64,000 nt of DNA from Bradyrhizobium elkanii USDA 76 (GTDB lineage Bacteria; Pseudomonadota; Alphaproteobacteria; Rhizobiales; Xanthobacteraceae). The stretch spans positions 2,658,001-2,722,000 of the forward strand of contig NZ_CP066356.1 in the NCBI RefSeq assembly GCF_023278185.1. Direction: 5' to 3'. The translations under genes were made by a program, and so were the position numbers. Below, piece by piece: positions 1 through 64,000 of the stretch; position 1 is the first letter of the stretch; every line of letters begins with the position of its first letter. The notes beneath the pieces are model-generated. The model saw nothing but the letters and a program-made list of their open reading frames with translations, had not been told where the DNA came from and did no database searches.

Positions 1-2
1 GA

Positions 3-602
3 CTCGACAACGACGACCCCGTAATCCGGAGACGACTTCGCCAAAAACTCGAATTCCTGGCCGAAAACGTCGCGACACAGCGCGCACCAACCGATGACGA
101 GCTGAACCGACTGCTGCAGAGCGAACCCGAGCGGTTCAGAACCGACGGCCGCTATTCTTTCTCGCATGTCTTTCTGGATCCCGGCCGTCATCGCGACGAT
201 CTGGCAGACCAGCAGAGCACTCTGCGGAAAGCGCTCAAGGAACCTGATGAGGGCCTCGATCCATCCCAGTTCGGCGACCGTTTCCTGCTCGGCCAATCGT
301 TTGCCGATGTGCCGGCCAATGAGCTGAGCCGTTTGTTCGGTGAGGATTTTCCGGAACAACTTGCCCAAATCCCGCTGGGCTCCTGGGAGGGGCCGATTCA
401 GTCCTCCTACGGGCTCCATTTCATCCGACTGACAGGCCGGGATCAAGCGCGGCTTCCTTCGCTCAACGAAGCGAGAGAAAAACTCCTGCGCGAATGGAAT
501 GAACGCGAACGTATCAAGGCCAATGCGGAGGCGTTCGCCCGGCTTCGCGGCCGCTATCGCATCGTCATTGAACAGGCTTCCGAGCCGTCACGTAGACAGT
601 AA
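3..602 (+). CDS. Parvulin-type peptidyl-prolyl cis-trans isomerase (5' partial)
   Basis: The reading frame is open from base 3 of the window to the stop at 600-602, so the N-terminus lies outside. About 199 codons are visible. The end of the parvulin (PpiC/SurA-like rotamase) domain can be seen: a segment ending in GSWEGPIQSSYGLHFIRL matches the usual G-W/GPv-S-yG-H-vr signature of these folding enzymes. A charged C-terminal helix follows. Family members act in the periplasm on outer-membrane or secreted proteins; whether this one has a signal peptide cannot be seen. The stop is 2 bp before the next ORF, so the two are probably co-transcribed. Confidence 0.8.
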   Translation, partial: LDNDDPVIRRRLRQKLEFLAENVATQRAPTDDELNRLLQSEPERFRTDGRYSFSHVFLDPGRHRDDLADQQSTLRKALKEPDEGLDPSQFGDRFLLGQSFADVPANELSRLFGEDFPEQLAQIPLGSWEGPIQSSYGLHFIRLTGRDQARLPSLNEAREKLLREWNERERIKANAEAFARLRGRYRIVIEQASEPSRRQ

Positions 603-604
603 CC

Positions 605-1609
605 ATGATGCGTCTGGTTTGCGCCATCGCTATCCTGCTTGGCTGGATGTGCCTTTCGGGCAGCGCGCACGAGCTGCGCCCTGCATATCTCGAAATCAGA
701 CAGAGCGGGAATGACGTCTTTGACATTCTCTGGAAAGTGCCGGCTCTCGGCGATCAACTTCGATTAGCGCTTGATGTCGAACTGCCTGACGACACCGTCG
801 TGGTGACTGAACCACGCTCGACCTTTGCCAACAATTCATTTGTCACCCGCTGGCAAGTTAGCCACCCTGGCTTGCTCGCTGGCAAAACCATCGCAATCTC
901 CGGCCTGCAATCCACGTTGACGGATGCCCTCGTCCGCATCGAGTGGAGCGGCGGAGGCAGCCAGGTCGTGCGCCTCACGCCAGCGCGGCCCGCCTTCCAG
1001 CTTGAGCCGCGCCAAACTGCTCTGACCATCGCAATGACTTATGTCGGAATGGGTATCGAGCATATCTTGACCGGCTACGACCATCTGCTGTTCCTGTTTG
1101 GGATAATGATGATCGTACCCGGCTTGCGCCGTCTGATTGGCACGATTACTGCGTTCACCGTTGCGCACTCCATCACGCTGGCGCTGGCGTCGCTGGGCGT
1201 CGTGAACCTGCCGCGGCCGCCGATCGAGGCCATGATTGCGCTGAGCATCATGATCGTCGCCACCGAGGTGGTCAAAATGTCTCGAGGTGAAATCGGGATC
1301 ACTGTCCGCTACCCGTGGGCGGTCGTCTTCCCCTTCGGACTCCTGCATGGGCTCGGCTTCGCTGGCGCATTACTGGACACCGGTCTGCCTCAACAGGACG
1401 TGCCCCTGGCCCTGTTCGCCTTCAACGTCGGTGTCGAATGCGGACAACTCATCTTCATTGCCGCGCTACTGGGCGGAGCCCACATCGTTCAGCGAATCCC
1501 GCATGGTGAACCAATCCTCCTCAGGGCCCGACAGGTCGTCACCTACGGGATCGGCATGATCGCAGGCTTCTGGCTAATCGAGCGGTCGCTTAGCTTCATT
1601 GCAGCCTGA
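605..1609 (+). CDS. HupE/UreJ-like membrane protein
   Basis: A 334-residue protein. An N-terminal signal-like hydrophobic stretch (about 3-21, ending SGSAHE) is followed by a soluble beta-rich region (about 25-140). A polytopic membrane domain runs from about 145 to the end and contains GYDHLLFLFGIMM, TAFTVAHSITLALA and FPFGLLHGLGFAG. The histidines inside these segments are typical of HupE/UreJ proteins, proposed metal (nickel or cobalt) permeases. Coupling to a parvulin-type isomerase is consistent with an envelope operon. The metal and direction of transport cannot be read from sequence. Confidence 0.82.
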   Translation: MMRLVCAIAILLGWMCLSGSAHELRPAYLEIRQSGNDVFDILWKVPALGDQLRLALDVELPDDTVVVTEPRSTFANNSFVTRWQVSHPGLLAGKTIAISGLQSTLTDALVRIEWSGGGSQVVRLTPARPAFQLEPRQTALTIAMTYVGMGIEHILTGYDHLLFLFGIMMIVPGLRRLIGTITAFTVAHSITLALASLGVVNLPRPPIEAMIALSIMIVATEVVKMSRGEIGITVRYPWAVVFPFGLLHGLGFAGALLDTGLPQQDVPLALFAFNVGVECGQLIFIAALLGGAHIVQRIPHGEPILLRARQVVTYGIGMIAGFWLIERSLSFIAA

Positions 1610-1828
1610 GCGACTTCCCGTTCTTGGTCCGTACCTGACTCAACGGTGCGCTGCTCGAATGTCCGGGATCACGGGCGAAGTGATGCGCTCGCTTAGACGC
1701 AAAGATTGATTCTTTCGGTCGCGTGACACGCACAACGGATTCCCTCAATTCAACGTGTGAGCAGACCGTTGCAGTTTCGGGGTAGGCTTTAGCACTGAGG
1801 ACAATGACCTATAAGTATTTGATTTCCT

Positions 1829-1878
1829 TTGGTGGGCCCGGCAGGACTCGAACCTGCAACCAGACCGTTATGAGCGGC
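1829..1878 (-). repeat. attL: 50-bp copy of tRNA 3' part
   Basis: Fifty bases are identical, in the same orientation, to 58635-58684, which covers the 3' part of the complete tRNA gene at 58636-58711 (CCA end, T arm, variable loop and anticodon arm up to its 5' strand). Identity stops at 1879, where the remnant loses the D arm and acceptor 5' strand. It cannot encode a functional tRNA. This is the usual footprint of integrase-mediated insertion into a tRNA 3' end. The offset between copies is 56,806 bp. Confidence 0.92.
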
Positions 1879-1958
1879 GGGACAAGGGATGCGGTCGTTG
1901 ATTTTTCAGCATTTTTCGTGATGTTTGACCGCGTTTATCGCTCTTGGAGGGATCGTTT

Positions 1959-1978
1959 CTGGTGCGAAACTGGTGCGG
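1959..1978 (+). repeat. Paired CTGGTGCG motifs near attL
   Basis: CTGGTGCG occurs at 1959-1966 and again at 1970-1977, an 11-bp period, about 80 bp inside the island from attL. A matching pair lies about 50 bp inside attR at 58569-58589. Paired short repeats next to both ends could be integrase arm-binding sites. This is inferred from position only. Confidence 0.35.
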
Positions 1979-2020
1979 TTGGCCTGGCTTTCGATCCCGA
2001 CCGCTGAACGGCCTGGCTCG

Positions 2021-2080
2021 TAGGTTCGACTTCCACTCTCTCCGCCATTTGCACGATTTTGTACGCCAAACCACGATTTC
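2021..2080 (+). repeat. tRNA-Ser-like 3' end remnant, copy 1
   Basis: The segment has a T-loop-like GGTTCGA, then CACTCTCTCCGCCA, which is how many proteobacterial tRNA-Ser genes end, then about 35 bp of flank. The part 2034-2061 is identical to 11133-11160 apart from the first positions. The flank continues in the same order at 12615 onward, after an insertion sequence. The T stem no longer pairs, so it is a remnant, probably an attachment-site scar of an earlier element. Confidence 0.55.
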
Positions 2081-2271
2081 GAGCCCTCAATGGCGAACGA
2101 ACGCCGAGCGTTTTGCGCCACCGCTGTGGCCTCCGCTTTTCGGGCTTCCGCCGCGGCGAAGACGGCATCGTGGGAGGCGGCCGGATGCTCTTCGATCGCT
2201 CGGCCGTCAGCCTTCGGTCGCAAAATTATGCAGCGCGGAGGACACGGCCTCGTCGGCAGTTGAAGCCGGCC

Positions 2272-2424
2272 TTATCCCTGCTCCGGATGGATTGCTTTCT
2301 TGTCCGCGCAGTACTTTGCAATAAGAAATCGGAGTCCCTCTTGCGCGGTTTGGTCGGTTACGTAGCCTGAGAGCTTTTGGTAATGCTCAATTCTCCTGTC
2401 GAGTTCGATGCACTTCTCGCACAT
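2272..2424 (-). CDS. Small MCxxC-family protein, 50 aa
   Basis: ATG at 2424 (preceded by GGAG in the minus-strand reading) to TAA at 2272-2274. The protein begins MCEKCIELDRRIEHYQKL and ends KAIHPEQG. It shares length, the MCxxCxEL start, a helical middle and a KKAxHPE end with the protein at 3411-3593, so the two are paralogues. The N-terminal CxxC could bind metal or be redox-active. No function is known to me. The match to a second copy is the main support for its being real. Confidence 0.6.
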   Translation of the reverse strand: MCEKCIELDRRIEHYQKLSGYVTDQTAQEGLRFLIAKYCADKKAIHPEQG

Positions 2425-2463
2425 GGAGAGTCTCCGGCTAGAAGGCGCGAGCGCCTGTCGTCC

Positions 2464-2631
2464 TCAGTGCGGCCGTCGATATTCATCAAGGAGAAGCTCA
2501 GTGCCTTCAGCGATCGCTTCAACGCCTGGCGGCGTTGTGCCGCTCGTGATGACGAAAATGACTATCCGGGATCGATAAAGGGAATCGACGAACTGATTCC
2601 AGCGCCATTCGCTCGGGATGTTGGAAGTCAT
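2464..2631 (-). CDS. Hypothetical protein, 55 aa
   Basis: ATG at 2631, TGA at 2464-2466. The product starts MTSNIPSEWRWNQFVDSLY, followed by a hydrophobic beta-like stretch (RIVIFVIT) and an acidic helix. It fits between two other small minus-strand genes in the same direction without overlap. The Shine-Dalgarno is weak. I do not recognise a domain. Confidence 0.42.
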   Translation of the reverse strand: MTSNIPSEWRWNQFVDSLYRSRIVIFVITSGTTPPGVEAIAEGTELLLDEYRRPH

Positions 2632-2654
2632 AGAGCTAAAGCTTCAACCTCTGC

Positions 2655-2789
2655 TTACTTCTTCTTTGCAGGACCGAAGTCCGGCTGCCAGGCGGCCTCT
2701 TTGCGGCTCGGCGCCGCTGCGATCACCTTTGCCTTTTCCTTCTTCGGTTTCTTGGCTTCGCGATTGCCGCGTTGCTGTCCCTTGGCCAT
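2655..2789 (-). CDS. Hypothetical basic protein, 44 aa
   Basis: ATG at 2789 with GGAG about 10 bases upstream, stop TAA at 2655-2657. The product begins MAKGQQRGNREAKKPKKEK and is very rich in lysine, so it may bind nucleic acid. A longer in-frame ORF upstream starts at a non-ATG codon and lacks a ribosome-binding site. Low-complexity composition limits confidence. Confidence 0.55.
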   Translation of the reverse strand: MAKGQQRGNREAKKPKKEKAKVIAAAPSRKEAAWQPDFGPAKKK

Positions 2790-2990
2790 GATGTCTATCT
2801 CCAATTGGGGTCTGAGTTCTTCCAGTCTCGGCTGGAATATGCGTTGCGGGCGACATAACGATGCGGACGCCCATGTTGCCCTCGTGCCGAGTTCGAGCAA
2901 GGCGCATCATGACCGCTTTTCCGCGCCGCGCCGAAAGTGGCGTCTACGTGATAGGTTCTCCCTGTGACCGAGCAGACCAACAGAACCGTG

Positions 2991-3089
2991 CTAGCCGTTG
3001 AGGATGGCCGCCGCACATACGAGAAGCAGAAGAAACAGCGGCACGATCACGGGCGGGACGATCCACTCCGAGGCACGAAAACGCGACAT
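2991..3089 (-). CDS. Single-pass small membrane protein, 32 aa
   Basis: ATG at 3089 preceded by AGGAG at good spacing on the minus strand, TAG at 2991-2993. The product has a short basic N-terminus (MSRFRASEWIVPP) and one hydrophobic helix (about 10-30). This is the shape of small inner-membrane proteins with N-terminus in the cytoplasm. No homologue is recognised. It was found by eye because it is very short. Confidence 0.5.
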   Translation of the reverse strand: MSRFRASEWIVPPVIVPLFLLLLVCAAAILNG

Positions 3090-3410
3090 CGAACGCTCCT
3101 GCTAGTTCATTGGCGGGAGCGCACGTGACCCTCAGTCACCGGTCGATGCCGTTGATGATACGGTGATGCGTACCACCGTACGCCTGTGGCTGGCCAATAG
3201 CGAGCACTAAAACGCCGTGTGCCGGTAGCGATGCTAAAGTCAGTGCGCAGCGAAGACCTGGAACAAACGCTGCGTCATGTAGTCCTGATCGCACAGTAAT
3301 GAATTCATCCCGTTGTCTTGCCCACCGTGAAAGCCTTGTACCGGGTTGGCTGCGTCGCCACCTCTGGAGCACAGCGAAGCAAGCATTTCGAACGAAGCTC
3401 AATGTCAGAT

Positions 3411-3593
3411 TCAAGGTGCTCTATGATTTTCCCAATCGACGCCCGTCGTCTCCGGATGCAGCGCAGCCTTCTTCGCTTCTATCTCAGCAAGGCCAACCTT
3501 GAGGCGGTCGGTGGTGAGCGGGTCAAAACGCTGACCGAGTGCGCGTCGAAACATGTCGATCTGCATCTGGAGCTCGTCGCACTGCTTGCACAT
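3411..3593 (-). CDS. Small MCxxC-family protein, 60 aa
   Basis: ATG at 3593 with GGAG upstream (minus strand). Begins MCKQCDELQMQIDMFRRALG and continues as one amphipathic helix to KKAALHPETTG. It is a paralogue of the 50-aa protein at 2272-2424: both start MCxxCxEL, have an I-x(4-8) heptad-like helix, a central D/T-rich turn and a KKA-HPE tail. The CxxC pair may bind a metal or pair two helices. Function unknown. Confidence 0.6.
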   Translation of the reverse strand: MCKQCDELQMQIDMFRRALGQRFDPLTTDRLKVGLAEIEAKKAALHPETTGVDWENHRAP

Positions 3594-3745
3594 GAGTGCT
3601 CCGTACAGGCACCGACGCCCAGGGGCAAAGCCTCAGCCGGTGATGGAGAACAACGTACCATGATGAAATTCGTTCAACTAAAGGGCTAGGCGTCTTCCTC
3701 TGGGAGGATAGGAAAGATAGCGTCGCATCGCGGTGCCGGCCAAAG

Positions 3746-3970
3746 CTAGAGCATCGAGAGCACCACGATCCCGTCTTCAAGCTGCCCCGACGCAAGGCGC
3801 GCCCGCGCCATCTGCTCCAGTTCCGTCCGGTATTTATGAAGATAACTAAGGGCTTGCTTGTCCGTCTGAAATGTCGTCGTGAGCCGGCACACCTGTCGAG
3901 CTGCGCCGAGCGCAAGAGAGAACGTTATTGTTCCGTCGCCGAGTGACTTGGCTCTACGCATGATCTGCAT
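3746..3970 (-). CDS. Hypothetical protein, 74 aa
   Basis: ATG at 3970 with GGAG just upstream. The product (MQIMRRAKSLGDGTITFSLALGAARQ...) looks predominantly helical, and its C-terminal half is acidic with a QALSYLHKYRTELEQMARARL helix. It is not recognised. An in-frame ATG 9 bases downstream is an alternative start. It lies in a run of same-strand small genes. Confidence 0.5.
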   Translation of the reverse strand: MQIMRRAKSLGDGTITFSLALGAARQVCRLTTTFQTDKQALSYLHKYRTELEQMARARLASGQLEDGIVVLSML

Positions 3971-4027
3971 GCTCCGGCTTGGTGAGGCTTGGTCCTCGAC
4001 ACAATCGTCGACCACTGCCGAAGTTGA

Positions 4028-4270
4028 CTATCGCGGCAACTTCCTGGTGCGCTTCTTTGGCGAAGGCGCCGGCAACGGTGCCAGACGCATTGCAGCGGCG
4101 GCTTCCCTGGTCTCGCGGAGTTCTCGAAGTCGCGCCATGTTCTTGCGAACCTCGATGGCGTGCCTTCCGACATCCACCATCGCGCGCGCTCCTTCTTCAG
4201 CGGCCAATCGCTTTCGGTTGGCACGCGCGATGCTTTCCGGTGATAGTTCTGCCGGCTTCTTGACGCTCAT
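4028..4270 (-). CDS. Hypothetical charged helical protein, 80 aa
   Basis: ATG at 4270 preceded by GGTGAG. The product starts MSVKKPAELSPESIARANRK and is a long arginine/glutamate-rich helix (about 20-65), followed by a proline-rich basic tail (APLPAPSPKKRTRKLP). This could be a coiled coil or nucleic-acid-binding helix. No family is recognised. Confidence 0.5.
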   Translation of the reverse strand: MSVKKPAELSPESIARANRKRLAAEEGARAMVDVGRHAIEVRKNMARLRELRETREAAAAMRLAPLPAPSPKKRTRKLPR

Positions 4271-4365
4271 GCTCACCACCGCTCAACGGGCAAAACCCGC
4301 TCAATCCGGAGATCGAGCGGGCAGCATGGTCGTTTCAGTACATCCGTGAAACGACCAGGCGAAAC

Positions 4366-4575
4366 TCACGCCAGCAAGAGGCTCTCGGCGCTGACTTTGC
4401 CTCGCATCCTGTCGGTCTTGACCTCGTAGCGGACCTTTTGGCCCTCCGCGAGATTCGAAAGACCGGCCCGTTCGACCGCGCTGATGTGAACGAACACATC
4501 GCTGCTGCCGTCTACTGGCTGGATAAAACCGAAGCCCTTTTGGCTATTGAACCACTTAACAGTACCTGTCGTCAT
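4366..4575 (-). CDS. CspA-family cold-shock protein
   Basis: A 69-residue protein, the standard length for the family. RNP1 (KGFGFI, about 16-21) and RNP2 (DVFVHI, about 28-33) are both intact, as is the N-terminal GTVKWFN strand. These proteins bind single-stranded RNA and DNA through a five-stranded OB fold and melt RNA structure. ATG at 4575 has GGAGAA five bases upstream; an in-frame TTG 12 bases earlier is less likely. About 420 bp upstream, transcribed the other way, lies an S21 gene. Confidence 0.95.
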
Positions 4576-4996
4576 CTTGTTCTCCAAAGCGCACGAGCGC
4601 GTGCCGCGTGACAGTCACGCGGTGATTTCAACTTTGTCGATGTCTTTGGAAAAGGAGCCCGCGGGCACGTTCAACAAGGCACAGCGGCTAATCGAATGCA
4701 GTTCATATGTACGCTATGTGCGGCCCATATACAAGGGAGAGTGCTGATTTGTTTCAGACGGCCTCCACCGCCGATCGAAAGCTTCGAATTGGCCCACCGA
4801 GGGAAGCCTAATCGATTGACACGGCCGTGCGGTAGTGATCCGCTTATTTTACCAACGTATCGGCGTGGCGAGTAGGCTGGCTTATTCGAAGCCGGCGAAG
4901 AATTTCGCCGTCACTCTCATCCTCACATTGGTGAACCTCCCCTGCGCGAAGGCTGCGTGCAGGACTGTTCAAGTTCGCAGCCACCGAGGAGTTTTG

Positions 4997-5266
4997 ATGC
5001 AGGTCCTTGTTCGCGACAACAATATCGACCAAGCACTTCGAGTCCTGAAGAAAAAGATGCAGCGCGAAGGCGTCTTCCGGGAGATGAAGCAACGCCGCGC
5101 CTATGAGAAGCCTTCGGAAAGAAAGACGCGTGAAAGATCGGAGGCCATTCGTCGGGCACGCAAGCTCGCTCGGAAGCAGGCGATCCGCGAAGGATTGCTG
5201 CCGGCGCCTCCTAAGAAAAAGCTGCCAGAGCGCAAGCCGCCTTTGCCGCAGATCTCCGTCACCTAG
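4997..5266 (+). CDS. rpsU: 30S ribosomal protein S21
   Basis: An 89-residue protein beginning [31 protein letters not shown], the hallmark S21 start. The basic helix [15 protein letters not shown] follows, then a lysine/proline-rich tail to residue 89. S21 sits near the 3' end of 16S rRNA in the 30S subunit and aids translation initiation. ATG at 4997 follows GAGG seven or so bases upstream. Its position within an island, next to a cold-shock gene, suggests an extra copy; alphaproteobacteria often have several S21 paralogues. Confidence 0.93.
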
Positions 5267-5440
5267 CAAGAATATCGGCCGGTTTGACTCGGCTGAGGGA
5301 AAGCGACGGGTCTGAATGTCGCGTGAAACTTTATCGAAGCCGGATGGTTTCAGCGGACGCAGAGCTTTCAATTTGCCTAGTTAGATTGTGGCAGCTGGAT
5401 ATACCTAGGAATCGGATGGGTTAGGGCTCATATTGAGGAA

Positions 5441-5629
5441 ATGAAAACCTATTTCACACCTCGCTTGCTAGAGGTCACCGTGACGCCTCAAGCGCCGACG
5501 CGCTGGAGATGGCACGTTTCCGAAGCAAACGTTGAGCTGGCCCACGGGTACGCGACCAGCCGAGAAACAGCGCAGATTGAGGGTGATGACGCTCTATTCA
5601 CTATGCTCTCTGTGGGCGCTGTCAAATGA
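5441..5629 (+). CDS. Hypothetical protein, 62 aa
   Basis: ATG at 5441 with GAGG about 6 bases upstream. The product (MKTYFTPRLLEVTVTPQAPTRWRWHV...) looks like a small beta-rich protein with a central WRWHV strand followed by a helix containing RETAQIEGDDALF. No known domain is recognised. It sits in a series of small, separately promoted genes. Confidence 0.55.
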   Translation: MKTYFTPRLLEVTVTPQAPTRWRWHVSEANVELAHGYATSRETAQIEGDDALFTMLSVGAVK

Positions 5630-5754
5630 CCGACAAGCGTCCAGGATCCCGACCAGCACGCCAGATCCATTGAAAATGGCATTGCGAGGGAGGAGCGTGT
5701 CAGTACGAGGAACGAAATCCGCCTTCCATCTGCTGCCGCCGAAAGGAACCGCGG

Positions 5755-5991
5755 ATGATCCGCTACGACTTCGACATCAGAGAACACAGCGGAATTTATC
5801 CCGATGAGGAAGGGATGGAGTTTGCAACGCAGCGTGAAGCTGAAGTCGAGGCAGCAGAATCGTTGGCAGGCCTAGCGCGTGACCTTGCCACTCTGGACGA
5901 TCGACCGGACCTCTCGGTTGAGGTGAGAACCGTTGTTGGACGCGTATTCCAAGCCGCTCTCATTTTCGACAGAAGCGAGACAAAGCAGTAA
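5755..5991 (+). CDS. DUF6894 family protein
   Basis: A 78-residue protein with the family layout: an N-terminal strand (MIRYDFDIRE), a D-E-E-G turn (PDEEGMEF), a helix (REAEVEAAESLAGLARDLA) and two C-terminal strands (LSVEVRTVVG, QAALIFD). The family is small, common in Rhizobiales and without a known role. A second, divergent copy lies at 8164-8409. AAAGGAACC upstream of ATG is a plausible ribosome-binding site. Confidence 0.75.
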   Translation: MIRYDFDIREHSGIYPDEEGMEFATQREAEVEAAESLAGLARDLATLDDRPDLSVEVRTVVGRVFQAALIFDRSETKQ

Positions 5992-6047
5992 CGGCGCTGC
6001 AGCTGTCGGCCTTTCTCGCTTTCGGTTCTCCGCCTCGACACAATTGG

Positions 6048-6275
6048 CTAGCATGAGATCCGCCGCTCCGCCATGAGCCATTGATGTACGATCTCCCATT
6101 TGTCCTCGGCGCCTGACCGAAAATCCAGTAGTGTTGGCTCGCGTCTGGCTTTGATTTCGAGGAAAAATCGCCGCGCGTCGCGTGCGCAGGCTTCTCCATC
6201 AAGCGGCTGCGTCTTGATCCAGTGGTCCCATTCGCGAACGATCGCCTGCCTCGCTTCGCGATCATGCGACGTCAT
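6048..6275 (-). CDS. Hypothetical protein, 75 aa
   Basis: ATG at 6275 overlaps the stop of the upstream small gene (6272-6487) by 4 bp, showing translational coupling. The product (MTSHDREARQAIVREWDHWI...) has several tryptophans, a central FFLEIKARREPTLLDFRSG and an EIVHQWLMAE helix. The spacing of aromatic residues suggests a small folded domain. No named family is recognised. Confidence 0.58.
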   Translation of the reverse strand: MTSHDREARQAIVREWDHWIKTQPLDGEACARDARRFFLEIKARREPTLLDFRSGAEDKWEIVHQWLMAERRISC

Positions 6276-6487
6276 CTAGCGGGCTTTCTTGTCGGTTCGA
6301 CGGGATTCTTGGATTCTCGCGCCAATCGCTCGGCCTTGAGACGCTCGCGGTTGGCCTGGAACGCTTTGTCGGCTTTGGCATGCTCGCTCGGCGCTGCCTC
6401 CACTTTTCGGAACATCTTGTTGGCTTCTCGCGCCGCGGCCGTTGTGCCCTGGCGGCTGAGGGTTCGGTCTCTGATCATCCCTGGCAC
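6272..6487 (-). CDS. Hypothetical basic protein, 71 aa
   Basis: GTG at 6487 has GGGAGG five bases upstream, which decides for this start over the ATG at 6478. The product contains RDRTLSRQGTTAAAREANK and a long charged helix (NRERLKAERLARE) with a basic proline tail. It is coupled to the following gene by a 4-bp overlap. The helix could be nucleic-acid binding, but no domain is recognised. Confidence 0.55.
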   Translation of the reverse strand: MPGMIRDRTLSRQGTTAAAREANKMFRKVEAAPSEHAKADKAFQANRERLKAERLARESKNPVEPTRKPAR

Positions 6488-6659
6488 TCGATCCTCCCTA
6501 AGTTAAGAGGCGGGTCTCGGGAGACACGACTTCGGGTTAGGCCTCGTGTTGTTCGTCCGCTGCTGGCGGCGGTCTTGCGATTCATGACCTCGCGCCGCCT
6601 TCGCGAAACGTCCTGGTGTCATTCCGGTTCCTCGCGACAGTGCTTCCGTGCTGAAGTTG

Positions 6660-6860
6660 CTAGAACAAACTGTCCGCCGACTTGTCGAGCCGTCTCAAGG
6701 AGCCACCGGCTTCGTCGAGGTGACCCACCAGTTCACCGGAGAGCCGATAAATCCTGCTGCCCTTCAGATCGTAAAGCTTCCGGCCCTTAAGGTCGAAAAT
6801 AGCGGAATCGATCACCACGGCGACGTGCACGCCATCACTGTTGACTATGTCGCCCTTCAA
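6660..6860 (-). CDS. Hypothetical repeat protein, possible 4-fold beta-flower type
   Basis: TTG at 6860 is preceded by GGGAGG at six bases, so it is a good non-ATG start. The 66-residue product has four short strand-turn units: AIFDLKGRKLY, DLKGSRIYRL, SGELVGHLDE and GGSLRRLDK. This D-x-x-G-x-x-h pattern resembles small beta-flower proteins of Rhizobiales. The family assignment is tentative. Confidence 0.5.
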   Translation of the reverse strand: MKGDIVNSDGVHVAVVIDSAIFDLKGRKLYDLKGSRIYRLSGELVGHLDEAGGSLRRLDKSADSLF

Positions 6861-6901
6861 GCGTGACCTCCCTGGTTTTGGACTACCTTAGTGGTGTGCG
6901 A

Positions 6902-7186
6902 CTATCGCGGCGTCCTGAAGTCGATGCTTCTCAGGATGATCCCGGCGGGCACACCTTCGAACTCGCCCGCCGTGTATTTGACGGTGGCGCGGGCTTCAAT
7001 GCGCGCCCGGAGTCGCATGAACTGTGCTTCGCGCTCGCTCGATGCTGCGCGTCCCGCACCTTCCAGCTCATCCATTGCGGAGGTCGAGATCGCGCACGGG
7101 ATGACCTTCGCGCCGTCGCGCATCGAGAATTGGACGATCATGCGGTCGTACTCGAAACTGGTGAAACAGGCTTGTTCAAGTGCCAT
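6902..7186 (-). CDS. DUF1488 family protein
   Basis: A 94-residue protein fitting DUF1488: an N-terminal strand region around DRMIVQFSMRDGAKVIPCAIS, a conserved STSAMDELEG turn, and a helix SEREAQFMRLRARIEARATVKY ending in a strand ILRSIDF. Members are small proteins of unknown role widespread in alphaproteobacteria. It lies in a same-strand run of three small genes with 7226-7522 and 7515-7781. Confidence 0.7.
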   Translation of the reverse strand: MALEQACFTSFEYDRMIVQFSMRDGAKVIPCAISTSAMDELEGAGRAASSEREAQFMRLRARIEARATVKYTAGEFEGVPAGIILRSIDFRTPR

Positions 7187-7225
7187 GCGACTAATCCGTT
7201 TCCGTTGGCCGAAGCCGGCACAGTT

Positions 7226-7522
7226 TCAGCCCTGCCCATCGAGCCGGGCAAAATCCGCCAGAATAGCCGCGACGAGATCGCGATGCCGTGTGTCGTCAGG
7301 CGACAGGCTCGCAGCGTAGATATTCAGCACGTACCGCGCCTTGGCGGCGGCTTCCGGCCAAGAGGTCGCGGCGACCGACATTAGTCCGCTTTCCAGCACG
7401 CTTTGCCGCTCGCGCAACTCCCGCGCACGGCTCTCGACATCCGTCATTGCGCGGCGGATTTCGGTCGCCTTCTGCGCTGCAATTCCGCGATGTTTGTCCA
7501 GATCGAGCGGTTCGTCACTCAT
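7226..7522 (-). CDS. Hypothetical coiled-coil protein, 98 aa
   Basis: ATG at 7522 overlaps the end of 7515-7781 by 8 bp, so the two are coupled. Residues about 10-50 form a charged helix (EIRRAMTDVESRARELRERQSVLE) likely to make a coiled coil. A second helical part contains SWPEAAAKARYVLNIYA. No named domain is recognised. Confidence 0.58.
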   Translation of the reverse strand: MSDEPLDLDKHRGIAAQKATEIRRAMTDVESRARELRERQSVLESGLMSVAATSWPEAAAKARYVLNIYAASLSPDDTRHRDLVAAILADFARLDGQG

Positions 7523-7781
7523 CCGGCATGCTCGCGTCGATCCGTTGGGCGTCCGCCAGATCGACCGGGCCGATGGAAAACATCTCCATCCTGGCGCCGT
7601 GCGAGGCTGCCGGCACGATCATCATGGTCGCAACACGGCGATAAGACGCGAAGGAAAGTCCTTCGATCATCTCCTCGTCAGTGATGACCTCGTAGCGCCC
7701 GGCAGGGAGAGGGTGATCGATGCCTCTGATCTGGAACGAATGCTTGAAGGTGACGACTTCCCGTCGCGAGCGAGTTTTCAT
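7515..7781 (-). CDS. Hypothetical beta-rich protein, 88 aa
   Basis: ATG at 7781. The product starts MKTRSRREVVTFKHSFQIRG and has an alternating strand pattern. It includes LPAGRYEVITDEEMIEGLSF, which resembles the G-x-Y-x-V segment of small beta-barrels, then RRVATMMIVPA. It is the first gene of an overlapping pair. No function can be given. Confidence 0.58.
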   Translation of the reverse strand: MKTRSRREVVTFKHSFQIRGIDHPLPAGRYEVITDEEMIEGLSFASYRRVATMMIVPAASHGARMEMFSIGPVDLADAQRIDASMPDE

Positions 7782-8163
7782 GTACGCCCGCCCTTTGCCA
7801 ATGCTCGGGCGCCGATGTCGGCTCGCCCATAAGCCACCATGCGCTCTTTCGACCGCATTAGCTACCGCTTTCTCGCGGTCCGTTGTCGCGGCCGGGGCGC
7901 CTCAAGCGATCCCTGTTCCGCCCGGCGAACGCATGATGATGCCCGATAACCGCCCATTCGTCGGCATCTATCGGTCACTGAGAGTTAAGTGCGCTTCCGC
8001 CAAAAGCGAGGAGCTTTCCATTTCCTAGCTTGGCCTGGTCGACTGTATTGTGCCGCCGGTGGGGTGCTCCACTGTTTCTCCTGCTTTTGATTACTGTGAT
8101 GGCTCTATTGCGGGCGCATCGGGCGTTGGCGACCTCTCGCGCCGAGCGAGGCGAATATGGCCC
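7782..8163. other. Intergenic stretch without a supported gene
   Basis: Both strands were read. Only very short ORFs (under 40 codons) without ribosome-binding sites are present. It separates two minus-strand small genes. Confidence 0.5.
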
Positions 8164-8409
8164 TCACTGGAAACGTCTGATCTCGAAGGTGAACGTCGCC
8201 CGTAAAACCGGTCCATCTTCGTCACGAACGTTGGTTGCAAGACGGCGTGCGGGAGCATCGACAGTGCAGCGTCGAACTTCATCCTTGGCCAAGTGTGCCA
8301 GCGCCAAGGTTGCTTCGTGCTGCATAGCCTCCAGCGAAACGAGATCTATCCCCTGTTCGTCGGGAATCATCTCGTCACCTTCGCGCTGATCGAAAAAGTA
8401 CCTACGCAT
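8164..8409 (-). CDS. DUF6894 family protein (second copy)
   Basis: An 81-residue protein beginning MRRYFFDQREGDEMIPDEQGIDL, the diagnostic start of DUF6894 (aromatic strand, then a D-E-x-G turn). A helix (LEAMQHEATLALAHLAKDEVRR) and paired C-terminal strands (LATNVRDEDGPVLRATFTFEI) follow. It is divergent from the copy at 5755-5991. Function unknown. Confidence 0.78.
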   Translation of the reverse strand: MRRYFFDQREGDEMIPDEQGIDLVSLEAMQHEATLALAHLAKDEVRRCTVDAPARRLATNVRDEDGPVLRATFTFEIRRFQ

Positions 8410-8596
8410 GCAATTGCTCCCGAATTAGGCGGGAGCGCTGTAGCGTCTCTCTGTCACCGGAAAATGCCCAGATCGGATCGGTGATGGTGCCAAGCTAGCC
8501 GACTTCCAAACATTCCTCAAACTTAGACAATGAGCCAGTTCGATTGTGGTGAGGTTTGGGCTGGCATGTTGACCGGCCACGGCGCATACTCAATGA

Positions 8597-8791
8597 ATGA
8601 AGAACCGCATCGGTTGGACGACGTGCCTCTCCATTGGCGGCGCATACGCAGTGGCTGAACTCCTCGATGGTGGCGTAGTCGGTAATGGACTCATCACCTT
8701 CGCTACTGAGACGGAGGCCCAGGAATTCATTGATTCTGGCCAGGCCGATGAGCTGGGGTCGCGTGGTTCCGTCCCGAAAAGCAGCGAATGA
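8597..8791 (+). CDS. Hypothetical protein, 64 aa
   Basis: ATG at 8597. The product (MKNRIGWTTCLSIGGAYAVAELLDGG...) ends four bases inside the next gene (ATGA overlap), supporting a coupled pair. A glycine-rich strand-turn and an acidic helix ETEAQEFIDSGQADEL are visible. No family is recognised. Confidence 0.45.
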   Translation: MKNRIGWTTCLSIGGAYAVAELLDGGVVGNGLITFATETEAQEFIDSGQADELGSRGSVPKSSE

Positions 8792-8994
8792 CCACGCGCG
8801 ACGAATGGACCGTAGACCTTGAGTGTCCACGTTGTGGGATGCTGGACGTGGCACGGCTCTCACAGGCCGATGGCTACGCTTATGTGAGGGGCGACACCGC
8901 TACACGCGCCGATCATGTGCCGGCCGGGTTTGCCTGCATTGATCCGGAGACCAGCAGCTTTCAGTGCTCGAAATGTCAGGTGCTAATACCGTGA
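8788..8994 (+). CDS. Small zinc-ribbon-like protein, 68 aa
   Basis: Two CxxC pairs, CPRC near residue 13 and CSKC near residue 60, frame a core with ARLSQADGYAYV. This is the arrangement of small zinc ribbons. The start overlaps the previous stop (ATGA) and the next ORF starts on its own stop, so three short genes are tightly linked. The partner or target is unknown. Confidence 0.58.
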   Translation: MTTRDEWTVDLECPRCGMLDVARLSQADGYAYVRGDTATRADHVPAGFACIDPETSSFQCSKCQVLIP

Positions 8995-9173
8995 TGTTGC
9001 TGCCGCGAATGAGCGACAAGCGGGCCATCGCTATTCTTCGCGAATTGCACACTGCGGAGGATTGTTTCGTCGGGTTGGTCGTCGCGCTGACCGGCGGTGA
9101 CGGGGCATGCCACATCGCGCTTCGCAAAGCGGGCCAATCGTCGAGGACTTTATCCGATAAGCAGTGGAAGTAG
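8994..9173 (+). CDS. Hypothetical protein, 59 aa
   Basis: ATG at 8994 shares its A with the TGA stop of the zinc-ribbon gene. The product (MLLPRMSDKRAIAILRELHTAEDCF...) has one amphipathic helix followed by a VALTGGDGACHIALRK segment. Support comes mainly from the overlap arrangement; no domain is recognised. Confidence 0.4.
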   Translation: MLLPRMSDKRAIAILRELHTAEDCFVGLVVALTGGDGACHIALRKAGQSSRTLSDKQWK

Positions 9174-9471
9174 CCAACTGTCGCAATCCCTCTCCAGTAG
9201 CGTTCACGAAACGAGCGACAATCTGCGTGCGTAGCCCGCCGCAGAGCAGAACGCCCTTTACACCATCAAGCTAGCCATATAGCGTCGGTGTACAGGTTAG
9301 CAAAATGCTCACCTCGAAGCTGCTCATGAAGTAGCGACTTCCGAAGTCGCCGCCAGTCGTCGTAGCAGCAGCTCACGTGCCATCGGAAGGCGCAATCATA
9401 ACATTGTGTTTTATCACAGCGCGTCAGCGTCGCAGATGCGTGTCCGCGCGCGCTCAACAAAGGCGACCTTC

Positions 9472-9843
9472 ATGAAGCTTCCTGCAATCTTGCAAGGTGA
9501 GGCACGGACCCACTTCCTTCAAGGAATTGCGTTCGGCGCGGTGACAACCATGGCGATTGGATTTATCTGGGGCGGTTGGGTCACGGGGGAGAGCGCCAGA
9601 ATCATGCGCACCACGGCGGAGACCAGCGGCCGGATGTCTGTTCTGGTACCGCTTTGCGTCGCTCAGTTCACAGCCGCCGACGGCGCTCTCGCTAAATTCA
9701 AGGCGGCAAGCGCTTATTCCAAAGAAGGCGTCGTCAGCGAATTCGTGAAGAATGTGGCGTCCACGAGCATGGATTACTCGTTCGCAAAGGCTTGTGCCAC
9801 CGGGATCGAAACGGAGCTCGCAAACGCAGCGACAAAGAGTTGA
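9472..9843 (+). CDS. Hypothetical membrane-anchored protein, 123 aa
   Basis: ATG at 9472, with GGCGACC upstream. One hydrophobic helix (about 18-36, LQGIAFGAVTTMAIGFIWGG) near the N-terminus is followed by a soluble region with a CVAQF segment, conserved-looking aromatic residues and a final helix ending ACATGIETELANAATKS. This fits a protein anchored in the inner membrane with a periplasmic domain. It is unrecognised by name. Confidence 0.62.
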   Translation: MKLPAILQGEARTHFLQGIAFGAVTTMAIGFIWGGWVTGESARIMRTTAETSGRMSVLVPLCVAQFTAADGALAKFKAASAYSKEGVVSEFVKNVASTSMDYSFAKACATGIETELANAATKS

Positions 9844-10097
9844 CGAGCGTACCAGCAAGCCGGGTCAAGGATTGCGCGACCCGAGATTGCCATTCGTGCC
9901 TCATGAGGTGCGGATGACGCCGGCTCGGTTCTGTGCGCCAACGAAGCGGAGGCACCCGCGACGGCAACCGATGAAGCCGAAACGTGACGAACCGCAGGTG
10001 CGTCAATCTGAGCTCAATTGGTCGGATCGAGACTGCGCGTCAGGACATGCATAGCTGGTCGGTAGAATATGGACGACGGTCCTGAAGAGCGGTCACG

Positions 10098-10349
10098 ATG
10101 TCGCGCCAGACGCACTTTCTCGTTCAGTCCTTTGACCCTGCGAAAGGCGATCAGTTAAAGGCCGATGCGCCAATTGCGTGCCGGAGCGAGGAAAGTGCGC
10201 GTCGAACTGCCGAAAGGCTTGCCATGAGCAAGGCAGGCGTCGTTGCCTTCTCGACAAACTCGGATACCGAGACGGGCGACTACGACGACCAGCCCACTGT
10301 GTTCTTTCGAGCGGGTAGGGTGCCTGCTGAATTCGACTCAATGCCTTGA
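10098..10349 (+). CDS. Hypothetical protein, 83 aa
   Basis: ATG at 10098. The product starts MSRQTHFLVQSFDPAKGDQLK, then CRSEESARRTAERLAMSKAGVVAF and an acidic loop before PTVFFRAGRVP. This beta-helix-beta order recalls small stress-related proteins of Bradyrhizobium that handle DUF-type folds, but I cannot name a family. Confidence 0.52.
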   Translation: MSRQTHFLVQSFDPAKGDQLKADAPIACRSEESARRTAERLAMSKAGVVAFSTNSDTETGDYDDQPTVFFRAGRVPAEFDSMP

Positions 10350-10637
10350 TATCTATTTTGCCTCACTGCGTTTTTAGCAATGAAGACTGGCGGGCATTCT
10401 GCCTGAAAGATCAAGACAATTGCGGCCGAGCCGAAAGATCGGGCCATGGCAGCAAACTCTCGATTTCAGCGAGACGCTGGCGCAACGATCAGTGCAGGAG
10501 ACTAGGACGGGACAAGTGACATTTTTTGCCCGTTGGATCTTCTCGGAAAGTGTCGGATGGGAGTGGCCTTCCTGGAAGTAGATCTTGGTTTCGTAACTAT
10601 GCACCAATCGACCATATGCGTAAAAAAGGGAAATTCG

Positions 10638-10886
10638 ATGCGAAGAATTATTGCAGCGTTGGCTTTGTTTACATGTGTGCAAAGCGCCATCGCTAAGGGG
10701 CCGGACTGTCGCGCCATCGGAGGCGCGACCGCACGCCTGGCCTGCTACGACGCGGCCTATCCTCCGAAATTGGAAAAACCAGCAATCGTTGAAAGCGACG
10801 CAGGGCGACCTTCATACAAAGACCCGTTTGCAGCAGAAGAAGCTCGGACAGCTGCCAAGATAAAGAATATCTGCCGCGGTTGCTGA
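10638..10886 (+). CDS. Small exported protein, 82 aa
   Basis: ATG at 10638 with AGGGAAA upstream. Residues 1-19 (MRRIIAALALFTCVQSAIA) are a clear signal peptide with a probable cleavage after AIA. The mature part begins KGPDCRAIGGATARLACYD, and the C...RLACYD motif recurs in many short periplasmic proteins of alphaproteobacteria. Two more cysteines close the C-terminus (ICRGC). It is probably periplasmic and of unknown function. Confidence 0.6.
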   Translation: MRRIIAALALFTCVQSAIAKGPDCRAIGGATARLACYDAAYPPKLEKPAIVESDAGRPSYKDPFAAEEARTAAKIKNICRGC

Positions 10887-11121
10887 AATGCTTCCGGCTA
10901 GGCGGTGTGCTGCATTCATGCCTAATGCGTCCGCCCGCCGGTGAGTAAATCCATAGCGGACTAAGCGAAGTTGCAGACTTCTGCTATGCCTTCTCACTAA
11001 TTCTTACGCGATCCTACAGATGCTTGAGGCAGCAAGCGGGCGCACTGATGAGCCAATTACTGGTAGCGAGGACCGTAGGTGCCCACTTGCTGAGATGAAA
11101 AACTGCTTGTACGTCAATGCA

Positions 11122-11162
11122 GATTGACTGACACTCTCTCCGCCATTTGCACGATTTTGCAG
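11122..11162 (+). repeat. tRNA-Ser-like 3' end remnant, copy 2 (left half)
   Basis: GATTGACTGACACTCTCTCC and the following CGCCATTTGCACGATTTTG match copy 1 at 2034-2061, and the first 23 bases match copy 3 at 23089-23111. The last 8 bases, TTTTGCAG, are the target-site duplication of the IS256-type element that begins at 11163. The rest of the copy continues at 12615. Confidence 0.6.
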
Positions 11163-12614
11163 GGTAGTGTGCGGGAGGTTCTGCAAAAGCTGAGAGGCTG
11201 AAGCGGTCATGGTAAGTCCGGTGATTGCGAAGATCACCGCTCGTAGAGGAGCTTGGACCCGCCATGACCGTGACAAAGATTAGGACGGATGTCTCTGCAG
11301 TCAAAGAGTTGTTGAGGTCGGACAAGGAGTTCCTGAAGCCGCTGATCCAGAGTGCGGTGCAGGACATTCTCGAAGCCGAGATGACGGAGACGCTGGGTGC
11401 GGAGAAAGGGGAACGCAGCGAGGGCCGGCTTGGCTATCGCTCCGGCTACTATCCCCGCTCGCTGATCACCCGGGTCGGCAAAATCGAGCTGAAGGTGCCG
11501 CAGGACCGGCAGGGGCGATTCTCGACCGAGCTGTTCGAGCGCTATCAGCGCTCGGAGAAGGCGCTGGTTGCGGCCTTGGCCGAGATGTACGTGCAAGGCG
11601 TCTCGACGCGGAAGGTCAAGCAGGTCACCGAGGAACTGGTGGGCCATGCCTTCTCGGCCTCGGCGATCAGCGCGATCAACAAGCGGCTGGATGCGTCGCT
11701 GAAGGCGTTCTGCGAACGCAAGCTCAAGGAGCCGTTCCCTTATCTAATCCTTGACGCGCGCTATGAGCGCATCAGGGACGATGGCATCATCGCAAGCCAG
11801 GCGGTGCTGATCGCGATTGGGGTTGACTGGGAGGGCCGACGTCAGGTGCTCGCGGTCGAACTCGCCAACCGGGAGAGCCGATCGAGCTGGAAAGAGTTTT
11901 TGGAAGGGTTGAAGGCCCGCGGCCTGCATGGCGTGGAGTTCGTCGTCTCCGATGATCATCCCGGCTTGAAGAAGGCGATACCGGAGGTCCTCACCGGGGT
12001 GTTCTGGCAGCGCTGTTACGTGCACTTCCTGCGCAACGCGCTCGACTATGTGCCGCGCAAGGTCGATGACGATTGCCTGCTCGAGCTGCGCTGGATGTAC
12101 GACCGGCGCGATCTTGGCGAGGTGCGGCGCGATCTGGCGGCGTGGCTTGCCAAATGGGGCGGCAAGTACCCCAAGCTCACCGGCTGGGTCGAGGACAACA
12201 TCGAGGAGACCTTGACCTACTTCCGGCTGCCGCTGGCGCACCGCAAGCACTTGAAGTCGACCAACATGCTGGAGCGTCTCAATGAGGAGATCCGGCGGCG
12301 CACCTACGTGGTGCGAATCTTTCCCAACGCCGAGAGCTGCCTAAGGCTGGTGCGGGCGCTGACCGTCGAGCGTCACGAGGCCTGGCTCGAGGACCATCGC
12401 TATCTCAACATGGATCTGTTGAAGGAGCACAAGAAGGAGGCGTTACGCCAGGCGGCCTGACGATGCTCAGGCCCACCAAGGGGATGGACGCCACCCCTCT
12501 CCGCCGCCGTCGCTCGCCAGCGCTGCGCTTTTGGGCAAGCGAGCGACGGCGGCTCCGAGGGGATGGCTCGGCCGGACCCCATGATCAATTTTGCTGAACT
12601 TGACGCACAGAACT
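11163..12614 (+). mobile_element. Complete IS256-family insertion sequence, 1452 bp
   Basis: Imperfect 26-bp terminal inverted repeats lie at 11163-11188 and 12589-12614. They share a TGTGCG core, GTTC and GCAAAA (about 19 of 26 positions). An 8-bp direct duplication TTTTGCAG flanks both ends (11155-11162 and 12615-12622), as expected for IS256 (8-9 bp). The single transposase gene is intact. The element split a pre-existing tRNA-Ser-like repeat copy. Confidence 0.93.
11264..12460 (+). CDS. IS256-family (Mutator-type) transposase
   Basis: A 398-residue intact transposase. The catalytic DDE residues are visible as D164 (LILDARYE), D230 (VVSDDHPG) and E337 (NMLERLNEE). The family C-x2-H motif appears as CYVH (251-254). 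An N-terminal EAEMTETLGAE helix and the SGYYPRSL segment are typical. ATG at 11264 is chosen because the family starts with MTVTK-like sequence; an upstream in-frame start exists at a non-ATG codon. No frameshift is seen, so the element may still be active. Confidence 0.95.
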   Translation: MTVTKIRTDVSAVKELLRSDKEFLKPLIQSAVQDILEAEMTETLGAEKGERSEGRLGYRSGYYPRSLITRVGKIELKVPQDRQGRFSTELFERYQRSEKALVAALAEMYVQGVSTRKVKQVTEELVGHAFSASAISAINKRLDASLKAFCERKLKEPFPYLILDARYERIRDDGIIASQAVLIAIGVDWEGRRQVLAVELANRESRSSWKEFLEGLKARGLHGVEFVVSDDHPGLKKAIPEVLTGVFWQRCYVHFLRNALDYVPRKVDDDCLLELRWMYDRRDLGEVRRDLAAWLAKWGGKYPKLTGWVEDNIEETLTYFRLPLAHRKHLKSTNMLERLNEEIRRRTYVVRIFPNAESCLRLVRALTVERHEAWLEDHRYLNMDLLKEHKKEALRQAA

Positions 12615-12637
12615 TTTTGCAGGCCAAACTACGATTT
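12615..12637 (+). repeat. tRNA-Ser-like remnant, copy 2 (right half)
   Basis: After the duplicated TTTTGCAG, the sequence GCCAAACTACGATTTC continues the flank seen in copy 1 at 2064-2080 (GCCAAACCACGATTTC, one mismatch). Joining 11122-11162 to 12623 restores an uninterrupted repeat. Confidence 0.6.
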
Positions 12638-13066
12638 CCTACGACAGAGTTCGCCGACTGATCATGCGTCGATCGTGGCGGCCTCTTCCGGCGGCGAGGC
12701 GCTAAGCAACATCGCTAACAATATAGGGCGCTCGCCCGGGCTTCATCGCGAGGCTGGTGGTTCTCAGAAAATGGCCGTCATTGAGACCGCACATGAGTGT
12801 GCCGGATCGGACACGTGCCGAATTGAATGAACGCGGCCGTCCTCGTACACGGCGGCGTTCGCCCACATCAGTCAATCGACGCGGAGAGAATCCGGAAAGA
12901 CCCTCTGCTCACGAGCGCGGCGAACTTCCCTTCAATTCCACCTCGAAGCCTTGCCATGGGCCCTTCGGGTGGACAATGGCGCTGTGCGCACGCAAGCCGA
13001 CTTCAGGCTCAACAACGTGTCAGAATTCCTGGGGCGCGTTCCAGCCTGCTGGGCATCGAGAAGATG
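12638..13066. other. Intergenic stretch without a supported gene
   Basis: ORFs on the plus strand here have no recognisable content, and the longer ones run antisense into the LysR gene. No terminator or promoter stands out. Confidence 0.5.
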
Positions 13067-13984
13067 TCAAGAAATCTGCGCACGGCCCGCTTCGGCCGGG
13101 CCGAGCGCCCGGCTCGCCTGCCGAACTTCGTCCAGGAACGCCTCCGCCAGGCGTGACAGTGGTTCGGCCTCCGACCAAAGCATGTGGGCTACTGCCGGCG
13201 TCCTGGGTGTGAAAGGCTTGATAACGAGGTCGTGGCTGCCGCCCTGGCGCGGAGAGAACGGATCGACGACGGCAGCGCCGACGCCGGCAGCCGCGAGCAC
13301 GCAGGCAGTTTTGCAGTATCGCACTTCCACGGTCGGCTGGAACGGCGCCCCGGCCTGGGCAAAGCTCTCGCGTATGGCTTCGCCCAATCGTGTTCCACGC
13401 TCCAGCCCGATGAAGGGCAGGCCGACCAGATCGGAGGCGGAAATCACGGGACGTTCGGCCAGCGGATGCTTCGGCGGCATTACGCAAACCATTTCGCCGG
13501 TGTGGACCACCTCATGCGCGATGCCTGGATGATGCGACAGGCCGAGCACGAAGCCAAGTTCGGCGACCCGGCTCGTCACCCCTTCGATAATTCCTTCATA
13601 GCGACGGACGTCGAAGAAGACCCTGGTCTGCCGCCGCTGACGCAGGAAGTCCGATAGTGCGGGCGGAATAATGCCGTAGGCGAGCGGCGGGGTCGCCACG
13701 ATCGACAGGAGTCCCGAACGGCATTCACGCAGGTCGCGCACCCGATTTTCAAGTTTGGCGTGAAGCGCAAAGATCGCCTCGCTCTCCTTGTAAAGCGCCA
13801 TAGCCTCTGATGTCGGGAACAGGCGGTTGTTGACCCGTTCGAACAGGGAAAAGCCGGCCTGCGCCTCCATTGCCTTCAGCGCATTGCTGACCGCGGGCTG
13901 CGACAGCGCCAGTTCGTCCGCCGCCGCGACTGTGGTTCGATGGCGGATGACTGCACGCAAGATCTCCAACTGGCGAAGGTTCAT
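13067..13984 (-). CDS. LysR-family transcriptional regulator
   Basis: A 305-residue protein of standard LysR length. The N-terminal winged helix-turn-helix (1-60) contains LEILRAVIRHRTTVAAADELALSQPAVSNALKAME. The substrate-binding domain (about 90-290) includes GIIPPALSDFL and GLGLSHHP-type segments. It is transcribed away from the two amidase genes, the usual layout in which LysR controls the divergent operon. It probably senses a substrate of the adjoining amide pathway. It ends with AEAGRAQIS. Confidence 0.92.
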   Translation of the reverse strand: MNLRQLEILRAVIRHRTTVAAADELALSQPAVSNALKAMEAQAGFSLFERVNNRLFPTSEAMALYKESEAIFALHAKLENRVRDLRECRSGLLSIVATPPLAYGIIPPALSDFLRQRRQTRVFFDVRRYEGIIEGVTSRVAELGFVLGLSHHPGIAHEVVHTGEMVCVMPPKHPLAERPVISASDLVGLPFIGLERGTRLGEAIRESFAQAGAPFQPTVEVRYCKTACVLAAAGVGAAVVDPFSPRQGGSHDLVIKPFTPRTPAVAHMLWSEAEPLSRLAEAFLDEVRQASRALGPAEAGRAQIS

Positions 13985-14014
13985 ATAAGTGCCGATTATG
14001 GTCTCACCCGAAAT

Positions 14015-14031
14015 ATCATAGCACGGGTGAT
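14015..14031. promoter_or_regulatory. Candidate LysR-type box
   Basis: The interrupted dyad ATCA-N9-TGAT sits 31 bp upstream of the LysR start and 105 bp before the first amidase start, between the divergent genes. This matches the position and general form of LysR binding sites. It is weak evidence because the dyad is short. Confidence 0.3.
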
Positions 14032-14135
14032 TGCAATTTGTGGGCCGTTTTCACCTAATCAACGACACAGCGGAGCGCTGACAGAGTGGGCCCTCCGCCT
14101 CCCGCATAAGCAATTCGCACAGATTGGAGGCAGTA

Positions 14136-15122
14136 TTGGCACGCATACTCCGCGCCGCGGCCGCCCAGATGGGGCAGACGCAGAAAGCGGATTCGCGAGA
14201 GCATACGCTTGGCCGGATGCTGGAGCTTCTGGAGACGGCTGCCGCGCGCGACGCGAGTCTAATCGTATTTCCCGAGTTGGCCTTCACCACCTTCTTCCCG
14301 CCGTGGTACCTCGAAGACGGCGCGCTGTACCAGTATTTCGAGCGCGGCATGCCCAATCCGGCCGTGCAGCGCCTGTTTGATCGTGCTCGGGCGCTTTGCG
14401 TCGGATTTTATATCGGCTACGCCGAACAGACTCCTGATGAACGACGCTACAACTGCTCGATCCTGGTCGATTGTGACGGTAAGATCCTTGGTCGCTATCG
14501 CAAGGTGCATCTGCCGGGTTCAGTTGAACCGCGCGCCGGCGCGCGCTACCAGCAGCTTGAAAAGCGCAACATCACGTATGGCGACCTTGGATTTCCGGCT
14601 TTCCGCGCCGGAGCGGATTGGCGTCACGCGATCATCGGCATGATGATTTGCAACGATCGCCGGTGGCCCGAGGCTTGGCGCGTGCTGGGCTTGCAGGGTG
14701 TCGAGTTGGTCTGCGTCGGCTACAATTCGGCGGCCTACGACCTCAACGGCGGCGCCACGGAAGATGCCGCGCTGCGCACCTTCCATTCAAAGCCGGTGAC
14801 GCAGGCCAATGCCTACATGAACGCGACTTGGGCAATCGCGGTTGCCAAGGCCGGTGACGAGGATGGTTCCGGATTGATCGGCGGCTCCTGCATCGTCGAT
14901 CCGAATGGCCGCATCGTCGCCGAAGCGGAGACGCTGGCGGATGAAGTCGTCGTCGCTGACCTCGATCTCGACCTTTGTCGCCAGGGCAAGGACAAGATGT
15001 TCAATTTTGCCACTCATCGACGGCCCGAGCAGTACTCCGTCATCACTGAACGCGCTGGTGTTATCGAGCCGACCGCGCTCAGTGCGATCGCGACGAATCT
15101 TTCGGAAGCACGAGGACGATAG
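14136..15122 (+). CDS. N-carbamoyl-D-amino acid hydrolase-like amidase (copy 1)
   Basis: A 328-residue carbon-nitrogen hydrolase. The catalytic triad is visible as E47 (FPELAFTTFFP), K123 (RYRKVHLPG) and C172 (MICNDRRWPE), positions almost equal to those of the Agrobacterium N-carbamoyl-D-amino acid hydrolase. Those enzymes release a D-amino acid, CO2 and ammonia from the N-carbamoyl form and work in hydantoin breakdown. The start is TTG at 14136, six bases after GGAGG and giving MARILRAAAAQMG, which aligns with the second copy. It is divergent from the LysR gene and lies upstream of copy 2. True substrate uncertain. Confidence 0.86.
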   Translation: MARILRAAAAQMGQTQKADSREHTLGRMLELLETAAARDASLIVFPELAFTTFFPPWYLEDGALYQYFERGMPNPAVQRLFDRARALCVGFYIGYAEQTPDERRYNCSILVDCDGKILGRYRKVHLPGSVEPRAGARYQQLEKRNITYGDLGFPAFRAGADWRHAIIGMMICNDRRWPEAWRVLGLQGVELVCVGYNSAAYDLNGGATEDAALRTFHSKPVTQANAYMNATWAIAVAKAGDEDGSGLIGGSCIVDPNGRIVAEAETLADEVVVADLDLDLCRQGKDKMFNFATHRRPEQYSVITERAGVIEPTALSAIATNLSEARGR

Positions 15123-15265
15123 CCGATCCCCGATGTGTGCCTCCGCCGGGCCGCCAGGAGCGCTTGTTACCGTGGTTCACTGTTGCGGGCAGCGGCCGTC
15201 GCGCCGGCACCTAGGCTTCGACGATGCTCCAACGCAACACCAGGTCAAACAACCAGGGAAAACTC

Positions 15266-16198
15266 ATGCGCGTCATCAATGTTGCCGCCGCCCAGATGGG
15301 TCCGATCCAGAAGGCCGACAGTCGCGAGGCGGTCGTCAAGCGCATGATCGCGCTGATGGATCAAGCCAAGGCGCGCGGCGCCGACCTGATCGTCTACCCC
15401 GAGCTGGCGCTCACCACATTCTTCCCGCGCTGGTACATGACGGACCAGTCCGAAGTCGACCGCTGGTTTGAGCGCGAGATGCCCAATGCGGCGACCATGC
15501 CGCTGTTCGAGCGCGCGGCCCTCCACCAGATCGCGATGAACTTCGGCTACGCTGAACTGACGCCGGACGGACACCATTTCAACACCAGCATCCTGACGGA
15601 CAAGTCCGCCCGGATCGTCGGCAAGTACCGCAAGGTTCATCTGCCCGGTCATGCGGAGTTCGATGCCGAGCGCGCCTTTCAGCATTTGGAGAAACGCTAC
15701 TTCGAGCCCGGCGATCTCGGCTTCAACGTCTGGCGTGAGCTTGACGGGATCCTCGGCATGGCGATCTGCAACGACCGGCGCTGGCCGGAGACCTATCGCG
15801 TGATGGGTCTGCAGGGCGTCGAGATGGTGATGATCGGCTACAACACCCCCTCGGTGAACGCCGAAAAGAGCGAGGAGGGACCCGCGAAGCGGCTGTTCCA
15901 CAACCGCCTCTCCGTGCAGGCAGGCGCCTATCAGAATTCCACATGGGTCGTATGTGTCGCCAAGGCCGGCGTCGAGGATGGTCACCCCTTGATCGGCGGC
16001 ACGCTGATCGTCAATCCCGACGGCGAGATCGTGGTCGAAGCCAAGACCGAGGAGGACGAACTGCTGGTTCACTCCTGCGATCTCGACGCCACCGCCTTCG
16101 GCAAGAGCACGATCTTCAACTTCGCCCAACATCGCCGCATCGAGCATTACGGCCTCATCACCAGTCGTACCGGCGCACAGCCGCCTCCGGAAAACTGA
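15266..16198 (+). CDS. N-carbamoyl-D-amino acid hydrolase-like amidase (copy 2)
   Basis: A 310-residue cytoplasmic amidase of the nitrilase superfamily. Residues E46 (YPELALTTFFPRW), K123 (KYRKVHLPG) and C168 (AICNDRRWPE) form the triad. The segments FQHLEKRYFEPGDLGF and NFAQHRRIEHYGLI closely match known N-carbamoyl-D-amino acid hydrolases, more so than copy 1. ATG at 15266 follows AGGGAA. The gene ends one base before a truncated flavin-reductase remnant, suggesting that the operon once continued there. Substrate preference against other carbamoyl or amide compounds cannot be read. Confidence 0.88.
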   Translation: MRVINVAAAQMGPIQKADSREAVVKRMIALMDQAKARGADLIVYPELALTTFFPRWYMTDQSEVDRWFEREMPNAATMPLFERAALHQIAMNFGYAELTPDGHHFNTSILTDKSARIVGKYRKVHLPGHAEFDAERAFQHLEKRYFEPGDLGFNVWRELDGILGMAICNDRRWPETYRVMGLQGVEMVMIGYNTPSVNAEKSEEGPAKRLFHNRLSVQAGAYQNSTWVVCVAKAGVEDGHPLIGGTLIVNPDGEIVVEAKTEEDELLVHSCDLDATAFGKSTIFNFAQHRRIEHYGLITSRTGAQPPPEN

Positions 16199-16348
16199 AT
16201 GTCGGGCATCGCCTTCAACGCGCTTGATCCGCAGGCCCGATACAAGCTGTTGTGCGGGATCGTCGTACCGAGGCCGATTGCGCTGGTCACGACGCTTGAC
16301 GACAACGGCAAGGTCAATGCCGCGCCGTTCAGCTTCTTCAACGTCTGA
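16199..16348 (+). pseudogene. Flavin reductase-like protein, N-terminal fragment
   Basis: The ORF starts at the base after the amidase stop and ends at TGA after 49 residues. YKLLCGIVVPRPIALVTTLDDNGKVNAAPFSFFNV is split here for reading, but it is the start of the FMN-binding split-barrel flavin reductase family, which is normally about 200 residues. The sequence stops right after the conserved SFFNV strand. It looks like a 5' gene fragment left by a deletion. Confidence 0.7.
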
Positions 16349-16489
16349 ACGACTGCGCGGTCGATTTTCCCGCTGGCAGCAGCGAAGTGGAGGCGACGGG
16401 GGCCACGCTGCCGTCAATCGACGTCGCCGTGCCCGCGGATCCCGTCGCCCAGCAGATTGAAGCAGAGCACGGCCGGCATCAGCGAAACG

Positions 16490-16800
16490 GCTGCCGACAT
16501 CATCAACAATTCCTACGATCTCGGCATCGCGATGGGTGCGATCCAGGTGCCGGGGGACGGCCGTCCGATCGTTCTGATGGCCGATCGTCAATCAACCGGC
16601 GGCTATCCGAAGATCGCCACCGTCATCGGTCCCGATCTCGGTCGGCTGGCCCAGGCGAGGCCCGGAACGACGTTCCGCTTCGAGGCGGTATCGATCGAGG
16701 AAGCGGTCGCTGCGCGTCGCCAAGAGGCCCGCGCTGGCGCGGGGCATTGTCGCCGAGCGGCTATTGCGTGTGCATCTCAGCCCTGAATTTTTGCTCGGCC
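16490..16800 (+). pseudogene. PxpC/KipA-like carboxyltransferase, C-terminal fragment
   Basis: The frame contains GAIQVPGDGRPIVLMADRQ and TGGYPKIATVI, the signature of the biotin-dependent carboxyltransferase/5-oxoprolinase subunit C (PxpC, KipA) family. Only the last third is present. After about 16735 the family-like continuation (LSPEFLLGLNLIDGVVSVD) is in another frame, so there is also a frameshift. Together with the preceding fragment this marks a deletion junction near 16.35-16.49 kb. Confidence 0.65.
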
Positions 16801-17116
16801 TCAATCTGATCGACGGCGTCGTCAGCGTCGATCCTTGCGGATAACGCCCGCATCGACATCACGACCATGTCGAAATTCTTGGCAGGTACCTGACCGGCGC
16901 CCGCAAGCCGGTTGTGATTCACGTTGAAAATGCGTCTGTCCGAAAGCCGCTGCTATCCGATCCGGTCCCAACTCAGGTGGACTGCGCTGGCATACCATTT
17001 GCACGCAAAATAATCACTCATCATCGGTCCGACCGCCGGTTTGACCTCACCTGTACCGAAACCCGCCGCCGAAGCAGGGCGGAGTCGCCGCAACACCCCG
17101 ACGCTTGGAGAACTTC

Positions 17117-18721
17117 ATGGATCGCAGGACTCTGTTGAAAGGATTGGCCGGGGCAGGCGCCCTGGCGGCGACCGGCGGTGTTTCGATGCCGGCCCTTTCC
17201 CAAGGCGCGGCGGCGCGCACCTTGCGCTTCGTGCCTCAGGCCAATCTCGCGAATTTCGATCCGATCTGGGGGACCCAGTACGTGGTGCGCAATGCCGCCG
17301 CACTGGTGTGGGACACCCTCTACGGCGTCGACGCGATGCTGCAGCCGCAGCGCCAGATGGTTGAGTCCGAGGAGGTCACCGATGACGGCCTGACCTGGAC
17401 CTTTCGGCTCCGGTCGGGGCTGAAGTTCCACGACGGCGAGCCGGTGCGCAGCAAGGACGTGATCGCGAGCATCACGCGCTGGGCGGCCCGCGATCCGATG
17501 GGGCTCATGATCAAGGCGCTTCAGCAGGAACTGACCGCCGTCGACGACAGGACCTTCAAACTGGTCTTGAAGCAGCCTTACTCGAAGCTGCTCTACGCAC
17601 TGGGCAAGAACAATACGCCGATCGCCTTCATCATGCCGGAGCGTATCGCGCAGACCGATCCGTTCAAGCAGATCACGGACTATGTCGGCTCGGGACCGAT
17701 GAAGTTCGCGAAGGCCGAATGGGTGCCCGGCGCCAAGGCGGTGTTCGAGAAATTCACCGACTACGTGCCGCGGCAGGAGAAGGCGTCCTGGCTCGCCGGC
17801 GGCAAGCAGATGCTGATCGATCGTCTGGAATGGGTGGTGATCCCGGATCCGGCCACGGCGGCGGCGGCGCTGCAGAACGGCGAGGTCGATTGGTGGGAGA
17901 GCCCGATCACCGATCTCGTGCCGGTGCTCAAGAGCAACCGCAACATCAGCGTCGACATCGCCGATCCGCTTGGCAACGTGGGTTCGTTCAGGATGAACCA
18001 CCTTTACCCGCCCTTCAACGACGTGAGAGCGCGGCGTGCGGTGCTGATGGCGATGAGCCAGGAAGATTACATGCGGGCGCTGGTGGGGGATGACACCTCG
18101 CTTTGGAAGCCGCTGCCGGGCTTCTTCACGCCGGGTACGCCACTCTATTCGGAGGCGGGCGGCGAGATACTCAAGGGCAAGCGCGATCTCGACGCGGCCA
18201 AGAAGCTGCTGGCCGAGAGCGGTTATTCGGGCCAGCCGGTGACTTGCCTGGTGGCGCAAGATCAACCGATCACCAAGGCGCAGGGCGACGTCACGGCGGA
18301 TTTGTTGAAGAAACTCGGCATGAATGTCGACTTCGTCGCGACCGATTGGGGCACGGTCGGTTCCCGTCGCGCCCAGAAGACGCCTCCGGGGCAGGGCGGC
18401 TGGCAGATGTTCCACACCTGGCACGCCGGCGCCGACTGCATTAACCCCGCCCCCTACAACGCCATTCGCGCCAATGGTGACAAGGCGTGGTTCGGCTGGC
18501 CTTCGAGCGATGCCGCGGAAAAGGAAGTCGTGGAATGGTTCGGAGCCAAGAATCTCGATGAAGAGAAGGCGGCGATCAATCGCCTGAACAAGGCGGCACT
18601 CGACGACGTGGTCTATGCGCCGACCGGTTTCTTCCTCGGCTATACGGCGTGGCGCAAGAACGTCTCCGGAATCGTGAAGGGGCCGCTGCCGTTCTTCTGG
18701 GGCGTGTCGAAGACCGCATGA
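17117..18721 (+). CDS. Peptide-type ABC transporter substrate-binding protein
   Basis: A 534-residue SBP_bac_5 (DppA/OppA-type) protein. The N-terminus MDRRTLLKGLAGAGALAATGG is a twin-arginine signal with cleavage expected near residue 29. The family segment LTWTFRLRSGLKFHDGEPV (about 90-108) and the FRMNHLYPPFNDVRARRAV region are visible. ATG at 17117 follows GGAG at 17107; an in-frame TTG at 17105 is inside that site. First gene of a five-gene importer. Given the upstream amidases, it may bind an amino-acid derivative rather than a peptide; this is inference. Confidence 0.93.
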   Translation: MDRRTLLKGLAGAGALAATGGVSMPALSQGAAARTLRFVPQANLANFDPIWGTQYVVRNAAALVWDTLYGVDAMLQPQRQMVESEEVTDDGLTWTFRLRSGLKFHDGEPVRSKDVIASITRWAARDPMGLMIKALQQELTAVDDRTFKLVLKQPYSKLLYALGKNNTPIAFIMPERIAQTDPFKQITDYVGSGPMKFAKAEWVPGAKAVFEKFTDYVPRQEKASWLAGGKQMLIDRLEWVVIPDPATAAAALQNGEVDWWESPITDLVPVLKSNRNISVDIADPLGNVGSFRMNHLYPPFNDVRARRAVLMAMSQEDYMRALVGDDTSLWKPLPGFFTPGTPLYSEAGGEILKGKRDLDAAKKLLAESGYSGQPVTCLVAQDQPITKAQGDVTADLLKKLGMNVDFVATDWGTVGSRRAQKTPPGQGGWQMFHTWHAGADCINPAPYNAIRANGDKAWFGWPSSDAAEKEVVEWFGAKNLDEEKAAINRLNKAALDDVVYAPTGFFLGYTAWRKNVSGIVKGPLPFFWGVSKTA

Positions 18722-18738
18722 CGGCACGGTAAACCGAC

Positions 18739-19680
18739 ATGGTCTCGTATATCCTGCGGCGGATTCTCGCGACGTTGCCCGTGATGGCGATCGTCGCGCT
18801 GTTCGTCTTCAGCCTGCTCTACATTGCGCCCGGCGACCCTGCGGTGGTAATCGCCGGCGATCAGGCGAGCCCCGCCGACGTCGAACGGATACGCCAGACC
18901 CTCGGCCTCGACCGGCCGTTCCTGGTGCAGTTCGGGTCCTGGCTCTGGCACATCCTCCACGGCGATCTCGGCACCTCGATCTTCACGAGCCTGCCGGTCT
19001 CGACGCTGATTGCGCAGCGCATCGAACCGACACTCTCGCTGATGGTGCTCACTCTGCTGCTGACGATCCTGGTCGCAGTCCCGCTTGGCGTGGTGGCGGC
19101 GTGGAAGGCGGGAAGCTGGTTGGATCGCACCATCATGACGTTTGCCGTGTTCGGCTTCTCGCTTCCCGTCTTCGTCGTCGGATACGTGCTCGCCTACGTG
19201 TTCGCGCTCAAGTTCGAGTGGCTTCCCGTGCAGGGCTACACGCCGCTCAGCGAAGGCTTCTGGCCGTGGCTGCAGAATCTGATCCTGCCGGCGGTCGCGC
19301 TCGGCTGCGTCTACATCGCGCTGATTGCGCGCATTACTCGTGCCTCCATGCTCGAAGTGCTGCAGCAGGACTATATCCGTACCGCCCGCGCCAAGGGCCT
19401 TGGAATGCGCAACATCCTGTTCGTTCATGCGCTGAAGAATGCCGCCGTTCCGATTGTGACTGTAATCGGTATCGGCATCGCCCTCTTGATCGGCGGCGCG
19501 GTGGTGACTGAAAGCGTGTTCGCGATTCCGGGCCTCGGCCGACTGACGATCGATGCGATCCTGCGGCGCGACTACCCGGTGATTCAGGGCATCGTGCTGC
19601 TGTTCAGCTTCCTCTACGTGCTGGTCAATCTGATGGTTGACGTCGTCTACACCCTGGTTGATCCGAGGATCCGCTATTGA
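18739..19680 (+). CDS. ABC transporter permease, DppB type
   Basis: A 313-residue inner-membrane permease with about six hydrophobic helices (the first at 9-29, ATLPVMAIVALFVFSLLYIAPGD). The cytoplasmic EAA loop reads YIRTARAKGLGMRNILFVHALKNA (about 215-238) and contacts the ATPase. The family N-terminal PGDPA motif is intact. It starts 17 bp after the binding-protein stop and overlaps the next gene by 4 bp. Confidence 0.93.
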   Translation: MVSYILRRILATLPVMAIVALFVFSLLYIAPGDPAVVIAGDQASPADVERIRQTLGLDRPFLVQFGSWLWHILHGDLGTSIFTSLPVSTLIAQRIEPTLSLMVLTLLLTILVAVPLGVVAAWKAGSWLDRTIMTFAVFGFSLPVFVVGYVLAYVFALKFEWLPVQGYTPLSEGFWPWLQNLILPAVALGCVYIALIARITRASMLEVLQQDYIRTARAKGLGMRNILFVHALKNAAVPIVTVIGIGIALLIGGAVVTESVFAIPGLGRLTIDAILRRDYPVIQGIVLLFSFLYVLVNLMVDVVYTLVDPRIRY

Positions 19681-20600
19681 CCATATCCACCACCAGCACT
19701 GCGGCCCTGCCACCGGGCCTGGTTATCGCGCCGCAACTGCCTGAACTGCTGCGGCCGGTGAAGATCCGGCACGGTCTGATCGGTTTTCTCCGCGGTCATC
19801 CGACGGTTGCGATCGGCGGCGCATTGCTGCTGTGCCTGATCCTGATCGCGATCTTCGCGCCCTATCTCGGAACCGTCGACCCGACCGCGCTGGCGCCCGC
19901 CAAGCGGACCCGCGCGCCCTCGGCGCACTTCTGGTTCGGCACCGACATGCTGGGCCGCGACATCTACTCGCGCGTTCTTTACGGGGCGCGGGTCTCGCTC
20001 ACCGTCGGCCTTTCGGTGGCGGCTCTCGCCTCGCTCGCCGGCCTTGCCATCGGCCTCGTCTCGGGCTTCGTGCGATGGGCGGACGGCATCCTGATGCGGT
20101 TCATCGACGGGTTGATGTCGATACCGCCGATCCTGCTCGCGGTCGCGCTGATGGCGTTGACGCGCGGCAGCGTCGGCAACGTCGTCCTGGCCATCACCGT
20201 TGCCGAAATTCCGCGCGTGACGCGTCTGGTGCGCGGCGTCGTGCTGTCGCTGCGAGAGCAGCCCTATGTTGACGCCGCCGTCGCATCCGGCACGCGAACG
20301 CCGATGATCATCCTGCGCCACATCCTGCCGAACACGCTGGCATCGATGCTGGTCCAGGCCACCTACATCTGCGCCAGCGCCATGATCGTGGAGTCCATCC
20401 TCTCCTTCATCGGCGCCGGCACGCCGCCGACGATTCCGTCCTGGGGCAACATCATGGCCGAGGGCAGGGCGCTGTGGCAGGTCAAGCCTTACATCGTGTT
20501 CTTTCCCGCAGCGTTCCTCTCCGTCACCGTCCTCGCCGTCAACCTGCTCGGTGACGGTCTGCGTGATGCGCTCGATCCACGCCTGGCCAAGAGCCTGTAG
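19677..20600 (+). CDS. ABC transporter permease, DppC type
   Basis: A 307-residue permease. The start is TTG at 19677, overlapping the TGA of the DppB-type gene, which implies translational coupling. A long cytoplasmic N-terminus (1-40) precedes the first helix ([21 protein letters not shown]). The family motif [22 protein letters not shown] and an EAA loop ([24 protein letters not shown]) are clear. It pairs with the upstream permease to form the membrane channel. Confidence 0.92.
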
Positions 20601-20621
20601 GACAGACGAGGTTTCGATCCG

Positions 20622-21611
20622 ATGGCACTGCTCGAAGTCGAGAATCTGCAGACCCATTTCCGCACTCCCGACGGGATCAACCGCGCCGTCGACGGCGTGT
20701 CCTTCCAGGTCGCCGAAGGCGAGACGCTGGCCATCGTCGGTGAATCCGGCTGCGGCAAGTCGGTCACCTCGATGTCGCTGATGCGGCTGATTCCGGAGCT
20801 GCCGGGCAGGATCGCGGGCGCTGTCCGTTTCCAGGGCAGGGACCTGCTGCAACTGTCCGAGCGCGAGATGCGCGGCATTCGCGGCAATGACATTTCGATG
20901 ATCTTCCAGGAGCCGATGTCGAGCCTCAATCCGGTGCTGACCGTCGGTCGCCAGATCGGCGAGACGTTGCGGCTGCATCAAGGACTGGACAAGCAGGCCG
21001 CGGAGGCGCGCGCCGTCGAGATGCTCAATCTGGTCGGCATCCCGGAGCCGGCACGGCGCGTGCGCGAATATCCGCATCAACTTTCGGGAGGCATGCGCCA
21101 GCGCGTGATGATCGCGATGGCGCTGGCCTGCAATCCAAAGCTCCTGATCGCCGACGAGCCGACCACGGCGCTTGATGTGACGATCCAGGCCCAGATCTTG
21201 CAACTGATGCTGGAGCTCAAGCGTAGCGTCGGCGCGGCGATCGTGCTGATCACCCATGATCTCGGTGTGGTCGCCGAGATCGCCGAGCGCGTCATGGTGA
21301 TGTATGCCGGCCGCAAGGTCGAGGAAGCGCCGGTGGCCGCGCTGTTCCGATCTCCGCGTCATCCGTATACGCAGGGCCTGCTCGGCGCGGTGCCCAGGCT
21401 CGGCTCGTCCCTCACCGGCGCGGCGCGACGGCTTGCCGAAATTCCCGGGCAAGTGCCCAACCTCAAGCAGGCGATCGTGGGCTGCGCCTTTGCCGGGCGG
21501 TGCGCGCTTGCAACCGATCTCTGCCGTCAGGTCGCGCCGGGCCTCGAAGAGAAGGGGCCCCGCCACATCGCCGCCTGCCATTATTCTGCCAAGGAGGCGG
21601 CCGCGGCATGA
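20622..21611 (+). CDS. ABC transporter ATP-binding protein, DppD type
   Basis: A 329-residue ATPase. Walker A GESGCGKS at 40-47, the ABC signature LSGGMRQR and Walker [13 protein letters not shown] are all intact. The C-terminal extension with cysteines ([15 protein letters not shown]) is the oligopeptide/dipeptide-specific tail, which in relatives may carry an iron-sulphur cluster. It starts 21 bp after the permease and overlaps the next ATPase by 4 bp (ATGA). Confidence 0.94.
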
Positions 21612-22606
21612 GTGCTCCGCTGCTCCAGGTCAACGACCTCAAGAAGCATTTTCCGGTTCGCGGCGGCTTGTTCGGCCGCAGCTCCGGCGCGGTCCACGCC
21701 GTGGATGGCGTGTCCTTTGAGGTCGGACGCGGCGAGACCCTCTCGCTGGTCGGCGAATCCGGCTGCGGCAAGTCGACGGTCGGCCGCGCCATCCTGCGGC
21801 TGTTCGACATCACCGCCGGCCAGGTCGTGCTCGATGGCCAGCGCATCGACGATCTCTCGCCCGGCGGGCTGCATGCCATTCGCCGTCGTTTGCAGGTGGT
21901 GTTCCAGGATCCGTTCTCCAGCCTCAATCCGCGGATGCGGGTGCGCGACATCCTGGCCGAGCCGATCCGCAATTTCGGTCTCGCCAAATCCGCCGCCGAT
22001 CTCGAGGCGCGGGTCGCGGAACTGATGGACACCGTGCGCCTGCCGCATGACGCGCTGAACCGGCGGCCCCATGAATTCTCGGGCGGTCAGCGCCAGCGCA
22101 TCGGCATCGCCCGCGCGCTTGCGGCGGAGCCGGATCTGATCGTCTGCGACGAGGCGGTTTCGGCGCTCGACGTCTCGGTCAAGGCGCAGATCGTCAATCT
22201 GCTGCAGGATCTGCAGCAGCAGTTCGGGCTTGCGTTGCTGTTCATCAGCCATGATCTGGCTGTTGTCGAGCACATGACGCACCGTGTCGCTGTGATGTAT
22301 CTTGGCAAGATCGTCGAAATGGCGCCGAGCCACAAGATCTTCGCCTCGCCGGCGCATCCCTACACCAGGGCTTTGCTCTCGGCGGTGCCGGTGCCGAAGC
22401 CCGGCGCGGTCCGAAACCCAATCGTCCTGAAGGGCGACGTCCCAAGCCCGATCAATCCGCCGAGCGGTTGCCGTTTCAACACCCGGTGCCCGTTCGTCTT
22501 CGATCGCTGCAAATCAGAGGAGCCGACACTTCGATCGGCTGGCGGCGGTCAATGGGTGGCGTGTCATCTCGAAACGCTGCCGGAGACGTCGGGCCCTGCC
22601 GTATGA
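21608..22606 (+). CDS. ABC transporter ATP-binding protein, DppF type
   Basis: A 332-residue ATPase, last gene of the importer. Walker A GESGCGKS, signature FSGGQRQR, Walker [13 protein letters not shown] and a C-terminal cysteine tail ([15 protein letters not shown]) are present. ATG at 21608 overlaps the TGA of the previous gene; a longer in-frame upstream reading is rejected for that reason. With DppD it forms the heterodimeric motor of the importer. Confidence 0.94.
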
Positions 22607-23088
22607 TCCGTCGGCGTCGCGATGCAGTCGGCCTAGTCTTACGGACGACGCGCATACGAGCCGTTCGAGGGCAACCCCAAGGGCTCTCAGGTGAGTTCCT
22701 CAAATGCCGCAAGCGGCGAACGTCCGCGTGGTTGGCGCGTTCGCCGAGAGGGCTGACGAGAAAGTCGAGCGGTCCAGAGCAACGAAGAGAGGTATTTCCG
22801 GCGCGGTCGCCAACAGGCTGTGGACTGAAAGCCGGCTAAGCAGCGATTTAGCGGAGTAACGGACCCCTGACTCAAACCCCCGATTCCTTCTCCCTGAGGC
22901 GCCCGACGCGTGCCAAGCGACGTCACGTCCGCCAATCCTACCGATCCGTGAGAGCTTTGGACACGACCTCGTGAGGTTCGGAGCGGTGGGTATGGAATTG
23001 AGTTTTGTCGGACACAACCCCCTTTCGGCCGTAGCTCCAACGGTGGGTTTTGGTTAGAAAGCTCGAAAGTGCGTTATCATTCAATAGT
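22607..23088. other. Intergenic stretch between importer and integrase
   Basis: Short ORFs on both strands lack ribosome-binding sites and recognisable sequence. A tRNA-Ser-like remnant begins at 23089. I see no terminator for the ABC operon. Confidence 0.5.
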
Positions 23089-23111
23089 GATTGACTGACA
23101 CTCTCTCCGCC
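23089..23111 (+). repeat. tRNA-Ser-like 3' end remnant, copy 3
   Basis: Twenty-three bases (GATTGACTGACACTCTCTCC followed by GCC) are identical to 11122-11144. It ends 79 bp from the 3' end of the integrase gene, the usual place for an integrase's own attachment site. The block 11122-23111 is thus bracketed by direct repeats. Confidence 0.6.
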
Positions 23112-23189
23112 GCAAAAGGAAGCTCCTGGGACTTCAGGTGAACTTGGTAGTCATAACCCGCGCTAACAATCCAAATTCAGCTGCGTCTT

Positions 23190-24419
23190 CTATCTACGCA
23201 ATGGCAGGACCGACCCGAAACTGTCCCGATTTCCTTCGGCCTTTCTGTCTCGCTTGGCAATCTTCTCGACAGCGTCCGCAAGATAATCCGGGTGATGATG
23301 ACCGTAGGTATTGAGCAGAACGTCAAGCGACATGCCCAAATAGCCCGCCGCCTGCCACGGATCGGCGCCGCGCTGCATCAGCCAGGTTGCTGCCGTATGC
23401 CGGAGTGTGTGAGGCGAGACGCCCGCGCCGAGACCGGCCAGTCCGACGGCGGTCTTGAAAGCCGTCTTTACCGAGGTGACGGGTTTTCCGTTGAATTCCA
23501 CGAAGTGCTTTGCGTGATGGTCGATCTGATGCCACCGCTTAAGATGGGCAAGCAGGCGCGGCGGGATCGGCACCGGCGGTTGCCGCTTGTTGGTCTTTGC
23601 GTCGCCCTGGCGGCGTCGGTAGTAGATGCCGCGATCCAGATCGACGAAAGCGCGGCCGACCGCCGGAATGGGTGAGGCTGCTGCGATCGCGCCGGCTCGG
23701 GATCCGCTGTAGACGCCGATCAGAATGAACCGTGCGAGATGGCGTAAGGGCCGCTTCCCGGTCGCGACCTTTTGGCCTTTGAGCGGACCCCGGAACATTT
23801 TCTGCATCTCGCGGTAGCGCCAGCACGTCCAGATCAGCTTGGCGGCGTCGGATCTCGTGAGCCATCTATCGCGCGGCTCGCCCTTGGCGGGCAGCGTGAT
23901 CTTGACGATCCCTCGATGATAGCCCTCTGCAGCGTGATGATTGATGGCCGCGCGCAGGTCTTCGAGGTCGCGCCGTGAGCCTCCTTTGTTGCCGCGCTCT
24001 TTTGCGAATTGACGGCACTGCTCGCCATCGACATCGGCGAGCATCTTGGCGCCCCACCAATCGTTCAGCCGTCCGATGCGCTTCTTGAACTTGCGTATGC
24101 CGGGAATCGTCTCTTCCTGATCTTCAGCGACCTTGAATTGATCGCGGAGCTTGGCGAGCTCGGCGTCAAGGTAGATCGAGAGCACATCCCCGATGGGGAT
24201 CGATTCAATGTCCTGGGCCTTACGCTTGGGGATGTATTTCGACGCAATGTAATCCTTCAGCGCCTGCTCGGCGGCCGTAATTTCATCTGCAACGCAGCCT
24301 GTGCCGATATCCCGGCCGTTGTCCCGGATGATCCAGGTTGCTCTGTGGGTGATCTTGCCGCTCTTGTCTCGTCGGGCGGCTTTGAGCTGGAGCCTGGCCC
24401 CCTTGCTTCGACGCGGCAT
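23190..24419 (-). CDS. Tyrosine-type site-specific integrase
   Basis: A 409-residue phage-type recombinase. The C-terminal catalytic domain shows R241 (YSGSRAGAI), the HTLRH box (H337, R340) and the nucleophile Y372 (NTYGHHHPDY). The N-terminal part (about 75-165) is the SAM-like core-binding domain. ATG at 24419 follows GAGGG. Its 3' end points to the tRNA-Ser-like remnant 79 bp away, so that site rather than the flanking tRNA may be its target. The overlapping upstream gene looks like its directionality factor. No frameshift is seen. Confidence 0.93.
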   Translation of the reverse strand: MPRRSKGARLQLKAARRDKSGKITHRATWIIRDNGRDIGTGCVADEITAAEQALKDYIASKYIPKRKAQDIESIPIGDVLSIYLDAELAKLRDQFKVAEDQEETIPGIRKFKKRIGRLNDWWGAKMLADVDGEQCRQFAKERGNKGGSRRDLEDLRAAINHHAAEGYHRGIVKITLPAKGEPRDRWLTRSDAAKLIWTCWRYREMQKMFRGPLKGQKVATGKRPLRHLARFILIGVYSGSRAGAIAAASPIPAVGRAFVDLDRGIYYRRRQGDAKTNKRQPPVPIPPRLLAHLKRWHQIDHHAKHFVEFNGKPVTSVKTAFKTAVGLAGLGAGVSPHTLRHTAATWLMQRGADPWQAAGYLGMSLDVLLNTYGHHHPDYLADAVEKIAKRDRKAEGNRDSFGSVLPLRR

Positions 24420-24622
24420 AATTCCCTCATTCGCTCAATATGAAAAAGTGTCGTGTAGTCCTTGCCCGCGATGCGTTCGATGATGAGTCGCCCGCGAGCG
24501 TTCTCTCGGCGCAATCCGGAAGCGGTCATCGAACCATCCGGGAATGCCACGGCCGCCGCCACAGAAAGCCGGAGAGGCTCGTTCGGGCCAATGTTCTCCC
24601 GGCGATTTGAGAGGTCGGCCAT
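24257..24622 (-). CDS. Excisionase-like small DNA-binding protein
   Basis: A 121-residue ORF. Residues 1-70 hold LRLSVAAAVAFPDGSMTASGLRRE and GRLIIERIAGKDYTTL, a winged-helix/MerR-like layout typical of excisionases encoded next to Rhizobiales integrases. The reading frame continues 163 bp into the integrase gene in another frame, so the two genes overlap strongly. The last 50 residues look unstructured. It probably steers integration against excision. Confidence 0.68.
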   Translation of the reverse strand: MADLSNRRENIGPNEPLRLSVAAAVAFPDGSMTASGLRRENARGRLIIERIAGKDYTTLFHIERMRELCRVEARGPGSSSKPPDETRAARSPTEQPGSSGTTAGISAQAALQMKLRPPSRR

Positions 24623-25107
24623 GTTAGCGAAATCGCGATCTGCGAAGCACTAACTGTGATCGAATTTCACGCGGACGCCGTTGTTTTTTTTCTGGTCCCC
24701 TGAAGCTTGTGCTTGGCCTGAATTGCCGGACGAGGATCGGAGGAGCTGGTACTCGCCCGCAATGATCGGGAGTACCGCGCCCCTCAGCGCAATCGCCAGG
24801 AGGCGTTCTTCCACGCGAGCTAGACGTCTCGAGGTCATCGGTGCCCATCGGCACATACAATCGGCTCGTGGACGGCAGCTCAATTGCGACAAGCGGCAGT
24901 TTGGGCAGGCTAGGGCGGCTGCGAAGAAGGCTCGGGGCAGGCGCGCCAACATTGTCCTAGATGCGGATGTCGATCACTTTTGCGATATGCTCCATCTGCT
25001 TTGGGCCAGTTCAGCTTTGACTGGGTGACGCTTGCTCCTCCTTTATCACGTGCGCGAAGTCGGCTGGCTTAAGCGAGGCGGTCGACTCCCTCACTGACCG
25101 ACCGTCC
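24623..25107. other. Intergenic stretch, at most a small uncertain ORF
   Basis: A minus-strand frame here contains TSRRLARVEERLLAIALRGAVLP, which could be a small helical protein starting near 24.84 kb, but I find no good ribosome-binding site. No other feature is supported. Confidence 0.35.
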
Positions 25108-25278
25108 TCACCGCTCAATGACTTTCGTCGGCTGCTCGCGTCGGCTGCTCGATATGCCTCGAACGATTTTACCGGGCTGGGTGTCTCGCCGATACTGGCA
25201 GATCTGACAGGTTGTGCATTGGCCTGCCGCGCCGCCTGAGACGCTCGGTTCGGAGTCTTCGATGCGATCAGTGTTCAT
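25108..25278 (-). CDS. Hypothetical cysteine-containing protein, 56 aa
   Basis: ATG at 25278 is preceded by AAGGAG at ideal spacing (minus strand). The product starts MNTDRIEDSEPSVSGG and has a CTTCQIC cluster (residues about 21-27) that could bind a metal, then a basic tail. It diverges from the DUF736 gene. Not recognised. Confidence 0.45.
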   Translation of the reverse strand: MNTDRIEDSEPSVSGGAAGQCTTCQICQYRRDTQPGKIVRGISSSRREQPTKVIER

Positions 25279-25364
25279 CCTTGGCTCCTTCCGCGGACGA
25301 CTTCCCTGCTTGTGGACGTGACGACCTATGGGAAGCGAGACGCCATCCGAAACCCTCGCCGGCT

Positions 25365-25419
25365 CCTTTTTTCCCCGCCGGCAAGCCGTCTCCTCGCGAT
25401 CGCTCCGCTGCAAAAAAGG
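25365..25419 (+). promoter_or_regulatory. T6/A6 inverted-repeat leader upstream of DUF736 gene (copy 1)
   Basis: CCTTTTTT (25365-25372) pairs with AAAAAAGG (25412-25419) around a 39-base loop that starts CCCCGCCGGCAA. The structure ends 117 bp before the DUF736 start. The second DUF736 gene has an alike structure at the same distance, with related loop sequence. It may be a promoter-distal RNA leader or protein-binding site. Confidence 0.5.
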
Positions 25420-25536
25420 TGCTGTCTCGGGTGCGCCGCTGCGCTTCGCCCCGGCGGGTTCAATGCCGTCTCGCTTCCCATGACGGTCTCGCCAACGCAG
25501 GGGATCGGCCCTGCGGCAGCGAAGGAGACAGACCAC

Positions 25537-25860
25537 ATGACTGCAATCGGATTCGTCACCCGCACGGACAACGGCGGCTACAGGGGCGAGCTCAAGACCT
25601 TGTCGATCCGCGCCCACATCGACATCGTTCCCAATAGCGGCAAGTCGACTGAGGCTCAGCCGGATTTCCGCATCATCGCCCAGGGAGTTGAGATCGGCGC
25701 CGGCTGGATCCGGCGCGGGGAGAGCAGCGGCAAGGACTACGTCAGCCTGTCACTCGCAGCACCCGAACTTGGGTCTCGCAAGCTCTACGCCAATCTCGGC
25801 CGAGCCGCCGGCCTGGGCGATGACAACGGCTTCTTCCTGATCTGGAATCCGGGAGACTAG
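25537..25860 (+). CDS. DUF736 family protein (copy 1)
   Basis: A 107-residue protein with the DUF736 layout: IGFVTRTDNGGYRGELKTLSIRAHI, then PDFRIIAQGVEIGAGWIRR, then KDYVSLSLAAPELGSRKLYANLGR and FFLIWNPGD. The family is common on rhizobial plasmids and integrative elements, usually near ParB-like and ArdC-like genes; its role is not established. ATG at 25537 follows AAGGAGACAG. A longer in-frame reading to 25312 lacks support. A hairpin terminator follows. Confidence 0.9.
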   Translation: MTAIGFVTRTDNGGYRGELKTLSIRAHIDIVPNSGKSTEAQPDFRIIAQGVEIGAGWIRRGESSGKDYVSLSLAAPELGSRKLYANLGRAAGLGDDNGFFLIWNPGD

Positions 25861-25872
25861 GCCGGGATATTG

Positions 25873-25904
25873 GGCTCCCGCGCTGCGCGCGGGAGCCTTT
25901 CTTG
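25873..25904 (+). terminator. Rho-independent terminator after DUF736 copy 1
   Basis: GGCTCCCGCG (25873-25882) pairs with CGCGGGAGCC (25888-25897) around five bases, followed by TTTCTTG. The position, 12 bp past the stop, fits. Confidence 0.8.
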
Positions 25905-26057
25905 TCACCAGGGAGGACAGCGGTCGATTGTCGTTGCGCATGGCCACGACGGCTTGTCCCGCCGCTTAACGGACGCATCGAGGGCGTCCATATCGATCTG
26001 GATGATCCGGTGTTACTGAACCGACGCAGTTGCCTGGTTCGTCATCGTTCTCGATGG

Positions 26058-26783
26058 TCACGGCGCTAGCCCAGCCGTATCTTCCTTGACGCCGCGGGCA
26101 ACGATCTTGAGCGTTTCGTCGGCGAGCGGCCGCTGTAGTTTCAGGGCCTCATCGGGAGGTGCCGTCATCCAGGTTTCTACCTCGTCCGGCGATGTCAGGA
26201 TCACCGGCATCGCCTTCGGGTGGATGGCGCCGACCTCGGCGTTCGGCTCCGTTGTGAGGAACGCGTAGAGGTCGTTGGTTGTCTCGCCTTCCTTGACCTT
26301 CCGAACGGACGTCCAGCTGGCGCAGATGCCGGCGAAGCAGGCGAGGGGACGGCTCTCGTCGAGCGCGAACCAGATATCACCGCCTTCGGCTTTGTTGAAC
26401 TCGCTGAAGGAGTTGAACGGCACCACGCAGCGGTTTTCGACGCCGAGCCATTTCGTCCAGTGCTTGCTCTTCACGTTGCGGATGTTGGTCGTGCCGCCGT
26501 CCGGCTCCATCCGCAGCAGCTCCTTGAAATCGACCGCCTTGCCTTTCGCCTCGAGCTTTGCTGCGCGCTTTTTGGTCGCCTCCATCAGGGCGTGCTGCGA
26601 TGACGGCATTCCCCACCGGGCCGTCGTGAGTTCGCGGCCGCCGGGCCCATTGCGCACGATCGGTGCCTTGTAATCGGGAAAGACCCCCGGCATCGGCGCA
26701 AGATTGCCAACATAGCGGTTGACGACGCGGAACAGCGCGCTGATGGCGGCCTGGTTGGTCGTGATCGAGTAGAGATTGCACAT
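26058..26783 (-). CDS. SRAP/YedK-type DNA-protein crosslink peptidase
   Basis: A 241-residue SOS-response-associated peptidase (HMCES family). These proteins bond covalently through Cys2 to abasic sites in single-stranded DNA and protect them. The key residues are visible: C2 (MCNLYS), N100 (TTNIRNVKSKHW), E128 (FNSFSEFNK) and H188 (AIHPKAMPVIL). It is the last gene of a minus-strand operon, starting 3 bp after the stop of 26787-27236. Ku lies divergent to the operon, forming a DNA-repair neighbourhood. Confidence 0.93.
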   Translation of the reverse strand: MCNLYSITTNQAAISALFRVVNRYVGNLAPMPGVFPDYKAPIVRNGPGGRELTTARWGMPSSQHALMEATKKRAAKLEAKGKAVDFKELLRMEPDGGTTNIRNVKSKHWTKWLGVENRCVVPFNSFSEFNKAEGGDIWFALDESRPLACFAGICASWTSVRKVKEGETTNDLYAFLTTEPNAEVGAIHPKAMPVILTSPDEVETWMTAPPDEALKLQRPLADETLKIVARGVKEDTAGLAP

Positions 26784-26786
26784 CGG

Positions 26787-27236
26787 TCAGGGTCCGGTCC
26801 GAGGGTGGCGCGGCTGCCCGGCCAGTTGTAACAAAGTCGTGGAGGGACGCCCGCTCGCGTTGGTGCATTTTCGGCAGCGCAGCCGGGTGGCGAGATCATG
26901 CACGAAGTGGGTTCGCGGATGCTTGAACGCCGCGAGGTTGACGTCACTCGACGTCTTGCAACGTTCGCACATGATCTCGAGCCAGGGGAAGCCTCCATTC
27001 ACGGCCTGGTCGATCGCCGGGGACGGGGCGATCGGCTCTCCGTCGGACCACATGCGTTCGTTCCAGCTCTCGCACAGCAGCTTGTTTGCCTGTCGGATGA
27101 GTGCTTCCCCCTTTGTCCGCAACTCCGCGGATCGGGCGGCCAGGATGCTGGCCATTGCGCGCGCCTTGCCGAGCTCCTTCGTCAGTGCCTTGCGGCCGCT
27201 GCCTGACAAGGGTGTAGGGTGGTATTTTGGGGCCAT
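26787..27236 (-). CDS. Hypothetical protein with CxxC pairs, 149 aa
   Basis: The product begins MAPKYHPTPLSGSGRKALTK. It has a helical N-terminal half (ELGKARAMASILAARSAELRTKGEALI) and a C-terminal metal-site-like part with CERC and CRKC, spaced by about 29 residues. This fits a zinc ribbon. It is the middle gene of an operon ending in the SRAP gene (3-bp gap), so a link to DNA repair is reasonable but unproven. The start at 27236 is the most likely of several. Confidence 0.65.
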   Translation of the reverse strand: MAPKYHPTPLSGSGRKALTKELGKARAMASILAARSAELRTKGEALIRQANKLLCESWNERMWSDGEPIAPSPAIDQAVNGGFPWLEIMCERCKTSSDVNLAAFKHPRTHFVHDLATRLRCRKCTNASGRPSTTLLQLAGQPRHPRTGP

Positions 27237-27282
27237 CCAGACATCCCGGTACAAAGAGATCGGGTCGGCGACCTGGAGCTCG

Positions 27283-27678
27283 CTACGGCGTTTCGAACGC
27301 CGGCCAGCAACCGTCTTCCTCATGCCTGCCGGTTCGTTGCCGGCAGGTATTGTCGAGCAGCCGCTGCGCGACGTCCTTCCAGATTGCGTTGCGGCCATAC
27401 AATCGGACTGCATCGGCTGTCTGGATTTCGACGATCCGCTCGCAGCGGCGGCACGATACGCGAAGGACGTGACGCCGAATGTCAGACAGACGCCGTTGCC
27501 GTATCTGGACGTCGGTCGTATCGGCGCGAGGATCCTTGAGCACCGATTCCCAGTATTCGGCGGGAAGCGGTGCATCCGGAGCCGCGGCGGGCGGAGCCGG
27601 CCTGTGGACGGCCTCGGCGGCCAGTTTTTCCATCTGCTTCGGGGTCGGCTTGCGCCAGCTCGCGGGTCGGTCGGTCAT
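27283..27678 (-). CDS. Hypothetical protein with CxxC, 131 aa
   Basis: ATG at 27678, first gene of the SRAP operon and divergent from Ku (141 bp apart). The N-terminal half is proline- and alanine-rich. The C-terminal half contains SCRRCERIVEIQTADAVRLYG and, later, TCRQRTGRHEEDGCW, a possible four-cysteine zinc site. No named family is recognised. Confidence 0.65.
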   Translation of the reverse strand: MTDRPASWRKPTPKQMEKLAAEAVHRPAPPAAAPDAPLPAEYWESVLKDPRADTTDVQIRQRRLSDIRRHVLRVSCRRCERIVEIQTADAVRLYGRNAIWKDVAQRLLDNTCRQRTGRHEEDGCWPAFETP

Positions 27679-27818
27679 GCCGAATTAGAACATAACAAGA
27701 ACAAATGTCGAGTCGCCCCGGGCAGTGACGGAGAAAAAATTGTCCTGTTGGGGAGGCGGTGCTGTCGGAACCAGGGCCTGCGGATCGTCTTGAATCCGGC
27801 ATCAGTATCGGAGTTCCC

Positions 27819-28742
27819 ATGGCCCCCCGCGCTAACTGGAAAGGCTTCCTGCGGCTCTCGCTCGTCACCTGTCCGGTCGCGCTGTATCCGGCAACGTCCG
27901 AATCCGAGAAGGTCTCGTTCAACCAGCTCAACCGCAAGACCGGCCACCGGATCAAATACGCCAAGGTCGACGCCGACACCGGCGAAGAGGTCGCCAATGA
28001 GGACATCGTCAAGGGTTACAAGGTCGACGACGACACCTTCATCGAGGTGACCAGGGAGGAGCTCGAGAACGTCGCACTGGAATCGACGCGAACCATCGAG
28101 ATCGACGAGTTCGTCGATCGGAGCGAGATCGATCCGCGATATCTGATCCGGCCCTACTATCTGTGTCCTGACGGCAAGGTCGGGCACGATGCGTTCGCCG
28201 TGATCCGCGAAACCATCCGCGAGATGAACAAGGTCGCGATCGGGCGCGTGGTGCTGACCAACCGCGAGCACATCATCGCGCTCGATGCCATGGACAAGGG
28301 TCTGATGGGAACGCTGCTGCGCTATCCTTACGAGGTGCGTTCAGCTGCCGAGTATTTCGACGACATCCAGGATGTCAAAGTCACCAAGGACATGCTCGAT
28401 CTCGCCAGGCACATCGTCAATCAAAAGTCGGGTCACTTCGAACCTGAGAAGTTCGAAGACCAGTACGAAACCGCCCTGATCGATCTCATCAACAGGAAAC
28501 GCGCCGGCAAGCCCATCACCGCGAAAGCGCGGCCGCGTGGCGAGAACGTCGTCGATCTGATGGACGCGCTGCGCAAGAGCATTGGCGGCGAAAAGGCCGC
28601 ACAAGCAGCCAAGCCGGCCAGGAAGCCGCGCAAGGCCGCAAGCGGTCAAAAGGAAATGCTGATGCCGATCGCCGGCAAGAAACCCGCGAAGGAAGCTGCG
28701 GCAAAGAAGCCGGCAGCAAGGCCGCAGCGGAAGTCAGCCTAG
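27819..28742 (+). CDS. ku: Ku DNA end-binding protein
   Basis: A 307-residue bacterial Ku. The core beta-barrel starts WKGFLRLSLVTCPVALYPAT, and the bridge/core segments RYLIRPYYLCPDGKVGHDAFAVIRE and FEPEKFEDQYETALIDLI are typical. The lysine/alanine-rich tail (from about 260, many KPA repeats) is the usual DNA-threading extension. Ku homodimers bind double-strand ends and recruit ligase LigD for end joining; no ligD is visible in this window. ATG at 27819 follows GGAG. A neighbouring operon holds SRAP. Confidence 0.95.
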   Translation: MAPRANWKGFLRLSLVTCPVALYPATSESEKVSFNQLNRKTGHRIKYAKVDADTGEEVANEDIVKGYKVDDDTFIEVTREELENVALESTRTIEIDEFVDRSEIDPRYLIRPYYLCPDGKVGHDAFAVIRETIREMNKVAIGRVVLTNREHIIALDAMDKGLMGTLLRYPYEVRSAAEYFDDIQDVKVTKDMLDLARHIVNQKSGHFEPEKFEDQYETALIDLINRKRAGKPITAKARPRGENVVDLMDALRKSIGGEKAAQAAKPARKPRKAASGQKEMLMPIAGKKPAKEAAAKKPAARPQRKSA

Positions 28743-28774
28743 GTCCGGCTGATCCGGGCTGATATAGTGATGGC

Positions 28775-29452
28775 ATGGCATTCCGTGTCTTGATCATCGG
28801 CGGCACGGGGCAGGTGGGCGCTGCGGTGGTGCGTGCCCTGGCGGCGGAGCCGTCCTGCGCCGAAGTCGTGATGGTCAATCGCCGGGCGATTGCTCTGACC
28901 GCTGATCCCCGAGTGCGGCAGGTGGTCCTGAATACCGCAGCTGCCGAATTTCTGTCAGAGGTAACCAAGCTTGCCCGGAGCTTGATTGCGCAGGGCGATC
29001 CCGTCTTTGCGGCATGCTGTGTCGGTGTCGGTCAAGGTAGCCTGAAATGGAGCGAGGAGGAGCTGAAGGCGCTTGAGATCGGCGTGGTCGGCGGCTTTGC
29101 CCGCGGTTGCCGCGCCGCAGGTATCACACGGTTTGCTCTGCTGTCGGCCGTGGGAAGCACTTCGAAAAGCAGAATCCGCTATGTCCGGATCATGGGGCTC
29201 AAGGAAGAGACGGTTGAAGCGGTCGGCTTCCAACGCCTCGCGATTTTTCGGCCGGGAATCATCGCGGGCAATGTTCATACGCCGAGCTATGTCACTTGGC
29301 TCGACCGCTTGATTCCGGGGCGGTTTGGCGTGATCGAGCAGGACGATATCGCTCGCGCCTTTGTCGCGGAGTTCGTGGATAGCGCGGCCCACGATGGTGT
29401 TGTGTATCTCGAGAACGGGGCCATGCGACGAATGTCCCGCACCCTCAAATAG
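28775..29452 (+). CDS. NAD(P)-binding Rossmann-fold protein
   Basis: A 225-residue protein with the dinucleotide motif GGTGQVG (residues 9-15), an FALLSAVGS strand and a KEETVEAVGF helix. This is the atypical short-chain dehydrogenase layout seen in TIP30/NmrA-like proteins, some of which are sensors rather than enzymes. The catalytic tyrosine-lysine pair is not obvious; KEE at about 146 may stand in. It follows Ku by 32 bp and may share its transcript. Confidence 0.8.
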   Translation: MAFRVLIIGGTGQVGAAVVRALAAEPSCAEVVMVNRRAIALTADPRVRQVVLNTAAAEFLSEVTKLARSLIAQGDPVFAACCVGVGQGSLKWSEEELKALEIGVVGGFARGCRAAGITRFALLSAVGSTSKSRIRYVRIMGLKEETVEAVGFQRLAIFRPGIIAGNVHTPSYVTWLDRLIPGRFGVIEQDDIARAFVAEFVDSAAHDGVVYLENGAMRRMSRTLK

Positions 29453-29466
29453 CCCGCGTTTCCTGA

Positions 29467-29718
29467 TCAGGGGCATTCGGGGCAGGTATCGCCGATCGAA
29501 TCCAGCACCTCTCGAATCTCGGCCACCGCTTCATCAGTGGAGATGCCTACCGGTCGGTCGTTATGGGCGATATCGAAGGCCCGATCCCGCGCATGCGGAT
29601 CGGCGCGATCCTGCATCCAGCCGTGCTCCTCGCACTCGCGGATCGCACCCGCTTCCTGAAGCACATGGATCGCCCATCCGCGCAGCGTCCTTATCGCCGG
29701 CCTTCGTTCCCTCGTCAT
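29467..29718 (-). CDS. Hypothetical protein, 83 aa
   Basis: The product starts MTRERRPAIRTLRGWAIHVLQEAG and has the segment CEEHGWMQDRADPHARDRAFDIA, with a C-terminal CPEC. The mix of aromatic and histidine residues suggests a small metal or ligand site. It converges on the Rossmann protein with a 14-bp gap. Not named. Confidence 0.58.
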   Translation of the reverse strand: MTRERRPAIRTLRGWAIHVLQEAGAIRECEEHGWMQDRADPHARDRAFDIAHNDRPVGISTDEAVAEIREVLDSIGDTCPECP

Positions 29719-29930
29719 CAGCACTGAAATCGCTCCTGACAGACGAATCGCTCTGCCCGCAATTCGTTCCCCTCCTAGCACATGGCTGGGATTTGCGACG
29801 ATCCGAACTCAATGATGACGTCCGATGCGCTCGTTGCACGCTGTGGCCGCTATCGGGGGAAAGCGGAAGTCCTCCGGCGCGCACAATCTTGGGCGCAGAC
29901 TGGCACAGCTATCCAGTTGCCGCGGCTCGG

Positions 29931-32510
29931 TTACCGGCTTCTCGCACGAGCGTTCGCGCGCCATCGCTCCGGGAGGCTCTGCGGCGAGGCGGCCGGTTTC
30001 CACTCCAGGGACACGACCCAGTTGTCGAAGACCGTGTTGAAGCTCCCGGACTGGTACGAGAAGTTCTCGCCCGCCAGCCAAAAGTAGCCGGCATCGGCTG
30101 CGTAGGTAAAGAGCGTCCAGGTATGGGGCTTCTTCCAGAACGCGTTGCCACCGTCCGGGTCCCCGTCGAGGGCGCTGAAGTCGAGGAAGAGCCAGAGAGG
30201 CGCATTCTTGGCGCCGAGGTTCGTATCCGGCGAGTTGAACTGAAGCGCGTTCCAGTAGATCCCAGGTCCGGCTCGGGGATCAGCATCGTCCACGAGCTTC
30301 TGCAGCTGCCAATAGAAGCTCGCGTCGCCGGTCATAGTGGTCTCGCCGGTGAACGTGATCAGGCCAGCCTGCGGGCCTGACTGGATGATGCCGCTGATCG
30401 AGGTGGTCCCGCTGATTGTTCCGCTCCCTTGTAGTATGCCGCCGGGAGCAGGCGAATCGGTGCCGGTCGCTGCAATGGTGACCGGGCCCGAGACCGTCCC
30501 ACCGTTCATGAACAGTGTACCCGACTCGCCGACAACAACCGCGCCGGTCACCGTGCCGGCGACCTCCAGCGTCGCCGCGTAGGATACCAGCACCTCGCCG
30601 GCACCCGTTGCTGATCCACCGGTACCGCCGGCAATCAGCGTACCCCCATTGATTCTGACCAGACCGGAAAGCGTACCGCTGCTGTCTGCACTCAAGGTCA
30701 GCGTGCCGGGACCGAAGATCGTCAGGCCCGCCGATCCCTCGATGGCGGCTGTGATCTGCGAACTACCGCCGCTAGCATTGGTGTAGATCAGGCCTTCTGC
30801 CGCGCCGAACGAAAGCCTCGCAGTAGCGATGCTGCCGCCGTTCATGATGAGGCCCGCGGCGTCGCCGCTCGCCTGGCTTCCGACCAGAATGCTCGCATCG
30901 CCGCCCGTAATCGCTCCGCCGTTCACTTCGAGCGCCGCCACCTGCGGCACACCGCCGCTCTCGACCGCCTGGCTGTCGACGACCTCGTAGACGGCATCGG
31001 CCGGAACGTCGTTGATGCTGACATCCGTCGACGACACGGTGGCCGCGCTCGCGAAGCCCCCGGAGGGCGAATAGGTCAGGAACTTGCCCGAGCTGGCCGC
31101 GTCGTCGTCCTCTCCGAGAATGTAGGGAGCGACGATCCCATTCATGACGATGGGCAGGTTTGCTCCCGTTCCTGCCACGAACACCTGTTGCGTCAGCCCA
31201 AGCTGGGCCATGCCGCCGCCCGGCACGATAACAAGCGTTCCGCCGGAGTTGCGGACAATGTTCGTCAGGGTACCGTCGTCATTGCCCCCGATTACGACGC
31301 GATAGTTGCCGCTTCCGGAAAGCTGCAAGGCGCCTCCCGTAGAGCCGATGACGAACGTCGCCAGAGATCCCGAGGCGATCTGCACATCGACCGTCGCGCC
31401 GTCCGAACGAAGCTCGAGTATTCCGCCGTTCGTCACCGTCACCCTGAAGCTGCCAAATGGTGTGCCCGATGTCCGGGTACTTGCCAGCGTCCCCGCGCCT
31501 ACGGTGTTGTGTCCTATCAGCTGGTTCGTGTTGGTGAGCAGGAGCGTGCCTTCGCCGTATTTGTGCAGGCCGCCCAGCCCGGAGATCGGCGCGACGACGG
31601 TCAGCGTGCCGCCGTTCGTGTTGATGACCTTAGGCTGGTTGATCGTCCATGTGCTGGGTTCATATCCGGATGTCGAGGGCAGCGCCGACTGCGAGATCGC
31701 CCAAGCTTGCCCCTGCCAGAGCACGGCGTAGACGCCCCACCCGGTGAGCGCGTCGGTGACGACCTGGCTGTAGTCTTCGGAAGGCTGCGGCAGATTTTCC
31801 AGCGTCCATCCGCTGGGCATCTGCGCGATCTGGACGGTCTGCGGATTGCTAGACGGGAGGTTGGGTACGTTCTCGAACGAGGCGGGGAAAGCGTTGTTGA
31901 TGGTGATCGTGCCGCCCGTCAGGTTCACCGTGAGCGGTGCGAGGACATGGCCGCCGTAATTCTCCATGTATCCCTTCGTCGTCTGGGAAACGGAATACCA
32001 GCCAACCGCGAAATTGGCCAAGACGATCGTCTGCGGACTCTCGGACACGTTCGGGGCCAACTGATCGGCGAGCCACGCGAGGTCCGGATTAGAAGTGCTC
32101 GTCAAATTATAGAGATCAGGCCCGATTCCGCAGGCCGACAGATAGTCGGCCATCCCGTTCGTCATACCGTCCACGAAGCTGCCGCTCTCGCTCGACGTCC
32201 GCATCAAGCCCGCGACCACCCTTTCCAGGTTGATTGCCACGGGGTCGTCCTCGCCGTTGTAGACCACAGGAGCAACCTGCGTGAAGCCGTTTGCCGACAG
32301 CCAGTAAAGGCCCATGACCATCGACGTCGGGCCGCAATAGGCTTCACCGTCCCCGGGCAGGCTCTGCCCGAAGGGCCCGAAATCGGTCTGGATGATCGAA
32401 GGCGTGCTCTTGATGGGGTCTTTCCACATGGGGCTGGTCCACTCCTGTCCGACAAAGCCACGGTACGCGCTTGAGCCGCAGGTCAATGTCCCGTTAATTG
32501 CGGTGCACAA
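29931..32510 (-). CDS. C39-like N-terminus fused to autotransporter-type beta-strand repeats
   Basis: An 859-residue protein. Residues about 50-210 resemble a C39-type papain-like domain: C59 in EAYCGPTSMVMGLYWL, H188 in YGGHVLAPL and N206 in TINNAFP. From about 290, glycine/threonine-rich beta-strand repeats follow. Two match the autotransporter-associated repeat form, LHKYGEGTLLLTNTNQ and LTIFGPGTLTLSADSS. No signal peptide and no C-terminal outer-membrane barrel are visible. The TTG at 32510 gives the longest frame; ATG at 32429 (MWKDPIK) is a likely real start. Location and substrate are unknown. Confidence 0.72.
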   Translation of the reverse strand: MCTAINGTLTCGSSAYRGFVGQEWTSPMWKDPIKSTPSIIQTDFGPFGQSLPGDGEAYCGPTSMVMGLYWLSANGFTQVAPVVYNGEDDPVAINLERVVAGLMRTSSESGSFVDGMTNGMADYLSACGIGPDLYNLTSTSNPDLAWLADQLAPNVSESPQTIVLANFAVGWYSVSQTTKGYMENYGGHVLAPLTVNLTGGTITINNAFPASFENVPNLPSSNPQTVQIAQMPSGWTLENLPQPSEDYSQVVTDALTGWGVYAVLWQGQAWAISQSALPSTSGYEPSTWTINQPKVINTNGGTLTVVAPISGLGGLHKYGEGTLLLTNTNQLIGHNTVGAGTLASTRTSGTPFGSFRVTVTNGGILELRSDGATVDVQIASGSLATFVIGSTGGALQLSGSGNYRVVIGGNDDGTLTNIVRNSGGTLVIVPGGGMAQLGLTQQVFVAGTGANLPIVMNGIVAPYILGEDDDAASSGKFLTYSPSGGFASAATVSSTDVSINDVPADAVYEVVDSQAVESGGVPQVAALEVNGGAITGGDASILVGSQASGDAAGLIMNGGSIATARLSFGAAEGLIYTNASGGSSQITAAIEGSAGLTIFGPGTLTLSADSSGTLSGLVRINGGTLIAGGTGGSATGAGEVLVSYAATLEVAGTVTGAVVVGESGTLFMNGGTVSGPVTIAATGTDSPAPGGILQGSGTISGTTSISGIIQSGPQAGLITFTGETTMTGDASFYWQLQKLVDDADPRAGPGIYWNALQFNSPDTNLGAKNAPLWLFLDFSALDGDPDGGNAFWKKPHTWTLFTYAADAGYFWLAGENFSYQSGSFNTVFDNWVVSLEWKPAASPQSLPERWRANARARSR

Positions 32511-32855
32511 CTTGTGGATACTTTATCGAGTCGATACTGTCTAAGAGTGTAGGCTGGAATCTTGAAAGTGCGCAAGCTGGGTCTCCAGCCTGGCCGGCAG
32601 GGACGGCTTAGGAGTTCAAGCGCGGGCCGCCGAGCGGCAGCATGTTCATCGTGAGTAGCGCTGCGGCAGGGCCTGGCAACAGGTGGTGTTACGGCCGATC
32701 CGGATAACGCGAACGTCTACTTCTGAGGCGTGCTGCGAATCCTGTAAGTGGCACCTTTGAGATATGGCGACCAGCTCTGAAGATGTCCGTTCATTGGGGT
32801 AGACCGGAAGTACCCGACTGACTGCCAGAACGGCGTCTCTGACCCATCTGCGACA
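32511..32855. other. Intergenic stretch without a supported gene
   Basis: The ORF on the minus strand here mainly runs antisense or out of frame into the CadC-like gene. No hairpin or promoter stands out. Confidence 0.45.
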
Positions 32856-34436
32856 TTACCCCTCCGGTACTCCTGCCAATCGCATGCCCTCATAAATGCG
32901 CTCACGTTTGGCGAGGTAAGCTGGATTATCGGTCGACGGGCTGGCGCGGAAGCGGCGGATGCTGAAATTAGGTTGAAGCGCGAGCCCCGCTTGCGCAGCG
33001 GCCCGCGCGTCATCGAGTGTTCCAAGCAGTGCTAGAGCAGCGGCGAGCCCAAGATGCGCAAACGGATAATTTCGGTTGGCGTCGATGCTCCTGCGGAGCC
33101 AACAGACGGCTTCCCTATCGGCACTAAGTTGCAACTTAGCGAAACCGACATACTGCATCCACATGAAGGCATGAATGTCGCGGGGAGACAGGCGGAGTGC
33201 CTCTAAGACATGCGCCTCAGTGTCCCCGCCGCGACCGAGGAAAATCTTGGCTTGACCGATTAACCCGTGCGCATGGGCCAGATTTCGGTCCAACGCCAAA
33301 GCGTGTTGTAGTTCGTCAATGCCCTCGGACACGCGGTTCGTGAAAATTTTTGCTGTTCCCAAATGTAAGTGAGCCAAGGCGTGGTTCGGCGCGAGGGTCA
33401 GGACATGCATAACGGCCGCTTCCGCTATGGTAAGGTACTTTATCCGATTGTCGGTCATGTAGCCGGCACCAACAATGCCATCAACATGCGCTAAGCCCAG
33501 ACGCGCTTCGATATTGCCGGGATCAAGCGTCAGGGCGCGCTCGAAAAAGTGGCGCGCCTGCAAGATATATTCGGGAGTCAACCCCATATTGAGCTTAGCT
33601 CTGCCCTGGAAGTACAACTCCATTGAATTGGGATGCGCCGAACGTTGTGCTCTCACGGCCTCGGCTGCGACGAGCTGCGCGTCTAAGGAGTTAGCTAGCC
33701 TAGATATGATCTCGTCCTGCATATCGAACAAATGGGTGACGGGTTTGTCAAAGCGGTCCGCCCATAAATGCGTGCCGGTTTCAGCGTCTACCAGCTGCAC
33801 GCTGACGCGAAGTCGGCTTTCGTGGCGCTGTACGGAGCCTTCTAGCACATACCGGATGTTCAACTCGCGACCGATTTGCTTGAGGTCAGCCGCTTTGCCC
33901 TTGTAGGTGAATGCGGTGTGTCGCCCGATCACCAATGAGCCGCTGATCCGCGACAAGTCCGTAGTGAGGCTTTCCGTCACACCATCGACGAAATAGTCGT
34001 GCTCTGGGTCGCCGCTGAGGTTGGCGAAGGGCAACACAACGATGGAGAGGCGAGGCGGTGAAAGCGACCTTTGTGCCGTGCCGTCGTTCTGCGCCGCCGA
34101 ACTTGCCGACGCAGTTTCGGGCCTCTGCCCTTCGTGCACTACGCCAACGAAGCGAAAGCCTTTGCGCGGCAACGTTTTGATTAGGCACTGCTTGTCACCA
34201 TCGTCACCGATTGCGGCGCGAGCGGCATTCAAGCGGGTCGTCAACGCGGCATCTGAGACTATGCGTCCGTTCCAAACCGCGCTTATGACTTCGTCCTTGC
34301 TGACGACGCGCTCCCTGTGCCGGATCAAATAGTCTAGTAGATCGAAGACCTGCGGCGTGATGGAAACAGGGATGGTTCCGCGATGTAGCTCGCGACGGTC
34401 AGTATCGAATGCGTACTCCTCGAAGAAATAGCGCAT
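32856..34436 (-). CDS. CadC-like winged-helix/TPR regulator (copy 1)
   Basis: A 526-residue protein. An OmpR/PhoB-type winged helix spans about 1-100 (FDLLDYLIRHRERVVSKDEVISAVW, then SDAALTTRLNAARAAIG). A TolB-like domain follows (about 130-250; SIVVLPFANLSGDPEHDYFVDG, then HLWADRFDKP). Tetratricopeptide-type helices run from about 270 to 500. No transmembrane segment is evident between the winged helix and TolB part. This architecture is frequent in Bradyrhizobium, and the genes regulated are mostly unknown. Copy 2 lies at 55239-56834. Confidence 0.88.
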   Translation of the reverse strand: MRYFFEEYAFDTDRRELHRGTIPVSITPQVFDLLDYLIRHRERVVSKDEVISAVWNGRIVSDAALTTRLNAARAAIGDDGDKQCLIKTLPRKGFRFVGVVHEGQRPETASASSAAQNDGTAQRSLSPPRLSIVVLPFANLSGDPEHDYFVDGVTESLTTDLSRISGSLVIGRHTAFTYKGKAADLKQIGRELNIRYVLEGSVQRHESRLRVSVQLVDAETGTHLWADRFDKPVTHLFDMQDEIISRLANSLDAQLVAAEAVRAQRSAHPNSMELYFQGRAKLNMGLTPEYILQARHFFERALTLDPGNIEARLGLAHVDGIVGAGYMTDNRIKYLTIAEAAVMHVLTLAPNHALAHLHLGTAKIFTNRVSEGIDELQHALALDRNLAHAHGLIGQAKIFLGRGGDTEAHVLEALRLSPRDIHAFMWMQYVGFAKLQLSADREAVCWLRRSIDANRNYPFAHLGLAAALALLGTLDDARAAAQAGLALQPNFSIRRFRASPSTDNPAYLAKRERIYEGMRLAGVPEG

Positions 34437-34589
34437 CTGACGATCCCTTAGGGCCTTCGATTTTCAGGCTTTAACGCCCTCGAACGCAAAGAATAAGCCG
34501 CTGGTAAGGAAAATGTAAGCCGGATGTCAGGCGCGGTGGCTCGTCGTACAGCATGTTCGTCCTGTGAAAAGTCGACAGGACACACGGCA

Positions 34590-34913
34590 ATGAGCACAGT
34601 CCAAGAGATCACCAAGTTGCAGCACAGAGCAACTACCGACCGGCCGGTCTATAGTCCGCTCGAAGCATATTGGAAGGCATTTCAGGAGTGGCGCAAACGC
34701 CGGAGGCTGCAAACGGAATTATGCCGCCTGACGGACCGCGAGCTGATGGATATTGGCACGACGCGAGGCGAGATTGACTACGTCGTATCGAACAGAGATA
34801 TCGACCCGCGAGGCATACGAGCCGAATGGGTCCAATGCCTGCCAACAGTGGACGGCCAGATCCACCCACATTGGGACAAGCACCTCTCAGAAACACGCAC
34901 CCAACCTCGCTAG
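34590..34913 (+). CDS. DUF1127 family protein
   Basis: A 107-residue protein. The family core is WRKRRRLQTELCRLTDRELMDIG followed by TRGEIDYVV (about 32-65). Small DUF1127 proteins are linked in other alphaproteobacteria to phosphate/carbon physiology and RNA turnover. This one is longer than the classical 45-50-residue form and has an extra C-terminal 35 residues. It is divergent from the CadC-like gene. ATG at 34590. Confidence 0.82.
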   Translation: MSTVQEITKLQHRATTDRPVYSPLEAYWKAFQEWRKRRRLQTELCRLTDRELMDIGTTRGEIDYVVSNRDIDPRGIRAEWVQCLPTVDGQIHPHWDKHLSETRTQPR

Positions 34914-35315
34914 TGCAATGCGCGGAAACCATCGCGGTCTGCTACGCAAGCCGTTATGGCTGCTTCTGGCCCATCGCGGCCATCCGTGGCTTGCTGGCCA
35001 ATGTCGCCTTTTGAGCCAGATGAAGACGTACATTGCCTTGGCCGCCCGCCGTTCGTGTCACGCTCTACCCGCGGGCATGCGCCCGCGACCGCAGTCGCAA
35101 TGCGTCTCCGCCCCTTGAGTCACGATGGTTGCCGCCTATCGCTTCTGCCTGGTCCGCTCCTCTGTTCGGAGTCGACCCAAAAAGTTCGCTCCATGATGGG
35201 GTCCGGCGAGGCGAGGTCGTCCAAGCTCACAGCACCTGCTGAAACGCACAGGGATCGAAACGGACTGACCTTCCCCACGTCCTCGGCAGAGCAGATGGCT
35301 ACGCCGGAACGATCC
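34914..35315. other. Intergenic stretch next to IS110 remnant
   Basis: Read in six frames; only overlapping short ORFs with no recognisable sequence. Ends where an IS110-type remnant begins. Confidence 0.45.
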
Positions 35316-36216
35316 TTAAGTCGCGCTCGAAGCTGACGGCTGACCGAAACGGAAGTCTGTACCAGCCACCCACATACGGTGCATGATGATCGCCAGCTTC
35401 CTGGCTACTGCTACGCATGCTTTCTTCGCCCCTACGCGTTTGGCGAGCTTTATGCCCTATGCGCGCAGAACGGACCACTTCTTCGCGATCCGAAGATGCG
35501 AGTTCGCAGCTTCGTAGAGAGCGTGGCGCATCAGCTTATCACCGCACTTGCAGATATTGCCGGATGGGTCGATCTCGCCAGACTGATAGGCGCGAGGCGT
35601 CAGTCCCAAGTGCGCCGCGGCCCTCGGGTCCTTGAACCGTGCATGATCGTCAATCGTCGCCTTGAAGGACCGGCTCACGATTGTGCCCACGCCCGAGACT
35701 GTCATCAAACGCCTGCAGACCTCATCCTTACGCGCCATTTGCGAAAGCTGCCGGTCCAATAAAGCCTTCTTCACTCGCATAGCGTTACGCACGTCGAGTA
35801 AGGGTTCGATTGCCAATCGTAACTCTGGTGCGTGCGCGAGCAAGGCTTCGACCTTGGTGGCGAAGCGGGCACGATGCACAAGCCCAGCTTGAGGCCATGC
35901 ACCTTTAACAAGCCGCGAATGGTGTCTTCGATCGCCAGCATGTGATCAACGAACTTCCTACGAGCAATCAAGATCGTCCGTAGAATCTGCGAGGCCTTTG
36001 CTCTTGACGTGTACCTCCCGGTAGTGGCCAAGTCGCATCATCTCGGCAATGCCGTGCGCATCACTTGTTGGGCCGAGAGGACAGAAAACGCTGGCGCGCT
36101 TCCACGCAAACGATCTGAAAGCCGCTCTCGACCAGAGCACCGTAGAGCCATTCTGACAAAGGGCAGGCCTCAATACCAACCAGCGCAATCCGGTGGCGCC
36201 ATCCAAGGCTTTAATG
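35316..36216 (-). pseudogene. IS110-family transposase, multiply frameshifted and N-terminally truncated
   Basis: Pieces in different frames add up to one IS110 transposase. They are GIAEMMRLGHYREVHVKSKG (about 35.98-36.05 kb), LIARRKFVDHMLAIEDTIRGLLKVHG, and the Transposase_20 part RRLMTVSGVGTIVS with HLGLTPRAYQSGEID and CGDKLMRHALYEAAN (35457-35879). The last piece is VAVARKLAIIMHRMW ending at 35316. At least three frame changes and loss of the first DEDD residues make it inactive. No terminal repeats were found. Confidence 0.85.
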
Positions 36217-36228
36217 AGCGCGATCGGT

Positions 36229-36258
36229 TCGCTATATATGCAACATGTCGCTATATAT
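36229..36258 (+). repeat. Short direct repeat TCGCTATATAT
   Basis: TCGCTATATAT occurs at 36229-36239 and 36248-36258, 19 bp apart, just past the N-terminal end of the IS110 remnant. The role is unknown; it may be debris of an insertion target. Confidence 0.4.
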
Positions 36259-36295
36259 AATGTGTCGCTCGCCGGAGGCACTCGCCCGCGGGCCC

Positions 36296-36419
36296 CGCCG
36301 TCATTGCATGCCGGCGTCGCTATCGCTGTCCCGCGTTCGGGTGCCTTGTTAACCGGTCTCGCGACTGCAGTCGCCTCGGTGCCCGCGGGCATTGCATGCC
36401 CGCGTCGCTATCACTGCCC
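36296..36419. repeat. Two palindromic 30-bp repeats upstream of ParB-like gene
   Basis: A 30-bp unit (CATTGCATGCC core) occurs at 36302-36331 and 36390-36419 with three mismatches, 88 bp apart. Each overlaps a 21-bp dyad around a TGC centre. One is 36384-36404, with perfect 9-base arms CGCGGGCAT and ATGCCCGCG. The other is 36296-36316, with one mismatch. They lie 380-490 bp before the ParB-like start, so they may be operator or parS-like sites. Confidence 0.5.
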
Positions 36420-36785
36420 TGTCGGCGGCTGCCTCTTTGATCTTGTCACTCTTGGTTTGATTTCACTTCTTCCGGGTTGCTCAGCGTTCTCATCGTCGAG
36501 AGCTACGGGGCGCTGCCCCTCGCGCGCGCCAGGGTAAAGCGCCGGCTGGAGCCGGCACCGACCCGAGCGGTCTCCCCGGTCTTCCGCGCTTCGCTCATTT
36601 GCCGACCTTGGACGAATTGGGACGCGCTTGTGCAGACCCGCTTCTCGTGAAGCGGCCCTGATCGGGCGGGCGAACCCCCTCCACTCGGGTCGCCCTGGCA
36701 CTTGCTAGCCCCGGTCTCGCCGACGGGCAGGGGGCGCAGGCGCGGAGTGCGCCTTGCACCCATGAAGCCAAAAAGGAGATCGATC

Positions 36786-38167
36786 ATGTCGGCCAAGTCA
36801 GTTGAACAACTGAACGGAACGGAGGTTCTCATTCCGCTCGGCAAGCTCAAGAAGTCCCCCAGGAATGCCCGCAAGACGCCGCACAGCGATGCGGCGATTG
36901 AGGCCCTGGCGGCGAGCATTGCAGCCAAGGGCATGCTGCAGAATCTGGTCGTTGAACCGGAGGTCGATGGCGAGGGGGCGGCCACGGGGATTTTTTGTGT
37001 GACCATCGGCGAGGGCAGGCGGCTGGCCCAGCTGCTGCGGGTCAAGCGCAAGGAGATCAAGAAAAACGAGCCGATCCGCTGCATCGTCGATACCGCGAAC
37101 GATCCGCACGAGATCAGTCTCGACGAGAACGTCACCCGGGAGAAGATGCATCCGGCAGACGAGTTCGAGGCCTTCAAGAAGCTTGCAGACGAGCGAGGGT
37201 TCGGCGCGGAGGAGATCGCGGCGCGTTTCGGCGTCACCGCGCATGTGGTGCGGCAGCGGCTGCGGCTGGGATCGGTTTCGCCCAAACTGGTACAGCTTTA
37301 TCGCGACGGCGAGCTGACCCTTGAGCAACTGATGGCATTTGCCATCACGGATGATCCGGCCCGGCAGGAAGCTGTCTATGAGCGCCTGCCCTTCGATCCG
37401 GATGCCTCGACCATCCGCCGTCTGCTCACCGAAACCCATGTCGCCGCCACGGATCGCCGCGCGCGTTTTGTCGGGCTAGAGGCCTATGCGGAAGCGGGCG
37501 GCACTATCCTGCGCGACCTCTTCACCGAGGATCGCGGCGGCTATCTGGAAGACGTCTCGCTGCTCGATCTCTTGGTGACCGCAAGGCTCGGCCGCGAGGC
37601 GGATACGCTGCGGGCGGCCGAGGGATGGAAGTGGACGGAAGCCCATCTCGACTTTCCGCATGCCCACGGCATGCGCCGCGTCTACCCGCATCCGGTCGAG
37701 CTTTCGGCGGAGATCAGGCCGCGCTTCAGGCGGTTCAGACCGAGTTCGACCGGCTGACCGAGCAGCACCAGACGGCCGAGGAACTGCCTGACGAGGTGGA
37801 CGCGCGGTTCGGCGAGCTGGAGGCCGAAATCGAGCGGTTGGAGGCGAAACGGCAGGCCTACGATCCCGCCGACGTCGCGCGCGGCGGCGCGTTCGTGGTC
37901 CTCAATCACGATGGCACGGTGCGGATCGAGCGGGGTTTCATCCGCCCGGAGGACGAGAAGCCCGAGGCCGAAACCGGGCCTGACAGCGACGCCGACGCGC
38001 GAGATGAAGAGGACCGGGACGGCGAGGAGGGGGCGCTGGATGGCGAGGACGACGAGGCCACGAGCGACGAGCTGCCGTCGCTGCTGCGGATGGCTGCGCT
38101 GCACGCGCAAACCGATCTCCAAAGCGAGACGCAAGGTGGCGAGCCTCATGCGGTAGCTGCAGAGTGA
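36786..38167 (+). pseudogene. ParB/Srx-domain protein with 1-nt deletion
   Basis: The first frame (36786-37757) encodes an N-terminal ParB/Srx nuclease-type domain (PLGKLKKSPRNARKTPHS, TIGEGRRLAQLLRV, ENVTREKMHPADEFEAF) and the KorB-like helix-turn-helix (AARFGVTAHVVRQRLRLG). After VELSAE the frame is lost. The family continuation DQAALQAVQTEFDRLTEQH appears in the next frame up to 38167. One missing G near 37712 explains it. The second part also ends earlier than the full-length relatives of about 600-700 residues. ATG follows AAGGAG. A sequencing error is possible for the deletion. Confidence 0.83.
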
Positions 38168-38177
38168 AGCCAACGTC

Positions 38178-38197
38178 GGGGCCGCTTAGGCGGCCCC
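38178..38197 (+). other. Strong hairpin after ParB-like gene
   Basis: GGGGCCGC (38178-38185) pairs perfectly with GCGGCCCC (38190-38197) around TTAG, 10 bp after the stop. There is no T-run, so it is not a classic terminator; it could stabilise the mRNA end. Confidence 0.5.
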
Positions 38198-38705
38198 GGC
38201 GAGCCACAAAATTGCGGCCGCGCACCTGATGGTGCGCGGCCGATTCCATGTATGCAAAGCCGCGATTCCGCTACGCAAACGCCCACTCCGATCGAGGGCA
38301 TGATTCGTTCGATCAACGCCGATTGCTGTACCCAGGGTGGCCGTATTGCACCTCGTTCGATCTTGACCAGCGAGGCATAGGCCGGGGCCGGGAAGCATGG
38401 ATCCTGGGCTTGACCGCGCGCATCCAGCGCGCATTGGGGCGGATAATTCTGACGGCGCGACGGTGTCCTGTGCGTACATGTTGCCCAGTTTCCTTGCGTT
38501 GATCCGGGTTCGTCCTCTCCGTGATTGGTGCACGGACATCGGCTTATCTTCCACCGATCCGGCCTTGTTCGATGCTGTGACGTGGGCGGTCGTCATGAAA
38601 ATCTCCGCCAGTTCGGTCATGGGCTCGCGTCCAACGCAGTCACGATTGGGCTGATCAAGCCCGGGGGCCGGCAAGGGCCTCGATCGCCTTCCCGCAACAG
38701 CTCAC

Positions 38706-38769
38706 GCCTGCTTTTTTCCCCTGCCGCAAAGGGGGGCGGCATTCCTCGCGGGAAGACAAAAAAGCAGGC
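38706..38769 (+). promoter_or_regulatory. T6/A6 inverted-repeat leader upstream of DUF736 gene (copy 2)
   Basis: GCCTGCTTTTTT (38706-38717) pairs perfectly with AAAAAAGCAGGC (38758-38769). The 40-base loop starts CCCCTGCCGCAA and contains an inner GCCGC/GCGGC hairpin. The element ends 120 bp before the DUF736 start. Arm design, loop length, loop sequence and distance all correspond to the element at 25365-25419. Confidence 0.55.
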
Positions 38770-38889
38770 TTTCGCCGTCCTTCGCTGGCGCTTCGGGCCT
38801 TAAAGGCTGCGGGCCGATCGCTCCCCGGGCCAGGGATCGCCATCGAGGCTGCGATGGACGCGGCCCGAGCAAAACAGACGGAGATCATC

Positions 38890-39201
38890 ATGGCGACCAT
38901 CGGCACTTTCACCGCTTCCGACACCGGCTACACCGGTTCGATCAAGACGCTGACGCTCAACATCAAGGCCAAGCTCGTCGCAGCCGAGAAGGACAACGAC
39001 AAGGCTCCCGACTACCGCATCTTCGCGGGCGCAACCGAGTTCGGCGCGGCCTGGAAGAAGACCGCCCGCGACAGCGAGCGCGAATATCTCTCGCTCAAGC
39101 TCGACGATCCGAGCTTCCCGGCCCCGATCTACGCCTCGCTGGTGAAGGTCGAAGGCGAGGAAGGATTCAGCCTGATCTGGTCGCGCCGCAACGGCGACTG
39201 A
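38890..39201 (+). CDS. DUF736 family protein (copy 2)
   Basis: A 103-residue protein: [20 protein letters not shown], then [18 protein letters not shown], then [21 protein letters not shown] and [11 protein letters not shown]. These are the conserved blocks of DUF736, more typical than copy 1. ATG at 38890 has GGAG seven bases upstream; the longer frame to 38854 is unlikely. The ParB-like gene lies upstream and a strong terminator follows. This gene pair is a usual feature of rhizobial integrative elements and plasmids. Confidence 0.93.
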
Positions 39202-39217
39202 TCATCCGGAATCATCG

Positions 39218-39248
39218 GCCCCGCCTCTTCGGAGGCGGGGCTTTTTTT
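39218..39248 (+). terminator. Rho-independent terminator after DUF736 copy 2
   Basis: GCCCCGCCTC (39218-39227) pairs perfectly with GAGGCGGGGC (39232-39241) around TTCG, followed by seven T residues. Confidence 0.95.
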
Positions 39249-40148
39249 GCGTTTCTTGCGTCGCTCTGATGAGAGCCCAAAAGCATTTTGAGTTCGGAAA
39301 CGGGCTTCGCCGCGGGCCGAAAATGCGATCGGTTCGACGGATTTTGGCGCGGTGTTTTAGGCTCGGCGAACGGGAATTCGCGTCGGAGTGAGCTTCGAAT
39401 TTCGATCGGCAGGCGTGAAATTGTGCCGGTTTCGCGAGGACAAATGACGTCTCCGCGCGTGCTCCTGGAGCTTCAATTGCCGTCAGTTTGTTGAGCGAAA
39501 GGACGCTGTTTCAGACTGCTTCGATCGAACACGCGACGGGTCGACCTGGCGATTTGAGCAAAGCCGGTCCAATCAGGCATGAGGACAGAGCAGGGTAAGG
39601 TGTAGGGCAAGATAAAAGCACTGTCGCCGAAGGCTGGCTAAGTGGTTGTCTGCACATCCAAGAGTTGGAGATAGCTGTGGTCATGGTGTCGCTACAAACT
39701 GCTAAACGCCTTGTCTCGCTGAAGAATAACGTCTGCATCGGATCGCGGGAGATTCTAAGCGTTGCGAGCGCATCGGAAGGAGCGCGCGAAACATTGCTGA
39801 GGAATTTCGTGCTGCTCGGAAGCATCGTCGCCAACACGAAAGCAGACCATGGTTTCTTATCGAACGCGTTGATGTTCGGAAACCCAAGCAGACCTGCTCC
39901 GCCCGTCCCCGAACCGCCCGTTTGGCCGAGAGAAGTCGCACGACGTCGTTGTCGCGGTGGCGCGCCAGTATGAATCTCCCGAGCCCCTCTGAAGACACGG
40001 TGGGGGCATGCATCGCGGAACGGCCATGACGGAGGCTCACGCTAAGGGCCAATCGTGGCCATGTCGTCGGTAGAGGCCGCCTTCCGTCTTACCGAGGCGA
40101 CCTTTCCTAAATGCCGTGGCGCCTTGACCAAGGGAGTACCGCCACCGT
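39249..40148. other. About 900 bp without a supported gene
   Basis: A plus-strand frame 39665-39973 contains SLQTAKRLVSLKNNVCIGSRE, followed by a helical part. It could be a fragment, but nothing is recognised and the start is not supported. The rest is probably debris left by the IS630-type element that follows. Confidence 0.4.
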
Positions 40149-41290
40149 TTATCCAAACCGAGGGTCTTTGCAGTTGTTTGAAGGAGAGAACTCGGTCGGC
40201 TCCCGTTCCTTGCCCCAGAGCTTGCCGCCCGCGCGCCGTGGATTGCCCTTGAAGTGAGCATTGCGTTCGCAAAAGTATCGGTCGATAGCCGCTTTAGCCT
40301 CGTCGATCGATCCATAGTTGCTGTTGTGAATGATGGCCCGAGCCATGCCGCTGAAGACCGACTCGATCACGTTGAGAAACTGCGCGCGGGCCGGAAGCGG
40401 TGCCGTGTCAATCTGTGGGCCGTTGCTCCCAATACTGGCGTTATGGGCATCGATATGTTCGAACAGCCTCTTAGAGACGTGCCAGGAGGCAGCATCCCAA
40501 GAAAGATAAAGCTTGGTGCGATCGCCGTACTTGGCAACGAGTGCGTCCAGCATGCGGATCATTTCGTCGGTGTTCTTCTTTAGGCTGTAGAAATGGGTGA
40601 CCTGGTTGGATGCCAACTCAATGGCGGCGGTGACAATGATTGAGCCCTTCGATTGCTGCCATTGCGCTACAAAATGTTGTTCGCCGGGACCGATCAGCAT
40701 GCGTCCAGGTTGTGCCTTGACCGCAAAGGGGCCGAATTCGTCTATCGAGAAGAAGGCTTCCCTGGCCTTGAGATCGGCGAGGATGGAACGGATACGTTGG
40801 AGCTTCTGCGAGAAATCGGGATCGTTGGAGGTCAGAACGATCCGCGCCTTGCGCCAGCGGTAGCCGGCACCTTTCACGATCGCGCGGATTACATCTTCGC
40901 AGGTTGGCTGCCCTTTCTCGCGCATCGCATGCACCAGATCAGCCATTTTCCAAGTTGTACGGTTGACGCCGAAATTGGCTGGCGGCTGGTGCAGGATGCT
41001 GAACAACGCCCTTTTTGACTTGCTCGCTGTCGAACTTGCGATGGGGGTTAATGCGAGGGGCGAACAGGCGTTCGGCTCCCCCTTCCTCGAACAGACGAAC
41101 CGAACGTGCGTAGCTTGACCGGCTCTGCTTGAGAATGCGGCAAGCCACGCTTGTCCGCAGCCCACTCCGTGACGCGACTACTGCGAGTGCGCGACGCCGC
41201 TCAACGGGGCGGCCATTTTCGAGCTTCTCGACTAGGATCGTGAGATCGGGATGACTTTCAAGAGAAGCCGGCAGATCTTGTTCACTTAGG
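40149..41290 (-). pseudogene. IS630-family transposase with a frameshift
   Basis: The N-terminal part (VACRILKQSRSSYARSVRLFEEGG, helix-turn-helix) is read in one frame down to about 41010. The rest (LFSILHQPPANFGVNRTTWKMADL, FFSIDEFGPFAVKAQPG with the first catalytic D, YLSWDAASWHVSKR with the second D, and LNVIESVFSGMARAI with E) is read in another. One extra G after AAAAA near 41009 accounts for the shift. The C-terminus is complete to TAA at 40149. Terminal inverted repeats were not identified. Confidence 0.85.
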
Positions 41291-41411
41291 GGGGGTGCAA
41301 CTGCCTGAGCAGACCCAAAAACCTGCCTGGGTCGAGAGAGGCTCTCAATTGGTTATGGCGGGCCAAGATCGCCGTAATGGTTGATGCCGCGGGCACTCCG
41401 GCGCAGCCCAC

Positions 41412-41705
41412 TTATCGAAGATGGGATGCTATTTTTCGTCCGCCCCAGGTTGGGTGGTCGGCGCGCACGGTTAGAACGGCCGTTTCGATAGCCTCCGGAC
41501 AGCGATGGGGCGTATGGTGCGGCCGTCGTGATTGGCTCTCCAGGCCTCTCGCGCCGGCTATCCGATAACGTTCCAGCGTTCGATAGCCCGTCTGCCGGCT
41601 GATATTGAAGCGCCGACAGAGGCTCGGAACGTTGGCATCCGGGGCGAGCGCCAGTTGCACGAATTCGCTACGGGCCTCGAGAAGCGTGTTTGACTTCCAA
41701 GGCAT
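41412..41705 (-). pseudogene. IS481-family transposase, N-terminal fragment
   Basis: ATG at 41705. MPWKSNTLLEARSEFVQLAL, CRRFNISRQTGYRTLERY and DHPTWGGRKIASHLR are the start of IS481-type transposases. The frame stops after about 97 residues, right after GGRKIA, while full proteins have over 300. The catalytic DDE core is absent. It is a clear 5' fragment. Confidence 0.82.
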
Positions 41706-41805
41706 GCTGCACCTCTCCGGTCTGAACCGCGGGGCCGGCGGTCGACGATACTCGTGGTCCGGTGAACGATGGAGCGCAATCGTTGCGGGCGAGTAGACTG
41801 GGATG

Positions 41806-42399
41806 CTATAGGTTGCTGCCGAAGGATGCGACGAGTTTGTCGACTTCCCTCTGATCCGGACCCTTGCAGCGAGCGTTGACGCGCGGACCGGTGGCGTAGC
41901 CGATCCATAGTACGATCTCGTGCGGCCGCGGCGCGTCGTGGATGAGCACCGGGGTCGAGTCAAAGGCATCGAGGTCCCAACCCTCGTCCAAGGGCCCATA
42001 GATCAGATCGACGCTCGTGCCCGGCAGACCTACTTTGGCGTGGCCTGGAATATTAACGCGACCGCGTTTGATCGCGCGACGCATCGCCATGCCGAGCCTC
42101 GGATGTATCATCGCGGCGCCATGCTCGAGATCTCCTCCGATGCCTATCAGCGCCGCCTTGGTGTAGGCGCGCAACTGCGCTGGGCTCGCGCCAAGTGTCG
42201 CCAGCGCCGTCCTGGCGAGCGAAGCCCCAAGCTCGAGCGAGTATTCGATCAGGGGCTTGAGATCGGCACCGGCCGACGCGCCAGCGAGCGGGTTATCGAA
42301 CACCGCGGCAATCGCAATGCGTCGCAGCGGAGGAGTGGCGGGCGCGCCGTACTCGCTGTGGATCTCCTCGATGAGAGTGACGGTCTTACGGATGGTCAT
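41806..42399 (-). CDS. Amino acid synthesis family protein (DUF1185)
   Basis: A 197-residue protein. IRKTVTLIEEIHSEYG, RRIAIAAVFDNPLAG and LIGIGGDLEHGAAMIHPRLG are family-typical blocks, with STPVLIHDAPRPHEIVLWIGYATG near the end. Members are called amino acid synthesis proteins but have no proven reaction; they frequently neighbour hydrolases and oxidoreductases of catabolic clusters. The gene lies between an IS481 fragment and decayed gene pieces. Confidence 0.85.
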   Translation of the reverse strand: MTIRKTVTLIEEIHSEYGAPATPPLRRIAIAAVFDNPLAGASAGADLKPLIEYSLELGASLARTALATLGASPAQLRAYTKAALIGIGGDLEHGAAMIHPRLGMAMRRAIKRGRVNIPGHAKVGLPGTSVDLIYGPLDEGWDLDAFDSTPVLIHDAPRPHEIVLWIGYATGPRVNARCKGPDQREVDKLVASFGSNL

Positions 42400-42603
42400 G
42401 ATGTACTTGCTCCTCTGGCGTCGATCCGTACCCAGCAGATACTATCCGCTAGGTCAGATGGACGAAGGGGTTGGCAGTACTCTTCGCGAGTCCGAAAGAG
42501 GCCCGATGCATGCCCTTGCTGCTATCGCCTCCAACTGGCTGGAGCACAGAACACATTCGATCAGCGCAAATACTGGTCTAGGGCCGATCTTTCCGAAGCC
42601 CTT

Positions 42604-42861
42604 TTAGGAGGACGTTGGCATCCGTGCGATTGCTTCCCGCACAAGGGAATGTGACCGCTCAAGACGGTGCAGGAAGGACTCCAAATCCGAGGCCGTCGCC
42701 TCTTCCATACGAAGATTTGCTTGAGTGACCATTCGAGCAACCAGATCGTCGATCGGTTCGTTCGCGGCCAACCCGCCAGCCGCTACTTCGACATGTCCAG
42801 CCGGAGCCAGTGTGATCGAAATCTTTGATCGCCCGAGAATTGCCGGCTCAGCGATCGACAC
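42604..42861 (-). CDS. Uncertain small ORF, 85 aa
   Basis: GTG at 42861. The product has a possible beta part (ISITLAPAGHVEVAAGG) and a helical part (IDDLVARMVTQANLRMEEATASDLESFLHRLE). It overlaps the end of the PLP-enzyme fragment in another frame. It may be the 3' end of a gene whose 5' part is lost rather than a complete gene. Confidence 0.28.
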   Translation of the reverse strand: MSIAEPAILGRSKISITLAPAGHVEVAAGGLAANEPIDDLVARMVTQANLRMEEATASDLESFLHRLERSHSLVREAIARMPTSS

Positions 42862-42869
42862 CGGCAGCC

Positions 42870-43049
42870 GAACATCATGCCGGCTTCCGCGCCTTCCAGA
42901 TCGGCGATGACCTTTGCAATCCGTGAGCTCGTGAGATTGCCATGGCGGGCACAGAACTGGTCGTTGAGCCGTTCCTCGGCCTTACGAGCAAAGTCCGAGC
43001 TATCGTCCGCGTAGTAGGTGACCGACTGGGTGACTGCCGGGGCAACTCC
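42870..43049 (-). pseudogene. Cys/Met-metabolism PLP enzyme, N-terminal fragment
   Basis: The frame reads GVAPAVTQSVTYYADDSSDF and ARHGNLTSSRIAKVIADLEG followed by AEAGMMF. This is the N-terminal section of cystathionine gamma-synthase/methionine gamma-lyase-type enzymes up to the start of the cofactor domain. The PLP lysine and 300 residues are missing. Immediately upstream in the same frame, 43065-43112 reads VELDVVPVGIPFRDL, which resembles the start of a mandelate-racemase/enolase-type protein, so at least two gene scraps were joined here. Confidence 0.6.
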
Positions 43050-43105
43050 GTGGTTCGCCTCCAGATCGCGAAACGGAATGCCGACTGGTACCACGTCAAG
43101 TTCGA

Positions 43106-43729
43106 CTATCCGGACCACGGAACGAAAGCTGCGCGTCGCAGCGGAACGAATTTCGGTAGGGACTCAATCCGAGTTATCCAGTCCACAACGCGCCGGAAAT
43201 TGGACAGCTCTATGCCGGCTTCGTCTGAAAGCGCAGCGTAGCTGTAGATAGCAAGATCTCCTATCGTCGGGTTCGCGCCCGCCAAATAGGGCTGGGTTCT
43301 TAGATGGGCGTCAATGGACTTAAGGAGTCGGACTCCGAGCCTCTGGGCCTCCGACAAATCGGATTGCAAGCCGAACAGCTTGATGCTGCGCGCCTTTGCT
43401 ATTCCGGAAGCAAGCTTGTCTGCGGCACGGCTGAGCCAGGTCGCGACACTTGCCAAGCCGACCGGATCAAGGGGAAGCCAATCAGTCCTGTTCTCTCGCC
43501 GTGCTAGATAGATCAGGATCGAATTGGACTCGGCGAGTGGCCGCTCGCCGTCTACCAACACGGGCACCTCGCCAAGAGGATTCAATCGTAGGAATTCCGG
43601 AGTGCGATGGGCGCGTTTGGCCAGATCGACGTCACGCAGTCGGTAGCTCAAGTCTAGCATCGAAAGCAGGAGTTCTACCCTGTGCGCGTGGCCGGATTGT
43701 GGATGACTATAGAGCGTGAGATGGGTCAT
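43106..43729 (-). CDS. Glutathione S-transferase family protein (GST 1)
   Basis: A 207-residue protein. The thioredoxin-like N-domain (1-80) has LYSHPQSGHAHRVELLLSML, with the probable catalytic S at 9 or nearby, the cis-proline segment LGEVPVLVDG and the glutathione-binding ESNSILIYLA. The helical C-domain includes LAGANPTIGDLAIYSYAAL. It probably conjugates or isomerises a substrate with glutathione. It is transcribed divergently from the saccharopine-dehydrogenase-like gene with a TetR-type operator in between. Confidence 0.9.
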   Translation of the reverse strand: MTHLTLYSHPQSGHAHRVELLLSMLDLSYRLRDVDLAKRAHRTPEFLRLNPLGEVPVLVDGERPLAESNSILIYLARRENRTDWLPLDPVGLASVATWLSRAADKLASGIAKARSIKLFGLQSDLSEAQRLGVRLLKSIDAHLRTQPYLAGANPTIGDLAIYSYAALSDEAGIELSNFRRVVDWITRIESLPKFVPLRRAAFVPWSG

Positions 43730-43744
43730 TGATAATAATCATGG

Positions 43745-43773
43745 TTGACATAAAGACAGACAGGTCTGTATCG
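43745..43773. promoter_or_regulatory. Promoter with TetR-type operator, site A
   Basis: TTGACA (43745-43750) and TGTATC (43767-43772) form a -35/-10 pair with 16-bp spacing for the plus-strand gene at 43798. Between and across them lies the dyad ACAGAC-AG-GTCTGT (43756-43769). It corresponds to the centre of the larger palindrome at 46012-46047, so one regulator probably controls both. It also faces GST 1 on the other strand. Confidence 0.72.
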
Positions 43774-43797
43774 TTTCTGGCGTTACATGTCTAGGAG

Positions 43798-44811
43798 ATG
43801 TTCAACGTGAGGAAACCAGCAGTCGTCGCAATCTATGGAGCTTCCGGACATACGGCCCAGCTGATTGCCCGTGATCTCCACCGGCGCGGGATACGGGCCC
43901 GACTGGGCGCGCGCGCGGCGAATGCTGGATCTGCAACTACGTTGAGCTATGAATTTGTCGTGTTTGATCTGTCGAACGAGGCGGGTCTAACGTCTTTTCT
44001 GGAAGGGGTTGAAGTTCTCGTTAATTGTGCCGGGCCATTTGGAGCGACAGCGCCAGTCCTTGCCGGAGCGGCTGTGCAGCGGGGAATTCATTACGTCGAC
44101 ATAACCGGTGAGCCGCCAGTGATTGAGGACCTCTGCAAAGAGCTGCATGACTCCGCAATTGCTGCCAATAGCTACATCATCCCGGCAACCGGTTTTTTCG
44201 GCGCGCTTCCGGACCTCCTTGCAACTGCCGCTCTGGGAGCAGTGCCTGACGCAGAACGGGTCAAGATCGCCTATTATCTGAGTTCCTGGAAGATGACGCG
44301 CGGCTCCGGGCTCGCTGCCGCAGGGCTTCGCGGGCGGCAATTCCGGTTTGAGCAAGGCGAAGTCATCAAGACTGAAGGTCCGCCGGTGATGTCACGCCAT
44401 TCTTTTCCTGCGGCGGTGGGGGATGTCTCGGTTATCGATCACTATCCGGCCCCGGAGATCATCCTGTTGCCGCGGCATTTGGGCGTGCAGGAGGTCAAGG
44501 CTGTGATGAGTGCAGCAACTTTTGCTAATAGCAAGTCGGAGCGCGAGGGCTTCGACAGTACTGATTTTCTGATTGAGGCAGAAGTGGCAGGCGCCACGGT
44601 CACAAAGCGCGCGGTGGCGACCGGCCGCGATATCTATGGAGTCACGGCGCCTATCGTGGGAGAAACGGTCGATCGTCTGCTTCGGCTTCAAACTGGAGGC
44701 GGCGGTGTCGTCACATCGGCTGAAATTTTCTCGTCTTCGGAATTCTTGGGCTCAATCGCCGGCTGGTTTACGAGCCTGCAGATCGCGGGGAATCCGATAC
44801 GTCCAAAATGA
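43798..44811 (+). CDS. Saccharopine dehydrogenase-like NAD(P)-binding oxidoreductase
   Basis: A 337-residue protein. The Rossmann N-terminus has VVAIYGASGHTAQLIARDLHRRG (GxSGxTG-type motif). LVNCAGPFGATAPVL and GIHYVDITGEPPVI are hallmarks of the saccharopine-dehydrogenase/trans-acting enoyl reductase family. The C-terminal half contains GRDIYGVTAPIVGETVDRLL. Enzymes of this group reduce diverse carbonyl or enoyl compounds. ATG at 43798 has AGGAG directly upstream. Controlled by operator site A; converges on the TetR gene with 15 bp between. Confidence 0.86.
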   Translation: MFNVRKPAVVAIYGASGHTAQLIARDLHRRGIRARLGARAANAGSATTLSYEFVVFDLSNEAGLTSFLEGVEVLVNCAGPFGATAPVLAGAAVQRGIHYVDITGEPPVIEDLCKELHDSAIAANSYIIPATGFFGALPDLLATAALGAVPDAERVKIAYYLSSWKMTRGSGLAAAGLRGRQFRFEQGEVIKTEGPPVMSRHSFPAAVGDVSVIDHYPAPEIILLPRHLGVQEVKAVMSAATFANSKSEREGFDSTDFLIEAEVAGATVTKRAVATGRDIYGVTAPIVGETVDRLLRLQTGGGGVVTSAEIFSSSEFLGSIAGWFTSLQIAGNPIRPK

Positions 44812-44826
44812 ATCGGAATTGCTCCA

Positions 44827-45405
44827 TCACGCGGAAGCGCCGATCAAGTGCTCGCCTGCCTTGACGAGATGCTTCGCCGGCCCCGATTTGGCAAACAGCA
44901 GGGTATTGATGAAAGCGCCATCGATAAGCAGAAGGAGCTGATCGGCGACCGTTCCAGGTTCATCGACGCCAATTTTCCGCACAAGGTCGATCAATCGTCG
45001 TCTGAGTTCCTGCTTGTTGCCGATGCAGATCGCCCGGCTGGCATGGCCGAGGTCCGGGAATTCCGTCGCGGCGATCTGGAACGGGCAGCCGCGGTACCCC
45101 GGGTTGGCGACGTATTGACTGATCCACCGCAGCTGCGCCAGCAGTTCTGCCCTCGGGTCGCCTTGATGTTTCTCAGCGCTCTTGTCCCATTGCGCCCAAA
45201 ACAGCGTATCTCGTCGCTGCAGAAAGGCGGCGATTAGGTCGTCCTTGGTCGGAAACCAGCGGTAAAGGCTGGTCTTCGCCACTCCCGATCTCTCAACGAT
45301 GGTATCGACGCCGATCGCGCGAATGCCCTCGCGGTAAAACAGCTCATCGGCGGTATTCAGGATCTTGTCGCGAACCGCAAGCCCGCGCTTCTGGGGAGAT
45401 GACAT
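44827..45405 (-). CDS. TetR/AcrR-family regulator 1
   Basis: A 192-residue protein. The helix-turn-helix (about 10-57) reads ILNTADELFYREGIRAIGVDTIV and SGVAKTSLYRWFPTKDDLIAAFL. The ligand domain contains GCPFQIAATEFPD, resembling the C-terminal domain of regulators for reactive-electrophile or oxidoreductase genes. ATG at 45405 is preferred over a longer frame to 45471. It follows the SnoaL-like gene on the same strand (107-bp gap), so it is probably expressed from the palindromic promoter at 46012-46047 and controls itself and site A. Confidence 0.9.
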   Translation of the reverse strand: MSSPQKRGLAVRDKILNTADELFYREGIRAIGVDTIVERSGVAKTSLYRWFPTKDDLIAAFLQRRDTLFWAQWDKSAEKHQGDPRAELLAQLRWISQYVANPGYRGCPFQIAATEFPDLGHASRAICIGNKQELRRRLIDLVRKIGVDEPGTVADQLLLLIDGAFINTLLFAKSGPAKHLVKAGEHLIGASA

Positions 45406-45480
45406 GTTGCTCAATCCGTCATTCTGCTGCGAATGTGTTAATCGCTTGCCGCCTCGCTCGCAACCTATCAACGGCGGGCA

Positions 45481-45505
45481 ACGGCCAGTCTTTGGGACTG
45501 GCCGT
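45481..45505. other. Perfect hairpin between SnoaL-like and TetR genes
   Basis: ACGGCCAGTC (45481-45490) pairs with GACTGGCCGT (45496-45505) around TTTGG, just downstream of the SnoaL-like stop. There is no T-run on the minus strand. It could attenuate transcription into the TetR gene or protect mRNA. Confidence 0.5.
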
Positions 45506-45512
45506 CATCCGG

Positions 45513-45989
45513 TTACGACCGCCGGTAAGCTTCAGCGGGGACACTCGCCTGGTGAGCCACATCCGCCAGATCGAAGTGGAAAGACTCCCACACAATCTTT
45601 CGATCCTTGAACCGGAACAGGATAAAGACTGGCGTGGTCACGCGGGCGCCGTTCGGCTTCTCCCCGCGAAAGGTGTAGGCAGGCGTGAAGCTGATCGTGC
45701 CCCAGCTGCAGAGCGTATCGCCGTCTGCTGCCTGTCCGGTCAGCTGCACCGAATAGTCCGGCGCAAACTTGAAAAAGATCTCGAGACTGCGGCGGAGTTC
45801 GTCGGCTCCCCGAGAACGGGCGCCCATGGGCGGCGATTGAAGAATCCCCTCCGGGTGGTAGATCGCGAGCGCCGCCTCAATATCTTGCTCGCTTTTCACT
45901 CGCGCGAGCTCCGAAACAATCCGCTTCATTTCATCGATGGTCGGAGTACTCGGTTGGTGATCGATAGTCATCGGTGTGGTCGTCAGCAT
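45513..45989 (-). CDS. SnoaL/NTF2-like protein
   Basis: A 158-residue protein of the cone-shaped NTF2 fold. A helical start (DEMKRIVSELARVKSEQDIEAAL) is followed by YHPEGILQSPPMGAR, ELRRSLEIFFKFAPDYSVQLTG and IVWESFHFDLADV. The family includes isomerases, hydratases and pure binding proteins, so the reaction is open. ATG at 45989 has GGAGG at good spacing. It is divergent from a quinone-oxidoreductase-like gene and shares the palindromic control region. Confidence 0.85.
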   Translation of the reverse strand: MLTTTPMTIDHQPSTPTIDEMKRIVSELARVKSEQDIEAALAIYHPEGILQSPPMGARSRGADELRRSLEIFFKFAPDYSVQLTGQAADGDTLCSWGTISFTPAYTFRGEKPNGARVTTPVFILFRFKDRKIVWESFHFDLADVAHQASVPAEAYRRS

Positions 45990-46011
45990 GGATGTTCCTC
46001 CAAGGTTGCAC

Positions 46012-46047
46012 TTGACAACGATACAGACAGGTCCGTATCGTTGTCAA
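46012..46047. promoter_or_regulatory. 36-bp palindromic operator with divergent promoters, site B
   Basis: Perfect 13-base arms TTGACAACGATAC (46012-46024) and GTATCGTTGTCAA (46035-46047) surround AGAC-AG-GTCC. Overall only one pair mismatches around a central AG. The outer TTGACA of each arm is an ideal -35 box, one for each strand, so two divergent promoters face each other across one operator. The centre shares ACAGACAGGT and GTATCGTT with site A. Confidence 0.82.
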
Positions 46048-46069
46048 TAACCGAACATGGAGTAGTACC

Positions 46070-47026
46070 TTGCCCGAGACCCAGTTGATGATGCACGCCA
46101 TCCAGCAGAATGAGTGGGGAGGTGTGGACCGGCTGAAACTTGTCGAAATGTCTCGCCCCATCCCTTTGCCGACAGAGGTGTTGGTCAAGGTGAAGGCGGC
46201 GGGAATCAATCCAGTCGACGTCTACACCGCGCAAGGCAAGGCCTACATGCGCGCGCTCAATCTTCCCTACGTTCCCGGGTGGGACGTCGCCGGTATTGTC
46301 GAGCAGGTGGGATACGGCACCACCCGCTTCAAGGTCGGCGATGAAGTTTTTGGGATGCCCTGGTTTCCGCGGGCAGCAAGCGCATACGCCGAATATCTGG
46401 TAGCACCGGCTCGGCATCTTGCGCTCAAACCGAAGCAGCTCAGCTTCGAGCAGGCCGCCGCACTTCCGCTTGCCGGGCTCACGGCATGGGAAATGTTGGT
46501 TGACATTGCCAACGTCGGACGTGGCGACAGGGTGCTGATCAATGGCGCAGGAGGCGGCGTAGGTCATCTCGCGGTTCAGATCGCCAAAGCGCGGGGCGCT
46601 CACGTCGTCGCCGTGGCAAGTGGCGCAAAGCATGGGTTTCTTCGAGAGCTTGGAGCTGATGCAACGATCGACTACACGACCGGCGCGGTTTCCGATCACG
46701 TCGATGATGCTGACGTGGTAATCGAGCTCGTCGGGGGTGAAATCTGCCTGCAGATGCTCAAGACGCTGCGCAGCGGCGGGCTGCTTATCAGCGCGCAGTC
46801 GGCGTGGGCGCCGCAGCTCAAGAACGAAGCCGAGAAGCTTGGGGTCAGAACCTCCTGGTATCTTGTCGAGCCTAACCATGTCGGTTTGGAAGCGCTGGCG
46901 CAAATGGCCGAGCAAGGTTCACTGAGGGTCGAAGTGACCGCGAGCTATCCGCTGGAGAACGCAGTCGAAGCCATGGAGCGAGTCGCTGGACGGCGGTCGA
47001 CCGGAAAGGTCGTGCTGACCGTTTGA
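46070..47026 (+). CDS. Quinone-oxidoreductase-like NADP-dependent dehydrogenase (QOR 1)
   Basis: A 318-residue medium-chain dehydrogenase/reductase lacking structural zinc cysteines. N-domain: EVLVKVKAAGINPVDVY and PYVPGWDVAGIVEQVG. The NADP-binding motif is NGAGGGVGHLAVQIAKARGA (about 148-167), and TGKVVLTV is the usual end. The TTG at 46070 has GGAG seven bases before it; ATG at 46088 is the alternative. Such enzymes reduce enones or quinones. It is under site B and divergent from the SnoaL-like gene. Confidence 0.92.
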   Translation: MPETQLMMHAIQQNEWGGVDRLKLVEMSRPIPLPTEVLVKVKAAGINPVDVYTAQGKAYMRALNLPYVPGWDVAGIVEQVGYGTTRFKVGDEVFGMPWFPRAASAYAEYLVAPARHLALKPKQLSFEQAAALPLAGLTAWEMLVDIANVGRGDRVLINGAGGGVGHLAVQIAKARGAHVVAVASGAKHGFLRELGADATIDYTTGAVSDHVDDADVVIELVGGEICLQMLKTLRSGGLLISAQSAWAPQLKNEAEKLGVRTSWYLVEPNHVGLEALAQMAEQGSLRVEVTASYPLENAVEAMERVAGRRSTGKVVLTV

Positions 47027-47140
47027 ATGATAGCAGCGTGCTCGAAACTGACGGAGCCGAAATCTGGCTTGTGCTGGCGTGGCTCCATAGGTTCTGCCGG
47101 CTCAACGCAAGACAACCACGATCCGAGTCAATCGATAACC

Positions 47141-47806
47141 ATGGCACCAACTAACTTCACGGCAGATGAGTGGTCCGCGAAGCGCGCGCGTGGGCGACCG
47201 CGTCAGTATGATCGTGCGCAGGTTCTGGACCGTACCATCGATGTGTTCCTGACGAGCGGCCTCGAAGGAGCCACTATGGCCGAGTTGAGCCGGGCGTCAG
47301 GTATCAATCGGCCGAGCTTACGTCTCGCCTTCGGAGCCAAAGAAAGCCTCGCTTGTGCTGCCGTCGAGCAGTATCGATGCAGGATTCACGCAGCCCTACG
47401 CCAGCTTTCCGGGGCGTCGCTGGAGGGAGCGGTACAAGCCATGTTCCGACGGTTTGTGTCGATTTACTTGTCGGAGGGAAAGGCAGCCGGGTGTCTGCTT
47501 GTCGTCCTCATGCCGGTAGTTGGCGGCCGAAATCCAACGGTGGGCGCTGCAATTGCAAAAGTGCAGCTTGAGATTCGTGATGCGGTAACGCTGCGCATGC
47601 GCGCTGCAAACTCCAAGGCGACGGCCGCAATCCTCACCAACGTGTGTATCGGCATGATTTACTGGCTGGCTGTGGAGGCGCGCGCGGGTGCCTCGTGCCA
47701 GGCCTTGAACGAGACTGCTGACGCATTCGCGAGACTGCTTCAGCAATGCAGCCGCTCTGGTGAACCGGCGGCCGGTTCTCTTATGGAAACTGATCTCTAT
47801 CGATAG
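47141..47806 (+). CDS. TetR/AcrR-family regulator 2
   Basis: A 221-residue protein. The N-terminus has a basic GRPRQYDRAQVL segment, then a helix-turn-helix in TMAELSRASGINRPSLRLAFGAKESL. The C-terminal domain contains AAGCLLVVLMPVVGG. It begins 114 bp after QOR 1 and runs in the same direction as the following lyase, GST, hydrolase and QOR 2 genes, with which it may form an operon. ATG at 47141 is supported by the family start; a longer frame is ignored. Confidence 0.88.
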   Translation: MAPTNFTADEWSAKRARGRPRQYDRAQVLDRTIDVFLTSGLEGATMAELSRASGINRPSLRLAFGAKESLACAAVEQYRCRIHAALRQLSGASLEGAVQAMFRRFVSIYLSEGKAAGCLLVVLMPVVGGRNPTVGAAIAKVQLEIRDAVTLRMRAANSKATAAILTNVCIGMIYWLAVEARAGASCQALNETADAFARLLQQCSRSGEPAAGSLMETDLYR

Positions 47807-47824
47807 GAAGCAAGGGGGCGAAAA

Positions 47825-48616
47825 ATGAAGACAAAGGACGCGAGGAGCCTGGCCGAGAGGTTCGCGCAACTGCATCGGGGGAGCAATCCGCTGGTTCTGG
47901 TGAATGCCTGGGATGCCTGGTCAGCGAATGTCTGTGAGGCCGCGGGCCATCAGGCGGTTGCGACGAGCAGCTTCTCGATTGCGGAATCACTAGGGTTCAA
48001 GGATGGACAGAATGTACCACTTGCACTGCTGCTCGCCGCTGTCGAGACGATCAGCCGCTCGGTATCGGTTCCGATAACGGTCGATTTCGAGGCGGGCTTC
48101 GGTGATACGCCGCAGCAGATCGGTGATGCCGTGGGGCGCGTAATCGAAGCGGGGGCGATCGGTATCAATATCGAGGACGGACTGTCACGAGGCGAACGCG
48201 TTCTGGTGAACGCCGAACAGCACTGTGAAAAGATCGCGCAGGCGCTAGCCGCGGCCAACCAGCGCGGTCTACCCTTGTTCATCAACGCTCGCTTTGATGG
48301 AGTCTTGCTCGAAAAGAAGCAGACAGACACCCTGATTAATGAAGCGATCAGGCGCGCCAGGCTTTATCAGACGGCAGGCGCAAGCGGACTTTTCGTACCC
48401 GGATTGACAGAGCTACCGCTCATCCAAAGGCTTGCCCGCTCGATCGACCTGCCCTTGAACATCATGATGATGCCGGGCGGCCCGTCCGTAGCCGAACTCG
48501 CATCTGCGGGTGTCTCGAGGGTAAGCCTTGGTCCCTGGCCGTTCGAATATGTCAGACGGGTGTTTCGGCGAACCGTCACGGAATTTGCGGACCAGTCTTC
48601 CGCCTTCTTCGCCTGA
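47825..48616 (+). CDS. Isocitrate lyase/PEP mutase-family protein
   Basis: A 263-residue alpha/beta-barrel protein. NPLVLVNAWDAWSANVCEAAG, PITVDFEAGFGD (metal-binding D/E), GAIGINIEDGL (E near 120) and PLFINARFDG (R) are the conserved active-site blocks. Members cleave or form C-C or P-C bonds in 2-hydroxy acids such as methylisocitrate-like or oxaloacetate-like compounds. It lacks the long insert and KKCGH motif of true isocitrate lyase. ATG at 47825 has AAGGGGG upstream; the gene is 18 bp after TetR 2. Confidence 0.9.
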   Translation: MKTKDARSLAERFAQLHRGSNPLVLVNAWDAWSANVCEAAGHQAVATSSFSIAESLGFKDGQNVPLALLLAAVETISRSVSVPITVDFEAGFGDTPQQIGDAVGRVIEAGAIGINIEDGLSRGERVLVNAEQHCEKIAQALAAANQRGLPLFINARFDGVLLEKKQTDTLINEAIRRARLYQTAGASGLFVPGLTELPLIQRLARSIDLPLNIMMMPGGPSVAELASAGVSRVSLGPWPFEYVRRVFRRTVTEFADQSSAFFA

Positions 48617-48638
48617 ACCAGTGCGGCTGAGCGGGTCG

Positions 48639-49250
48639 ATGGACAGGTTCTATTTCACCAGCTTCTCGTGCTCGATTGCGTCACTGGCGCTATTGATCGA
48701 GTGTCAGCATGTTTTCGAGCCGGTTCGACTGCAGATGACCGCGGAAGGCGCGGGCGAGGAGAGCTTTGCCGCTCTCAGTCCGCTTCGACAGGTGCCGGTT
48801 CTTCATGCCGGGGCTACCGTCGTGCGAGAGACTGGAGCGATCTTTGAGTACCTCTCACTCCAGCACAGGGGCTCAGCGTGCTTCGCGCGAACGGCTGACG
48901 AGCGGATCGCCGCGCTGCACTGGATCGGGTTTCTGGGCGGAACAGTGCATCCGCTCTTCAGGCTGTTGTTCAGGCCTGACCGGTTCATCGGCAACGAGGA
49001 GCAGGATCAGGGGAGCGCGCGGGCGCAGACGCGGCAATACCTTCTCCGCGTTCTTGTGGTGATCGAAAGCCATTTGGCGCAACGTGATTGGGTTCTGGAT
49101 CGCAGGACGGCCATCGACTTCTACCTGTTTGTCTTCACGAGATGGGTCGGATTGCTTCGCATCCCGCTCAGCCCGGCTTTGAAGGATTTTCATCATCGGG
49201 TGGAATCGCTGCCCGCAATGCAGTTGGCGCTTGCCATCGAATCAAGGTGA
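48639..49250 (+). CDS. Glutathione S-transferase family protein (GST 2)
   Basis: A 203-residue protein. The N-domain shows FYFTSFSCSIASLALLIECQ, the cis-proline LRQVPVLHAGA and RETGAIFEYLS for glutathione binding. The C-domain has LDRRTAIDFYLFVFTRW. It is only distantly like GST 1. ATG at 48639 is chosen by family start, 22 bp after the lyase stop; the frame also opens earlier inside the lyase. Probably part of the same detoxification operon. Confidence 0.88.
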   Translation: MDRFYFTSFSCSIASLALLIECQHVFEPVRLQMTAEGAGEESFAALSPLRQVPVLHAGATVVRETGAIFEYLSLQHRGSACFARTADERIAALHWIGFLGGTVHPLFRLLFRPDRFIGNEEQDQGSARAQTRQYLLRVLVVIESHLAQRDWVLDRRTAIDFYLFVFTRWVGLLRIPLSPALKDFHHRVESLPAMQLALAIESR

Positions 49251-49283
49251 ACCTGGCTCTATCGGTCATCACAGGAGAGCGAC

Positions 49284-50027
49284 ATGCGTAAGCAGAACTT
49301 TGTTCTTGTGCACGGCGCCTGGCATGGCGGGTGGTGCTGGAGCCGAACCGTCGACTGCTTGAATCCATACAACGAATTTGCAGTGTTTGCGCCAACGCTG
49401 ACTGGTCTGGGCGAACGGGGGCATCTGACATCGCCGATACCCACCTTGGATACCCATATCGAGGACATTGTTCGTGTAATCACCTACAATGATTTGCACG
49501 ACGTGGTCCTGGTCGGCCATTCTTATGCCGGCATGGTAGTGACAGGGGTTGCGGATTTCCTTGGTCCACGCCTAAAGCACATCGTCTATCTCGATGCTGC
49601 GGTACCAGAAGAAGGGGATGACTTCGCATCACATGCTCCTGGAACAACGGCGGAAGAGGCCGCGAAGAAGCGCGAGTGGTTCATGTCACTTGCCAAAGAC
49701 GGCGTGTGGATCGGGCCGCCCGATCCCAACCTGGCCGGCGTCAGCGAGCCGACCGACGTCGATTGGCTGAAGCGGATGTTGACGCCGCATCCGGTTGCGA
49801 CGTGGTTGCAACCGGTACGGCTGCGGAACGGAGGGGCCGCAGGGATTCCGAAAACCTATATCCTGGCGACGAACCCGGCCGCCGAGATCATGGGTTATCC
49901 GAGACAGGCCGAACGCGCAAAGCGCGGAGGCGATTGGCGGTTCCGATCCATTGATTGCGGTCATGACACCATGGTCGTGAGGCCGAAGGAAACGGCCGAG
50001 CTGCTTGTCGAAGCCGCGACCGCCTGA
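49284..50027 (+). CDS. Alpha/beta hydrolase
   Basis: A 247-residue protein of the hydroxynitrile-lyase/salicylate-esterase-like group. The oxyanion segment is VLVHGAWHGGWCW, the nucleophile is S in GHSYAGMV (about residue 80), and the histidine is in DCGHDTMV near 230. The acid residue is probably in the preceding strand. ATG at 49284 follows AGGAGAG. It may hydrolyse an ester or cleave a carbon-carbon bond in the pathway formed with the neighbouring lyase and dehydrogenases. Confidence 0.92.
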   Translation: MRKQNFVLVHGAWHGGWCWSRTVDCLNPYNEFAVFAPTLTGLGERGHLTSPIPTLDTHIEDIVRVITYNDLHDVVLVGHSYAGMVVTGVADFLGPRLKHIVYLDAAVPEEGDDFASHAPGTTAEEAAKKREWFMSLAKDGVWIGPPDPNLAGVSEPTDVDWLKRMLTPHPVATWLQPVRLRNGGAAGIPKTYILATNPAAEIMGYPRQAERAKRGGDWRFRSIDCGHDTMVVRPKETAELLVEAATA

Positions 50028-50048
50028 CTGGGCACGTGTGAGGCAAAC

Positions 50049-51059
50049 ATGAAAGCTTACGCCTACGTCGACCGCATTGCGCTCGAAAGCCTGGTTGAGA
50101 TTGATCAGCCGGATCCCGCGCCTGGCGAGTTCGACATTGTGGTCGCGATGAAGGCTGCGGCCTTGAACTATCGCGACCTCGCCATCGCCGACGGCGACTA
50201 TCACATCGAAGTGCGGCCGCCGCTCATTCCAGTGTCGGATGGCGCCGGCGAAGTCGTTGCGGTCGGCAAATCCGTCCGGCGCTTCCGCGTCGGGGACAGG
50301 GTGTGTGCCGCCTATCTTCCGGACTGGAAGGATGGTCCGATCCGGCGAGAGGCGGCAGCCCGGCGGCTAGGGGGACCCAGCAGCGGTGTTCTGCGAGAGC
50401 TGATGTGCGCGTCCGAGGAGGACTTCGTCATGGCGCCCCGGCATCTTTCGTTCGAAGAGGCCGCAACGCTTCCGGTTTCTTCGGTGACCGCCTGGCAGTC
50501 CTTGTTTGTGAATGGATCAGTGAAGCCTGGTGACAACGTACTTGTGCAGGGGACTGGCGGCGTCTCGATTGCAGCGATCCAGCTGGCGCGATCGGCCGGC
50601 GCGCGGATCATTTCGGTTGTTCGAAACGAAAAGCACCGGGAAGCCCTGCAATGCCTCGGAGCGTCGGACGTGCTGCTTTCCGGAAACCCAAATTGGCATC
50701 GCCAAGTATTTGAGCTCACGAGCGGCATCGGCGCCAACGTCATCGTCAATGTGGCAGGTGGGGAGACAGTGTCTAAAAGTCTGCTGGCCGCTTCTGGCGC
50801 AGCGACAATTCACCTCGTCGGATACGCCTCCGGCAAGATAATCACATTCGACATCTTCGAGGCTATTCGCAGAGCTGCGAAATTCCTTGTCGCCGCAGCG
50901 GGCAGCCGAGCAAGCTTCGAGGCGCTCGTTAGGGTACTCGAGCTGGAAGAAATTCATCCGTTGGTCGCGCAGCGTTTTCCTGTCCAGAACCACGGGGAGG
51001 CGATGGATAGCTTGCGACGGGGCGGGCACATTGGAAAACTCGTCCTGACATTTGGTTGA
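50049..51059 (+). CDS. Zinc-type alcohol dehydrogenase/quinone oxidoreductase-like protein (QOR 2)
   Basis: A 336-residue medium-chain dehydrogenase. MKAAALNYRDLAIADGDY and PPLIPVSDGAGEVVAVG belong to the N-domain. The cofactor site reads VQGTGGVSIAAIQLARSAGA, and the end is GHIGKLVLTFG. Catalytic-zinc cysteines are absent. It starts 21 bp after the hydrolase, last gene of the 47.1-51.1 kb run. The substrate is unknown. Confidence 0.92.
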   Translation: MKAYAYVDRIALESLVEIDQPDPAPGEFDIVVAMKAAALNYRDLAIADGDYHIEVRPPLIPVSDGAGEVVAVGKSVRRFRVGDRVCAAYLPDWKDGPIRREAAARRLGGPSSGVLRELMCASEEDFVMAPRHLSFEEAATLPVSSVTAWQSLFVNGSVKPGDNVLVQGTGGVSIAAIQLARSAGARIISVVRNEKHREALQCLGASDVLLSGNPNWHRQVFELTSGIGANVIVNVAGGETVSKSLLAASGAATIHLVGYASGKIITFDIFEAIRRAAKFLVAAAGSRASFEALVRVLELEEIHPLVAQRFPVQNHGEAMDSLRRGGHIGKLVLTFG

Positions 51060-51186
51060 TCGTTGACAGAAGCGCAATGACCGCGACACGGTGCTCCGCG
51101 TGAGCGCAAGCTAAGCTTGCGCCGATCATGGCCGGCCGCTACTTTTTGAACACTTGGCAAGCGCAAGAAATGGTCGAGACCGATCC

Positions 51187-51831
51187 TCACGAAGCTCGCT
51201 CATCGCGCCGCGCACCGTCCATGAAAATGCTGACAGCAGAGCGCACAGCCGCGTCGGCTTCGGCGGGAGTGGGACGAGACCGCAATCCTAACACTACCTG
51301 AAGATGGAGGTCGTCGCGGATCATCCCGAGGAAGTGCTCAGCAAGCCTCTCGCACTCGCCCTCCACCAGCCCCCATTTCTTCGCGTTCTCGCGAAGGACA
51401 GCTCCAAGCCTTGCGCTCGCCCGCCCTGGCCCCGCAACGAAGAAGGTCTTACCGAGTCCTGGAAAACGCGCGCCTTCGCCCACCACGGTGCGATAGAGCT
51501 GAAGCGCTTCAGGAGACATCACAACGTCAATGTACCGGCTGCCGACCTCGTAAAGAGTCGATGCAAGGTCGTGCCGACGGAAGCTTCCCTCCGCTAGCGG
51601 TGCCATGGCGCGAGCCGTGATCTCCTCCACTATCGTCGCGAACAGCTGCTCCTTGTTGCCAAAATAGCTATAGATCGTCCGCTTGGACCCTCCGACCTTC
51701 GTAATGACCTCGTCAATGCTCGCTCCGGCAAAGCCAGAGCGGAAGAAGACTTCCGTTGCGGCTTCGAGAAACTCCGCGCGCCGCGCGTCCTTTTTCCCGG
51801 AAGCACTCTGAGGACCATCAACTTCAGTCAA
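51187..51831 (-). CDS. TetR/AcrR-family regulator 3
   Basis: A 214-residue protein. The helix-turn-helix is FLEAATEVFFRSGFAGASIDEVI and VGGSKRTIYSYFGNKEQLFATI (about 18-65). The C-terminal AefR-like domain contains YIDVVMSPEALQLYRTVVGEG. It lies divergent to the EmrAB-type pump genes, with a 16-bp palindrome in the shared control region. It is likely a drug-responsive repressor of the pump. Confidence 0.92.
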   Translation of the reverse strand: MTEVDGPQSASGKKDARRAEFLEAATEVFFRSGFAGASIDEVITKVGGSKRTIYSYFGNKEQLFATIVEEITARAMAPLAEGSFRRHDLASTLYEVGSRYIDVVMSPEALQLYRTVVGEGARFPGLGKTFFVAGPGRASARLGAVLRENAKKWGLVEGECERLAEHFLGMIRDDLHLQVVLGLRSRPTPAEADAAVRSAVSIFMDGARRDERAS

Positions 51832-51896
51832 AATCGTACACCTTTCTACCCCGCCTCTGACTCGCAGCTCGAACTTCGAACCATATCGATCTTAAC

Positions 51897-51933
51897 TTGA
51901 CCGTGTTTCATCGGTTAGGTACGGTACCGTACC
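51897..51933. promoter_or_regulatory. Promoter and operator of the EmrAB-type pump
   Basis: TTGACC (51897-51902) and TACGGT (51920-51925) are a -35/-10 pair with 17-bp spacing. The perfect 16-bp palindrome GGTACGGTACCGTACC (51918-51933) covers the -10 box. It lies between the TetR gene and the pump and so is very probably its operator. Confidence 0.72.
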
Positions 51934-51969
51934 GTAGCATATCTGATGACAAAAGCAAGGAAGCCTCGG

Positions 51970-53058
51970 ATGGCCCGAATGGGAAAGCGCCAGATTGCAA
52001 TGGGAGCGACCGCATTTGCGGTTGCGGCTGGCTTTGGTTGGGTTCGGTGGGAAAACGCGCGTTCCCGGGAGAGCACCGACAACGCCTATGTCCATGGAGA
52101 TATTACTGCGATCGCCCCAAAGGTCTCAGGCTATGTCTCCGAGGTTCTCGTCGAGGATAATCAGTCCATCGCGGCGGGAGCCATACTTGTCCGCATCGAC
52201 GACAGGGATTATCGCACGCAGCGGGATCGCGCCGCCGCCGCAGTCGCTCAGGTCGAGGCAGCGATCGAGAACCTTGCGCGGCGCAAAGCGCTGCAGCGCG
52301 CCGTCGTTCGAGAAGCCGAGGCCTCATCACAGATGGCGCAGGCGGACTTTGAGCTTGCGGACCGCCAGTTCGGGCGAACGAGCCGCCTCATGCAAACAGG
52401 CGCAACGTCCGAAAGTGTACATGACGCCGCCGTCGCCGGTCAGAGCAGAGCGAGAGCCGCGCTGACACGCAGCCAGGCCGCCATCACAGCCGCCCGCGAG
52501 CAGCAGACCGTCCTAGAATCGGAATCTGGTCAGCTCTCAGCGCGGCTGGCCGAAGCGCGAGCCGGCCTTGCTCTCTCCGAAATTGCTCTTTCCGAGACCG
52601 TCATTCGCGCGCCCATCGCAGGCGTGGTTGGCAATCGCCGCGTGAGGGTTGGTGAGTTCGTGCGCCCTGGAGGAGGCCTAGTTTCGATTGTGCCGGTGGA
52701 TAGCGTCTGGGTCGTTGCGAACTTCAAGGAAACGCAGATTTCGCGCATGCGTGTTGGGCAGCAGGCCGAAGTCACAGTCGACGGCTATCCGGGCGCAAGG
52801 GTTCGCGGCACGATCGACAGTCTCTCGCCAGGCAGTGGTGCGGCCTTCAGTCTTATTCCGCCAGATAATGCGACCGGAAATTTCGTTCGAGTTGTTCAGC
52901 GCGTCCCAGTCAAGATCCGTCTTGATCGAGAGAATGCCCTTCTCGGCCGGCTCGTACCGGGGATGTCTGTCGATGTAACGGTGGAGCTGCCGGCGCGAGC
53001 ATCTGTGGAGCGGACGGCTCAAGATCCTGTGGTATCGCTCTTTCGCGGGGCGAACTAG
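51970..53058 (+). CDS. HlyD/EmrA-type membrane fusion protein
   Basis: A 362-residue adaptor from ATG at 51970, which has AAGGAAG at six bases; ATG at 51946 is an alternative giving 370 residues. One N-terminal membrane helix (QIAMGATAFAVAAGFGWV) precedes the lipoyl half STDNAYVHGDITAIAPKVSGYV. An alpha-helical hairpin (about 90-200) with many alanine and glutamate residues follows, then the second half IRAPIAGVVGNRRVRVGEFV. It would link the inner-membrane pump to an outer-membrane channel. No TolC-type gene is adjacent. Confidence 0.92.
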   Translation: MARMGKRQIAMGATAFAVAAGFGWVRWENARSRESTDNAYVHGDITAIAPKVSGYVSEVLVEDNQSIAAGAILVRIDDRDYRTQRDRAAAAVAQVEAAIENLARRKALQRAVVREAEASSQMAQADFELADRQFGRTSRLMQTGATSESVHDAAVAGQSRARAALTRSQAAITAAREQQTVLESESGQLSARLAEARAGLALSEIALSETVIRAPIAGVVGNRRVRVGEFVRPGGGLVSIVPVDSVWVVANFKETQISRMRVGQQAEVTVDGYPGARVRGTIDSLSPGSGAAFSLIPPDNATGNFVRVVQRVPVKIRLDRENALLGRLVPGMSVDVTVELPARASVERTAQDPVVSLFRGAN

Positions 53059-53060
53059 CG

Positions 53061-54659
53061 ATGAGCAGTACGAGCAGAACCGTCGGCGTCGTGCCGCTAG
53101 CTAAAGGCTCCGCCCAGGCTTGGATCGTACTTTTTCTACTGACCCTCGCCACCGCGATGGACGCGATCAACAGCTCGGTGCTGGTGATAGCTCGCGGCCA
53201 CATCATGGGTACCGCTCACGCTACGCCCGATGAGGTCGCATGGGTCAATATGGCCTACCTCGCGTCAAAACTCACCGGATTTCCCGTTGCTGCATGGATA
53301 TGCTTACGCGTTTCTTCGGGCGCTCAAATTCTTGCCGCGACTTCAGTCTTACTAGCTGCGTCCGTGGGCTGTGCGTTGACCGAGCATCTCGGCACACTCA
53401 TCGTGTGGCGCATCATCCAGGGGCTCGCTGGTGCGCTCCTTCTTGTCTGTAGCCAACTCCTCCTTTTCCAACTGTTCACGCGGCGACAGCAAGGCGTCGT
53501 CCAAGCGCTCTTTGCGTTCAGCGTCATTATGGCTCCCACGACGTTGACACCTGTACTGCAGGGCTGGGCCGTCGATACAGGAGACTGGTCCTGGATCTTC
53601 CTCGCGAATATTCCGCTCGGATTGTGCGGCTTGGCCGCTCCGCTGCTATTGCCATCCGATCGGGTAGCCGACGATCAAAAGGAGCCATTTGACTGGATGG
53701 GCGTATGTCTCCTGGCGGCTGGAATGACCGCCATCGTGTTTGTCACCCAAGAGGGCAGTCGACACAATTGGTTTGACGAGCCGGAAATCGTAAAGGTCAC
53801 CATCGCCGGGGCGATCGCAATGACCGCCTTCATTGGATGGTTATTTGCATTACAGCACCGTGGTTCCCTGATTAAATTTGCACCATTCCGCGACGAACAC
53901 TTCAGTTTCGGCTTCCTCGTGAGTTTCGTTGCCGGATGCGCGCTGTTCGGTAGTGCTTCTATCATTCCGGCCTTCGCGACGAACGTCTTGGCGATGTCTC
54001 CAACCTACGCAGGCCTTCTGCTCTTGCCGAGCGGATTGCTCGTATGCAGCGGCCTACTCCTTGCCGGCTCGACCATTCAATTCTTCTCGCTTGATCCGAC
54101 GCGGCCGATACCGATCGGCATTCTGTGCTTCATGGTGGCGATGTGGATGATGTCGGGATCGACGTCCCAAAGCGGCTTGCCCGATCTCGTACCTGACCTT
54201 CTCCTACGCGGTTTTGGTCTCGGTCTCCTGTTCGTATCCCTTACGCTCGTGACGTTGAACGGACTCAGCGGCGTTGCGCTCGCCCATGGCATTGCCGTGT
54301 TCAATATGGCTCGTCAACTGGGCGGGCAAATCGGCATCGCCTGGCTTGGAACGTACCTAGATCATCAGAACGCGCTGAATCGCACGGTCCTGTCTCAGCA
54401 CATCGATGCGGCCAATCCGGCTTTCATTCAGCACCGGGACGCCATTGAGGCGACGCTGATCGCGAGAGGATTCAACCCGGAAAGTGTCGCAGAAGCTGCC
54501 GTCGCCATCATCCAGCAGCATCTTTCGCAGCAGGTTGCGACACTATCGTTCAACGAGTGTTTCCTTGCGGTCGCCCTATTATTTCTCGGCGCTGCACCGA
54601 TTCTGATCCTATGCAAGGTGCTGCTGCTTCGCTATAGGCCTCATGGACACGCGCAATGA
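53061..54659 (+). CDS. DHA2-family MFS drug exporter (EmrB type)
   Basis: A 532-residue, 14-helix major facilitator. ATAMDAINSSVLVIARGHIMG is the first-helix region with the acidic residue typical of DHA2. WRIIQGLAGALLL is motif-like, and PTTLTPVLQGWAVDTGDWSWIFLANIPLG is motif C/WRWIF-type, given here in two parts by position 155-185. It begins 2 bp after the fusion-protein stop. It would use the proton gradient to expel hydrophobic compounds. Confidence 0.93.
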   Translation: MSSTSRTVGVVPLAKGSAQAWIVLFLLTLATAMDAINSSVLVIARGHIMGTAHATPDEVAWVNMAYLASKLTGFPVAAWICLRVSSGAQILAATSVLLAASVGCALTEHLGTLIVWRIIQGLAGALLLVCSQLLLFQLFTRRQQGVVQALFAFSVIMAPTTLTPVLQGWAVDTGDWSWIFLANIPLGLCGLAAPLLLPSDRVADDQKEPFDWMGVCLLAAGMTAIVFVTQEGSRHNWFDEPEIVKVTIAGAIAMTAFIGWLFALQHRGSLIKFAPFRDEHFSFGFLVSFVAGCALFGSASIIPAFATNVLAMSPTYAGLLLLPSGLLVCSGLLLAGSTIQFFSLDPTRPIPIGILCFMVAMWMMSGSTSQSGLPDLVPDLLLRGFGLGLLFVSLTLVTLNGLSGVALAHGIAVFNMARQLGGQIGIAWLGTYLDHQNALNRTVLSQHIDAANPAFIQHRDAIEATLIARGFNPESVAEAAVAIIQQHLSQQVATLSFNECFLAVALLFLGAAPILILCKVLLLRYRPHGHAQ

Positions 54660-55238
54660 ACATGGATGTCGGATTGCTACACTTGTTGCGATTCAGCGTC
54701 TGCTGTCGGCAGGTAAGTTTTGCGCAAACTGCGTTTTGGTTGAGCGGCGGGAGCTAACCTGACCTCGAATAGGGCAGGGCTCTTCCTCAGCGGTTCGGCC
54801 AAAGGCACCTTCGGGTGAAATGCACCAAAACTCTTTGCCCTTCGCCGTAACTCTTTGAAATCACGGCAAAAGCGTCCGCCCTCCGAGCGCGCCATAATCC
54901 AAAGCGCAGATACGTTGCCGCTAATGGGCTTCACACCGGCCGAACATTCGGCTCAGAATTACGCCCGAGATGTGGCCGCTTGATACGTCTGAGCGACGGT
55001 GAAAAGGGACTGAGTGCCAAGCTACATGTCTGCATATCGAGCGATAGGGGACAACCGCCCTTGGTCGGACACTGTCGCTTTTGACCCATACCGGAAGCCG
55101 GCATCTGTGCTACGACGCGGCTGGCCGTGTCCAACTCAGACCGTCGACCACCAGGACCCGGCGAGCACACTTGATGTGTTGCTTTTACTTTCCTTACCGG
55201 CGGCTTATTCTTCGTGCTCCAAGTGTTGCTAGGGTTCG
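54660..55238. other. Intergenic stretch without a supported gene
   Basis: A minus-strand frame at 54677-54934 contains RSEGGRFCRDFKELRRR and PLAEPLRKSPALFEVRLAP, which may be a fragment of a repeated island sequence. No start signal supports it. Nothing else stands out. Confidence 0.4.
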
Positions 55239-56834
55239 ATGACCGTAGACCGCCTAAAGGGATTGGCAGTGCGCTATCTTTTCGGGGAGTACGCATTCGA
55301 CGTCGACCGGCGCGAGGTACATCGTGGGGCAGACATCGTCTCCGTCGCGCCCCAGGTTTTTGATCTGATCAATTACCTACTCCGCAACCGGGAACGAGTT
55401 GTCAGCAAAGACGACCTCATCAAAGCCATTTGGAATGGGCGCAGCGTATCCGACGCGGCTCTGACAACCCGCCTGAATGCCGCCCGGATTGCGATCGGCG
55501 ATTCCGGCGAGGAACAGCGCTTCATCAAGACACTGCCGCGCAAGGGCTTCCGTTTCGTCGGAGCAGTCCAGGAAGCGCTGGACCCGTTGGGGACGCAGCA
55601 AGTTACCGAAAACCGGCAGGTAGAACTTCAACAACCCGACCTTGCGCTCCCCGACAAACCCTCCATCGCTGTGCTGCCATTTGAGAACATGAGCGGCGAT
55701 CCAGAGCATGAATTCTTCGCCGAAGGCATGGTGGAAGAGATCATCACTGCGCTCTCGCGCTTCAAGTCGCTGTTCGTCATCGCGCGCAATTCGAGCTTTA
55801 CCTTCAAGGGCCGGGCGGTCGATATCAAGGAAGTCGGGCGAAGGCTCGGCGTGCGGTATGTCCTCGGGGGGGCTGTGCGGAAGGCGTCGGGGAAAGTTCG
55901 CATCACAGGACAGTTGATCGATGCGGTTACTGGCGCGCATCTATGGGCGGACCGGTTTGAGCGTGACCTGATCGACGTCTTCTCTCTTCAAGACGAAGTT
56001 ACCATCGCCGTCGTCTCGGCTATTCAGCCAAAGATGCTTCAAACAGAAATTGCAATGGCGACGCGGCGGCGACCGGAGAACCTCACTGCCTATGACTGTT
56101 TTCTCCGAGCCATGCACCAATACCACCTGACGACCCGCGAAAGTTTGGCCGAGGCGATCAAGCTGGCTCATCGCGCTTTGGAGCTAGACCCGAGGTTCGG
56201 CTTTGCGGCGGCTTTGGCAGGTGACTGTCATGCGAGCAACGTCGCTCTAGGCTATGCCAACGATCCCCAGTTCGACCGCGAGGAGGCAGTGCGGCTCGCT
56301 CGTTTGGCATTGAGGATCGATGATGGTGATCCGGACACGCTGTCAAGGATTGCCGTAATCTTGGCGGGCACGGTCGGCGATAGCGAAGCCGAGATCGAAA
56401 TGGCTGACCGGGCGGTCGCGCTCAACCCAAACTCATGGCGCACTTGGAATAACAGAGGCTGGGTCTATGTATTGGCGGGACTTCCAGAGGAAGCAATGCG
56501 AAGCTTTGAACGCGCCATTCGCATGAGCCCCGTGGACCCGCTGCTGCACATGACGTTTATCGGCATTGGGAATGCCCTTATGAGGCTTCGCCGCCTTGAC
56601 GAGGCGATCGTAGCATTTAAGAAAGCGCTTCGGCACAATCCCTCCTTCATGCCAGCTTACCGCGGCCTCGCGTCCGCCTTCGCCCAGCTAGGACGCGACG
56701 CTGAGGCGCACGAGGCGGCGGCGCGCGTGCTTGAGATCGATCCCGCCTTTACAGTATCGGCGTGGATCGCCCAGGTCCCCAAACACTCAAAACGGTTTGT
56801 TGAGGGTCTTCGGAAAGCCGGATTGCCCGAATAG
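55239..56834 (+). CDS. CadC-like winged-helix/TPR regulator (copy 2)
   Basis: A 531-residue protein. The winged helix (about 10-110) has FDLINYLLRNRERVVSKDDLIKAIW and SDAALTTRLNAARIAIG. The TolB-like part (about 140-260) has SIAVLPFENMSGDPEHEFFAEG and HLWADRFERD. TPR helices run to the end. It aligns over its length with copy 1 at 32856-34436, and the GTG at 55269 would give the same start as that copy (VRYLFGEYAFD). No membrane helix is visible. Target genes unknown. Confidence 0.88.
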   Translation: MTVDRLKGLAVRYLFGEYAFDVDRREVHRGADIVSVAPQVFDLINYLLRNRERVVSKDDLIKAIWNGRSVSDAALTTRLNAARIAIGDSGEEQRFIKTLPRKGFRFVGAVQEALDPLGTQQVTENRQVELQQPDLALPDKPSIAVLPFENMSGDPEHEFFAEGMVEEIITALSRFKSLFVIARNSSFTFKGRAVDIKEVGRRLGVRYVLGGAVRKASGKVRITGQLIDAVTGAHLWADRFERDLIDVFSLQDEVTIAVVSAIQPKMLQTEIAMATRRRPENLTAYDCFLRAMHQYHLTTRESLAEAIKLAHRALELDPRFGFAAALAGDCHASNVALGYANDPQFDREEAVRLARLALRIDDGDPDTLSRIAVILAGTVGDSEAEIEMADRAVALNPNSWRTWNNRGWVYVLAGLPEEAMRSFERAIRMSPVDPLLHMTFIGIGNALMRLRRLDEAIVAFKKALRHNPSFMPAYRGLASAFAQLGRDAEAHEAAARVLEIDPAFTVSAWIAQVPKHSKRFVEGLRKAGLPE

Positions 56835-57013
56835 CTCGCTGCGCAGGATGGACGAGGCGATTGAATGACTGCTTCTTGCCCTCAGCCGATGCTTGCTCAG
56901 AATGCCGCTATGTCCGCTGTCGGGAGGAAAGCCGACCAAGGTCGAGCGGGCGTCGCGGTCCGCTTGTGACCCAACTCGGACATGCAGACTTCGCTGCGCC
57001 GCTACGCGCGTGC

Positions 57014-58183
57014 TTAGCACGGCAGAGTCCTAGCATGCCGGTAGCGAAAGTAACGCGCGACTCCGAAATAGGTGGGGCCTTGCGATACTCTTTGCACCGT
57101 CGGATGCGGCCCCTCGTTTGAGGAAGCTGTGGGCGTTTCCTGCCGAGGCGCTCGATGGCTCCGTGATGGGAGGTCAGGACAAAGGACGAGCTTGCCCTCA
57201 AGACCGCCTGCTTCGAGGCGACGGTGAGCCTCGGCGACCTGGTCGAAGGAGATCCGCCCGGCAACGCGCGGCCGGATGGCACCCGTTGCCAGAAGCTCGA
57301 ATAATCGCTGCAAGTCCTCCTTGAACCAGGTGGGATGTCGCGCTCGCATCGCATTGACTGAGTAAAAGCGGGCACGCTTGCCACCAGGCAACAGCCTCCA
57401 CAGGTACAGGCGCGCAATCTCCATCACGATAGGAAGCATGCGACGCTGTGCCTGCACGCTCGCGGAGAAGCCAATGGCGCAGAGCAGACCGCCGCGCTTG
57501 AGCGCCGCGTATGAGCGGCGATAGCCGTCTTCGCCAACGCCGTCGACGATGATGTCGAACCCGCCCGGCAGCACGCGCGTGAAGTCCTCGCGCCGGTAGT
57601 CGATCGGCGTTGCGCCTAGCTCGCGGACGAGCGCTGTGTGTTCGCCGCGAGCGGTGCCCCACAGCTCGAGGCCGGCCAGCCTCCCGAGCACGAGCAGCGC
57701 CTGCCCGACGGCGCCGGCAGCGCCATGCACGAGCACGCGCTGGCCTCGCCGCACCCGGGCGGCACGGTGCAGAAGCTGGTATGCGGTCGTCCAGCTCAAG
57801 ATCAGCGTGGCCGCTTCCGCCGCGTCGAGACCCTCCGGCACGCGGGCCACGTCGTTTGCCCGGAGCGTACGATAGTCGGCGTTGGATCCGACCACCGTCA
57901 TGTCGGCCACGCGGTTGCCAATCTGAAGGTTGCGCACGCCTTCGCCGAGCTGATCGATTTCCCCGACGACGTCGTAGCCCATCACGAACGGCGGCCTGAG
58001 GCGCATCGTTTGAGGGTATAAGTGGCGCCTGATCAACACCTCAGTGTAGTTGAGGCTCGACGCGAGTACACGAACCCGCACCTCGCCCAGTCCGGCGGAC
58101 GGCAGGGGAGCGTCGACGACCTCCAGCGTCTCGGGATCACCGAAGCTCCTGACTTGAACAACTCGATTGCGGGGCTCAATCAT
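57014..58183 (-). CDS. Zinc-binding-type dehydrogenase (QOR 3)
   Basis: A 389-residue medium-chain reductase. VVQVRSFGDPETLEVVDAPL and PFVMGYDVVGEIDQLGEGV form the N-domain, and VHGAAGAVGQALLVLGRLAG is the cofactor motif. GLEGKLVLCPDLPSR is the normal family end near residue 335. Another 45 or so residues of low-complexity sequence follow, so the original stop may have been lost. ATG at 58183 has AAGGAG at ideal spacing. It is the last gene before the island's right end. Confidence 0.88.
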   Translation of the reverse strand: MIEPRNRVVQVRSFGDPETLEVVDAPLPSAGLGEVRVRVLASSLNYTEVLIRRHLYPQTMRLRPPFVMGYDVVGEIDQLGEGVRNLQIGNRVADMTVVGSNADYRTLRANDVARVPEGLDAAEAATLILSWTTAYQLLHRAARVRRGQRVLVHGAAGAVGQALLVLGRLAGLELWGTARGEHTALVRELGATPIDYRREDFTRVLPGGFDIIVDGVGEDGYRRSYAALKRGGLLCAIGFSASVQAQRRMLPIVMEIARLYLWRLLPGGKRARFYSVNAMRARHPTWFKEDLQRLFELLATGAIRPRVAGRISFDQVAEAHRRLEAGGLEGKLVLCPDLPSRSHRAPRQETPTASSNEGPHPTVQRVSQGPTYFGVARYFRYRHARTLPC

Positions 58184-58634
58184 AAGCGATCTCCTTGCGT
58201 TCTCGTAGTCCAGAGCAAGGATAGGCAGAGCTCCGCACACTTTGCGGACTTATCGCCACGTCGGCAAGAATATGGCCAGCCTGAAATTCTGCCTTGATTC
58301 AGCTCAAATCAGCCAGTCCGCGCGAACCATGGCCCAGTAGAAGCCGAAGGTCCGCTACTGGGCCCTTAGCGGACTTGATTGGCGTTATGGCTGACTTCCG
58401 CTTTGCCGGAGCAGCCGACTTCACCGCCAAAGGGAGAGACTCCTTCTGTCTGTGCCTCTGCGTCGGCCGAAGGCGACGATCGTGGATGGCACTGTCGCGT
58501 CCACTCATCAGCAGGTGAGCTTGCCTGGCGTCGTTGCGAACTTTCGTGTGAACGAAAACAGCACGTATCTGGTGCGGTTTCTGGTGCAGTCGTCGCGCTA
58601 GGGGCAATGAGAACCCCGTAAGATATTGATCTCA
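58184..58634. other. Right-end intergenic region of the island
   Basis: No gene supported on either strand. It holds the paired CTGGTGC motifs at 58569-58589. Short frames here read through to attR and have no recognisable content. Confidence 0.5.
58569..58589 (+). repeat. Paired CTGGTGC motifs near attR
   Basis: CTGGTGCGG at 58569-58577 and CTGGTGCAG at 58581-58589, a 12-bp period, about 46 bp inside the island from attR. The pair resembles that at 1959-1978 near attL. Confidence 0.35.
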
Positions 58635-58684
58635 TTGGTGGGCCCGGCAGGACTCGAACCTGCAACCAGACCGTTATGAGCGGC
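58635..58684 (-). repeat. attR: 50-bp repeat inside the tRNA gene
   Basis: Identical over 50 bp to 1829-1878, in the same orientation. It covers the 3' part of the intact tRNA. Bases outside it differ, though 18 or so bp on the island side are still similar (AAGATATTGATCTCA against AAGTATTTGATTTCC). Confidence 0.92.
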
Positions 58685-58711
58685 CGGCTCTAACCATTGA
58701 GCTACAGGCCC
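58636..58711 (-). tRNA. tRNA with CAT anticodon, probably tRNA-Ile2 (k2C)
   Basis: A full cloverleaf of 76 nt with encoded CCA. The acceptor is GGGCCTG/CGGGCCC with one G-U pair. The D stem is GCTC/GAGC, the anticodon stem GGCCG/CGGTC with loop CTCATAA, and the T stem GCAGG/CCTGC. The CAT anticodon alone fits tRNA-Met or tRNA-Ile2. C4-G69 and C5-G68 in the acceptor are known determinants for the lysidine synthase TilS and favour tRNA-Ile2. The gene is intact although an island is inserted at its 3' end. Confidence 0.95.
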
Positions 58712-58906
58712 CGCCGCCTTGCGGGCCGCGGGGCGCGGCCGGCAACGGTGCGGGCTCCGTTTACAGGGTGACTGCGGTTTCGGCAATGCTGCCCCCGCGT
58801 CCCTGTGCCGTCGCCGCCGGGCCAGCCACGTCTTGCGGCCGGCATGCTGGAACAGCGGCCGGGCAGCCATCTTGCCTAGGCCTCCGTCTCGCTGGCGACC
58901 GGCGCC

Positions 58907-59875
58907 TCAATCCACCGAGACGCCGGCAAACTCGACGACTTTGCGCCATTTCTCGGTTTCGTCGGCCACCAGCTTGCCGAATTCGGCCGGGGCCATCGGC
59001 TTCGGGATGCCGCCGACTTCGGCAAGTCGCGCCACGAGCTTGGGATCCTTCAAGGCTTCGCCGACCGCCGCATTGAGCGCATCGACGATCTCCGGCGGGG
59101 TGCCCTTCGGCGCCGAGATGCCGTAGAAGCCGACCGCCTCGAATCCCGGCACGGTCTCGGCGATCGCCGGCACGTCGGGCACGCCCGCCCAGCGCTTCGG
59201 CGAGGTGACGCCGAGCGCGCGGACGTTGCCGCCGCGGGCCTGCTCCAGCGCAGACGGCAGATTGTCGAAGATCAGCTGTACCTTGTTGGAGATGATGTCG
59301 GGGAAGGCGATCGCGGATCCCCGATACGGCACATGCAGCATGTCGCACTTGGTCATCGCCTTGAACAGCTCGGCCGACATGTGCACCGAGGTGCCGTTGC
59401 CCGAAGAGGCATAGGAGATCTTGCCGGGATTGGCCTTGCAGTAGTCGATGAACTCCTGGACGGTCTTCACCGGCATCGCGTTCGAGACCACCAGCATGTT
59501 GGTGAGCTGCATGATGCTCGCGACCGGAGTGGTGTCGCGCAGGAAGTCGAACGGCAGCTTCTTGTAGAGCGAGGTCGAGATCGCGTTGTTGGGCGCGACG
59601 AACAACAGCGTATAGCCGTCAGCCGGCGAGTTGATCGCGGCGGCGGCGGCGATGTTGCCGCCCGAGCCGGTGCGGTTCTCGACGATGAATTGCTGGCCGA
59701 AACGATCCGACAGCCACTGGCTCATGATGCGGGCGACGATGTCGACCGGGCCGCCGGCGGCAAACCCGATCACCCAGCGCACCGGGCGGTTCGGATAGTC
59801 GGATGCGGATGAGGGGGCAATCGAGGCGAGGCAGCAAATCAAACCAAGCAAGGCAGCACGCACGAACCGGATCAT
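58907..59875 (-). CDS. Tripartite tricarboxylate transporter (Bug-family) binding protein
   Basis: A 322-residue exported protein. The signal peptide spans about 1-24 (MIRFVRAALLGLICCLASIAPS). DYPNRPVRWVIGFAAGGPVDIVAR and VENRTGSGGNIAAAAA are Bug-family blocks. Members capture carboxylates and feed TctAB-type permeases, but no permease gene is next to it, which is common for this large family. ATG at 59875 has GGGAGA upstream. Outside the island, so backbone. Confidence 0.94.
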   Translation of the reverse strand: MIRFVRAALLGLICCLASIAPSSASDYPNRPVRWVIGFAAGGPVDIVARIMSQWLSDRFGQQFIVENRTGSGGNIAAAAAINSPADGYTLLFVAPNNAISTSLYKKLPFDFLRDTTPVASIMQLTNMLVVSNAMPVKTVQEFIDYCKANPGKISYASSGNGTSVHMSAELFKAMTKCDMLHVPYRGSAIAFPDIISNKVQLIFDNLPSALEQARGGNVRALGVTSPKRWAGVPDVPAIAETVPGFEAVGFYGISAPKGTPPEIVDALNAAVGEALKDPKLVARLAEVGGIPKPMAPAEFGKLVADETEKWRKVVEFAGVSVD

Positions 59876-59994
59876 CGTCTCTCCCGTCATTTTCTTGTGA
59901 CTGTTGCCGGCATGGTTTCACAAAACGCTGGCTTTGCCTACGACGTCGCTCGTGCGACGATAGTCGGGCTCGTGTGGAATGCTTGAGGCTCGGG

Positions 59995-60963
59995 ATGAAA
60001 TTCGCTGTTATGGTGTGCGCCGGCGCGCTGCTGCTCGCGGGCGGGGTGGCGGCGCAGGAGGGGAGCAAGACCATTTCCAGAACCACGATCAGTTTCGCCA
60101 CGGCGACGCCGGGTGGCGGGTTTCCGCTGTATGGCAATGCCTTCGCCGAGGTGATGAATGCGGCCGACCCGACGCTATCGATCGAGCCGCGCAACACCAA
60201 GGGCTCCAATGAGAACATCCCGCTGCTCGAGGCCGGCGACATCGATATCGCAACCGTCGCCGGCGAGCCGTCCTACGAAGCTTTCATGGGCATCGGCCGG
60301 CCGAAGGCCACGAAGCTCAAGATCCTCACCGCGATGTATTCGAGCCCGGGCATGTTCGTGGTGCGGGCGGACAGCCCGTACAAGACGATCCAGGATCTCG
60401 TCGGCCAGCCCGTCGCGTTCGGCGCCAAGGGTTCCGGCCTGCCGATCCTGTCGCGCTACATCCTCGACGGCATCGGGCTGAAGCAGGACGAGGACTTCAA
60501 GTCGATCTATCTCGATCGCGCCGGCGACGGGCCGGCGATGGTCGAGGACGGCCGCGCCGCCGCATTGTGGGGCGCCGGCATCGGCTGGCCCGGCTTCACC
60601 AAGATGGCCGAGAGCGCCACCGGCGCGCGCTTCATCGCGCCGACCACGGACGAGATCGCCCGCATCCGCGCCAAGCACACTTTCCTCAAGCCTCTGACGA
60701 TCCCCGCCGGCAGCTATCCTAACCAGACCGCAGCCATCTCTTCGGTCGGCTCCTGGAGCTACATCCTGGTGCGCGAGACCTTGCCCGACGTCGTCGCCTA
60801 CCGGCTGGCGAAGACGCTGCACGGTATCGAGGCGACCTTCTGCAACCAGCTGGCCCAGGCGTGCGAGACCACGGCGGCGAACACCGTCGCCGCCGCGCCT
60901 GATATCAACCTGATCCACCCCGGCGTGCTGAGATATTTCCGCGAGATTGATGTGGCGAAATGA
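59995..60963 (+). CDS. TAXI-family TRAP transporter binding protein
   Basis: A 322-residue exported protein with signal peptide about 1-20 (MKFAVMVCAGALLLAGGVAA). TISFATATPGGGFPLYGNAFAEVMN is the TAXI hallmark (T-A-t-x-G-g-x-Y), and IDIATVAGEPSYEAF and VAFGAKGSGLPILSRYIL follow. TAXI proteins deliver ligands to DctQM-type permeases, and none is visible here. ATG at 59995 has GAGG at six bases. Divergent from the Bug protein. Confidence 0.9.
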   Translation: MKFAVMVCAGALLLAGGVAAQEGSKTISRTTISFATATPGGGFPLYGNAFAEVMNAADPTLSIEPRNTKGSNENIPLLEAGDIDIATVAGEPSYEAFMGIGRPKATKLKILTAMYSSPGMFVVRADSPYKTIQDLVGQPVAFGAKGSGLPILSRYILDGIGLKQDEDFKSIYLDRAGDGPAMVEDGRAAALWGAGIGWPGFTKMAESATGARFIAPTTDEIARIRAKHTFLKPLTIPAGSYPNQTAAISSVGSWSYILVRETLPDVVAYRLAKTLHGIEATFCNQLAQACETTAANTVAAAPDINLIHPGVLRYFREIDVAK

Positions 60964-60982
60964 TGAGGACGAATAGCCAGTA

Positions 60983-61041
60983 GCGAATGGCGAATGGAAA
61001 TTCCGATCTATCGCCATCGCTACTCTCTATTCGCCATTCGC
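60983..61041. repeat. Inverted repeat between convergent genes
   Basis: GCGAATGGCGAAT (60983-60995) is perfectly complementary to ATTCGCCATTCGC (61029-61041). Between the stops of the TAXI and HAAT-type genes it could act as a two-way terminator or be an intergenic repeat. Confidence 0.6.
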
Positions 61042-61046
61042 CTATC

Positions 61047-62258
61047 CTATTTCTTCGCCATCGCGCAGGCCGGGTCCGGCGGGCCGAACGCGTCTTCGCC
61101 GGAGATCTTGGCCAGGATTTTGTAGTAGTCCCACGGATATTTCGACTCGGCCGGGGTCTTGACCTGCACCAGCCAGAGGTCGTGCACCATCAGATTGTCC
61201 TCGCGCAGCTTGCCGTTGCGGGCGAAGAAATCCTCGACCGGCTTCTCGCGCATCTTGGCCGCGACCTTGAGCGGATCGTCGGTGCCGGCATCCTTGATCG
61301 CGTTCAGATAGGCGGTCACGGAGGAGTAAACGCCGGCCTGCCACATCGTCGGCATCCGGTTCATCTTGGCGAAATAGCGCTTCGACCATTCGCGGGTCTT
61401 GTCGTCCATGTCCCAGTAGAACGAGGTGGTCAGCAGCAGGCCCTGCGCGGCCGACAGCCCGATCGAGTGGATGTCGGTGATCAGCGCCAGCAGCGCCGCC
61501 ATCTGCTGCCCGCCGGCGAAGACGCCGAACTCGGCGGCGGTCTTGATCTCGTTGGTGTTGTTGGGCGGTCCGCCGGCAATGCCGATGATCTTGGCCTTCG
61601 AGGCCTGCGCCTGCAGGATGAAGGACGACAGATCGGGCGTCGCAAACGGCGGCCGCACCGCGCCGAGCACCTTGCCGCCGTTCTTGGTCACGATCGCGGA
61701 GGCGTCCTTCTCCAGCGAGTGGCCGAACGCATAATCGTCGGTGATGAAGAACCAGCTGTCGCCGCCGCGCTTCACCACCTCCTGCGCGGTGCCGACCGCG
61801 AGCGCCCTGGTGTCGAATACCCACTGTATCGCATAGGGCGAGCAGAACTTGCCGTGGAAATCGGTCGCGCCGGTCGAGTGCGTGATGAACAGCTTCTTCT
61901 TCTCGTTCGCGATGTTCTGCACCGCGAGCCCGACCGCCGAGACCGGCACGTCGACGATGAGGTCGACCTGATCGACGTCATACCAGCGTCGCGCGATGGT
62001 CGCGCCGATATCGGGCTTGAGCTGGTGATCGCCGACGATCACCGAGATTGGCTTGCCGAGCACCTTGCCGCCGAAATCGTCGACCGCCATCTGCGCGGCG
62101 GTGACCGAGCCCTGGCCGGTCGGCGTCGAGGCGGGGCCGTTCATGTCGGTCAGCACGCCGATCTTGATGGTGTCGTCGGATACCTGCGCCGATACGGTCG
62201 GGGAGGCCAGCAGCGCGGCTGCGAACGTCCCGAACATGGCTAGTCTGGTGGCCTTCAT
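61047..62258 (-). CDS. HAAT-family ABC transporter substrate-binding protein
   Basis: A 403-residue exported binding protein (Peripla_BP_6, LivK-like). The signal peptide spans about 1-25 (MKATRLAMFGTFAAALLASPTVSA). DDTIKIGVLTDMNGPASTPTGQG, VIVGDHQLKPDIGATIARRWYD and LFITHSTGATDFHGKFCSPYAIQW are typical of group members that bind branched-chain amino acids, amides or aromatic acids. No permease or ATPase genes are adjacent. ATG at 62258 with GGGAGA upstream. Confidence 0.93.
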   Translation of the reverse strand: MKATRLAMFGTFAAALLASPTVSAQVSDDTIKIGVLTDMNGPASTPTGQGSVTAAQMAVDDFGGKVLGKPISVIVGDHQLKPDIGATIARRWYDVDQVDLIVDVPVSAVGLAVQNIANEKKKLFITHSTGATDFHGKFCSPYAIQWVFDTRALAVGTAQEVVKRGGDSWFFITDDYAFGHSLEKDASAIVTKNGGKVLGAVRPPFATPDLSSFILQAQASKAKIIGIAGGPPNNTNEIKTAAEFGVFAGGQQMAALLALITDIHSIGLSAAQGLLLTTSFYWDMDDKTREWSKRYFAKMNRMPTMWQAGVYSSVTAYLNAIKDAGTDDPLKVAAKMREKPVEDFFARNGKLREDNLMVHDLWLVQVKTPAESKYPWDYYKILAKISGEDAFGPPDPACAMAKK

Positions 62259-62442
62259 TCTGTCTCCCTCCTGAATTGGCGCATTGGCCATTATTGGTTG
62301 TGCCGGGCCTTCGGGGACCGGTCATATTGGTTTCTTTTGCAACTATATTGGGGACCGCGTCAACGCGCCATCGGTCTAATGACGCAGCCCCGGTGTGGCG
62401 AGAGGCAGTTTCTTTCGGGGCCGATTCAGTCCATAGCGGGCC

Positions 62443-63552
62443 ATGGTCACCGCCCAGCGCCTTCCGCCTTCGCTCATCCCGCTCGATGCGGCACTGGCTG
62501 CCGTGCTGCGCGACGTCGGACCGGTCCAGCCGATCGTGTTGCCGCCGGCCGACGCCTTGCGCTGCATTGCAGCCGAGATGCCGGCCTTGCGCGCCTACCC
62601 GCCGCACGATGTCGCGGTCAGCGACGGGTGGGCGATGCGCGCCAATGACCTGGTCGGCGCGTCGTCCTATGCGCCGTTTCCGCTGGCCGAACCTCCGGTC
62701 TGGGTCGCGGCAGGCGCCGCGATGCCTGAAGGCACCGACTGCGTGGTCGATGCGGATGCCGTCGATACCTCCGGTCCGCTTCCGCAGGTGCTCGCCGAAG
62801 CAATCCCGGGGCAGGGCGTCAGGCGTGCCGGCAGCGACATCGCCGTTGGGCGCACCGTGATCGCAGCAGGCGAGCCGCTGCTGCCGCGCGGCCAGCTGCT
62901 CGCGCGCGCGGCCGGACTGCAGGTGTTGCGTGTGCGACGGCCGCGACTCCGCATCGTCAACGTCGCCAATGGTGAGCTGACCGCACAACTGATCGCTGAC
63001 ACCGCGCGCCTCGCCGGTGCTGCGGTCGTCGTCATCGAGTCGGCACCCGATGTGGCGGCGATTGCAAACGCACTCGATACCGACGGCTGCGATCTGATGG
63101 TCACGATCGGCGGCACCGGCGTCGGTCACACCGATGCTGTGGCGAATGCGCTGGCAACGCGCGGCACGCTGATCGCGCACGGCATCGCGCTGCAGCCCGG
63201 GCGCACCACGGCGATCGGACGGATCCATACCACTCCGGTGGTCGCCCTGCCTGGCGCGCCGGATCAGGCCTTCGCGGCCTGGTGGGCGATTGCGCTTCCC
63301 CTGCTCGACCGCCTGTCGGGCCGGCGCTCGCGCAAAACGCTGGCGCTGCCGCTGGAACGCAAGATCGCCTCCGGCGTCGGCGTTGCCGAGGTCGTGCTGC
63401 TGATACGCGAGCAAGGTTCCTGGGCGGCACTTGCGACCGGCGACCTGTCGCTCGATGCCATCGCGCGCGCCGAAGCCCTGCTGATCGTGCCCGGCGCCGC
63501 CGAGGGCTTCGCTGCGGGCACGGTGGTCGATGCCTATATATTGCGGGAGTGA
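62443..63552 (+). CDS. MoeA-like molybdopterin-binding protein
   Basis: A 369-residue protein with MoeA domain order. VAVSDGWAMRANDLVG corresponds to the usual SxxDGyA motif, AGAAMPEGTDCVVDADAVD to the PxGaDavv block, and VTIGGTGVGHTDAVANAL to the GGxSxG-type MoCF-binding domain. The canonical serine/aspartate residues of catalytic MoeA (PxfDnSxmDGyA) are only partly kept, so it may be a paralogue. It sits 9 bp upstream of a more typical moeA, implying an operon. Confidence 0.85.
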   Translation: MVTAQRLPPSLIPLDAALAAVLRDVGPVQPIVLPPADALRCIAAEMPALRAYPPHDVAVSDGWAMRANDLVGASSYAPFPLAEPPVWVAAGAAMPEGTDCVVDADAVDTSGPLPQVLAEAIPGQGVRRAGSDIAVGRTVIAAGEPLLPRGQLLARAAGLQVLRVRRPRLRIVNVANGELTAQLIADTARLAGAAVVVIESAPDVAAIANALDTDGCDLMVTIGGTGVGHTDAVANALATRGTLIAHGIALQPGRTTAIGRIHTTPVVALPGAPDQAFAAWWAIALPLLDRLSGRRSRKTLALPLERKIASGVGVAEVVLLIREQGSWAALATGDLSLDAIARAEALLIVPGAAEGFAAGTVVDAYILRE

Positions 63553-63561
63553 GTTCCCGAG

Positions 63562-64000
63562 ATGAGCAACAGTTTCACGCCGAAACCCAATCCATCCGTC
63601 GAGCAGGACCAGTTCCTGACCATTCTGTCGCGCGAGGAGGCGCTCGAACGCTTCGAGGCGGCGCTGTTCCCGCGTCAATTGCCGTTCGAGAGACGGCTGC
63701 TCGCCGATGTGCTCGGCCGTACACTGGCGGAGGACGTGGTGGCGCCGATCGACGTGCCGCCATTCGATCGCTCCAATGTCGACGGCTTTGCGGTGCGCTC
63801 GGCCAATCTGGCGTGCGCCGGCGAGGCCGCGCCGGTGCAACTCGCGCTGAACGACGAGACGATTTCGTGCGGGACTGCGCCCACCCTGCCGGTGCTCCCG
63901 GGTACTGCAACTGCGATTGCGACCGGCGGTCCGGTGCCGCGCGGCGCGGATGCCATCGTGATGGTCGAGCACACTCAGCCTGCTGGCCACGGCACCATCG
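63562..64000 (+). CDS. moeA: Molybdopterin molybdenumtransferase MoeA (3' partial)
   Basis: ATG at 63562, open to the window end (146 codons). ISREEALERF-type start, LLADVLGRTLAEDVVAPIDVP, PPFDRSNVDGFAVRSANL and PVPRGADAIVMVEHTQ are the standard N-terminal MoeA motifs. The PPFDRSNVDGFA block is the strongest evidence. MoeA inserts molybdenum into adenylylated molybdopterin. In related bacteria the gene is often fused to a periplasmic-binding-like domain; the end is not visible here. Confidence 0.9.
   Translation, partial: MSNSFTPKPNPSVEQDQFLTILSREEALERFEAALFPRQLPFERRLLADVLGRTLAEDVVAPIDVPPFDRSNVDGFAVRSANLACAGEAAPVQLALNDETISCGTAPTLPVLPGTATAIATGGPVPRGADAIVMVEHTQPAGHGTI

Follow-up and report, generated by a model that had tools for sequence, protein, structure and literature searches.

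Does the perfect 50-bp repeat at this locus mark the two edges of a single island, or a joint inside a larger arrangement? The window (the whole 64,000-nt stretch of the Bradyrhizobium elkanii USDA 76 genome that we analyzed) carries this repeat at 1829-1878 and 58635-58684, as an earlier note had reported. These 50 nt are the perfect part of a 53-nt direct repeat with one mismatch (1829-1881 / 58635-58687), and a 50-nt match is expected by chance ~1.6e-21 times per 64 kb. The right copy overlaps the single tRNA of the window, which ARAGORN placed on the minus strand at 58636-58711 with the anticodon CAT, and Rfam at 58639-58711. Among the best-scoring E. coli matches listed, six of eight rows were annotated as tRNA-Ile and two as tRNA-Arg; the top match, annotated as tRNA-Ile, was likewise labeled Met(cat) by ARAGORN. 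Because of these annotations, we regard the gene as very probably encoding tRNA-Ile2 (CAU, lysidine type), whose CAU anticodon is presumably read with lysidine.

58636..58711, minus strand: intact CAT tRNA, the integration target (ARAGORN, Rfam, E. coli match)
58635..58684, no strand: att3, right junction of the tract, comprising the tRNA 3′ part as far as the anticodon stem-loop
1829..1878, no strand: att2, an internal att copy at the joint of a 4.4-kb and a 56.8-kb unit

The intact tRNA on one side and its 3′ fragment on the other, in like orientation, are the marks of a tRNA-integrated island. The earlier note had proposed tRNA-targeted integration, with the island downstream of the tRNA 3′ end, and the orientation of the repeat, the corresponding sites in relatives and the loci of the integrase family all agree with it.

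Attachment-site copies and the units between them

The host genome (9.52 Mb, two contigs) contains a third perfect copy of the 48-nt core at C1:2655427, which corresponds to -2573 in window coordinates (negative positions lie to the left of the window) and lies 4402 bp left of the left repeat. The three perfect cores, at -2573 (att1), 1829 (att2) and 58635 (att3), share one orientation, and we found no fourth copy in the surrounding 304 kb with up to 16 mismatches in 48. The copy at -2573 therefore makes 1829 an internal junction, and 1-1828 belongs to a 4.4-kb unit. Several att copies thus bound several units at one site, as in a tandem accretion array, and the 56.8-kb island of the earlier note is the unit of this stack that adjoins the tRNA.

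1..1828, plus strand: right-hand portion of the 4.4-kb unit bounded by att1 (-2573) and att2, not backbone
605-1609: HupE/UreJ gene, in the 4.4-kb unit
1879..1983, no strand: left arm of the 56.8-kb unit, in which CTGGTGCG occurs twice, at 1959 and 1970

By comparison with relatives, the foreign tract would measure ~72.2 kb, starting near -13.5 kb and ending at 58634, and would comprise units of ~11.0, 4.4 and 56.8 kb. Their GC contents are 0.603, 0.585 (between -2573 and 1828) and 0.605, versus 0.655 in the right flank and 0.654 in the left. The 4.4-kb unit has att on both sides and no PF00589 match, and it also carries a DUF3604 gene outside the window. DNA similar to the left arm at 1879-1983 follows att copies in four other genomes (G178, G195, G261 and G107; 77-94% identity, core included).

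We consider it very probable that foreign segments, mostly integrase-less, decayed and CIME-like, are stacked here in tandem at the Bradyrhizobium tRNA-Ile(CAU) gene. Tyrosine integrases that recognize the 3′ part of the tRNA would have inserted elements one after another, each insertion keeping the tRNA whole and leaving one 3′ copy at the junction. Later loss of the integrases would account for the 3′ stumps next to the core, and the elements would also have been left with IS scars and a mosaic cargo. To the left of the 56.8-kb unit would come the 4.4-kb unit and then the 11-kb unit, which would start at about -13.5 kb with an IS21-type fragment. The sequence in which the units arrived is inferred, and so is their present state, either fixed or dependent for movement on functions supplied in trans. 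Tandem accretion of ICEs and CIMEs was reportedly described by Pavlovic in 2004.

The same site in relatives and the outer left edge

Among 146 genomes of the genus, nine relatives (G118, G004, G120, G041, G138, G048, G064, G145 and G014) have a right flank that matches without a break into the tRNA. In one of these, the more distant relative G041, the site is empty: the gene whose end is at -30925 in the host (the left gene) is separated from the intact tRNA by ~50 bp. The empty site predicted earlier, in which 1-1828 is joined directly to the tRNA, was seen in none of 15 relatives, judged on the stretches left of the tRNA, some of which are short draft contigs.

The closest relative by the left gene among 265 genomes is G178, whose flanks are ~95% identical to those of the host. 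After the left gene, G178 shares the 17.4 kb from -30930 to -13525 with the host at 95.6% identity, and a 30-nt att remnant lies 9 bp past the end of this shared DNA. Its stretch contains two further partial att copies, one of 49 nt at 31548 and one of 33 nt at 42530; the intact tRNA is at 44570, and the right flank is 95.8% identical. Between the shared left DNA and the tRNA, G178 holds 24.8 kb of other DNA, in which host-like DNA beyond the att arm was confined to pieces of 129-515 nt at 68-75% identity, matching other parts of the region. Att arrays are thus found at this site in G178, and also in G261.

Nine relatives had both the left flank and the tRNA within reach. Measured from the point where the shared left flank ends, the tRNA was ~36 bp away in G041, 1.5 kb in G043, 11.8 kb in G261, 25.4 kb in G076, 40.2 kb in G118, 53.2 kb in G004, 60.3 kb in G107 and 61.8 kb in G068; for G178 the distance was 42.3 kb, counted from the left gene. 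The left gene is gone except for its first bases in G118, G004 and G107. The retrieved stretches of G205, G242, G258, G174 and G195 end before the tRNA, and G242 has an att copy ~40 bp past the last shared base. The left flank was absent from the retrieved stretches of G120, G138, G048, G064, G145 and G014.

These comparisons bear on where the tract begins. Judged by G178, the backbone would extend to about -13.5 kb; G041 would place its end at -30.9 kb. We rejected -30.9 kb as the edge itself and kept it as an outer bound, because G178 shares -30.9 to -13.5 kb with the host; the same 17.4 kb are absent between the left gene and the tRNA in G041. The first 2.6 kb of -30930 to -13525 have kin in 38 of the 146 genomes, and parts of the 11-kb unit were found in three (the host is counted in both figures). 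No att copy was seen at the outer left edge of the host near -13.5 kb, and this edge is therefore unplaced to the base. An IS21-type fragment, named by eye, occupies the place of the outer att remnant of G178.

-13415 to -13167 (L004): IS21-type fragment, resembling the start of a transposase gene (named by eye)

Accordingly, the island edges that the earlier note had given to the base stand on the right, where att3 and the tRNA are exact and conserved backbone comes next. They do not stand on the left, where the repeat had been taken for the outer edge: a third core lies further out at -2573, and the shared DNA ends only at -13.5 or -30.9 kb. The described change from backbone outside to foreign content inside likewise holds for the inside, while 1-1828 turned out to be part of another unit. 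A perfect tRNA repeat may mark the internal joint of a stack rather than the edge of an island. The comparison is clear: between the same flanks, one relative has nothing inserted, the closest relative carries different DNA, and the host has a stack. The succession and fate of arriving islands thereby become testable at this site.

The site is much used in Bradyrhizobium. Allowing up to two mismatches, a 46-nt core occurred in two or more copies in 89 of 146 genomes, in one copy in 53 and in none in four, the host and intact tRNAs being counted; two or more copies are no proof of islands, because a second intact tRNA copy is present in several genomes. G020, G005 and G122 each have two or three intact copies, separated by hundreds of kb, and nodA is located between some of these copies. 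This location of nodA is insufficient to establish the tRNA as a boundary of a symICE in the three genomes; the symICE of B. japonicum USDA 6 is described, in the available excerpt, as a tRNA-Val type. Some Bradyrhizobium plasmids (L290 and others) were also found to carry either the tRNA or the right end of the island together with its att core, and plasmids may be carriers of attachment sites for these islands.

Integrases, gene stumps and rival explanations

The genome has 27 PF00589 matches, and only one of them lies inside the tract; the next most similar integrase in the genome is 39% identical to it.

23190..24419, minus strand: tyrosine integrase of 409 aa, intact frame, in the middle of the 56.8-kb unit (PF00589, PHROGs integrase)
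58537..58633, plus strand: 3′ stump of a tRNA-Ile-type tyrosine integrase gene with a repeated CTGGTGCGG-like motif, its body gone

We found 64 related integrase loci in public genomes and examined 37. An intact CAT tRNA lay 30-79 bp beyond the integrase match in 15 of the 37, and tRNA-Pro lay beside the integrase in four (L149, L150, L151 and L159). The wider family is not tied to one tRNA, and its targets have switched. In a tree of 36 examined loci and the window protein, the window integrase formed a clade with five Bradyrhizobium proteins (support 100/98). The sister clade comprised 20 rows, 14 of which carry the tRNA or its start. Two rows of the tree, in which stops were set to X, have very long branches, and one of them (L145) belongs to the clade of the window integrase. 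Another clade mate, L123, has a reversed core copy ~1 kb from its integrase. We did not accept the window integrase as the cognate of the 56.8-kb unit, given that it is 21 kb from the left end of the unit and that its five clade mates all lack an adjacent tRNA. An intact cognate integrase, as expected of an autonomous integrase-bearing island, was found neither at the tRNA nor at a unit end.

What the junctions retain instead are ends of integrase genes. A nucleotide model of the canonical integrase 3′ end, run on the 304 kb (nhmmer, inclusion threshold), gave three matches above threshold, one to the left of att3 (E 2.3e-14), one to the left of att1 (E 1e-12) and one in the window integrase (E 5.7e-12). 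The next match (E 0.012) was the motif in the left arm, at 1949-1983. The model found no stump left of att2, where a resemblance was suspected by eye only. Judged by this model, two of the three junctions (att1 and att3) keep the last codons of a tRNA-Ile integrase gene without its body.

These stumps bear on how the att copies arose. They might stem from segmental duplication, or from homologous recombination between tRNA copies, with no site-specific integrase at work; two or three intact tRNA copies do exist in some genomes. However, the duplication reaches no further than the anticodon stem-loop, the sequences around the three copies diverge outside the arms, and two of the three have an integrase stump at the usual distance, so that we judge this origin very unlikely. 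Hardly tenable at all is a single 56.8-kb island in the tRNA, with 1-1828 as old backbone and the copy at -2573 as an unrelated scar. The 50-bp repeat is indeed perfect and correctly oriented, as such an island would have it. Yet the GC of 0.585 between -2573 and 1828 speaks against old backbone, relatives hold other DNA at the site, and their shared DNA stops at -13.5 or -30.9 kb. We dropped the single island, which the earlier note had favored, in view of the third core and of the G178 and G041 sites that contradict it.

The stack could also have been built elsewhere, on a plasmid or a larger ICE, say, and have arrived in one or two events with its internal att copies already in place. The right ends with att core, and the tRNA copies, on Bradyrhizobium plasmids are in keeping with such a route, and plasmid p195_1 has an SRAP gene like that of the host ~10 kb from an end of this kind. 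Against it, none of the records and genomes examined contained the whole stack (the genus search for cargo covered the DNA up to 32.6 kb), and the plasmid stretch has only its end and a short block in common with the host. We regard assembly elsewhere as possible, if rather unlikely, and prefer stepwise accretion at the tRNA itself.

The integrase-less units might be more than decayed remains. They could form a recurrent non-autonomous class in which the end of the integrase gene is kept as a predicted arm-type binding site, formed by the CTGGTGCGG repeats beside the core. Integrase-less units would then stay movable by any visiting tRNA-Ile integrase. We inspected 90 distinct core copies, a non-random set of 30 search-returned loci and 60 hand-picked among the matches listed, with one duplicate row dropped and the host att1 included. 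There were 59 intact tRNAs and 31 partial copies; a full-length family integrase was in place at four, a 3′ stump at nine and an integrase fragment at seven, and nothing was recognized at 70. Exact CTGGTGCGG lay 45-58 nt from att in 11 of 13 stumps, which had themselves been picked by a model containing the motif. It was also found at 20-75 nt in five of the 70 stump-less copies, versus 0.34% of random windows of the region; its absence from the other 65 counts against the arm-site reading. When stumps were aligned on the first motif copy, their match to the full-length consensus was 0.37 there versus 0.52 upstream and 0.61 downstream, and the first motif copy is therefore not preferentially kept. 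Conservation over the whole stump was set aside as uninformative, the 33 nt after the motif being equal in stumps (0.357) and full genes (0.368). We consider a retained arm-type site unlikely on these counts.

Known systems, nested repeats and cargo

Decayed elements that accreted in tandem at a single 3′ RNA target are already known, as the available parts of PMC5704250 and PMC3146451 set out. CIMEs and the tandem accretion of ICEs and CIMEs are reviewed in PMC5704250; by the excerpt available, CIMEs resemble the host units in keeping att sites, in lacking integration genes at their ends and in standing in tandem at one 3′ tRNA target. Unlike them, the host stack, known from its sequence alone, has no visible outer left att, and its 56.8-kb unit holds an off-clade integrase. 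In Dehalococcoides, many islands lie in tandem at ssrA, bounded by 3′-end repeats, and 15 are without an integration module (PMC3146451, as excerpted). This arrangement is like that of the host at a single RNA gene, but the recombinase there is a serine recombinase and the target a tmRNA, whereas the host stack involves a tyrosine integrase and tRNA-Ile.

Within the genus, monopartite symbiosis ICEs at tRNA-Ile are described as ~0.6-0.9 Mb in size with nod and nif genes (excerpts of PMC9239051 and PMC9174649). tRNA-Ile is also given as a target of Bradyrhizobium symbiosis islands in the accessible text of PMC11837538, and remnants are reported in some strains. The host stack shares with these ICEs the genus and the tRNA-Ile target, although the published gene may not be this CAU gene. 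It differs from the symICEs, as these excerpts portray them, in its tract of ~72 kb and in having nodA elsewhere; the one nodA match of the genome is at C1:7122765, outside the tract. In Bradyrhizobium cosmicum, a tRNA gene with a partial duplication bounds a photosynthesis gene cluster (PMC7656271, in part), which is similar in genus and in the partial tRNA duplication that marks an island, and different in cargo. We found no prior description of the present stack in the Bradyrhizobium literature covered, a coverage that leaves out most subscription journals.

The content of the 56.8-kb unit is a mosaic. In its left part, a second pair of repeats is related to another tRNA.

2034..2061, plus strand: first copy of a 28-nt direct repeat, formed by the 3′ end of a tRNA-Ser(GGA)-like gene
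11132..11159, plus strand: second copy of the 28-nt tRNA-Ser-like repeat
~11163-12614: IS256-type element, Mutator-family transposase at 11264-12460, inserted directly beside the second 28-nt repeat

These tRNA-Ser-like repeats are possibly a second, nested attachment system. The left copy also retains T-arm-like sequence, and a third core copy of 13 nt lies ~80 bp beyond the stop of the window integrase. From the position of this 13-nt core, tRNA-Ser is a candidate target of that integrase. ARAGORN found no tRNA-Ser at the five clade-mate loci, and the 13-mer occurred within one mismatch in only two of the five (L122 and L124). The IS256-type element has imperfect terminal repeats and an 8-bp target duplication.

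Between 1.9 and 11 kb, none of six ORFs scanned gave a Pfam match, and the DNA is poorly coding. Among 45 window ORFs scanned with Pfam, we found no relaxase or T4SS family and no symbiosis family. The recognizable cargo falls into three blocks.

13067..22606, no strand: LysR regulator, two nitrilase-like hydrolases and an oligopeptide-type ABC transporter
25480..28742, no strand: DUF736, SRAP and Ku genes
41806..58183, no strand: GSTs, TetR regulators, zinc dehydrogenases, a PEP mutase-like protein and an HlyD/EmrB-type efflux pair

The transporter block (~17104-22585) is present as an unbroken stretch of at least 5.4 kb, 82-89% identical, in 84 of the 158 genomes that were scored (99 more had no score). 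By comparison of coordinates it is far from the tRNA in G020 and G005, and the island seems to have captured an ordinary Bradyrhizobium operon here. The SRAP and Ku genes occur together on a B. elkanii plasmid record as well. An 832-aa protein has no Pfam match, and its relatives are partly named autotransporter-associated beta-strand protein. The stretch that contains its gene (29929-32600, at least 2.7 kb) is 96% identical in G059, G039 and G055, above the other island blocks listed, and this identity suggests a recent transfer of the stretch.
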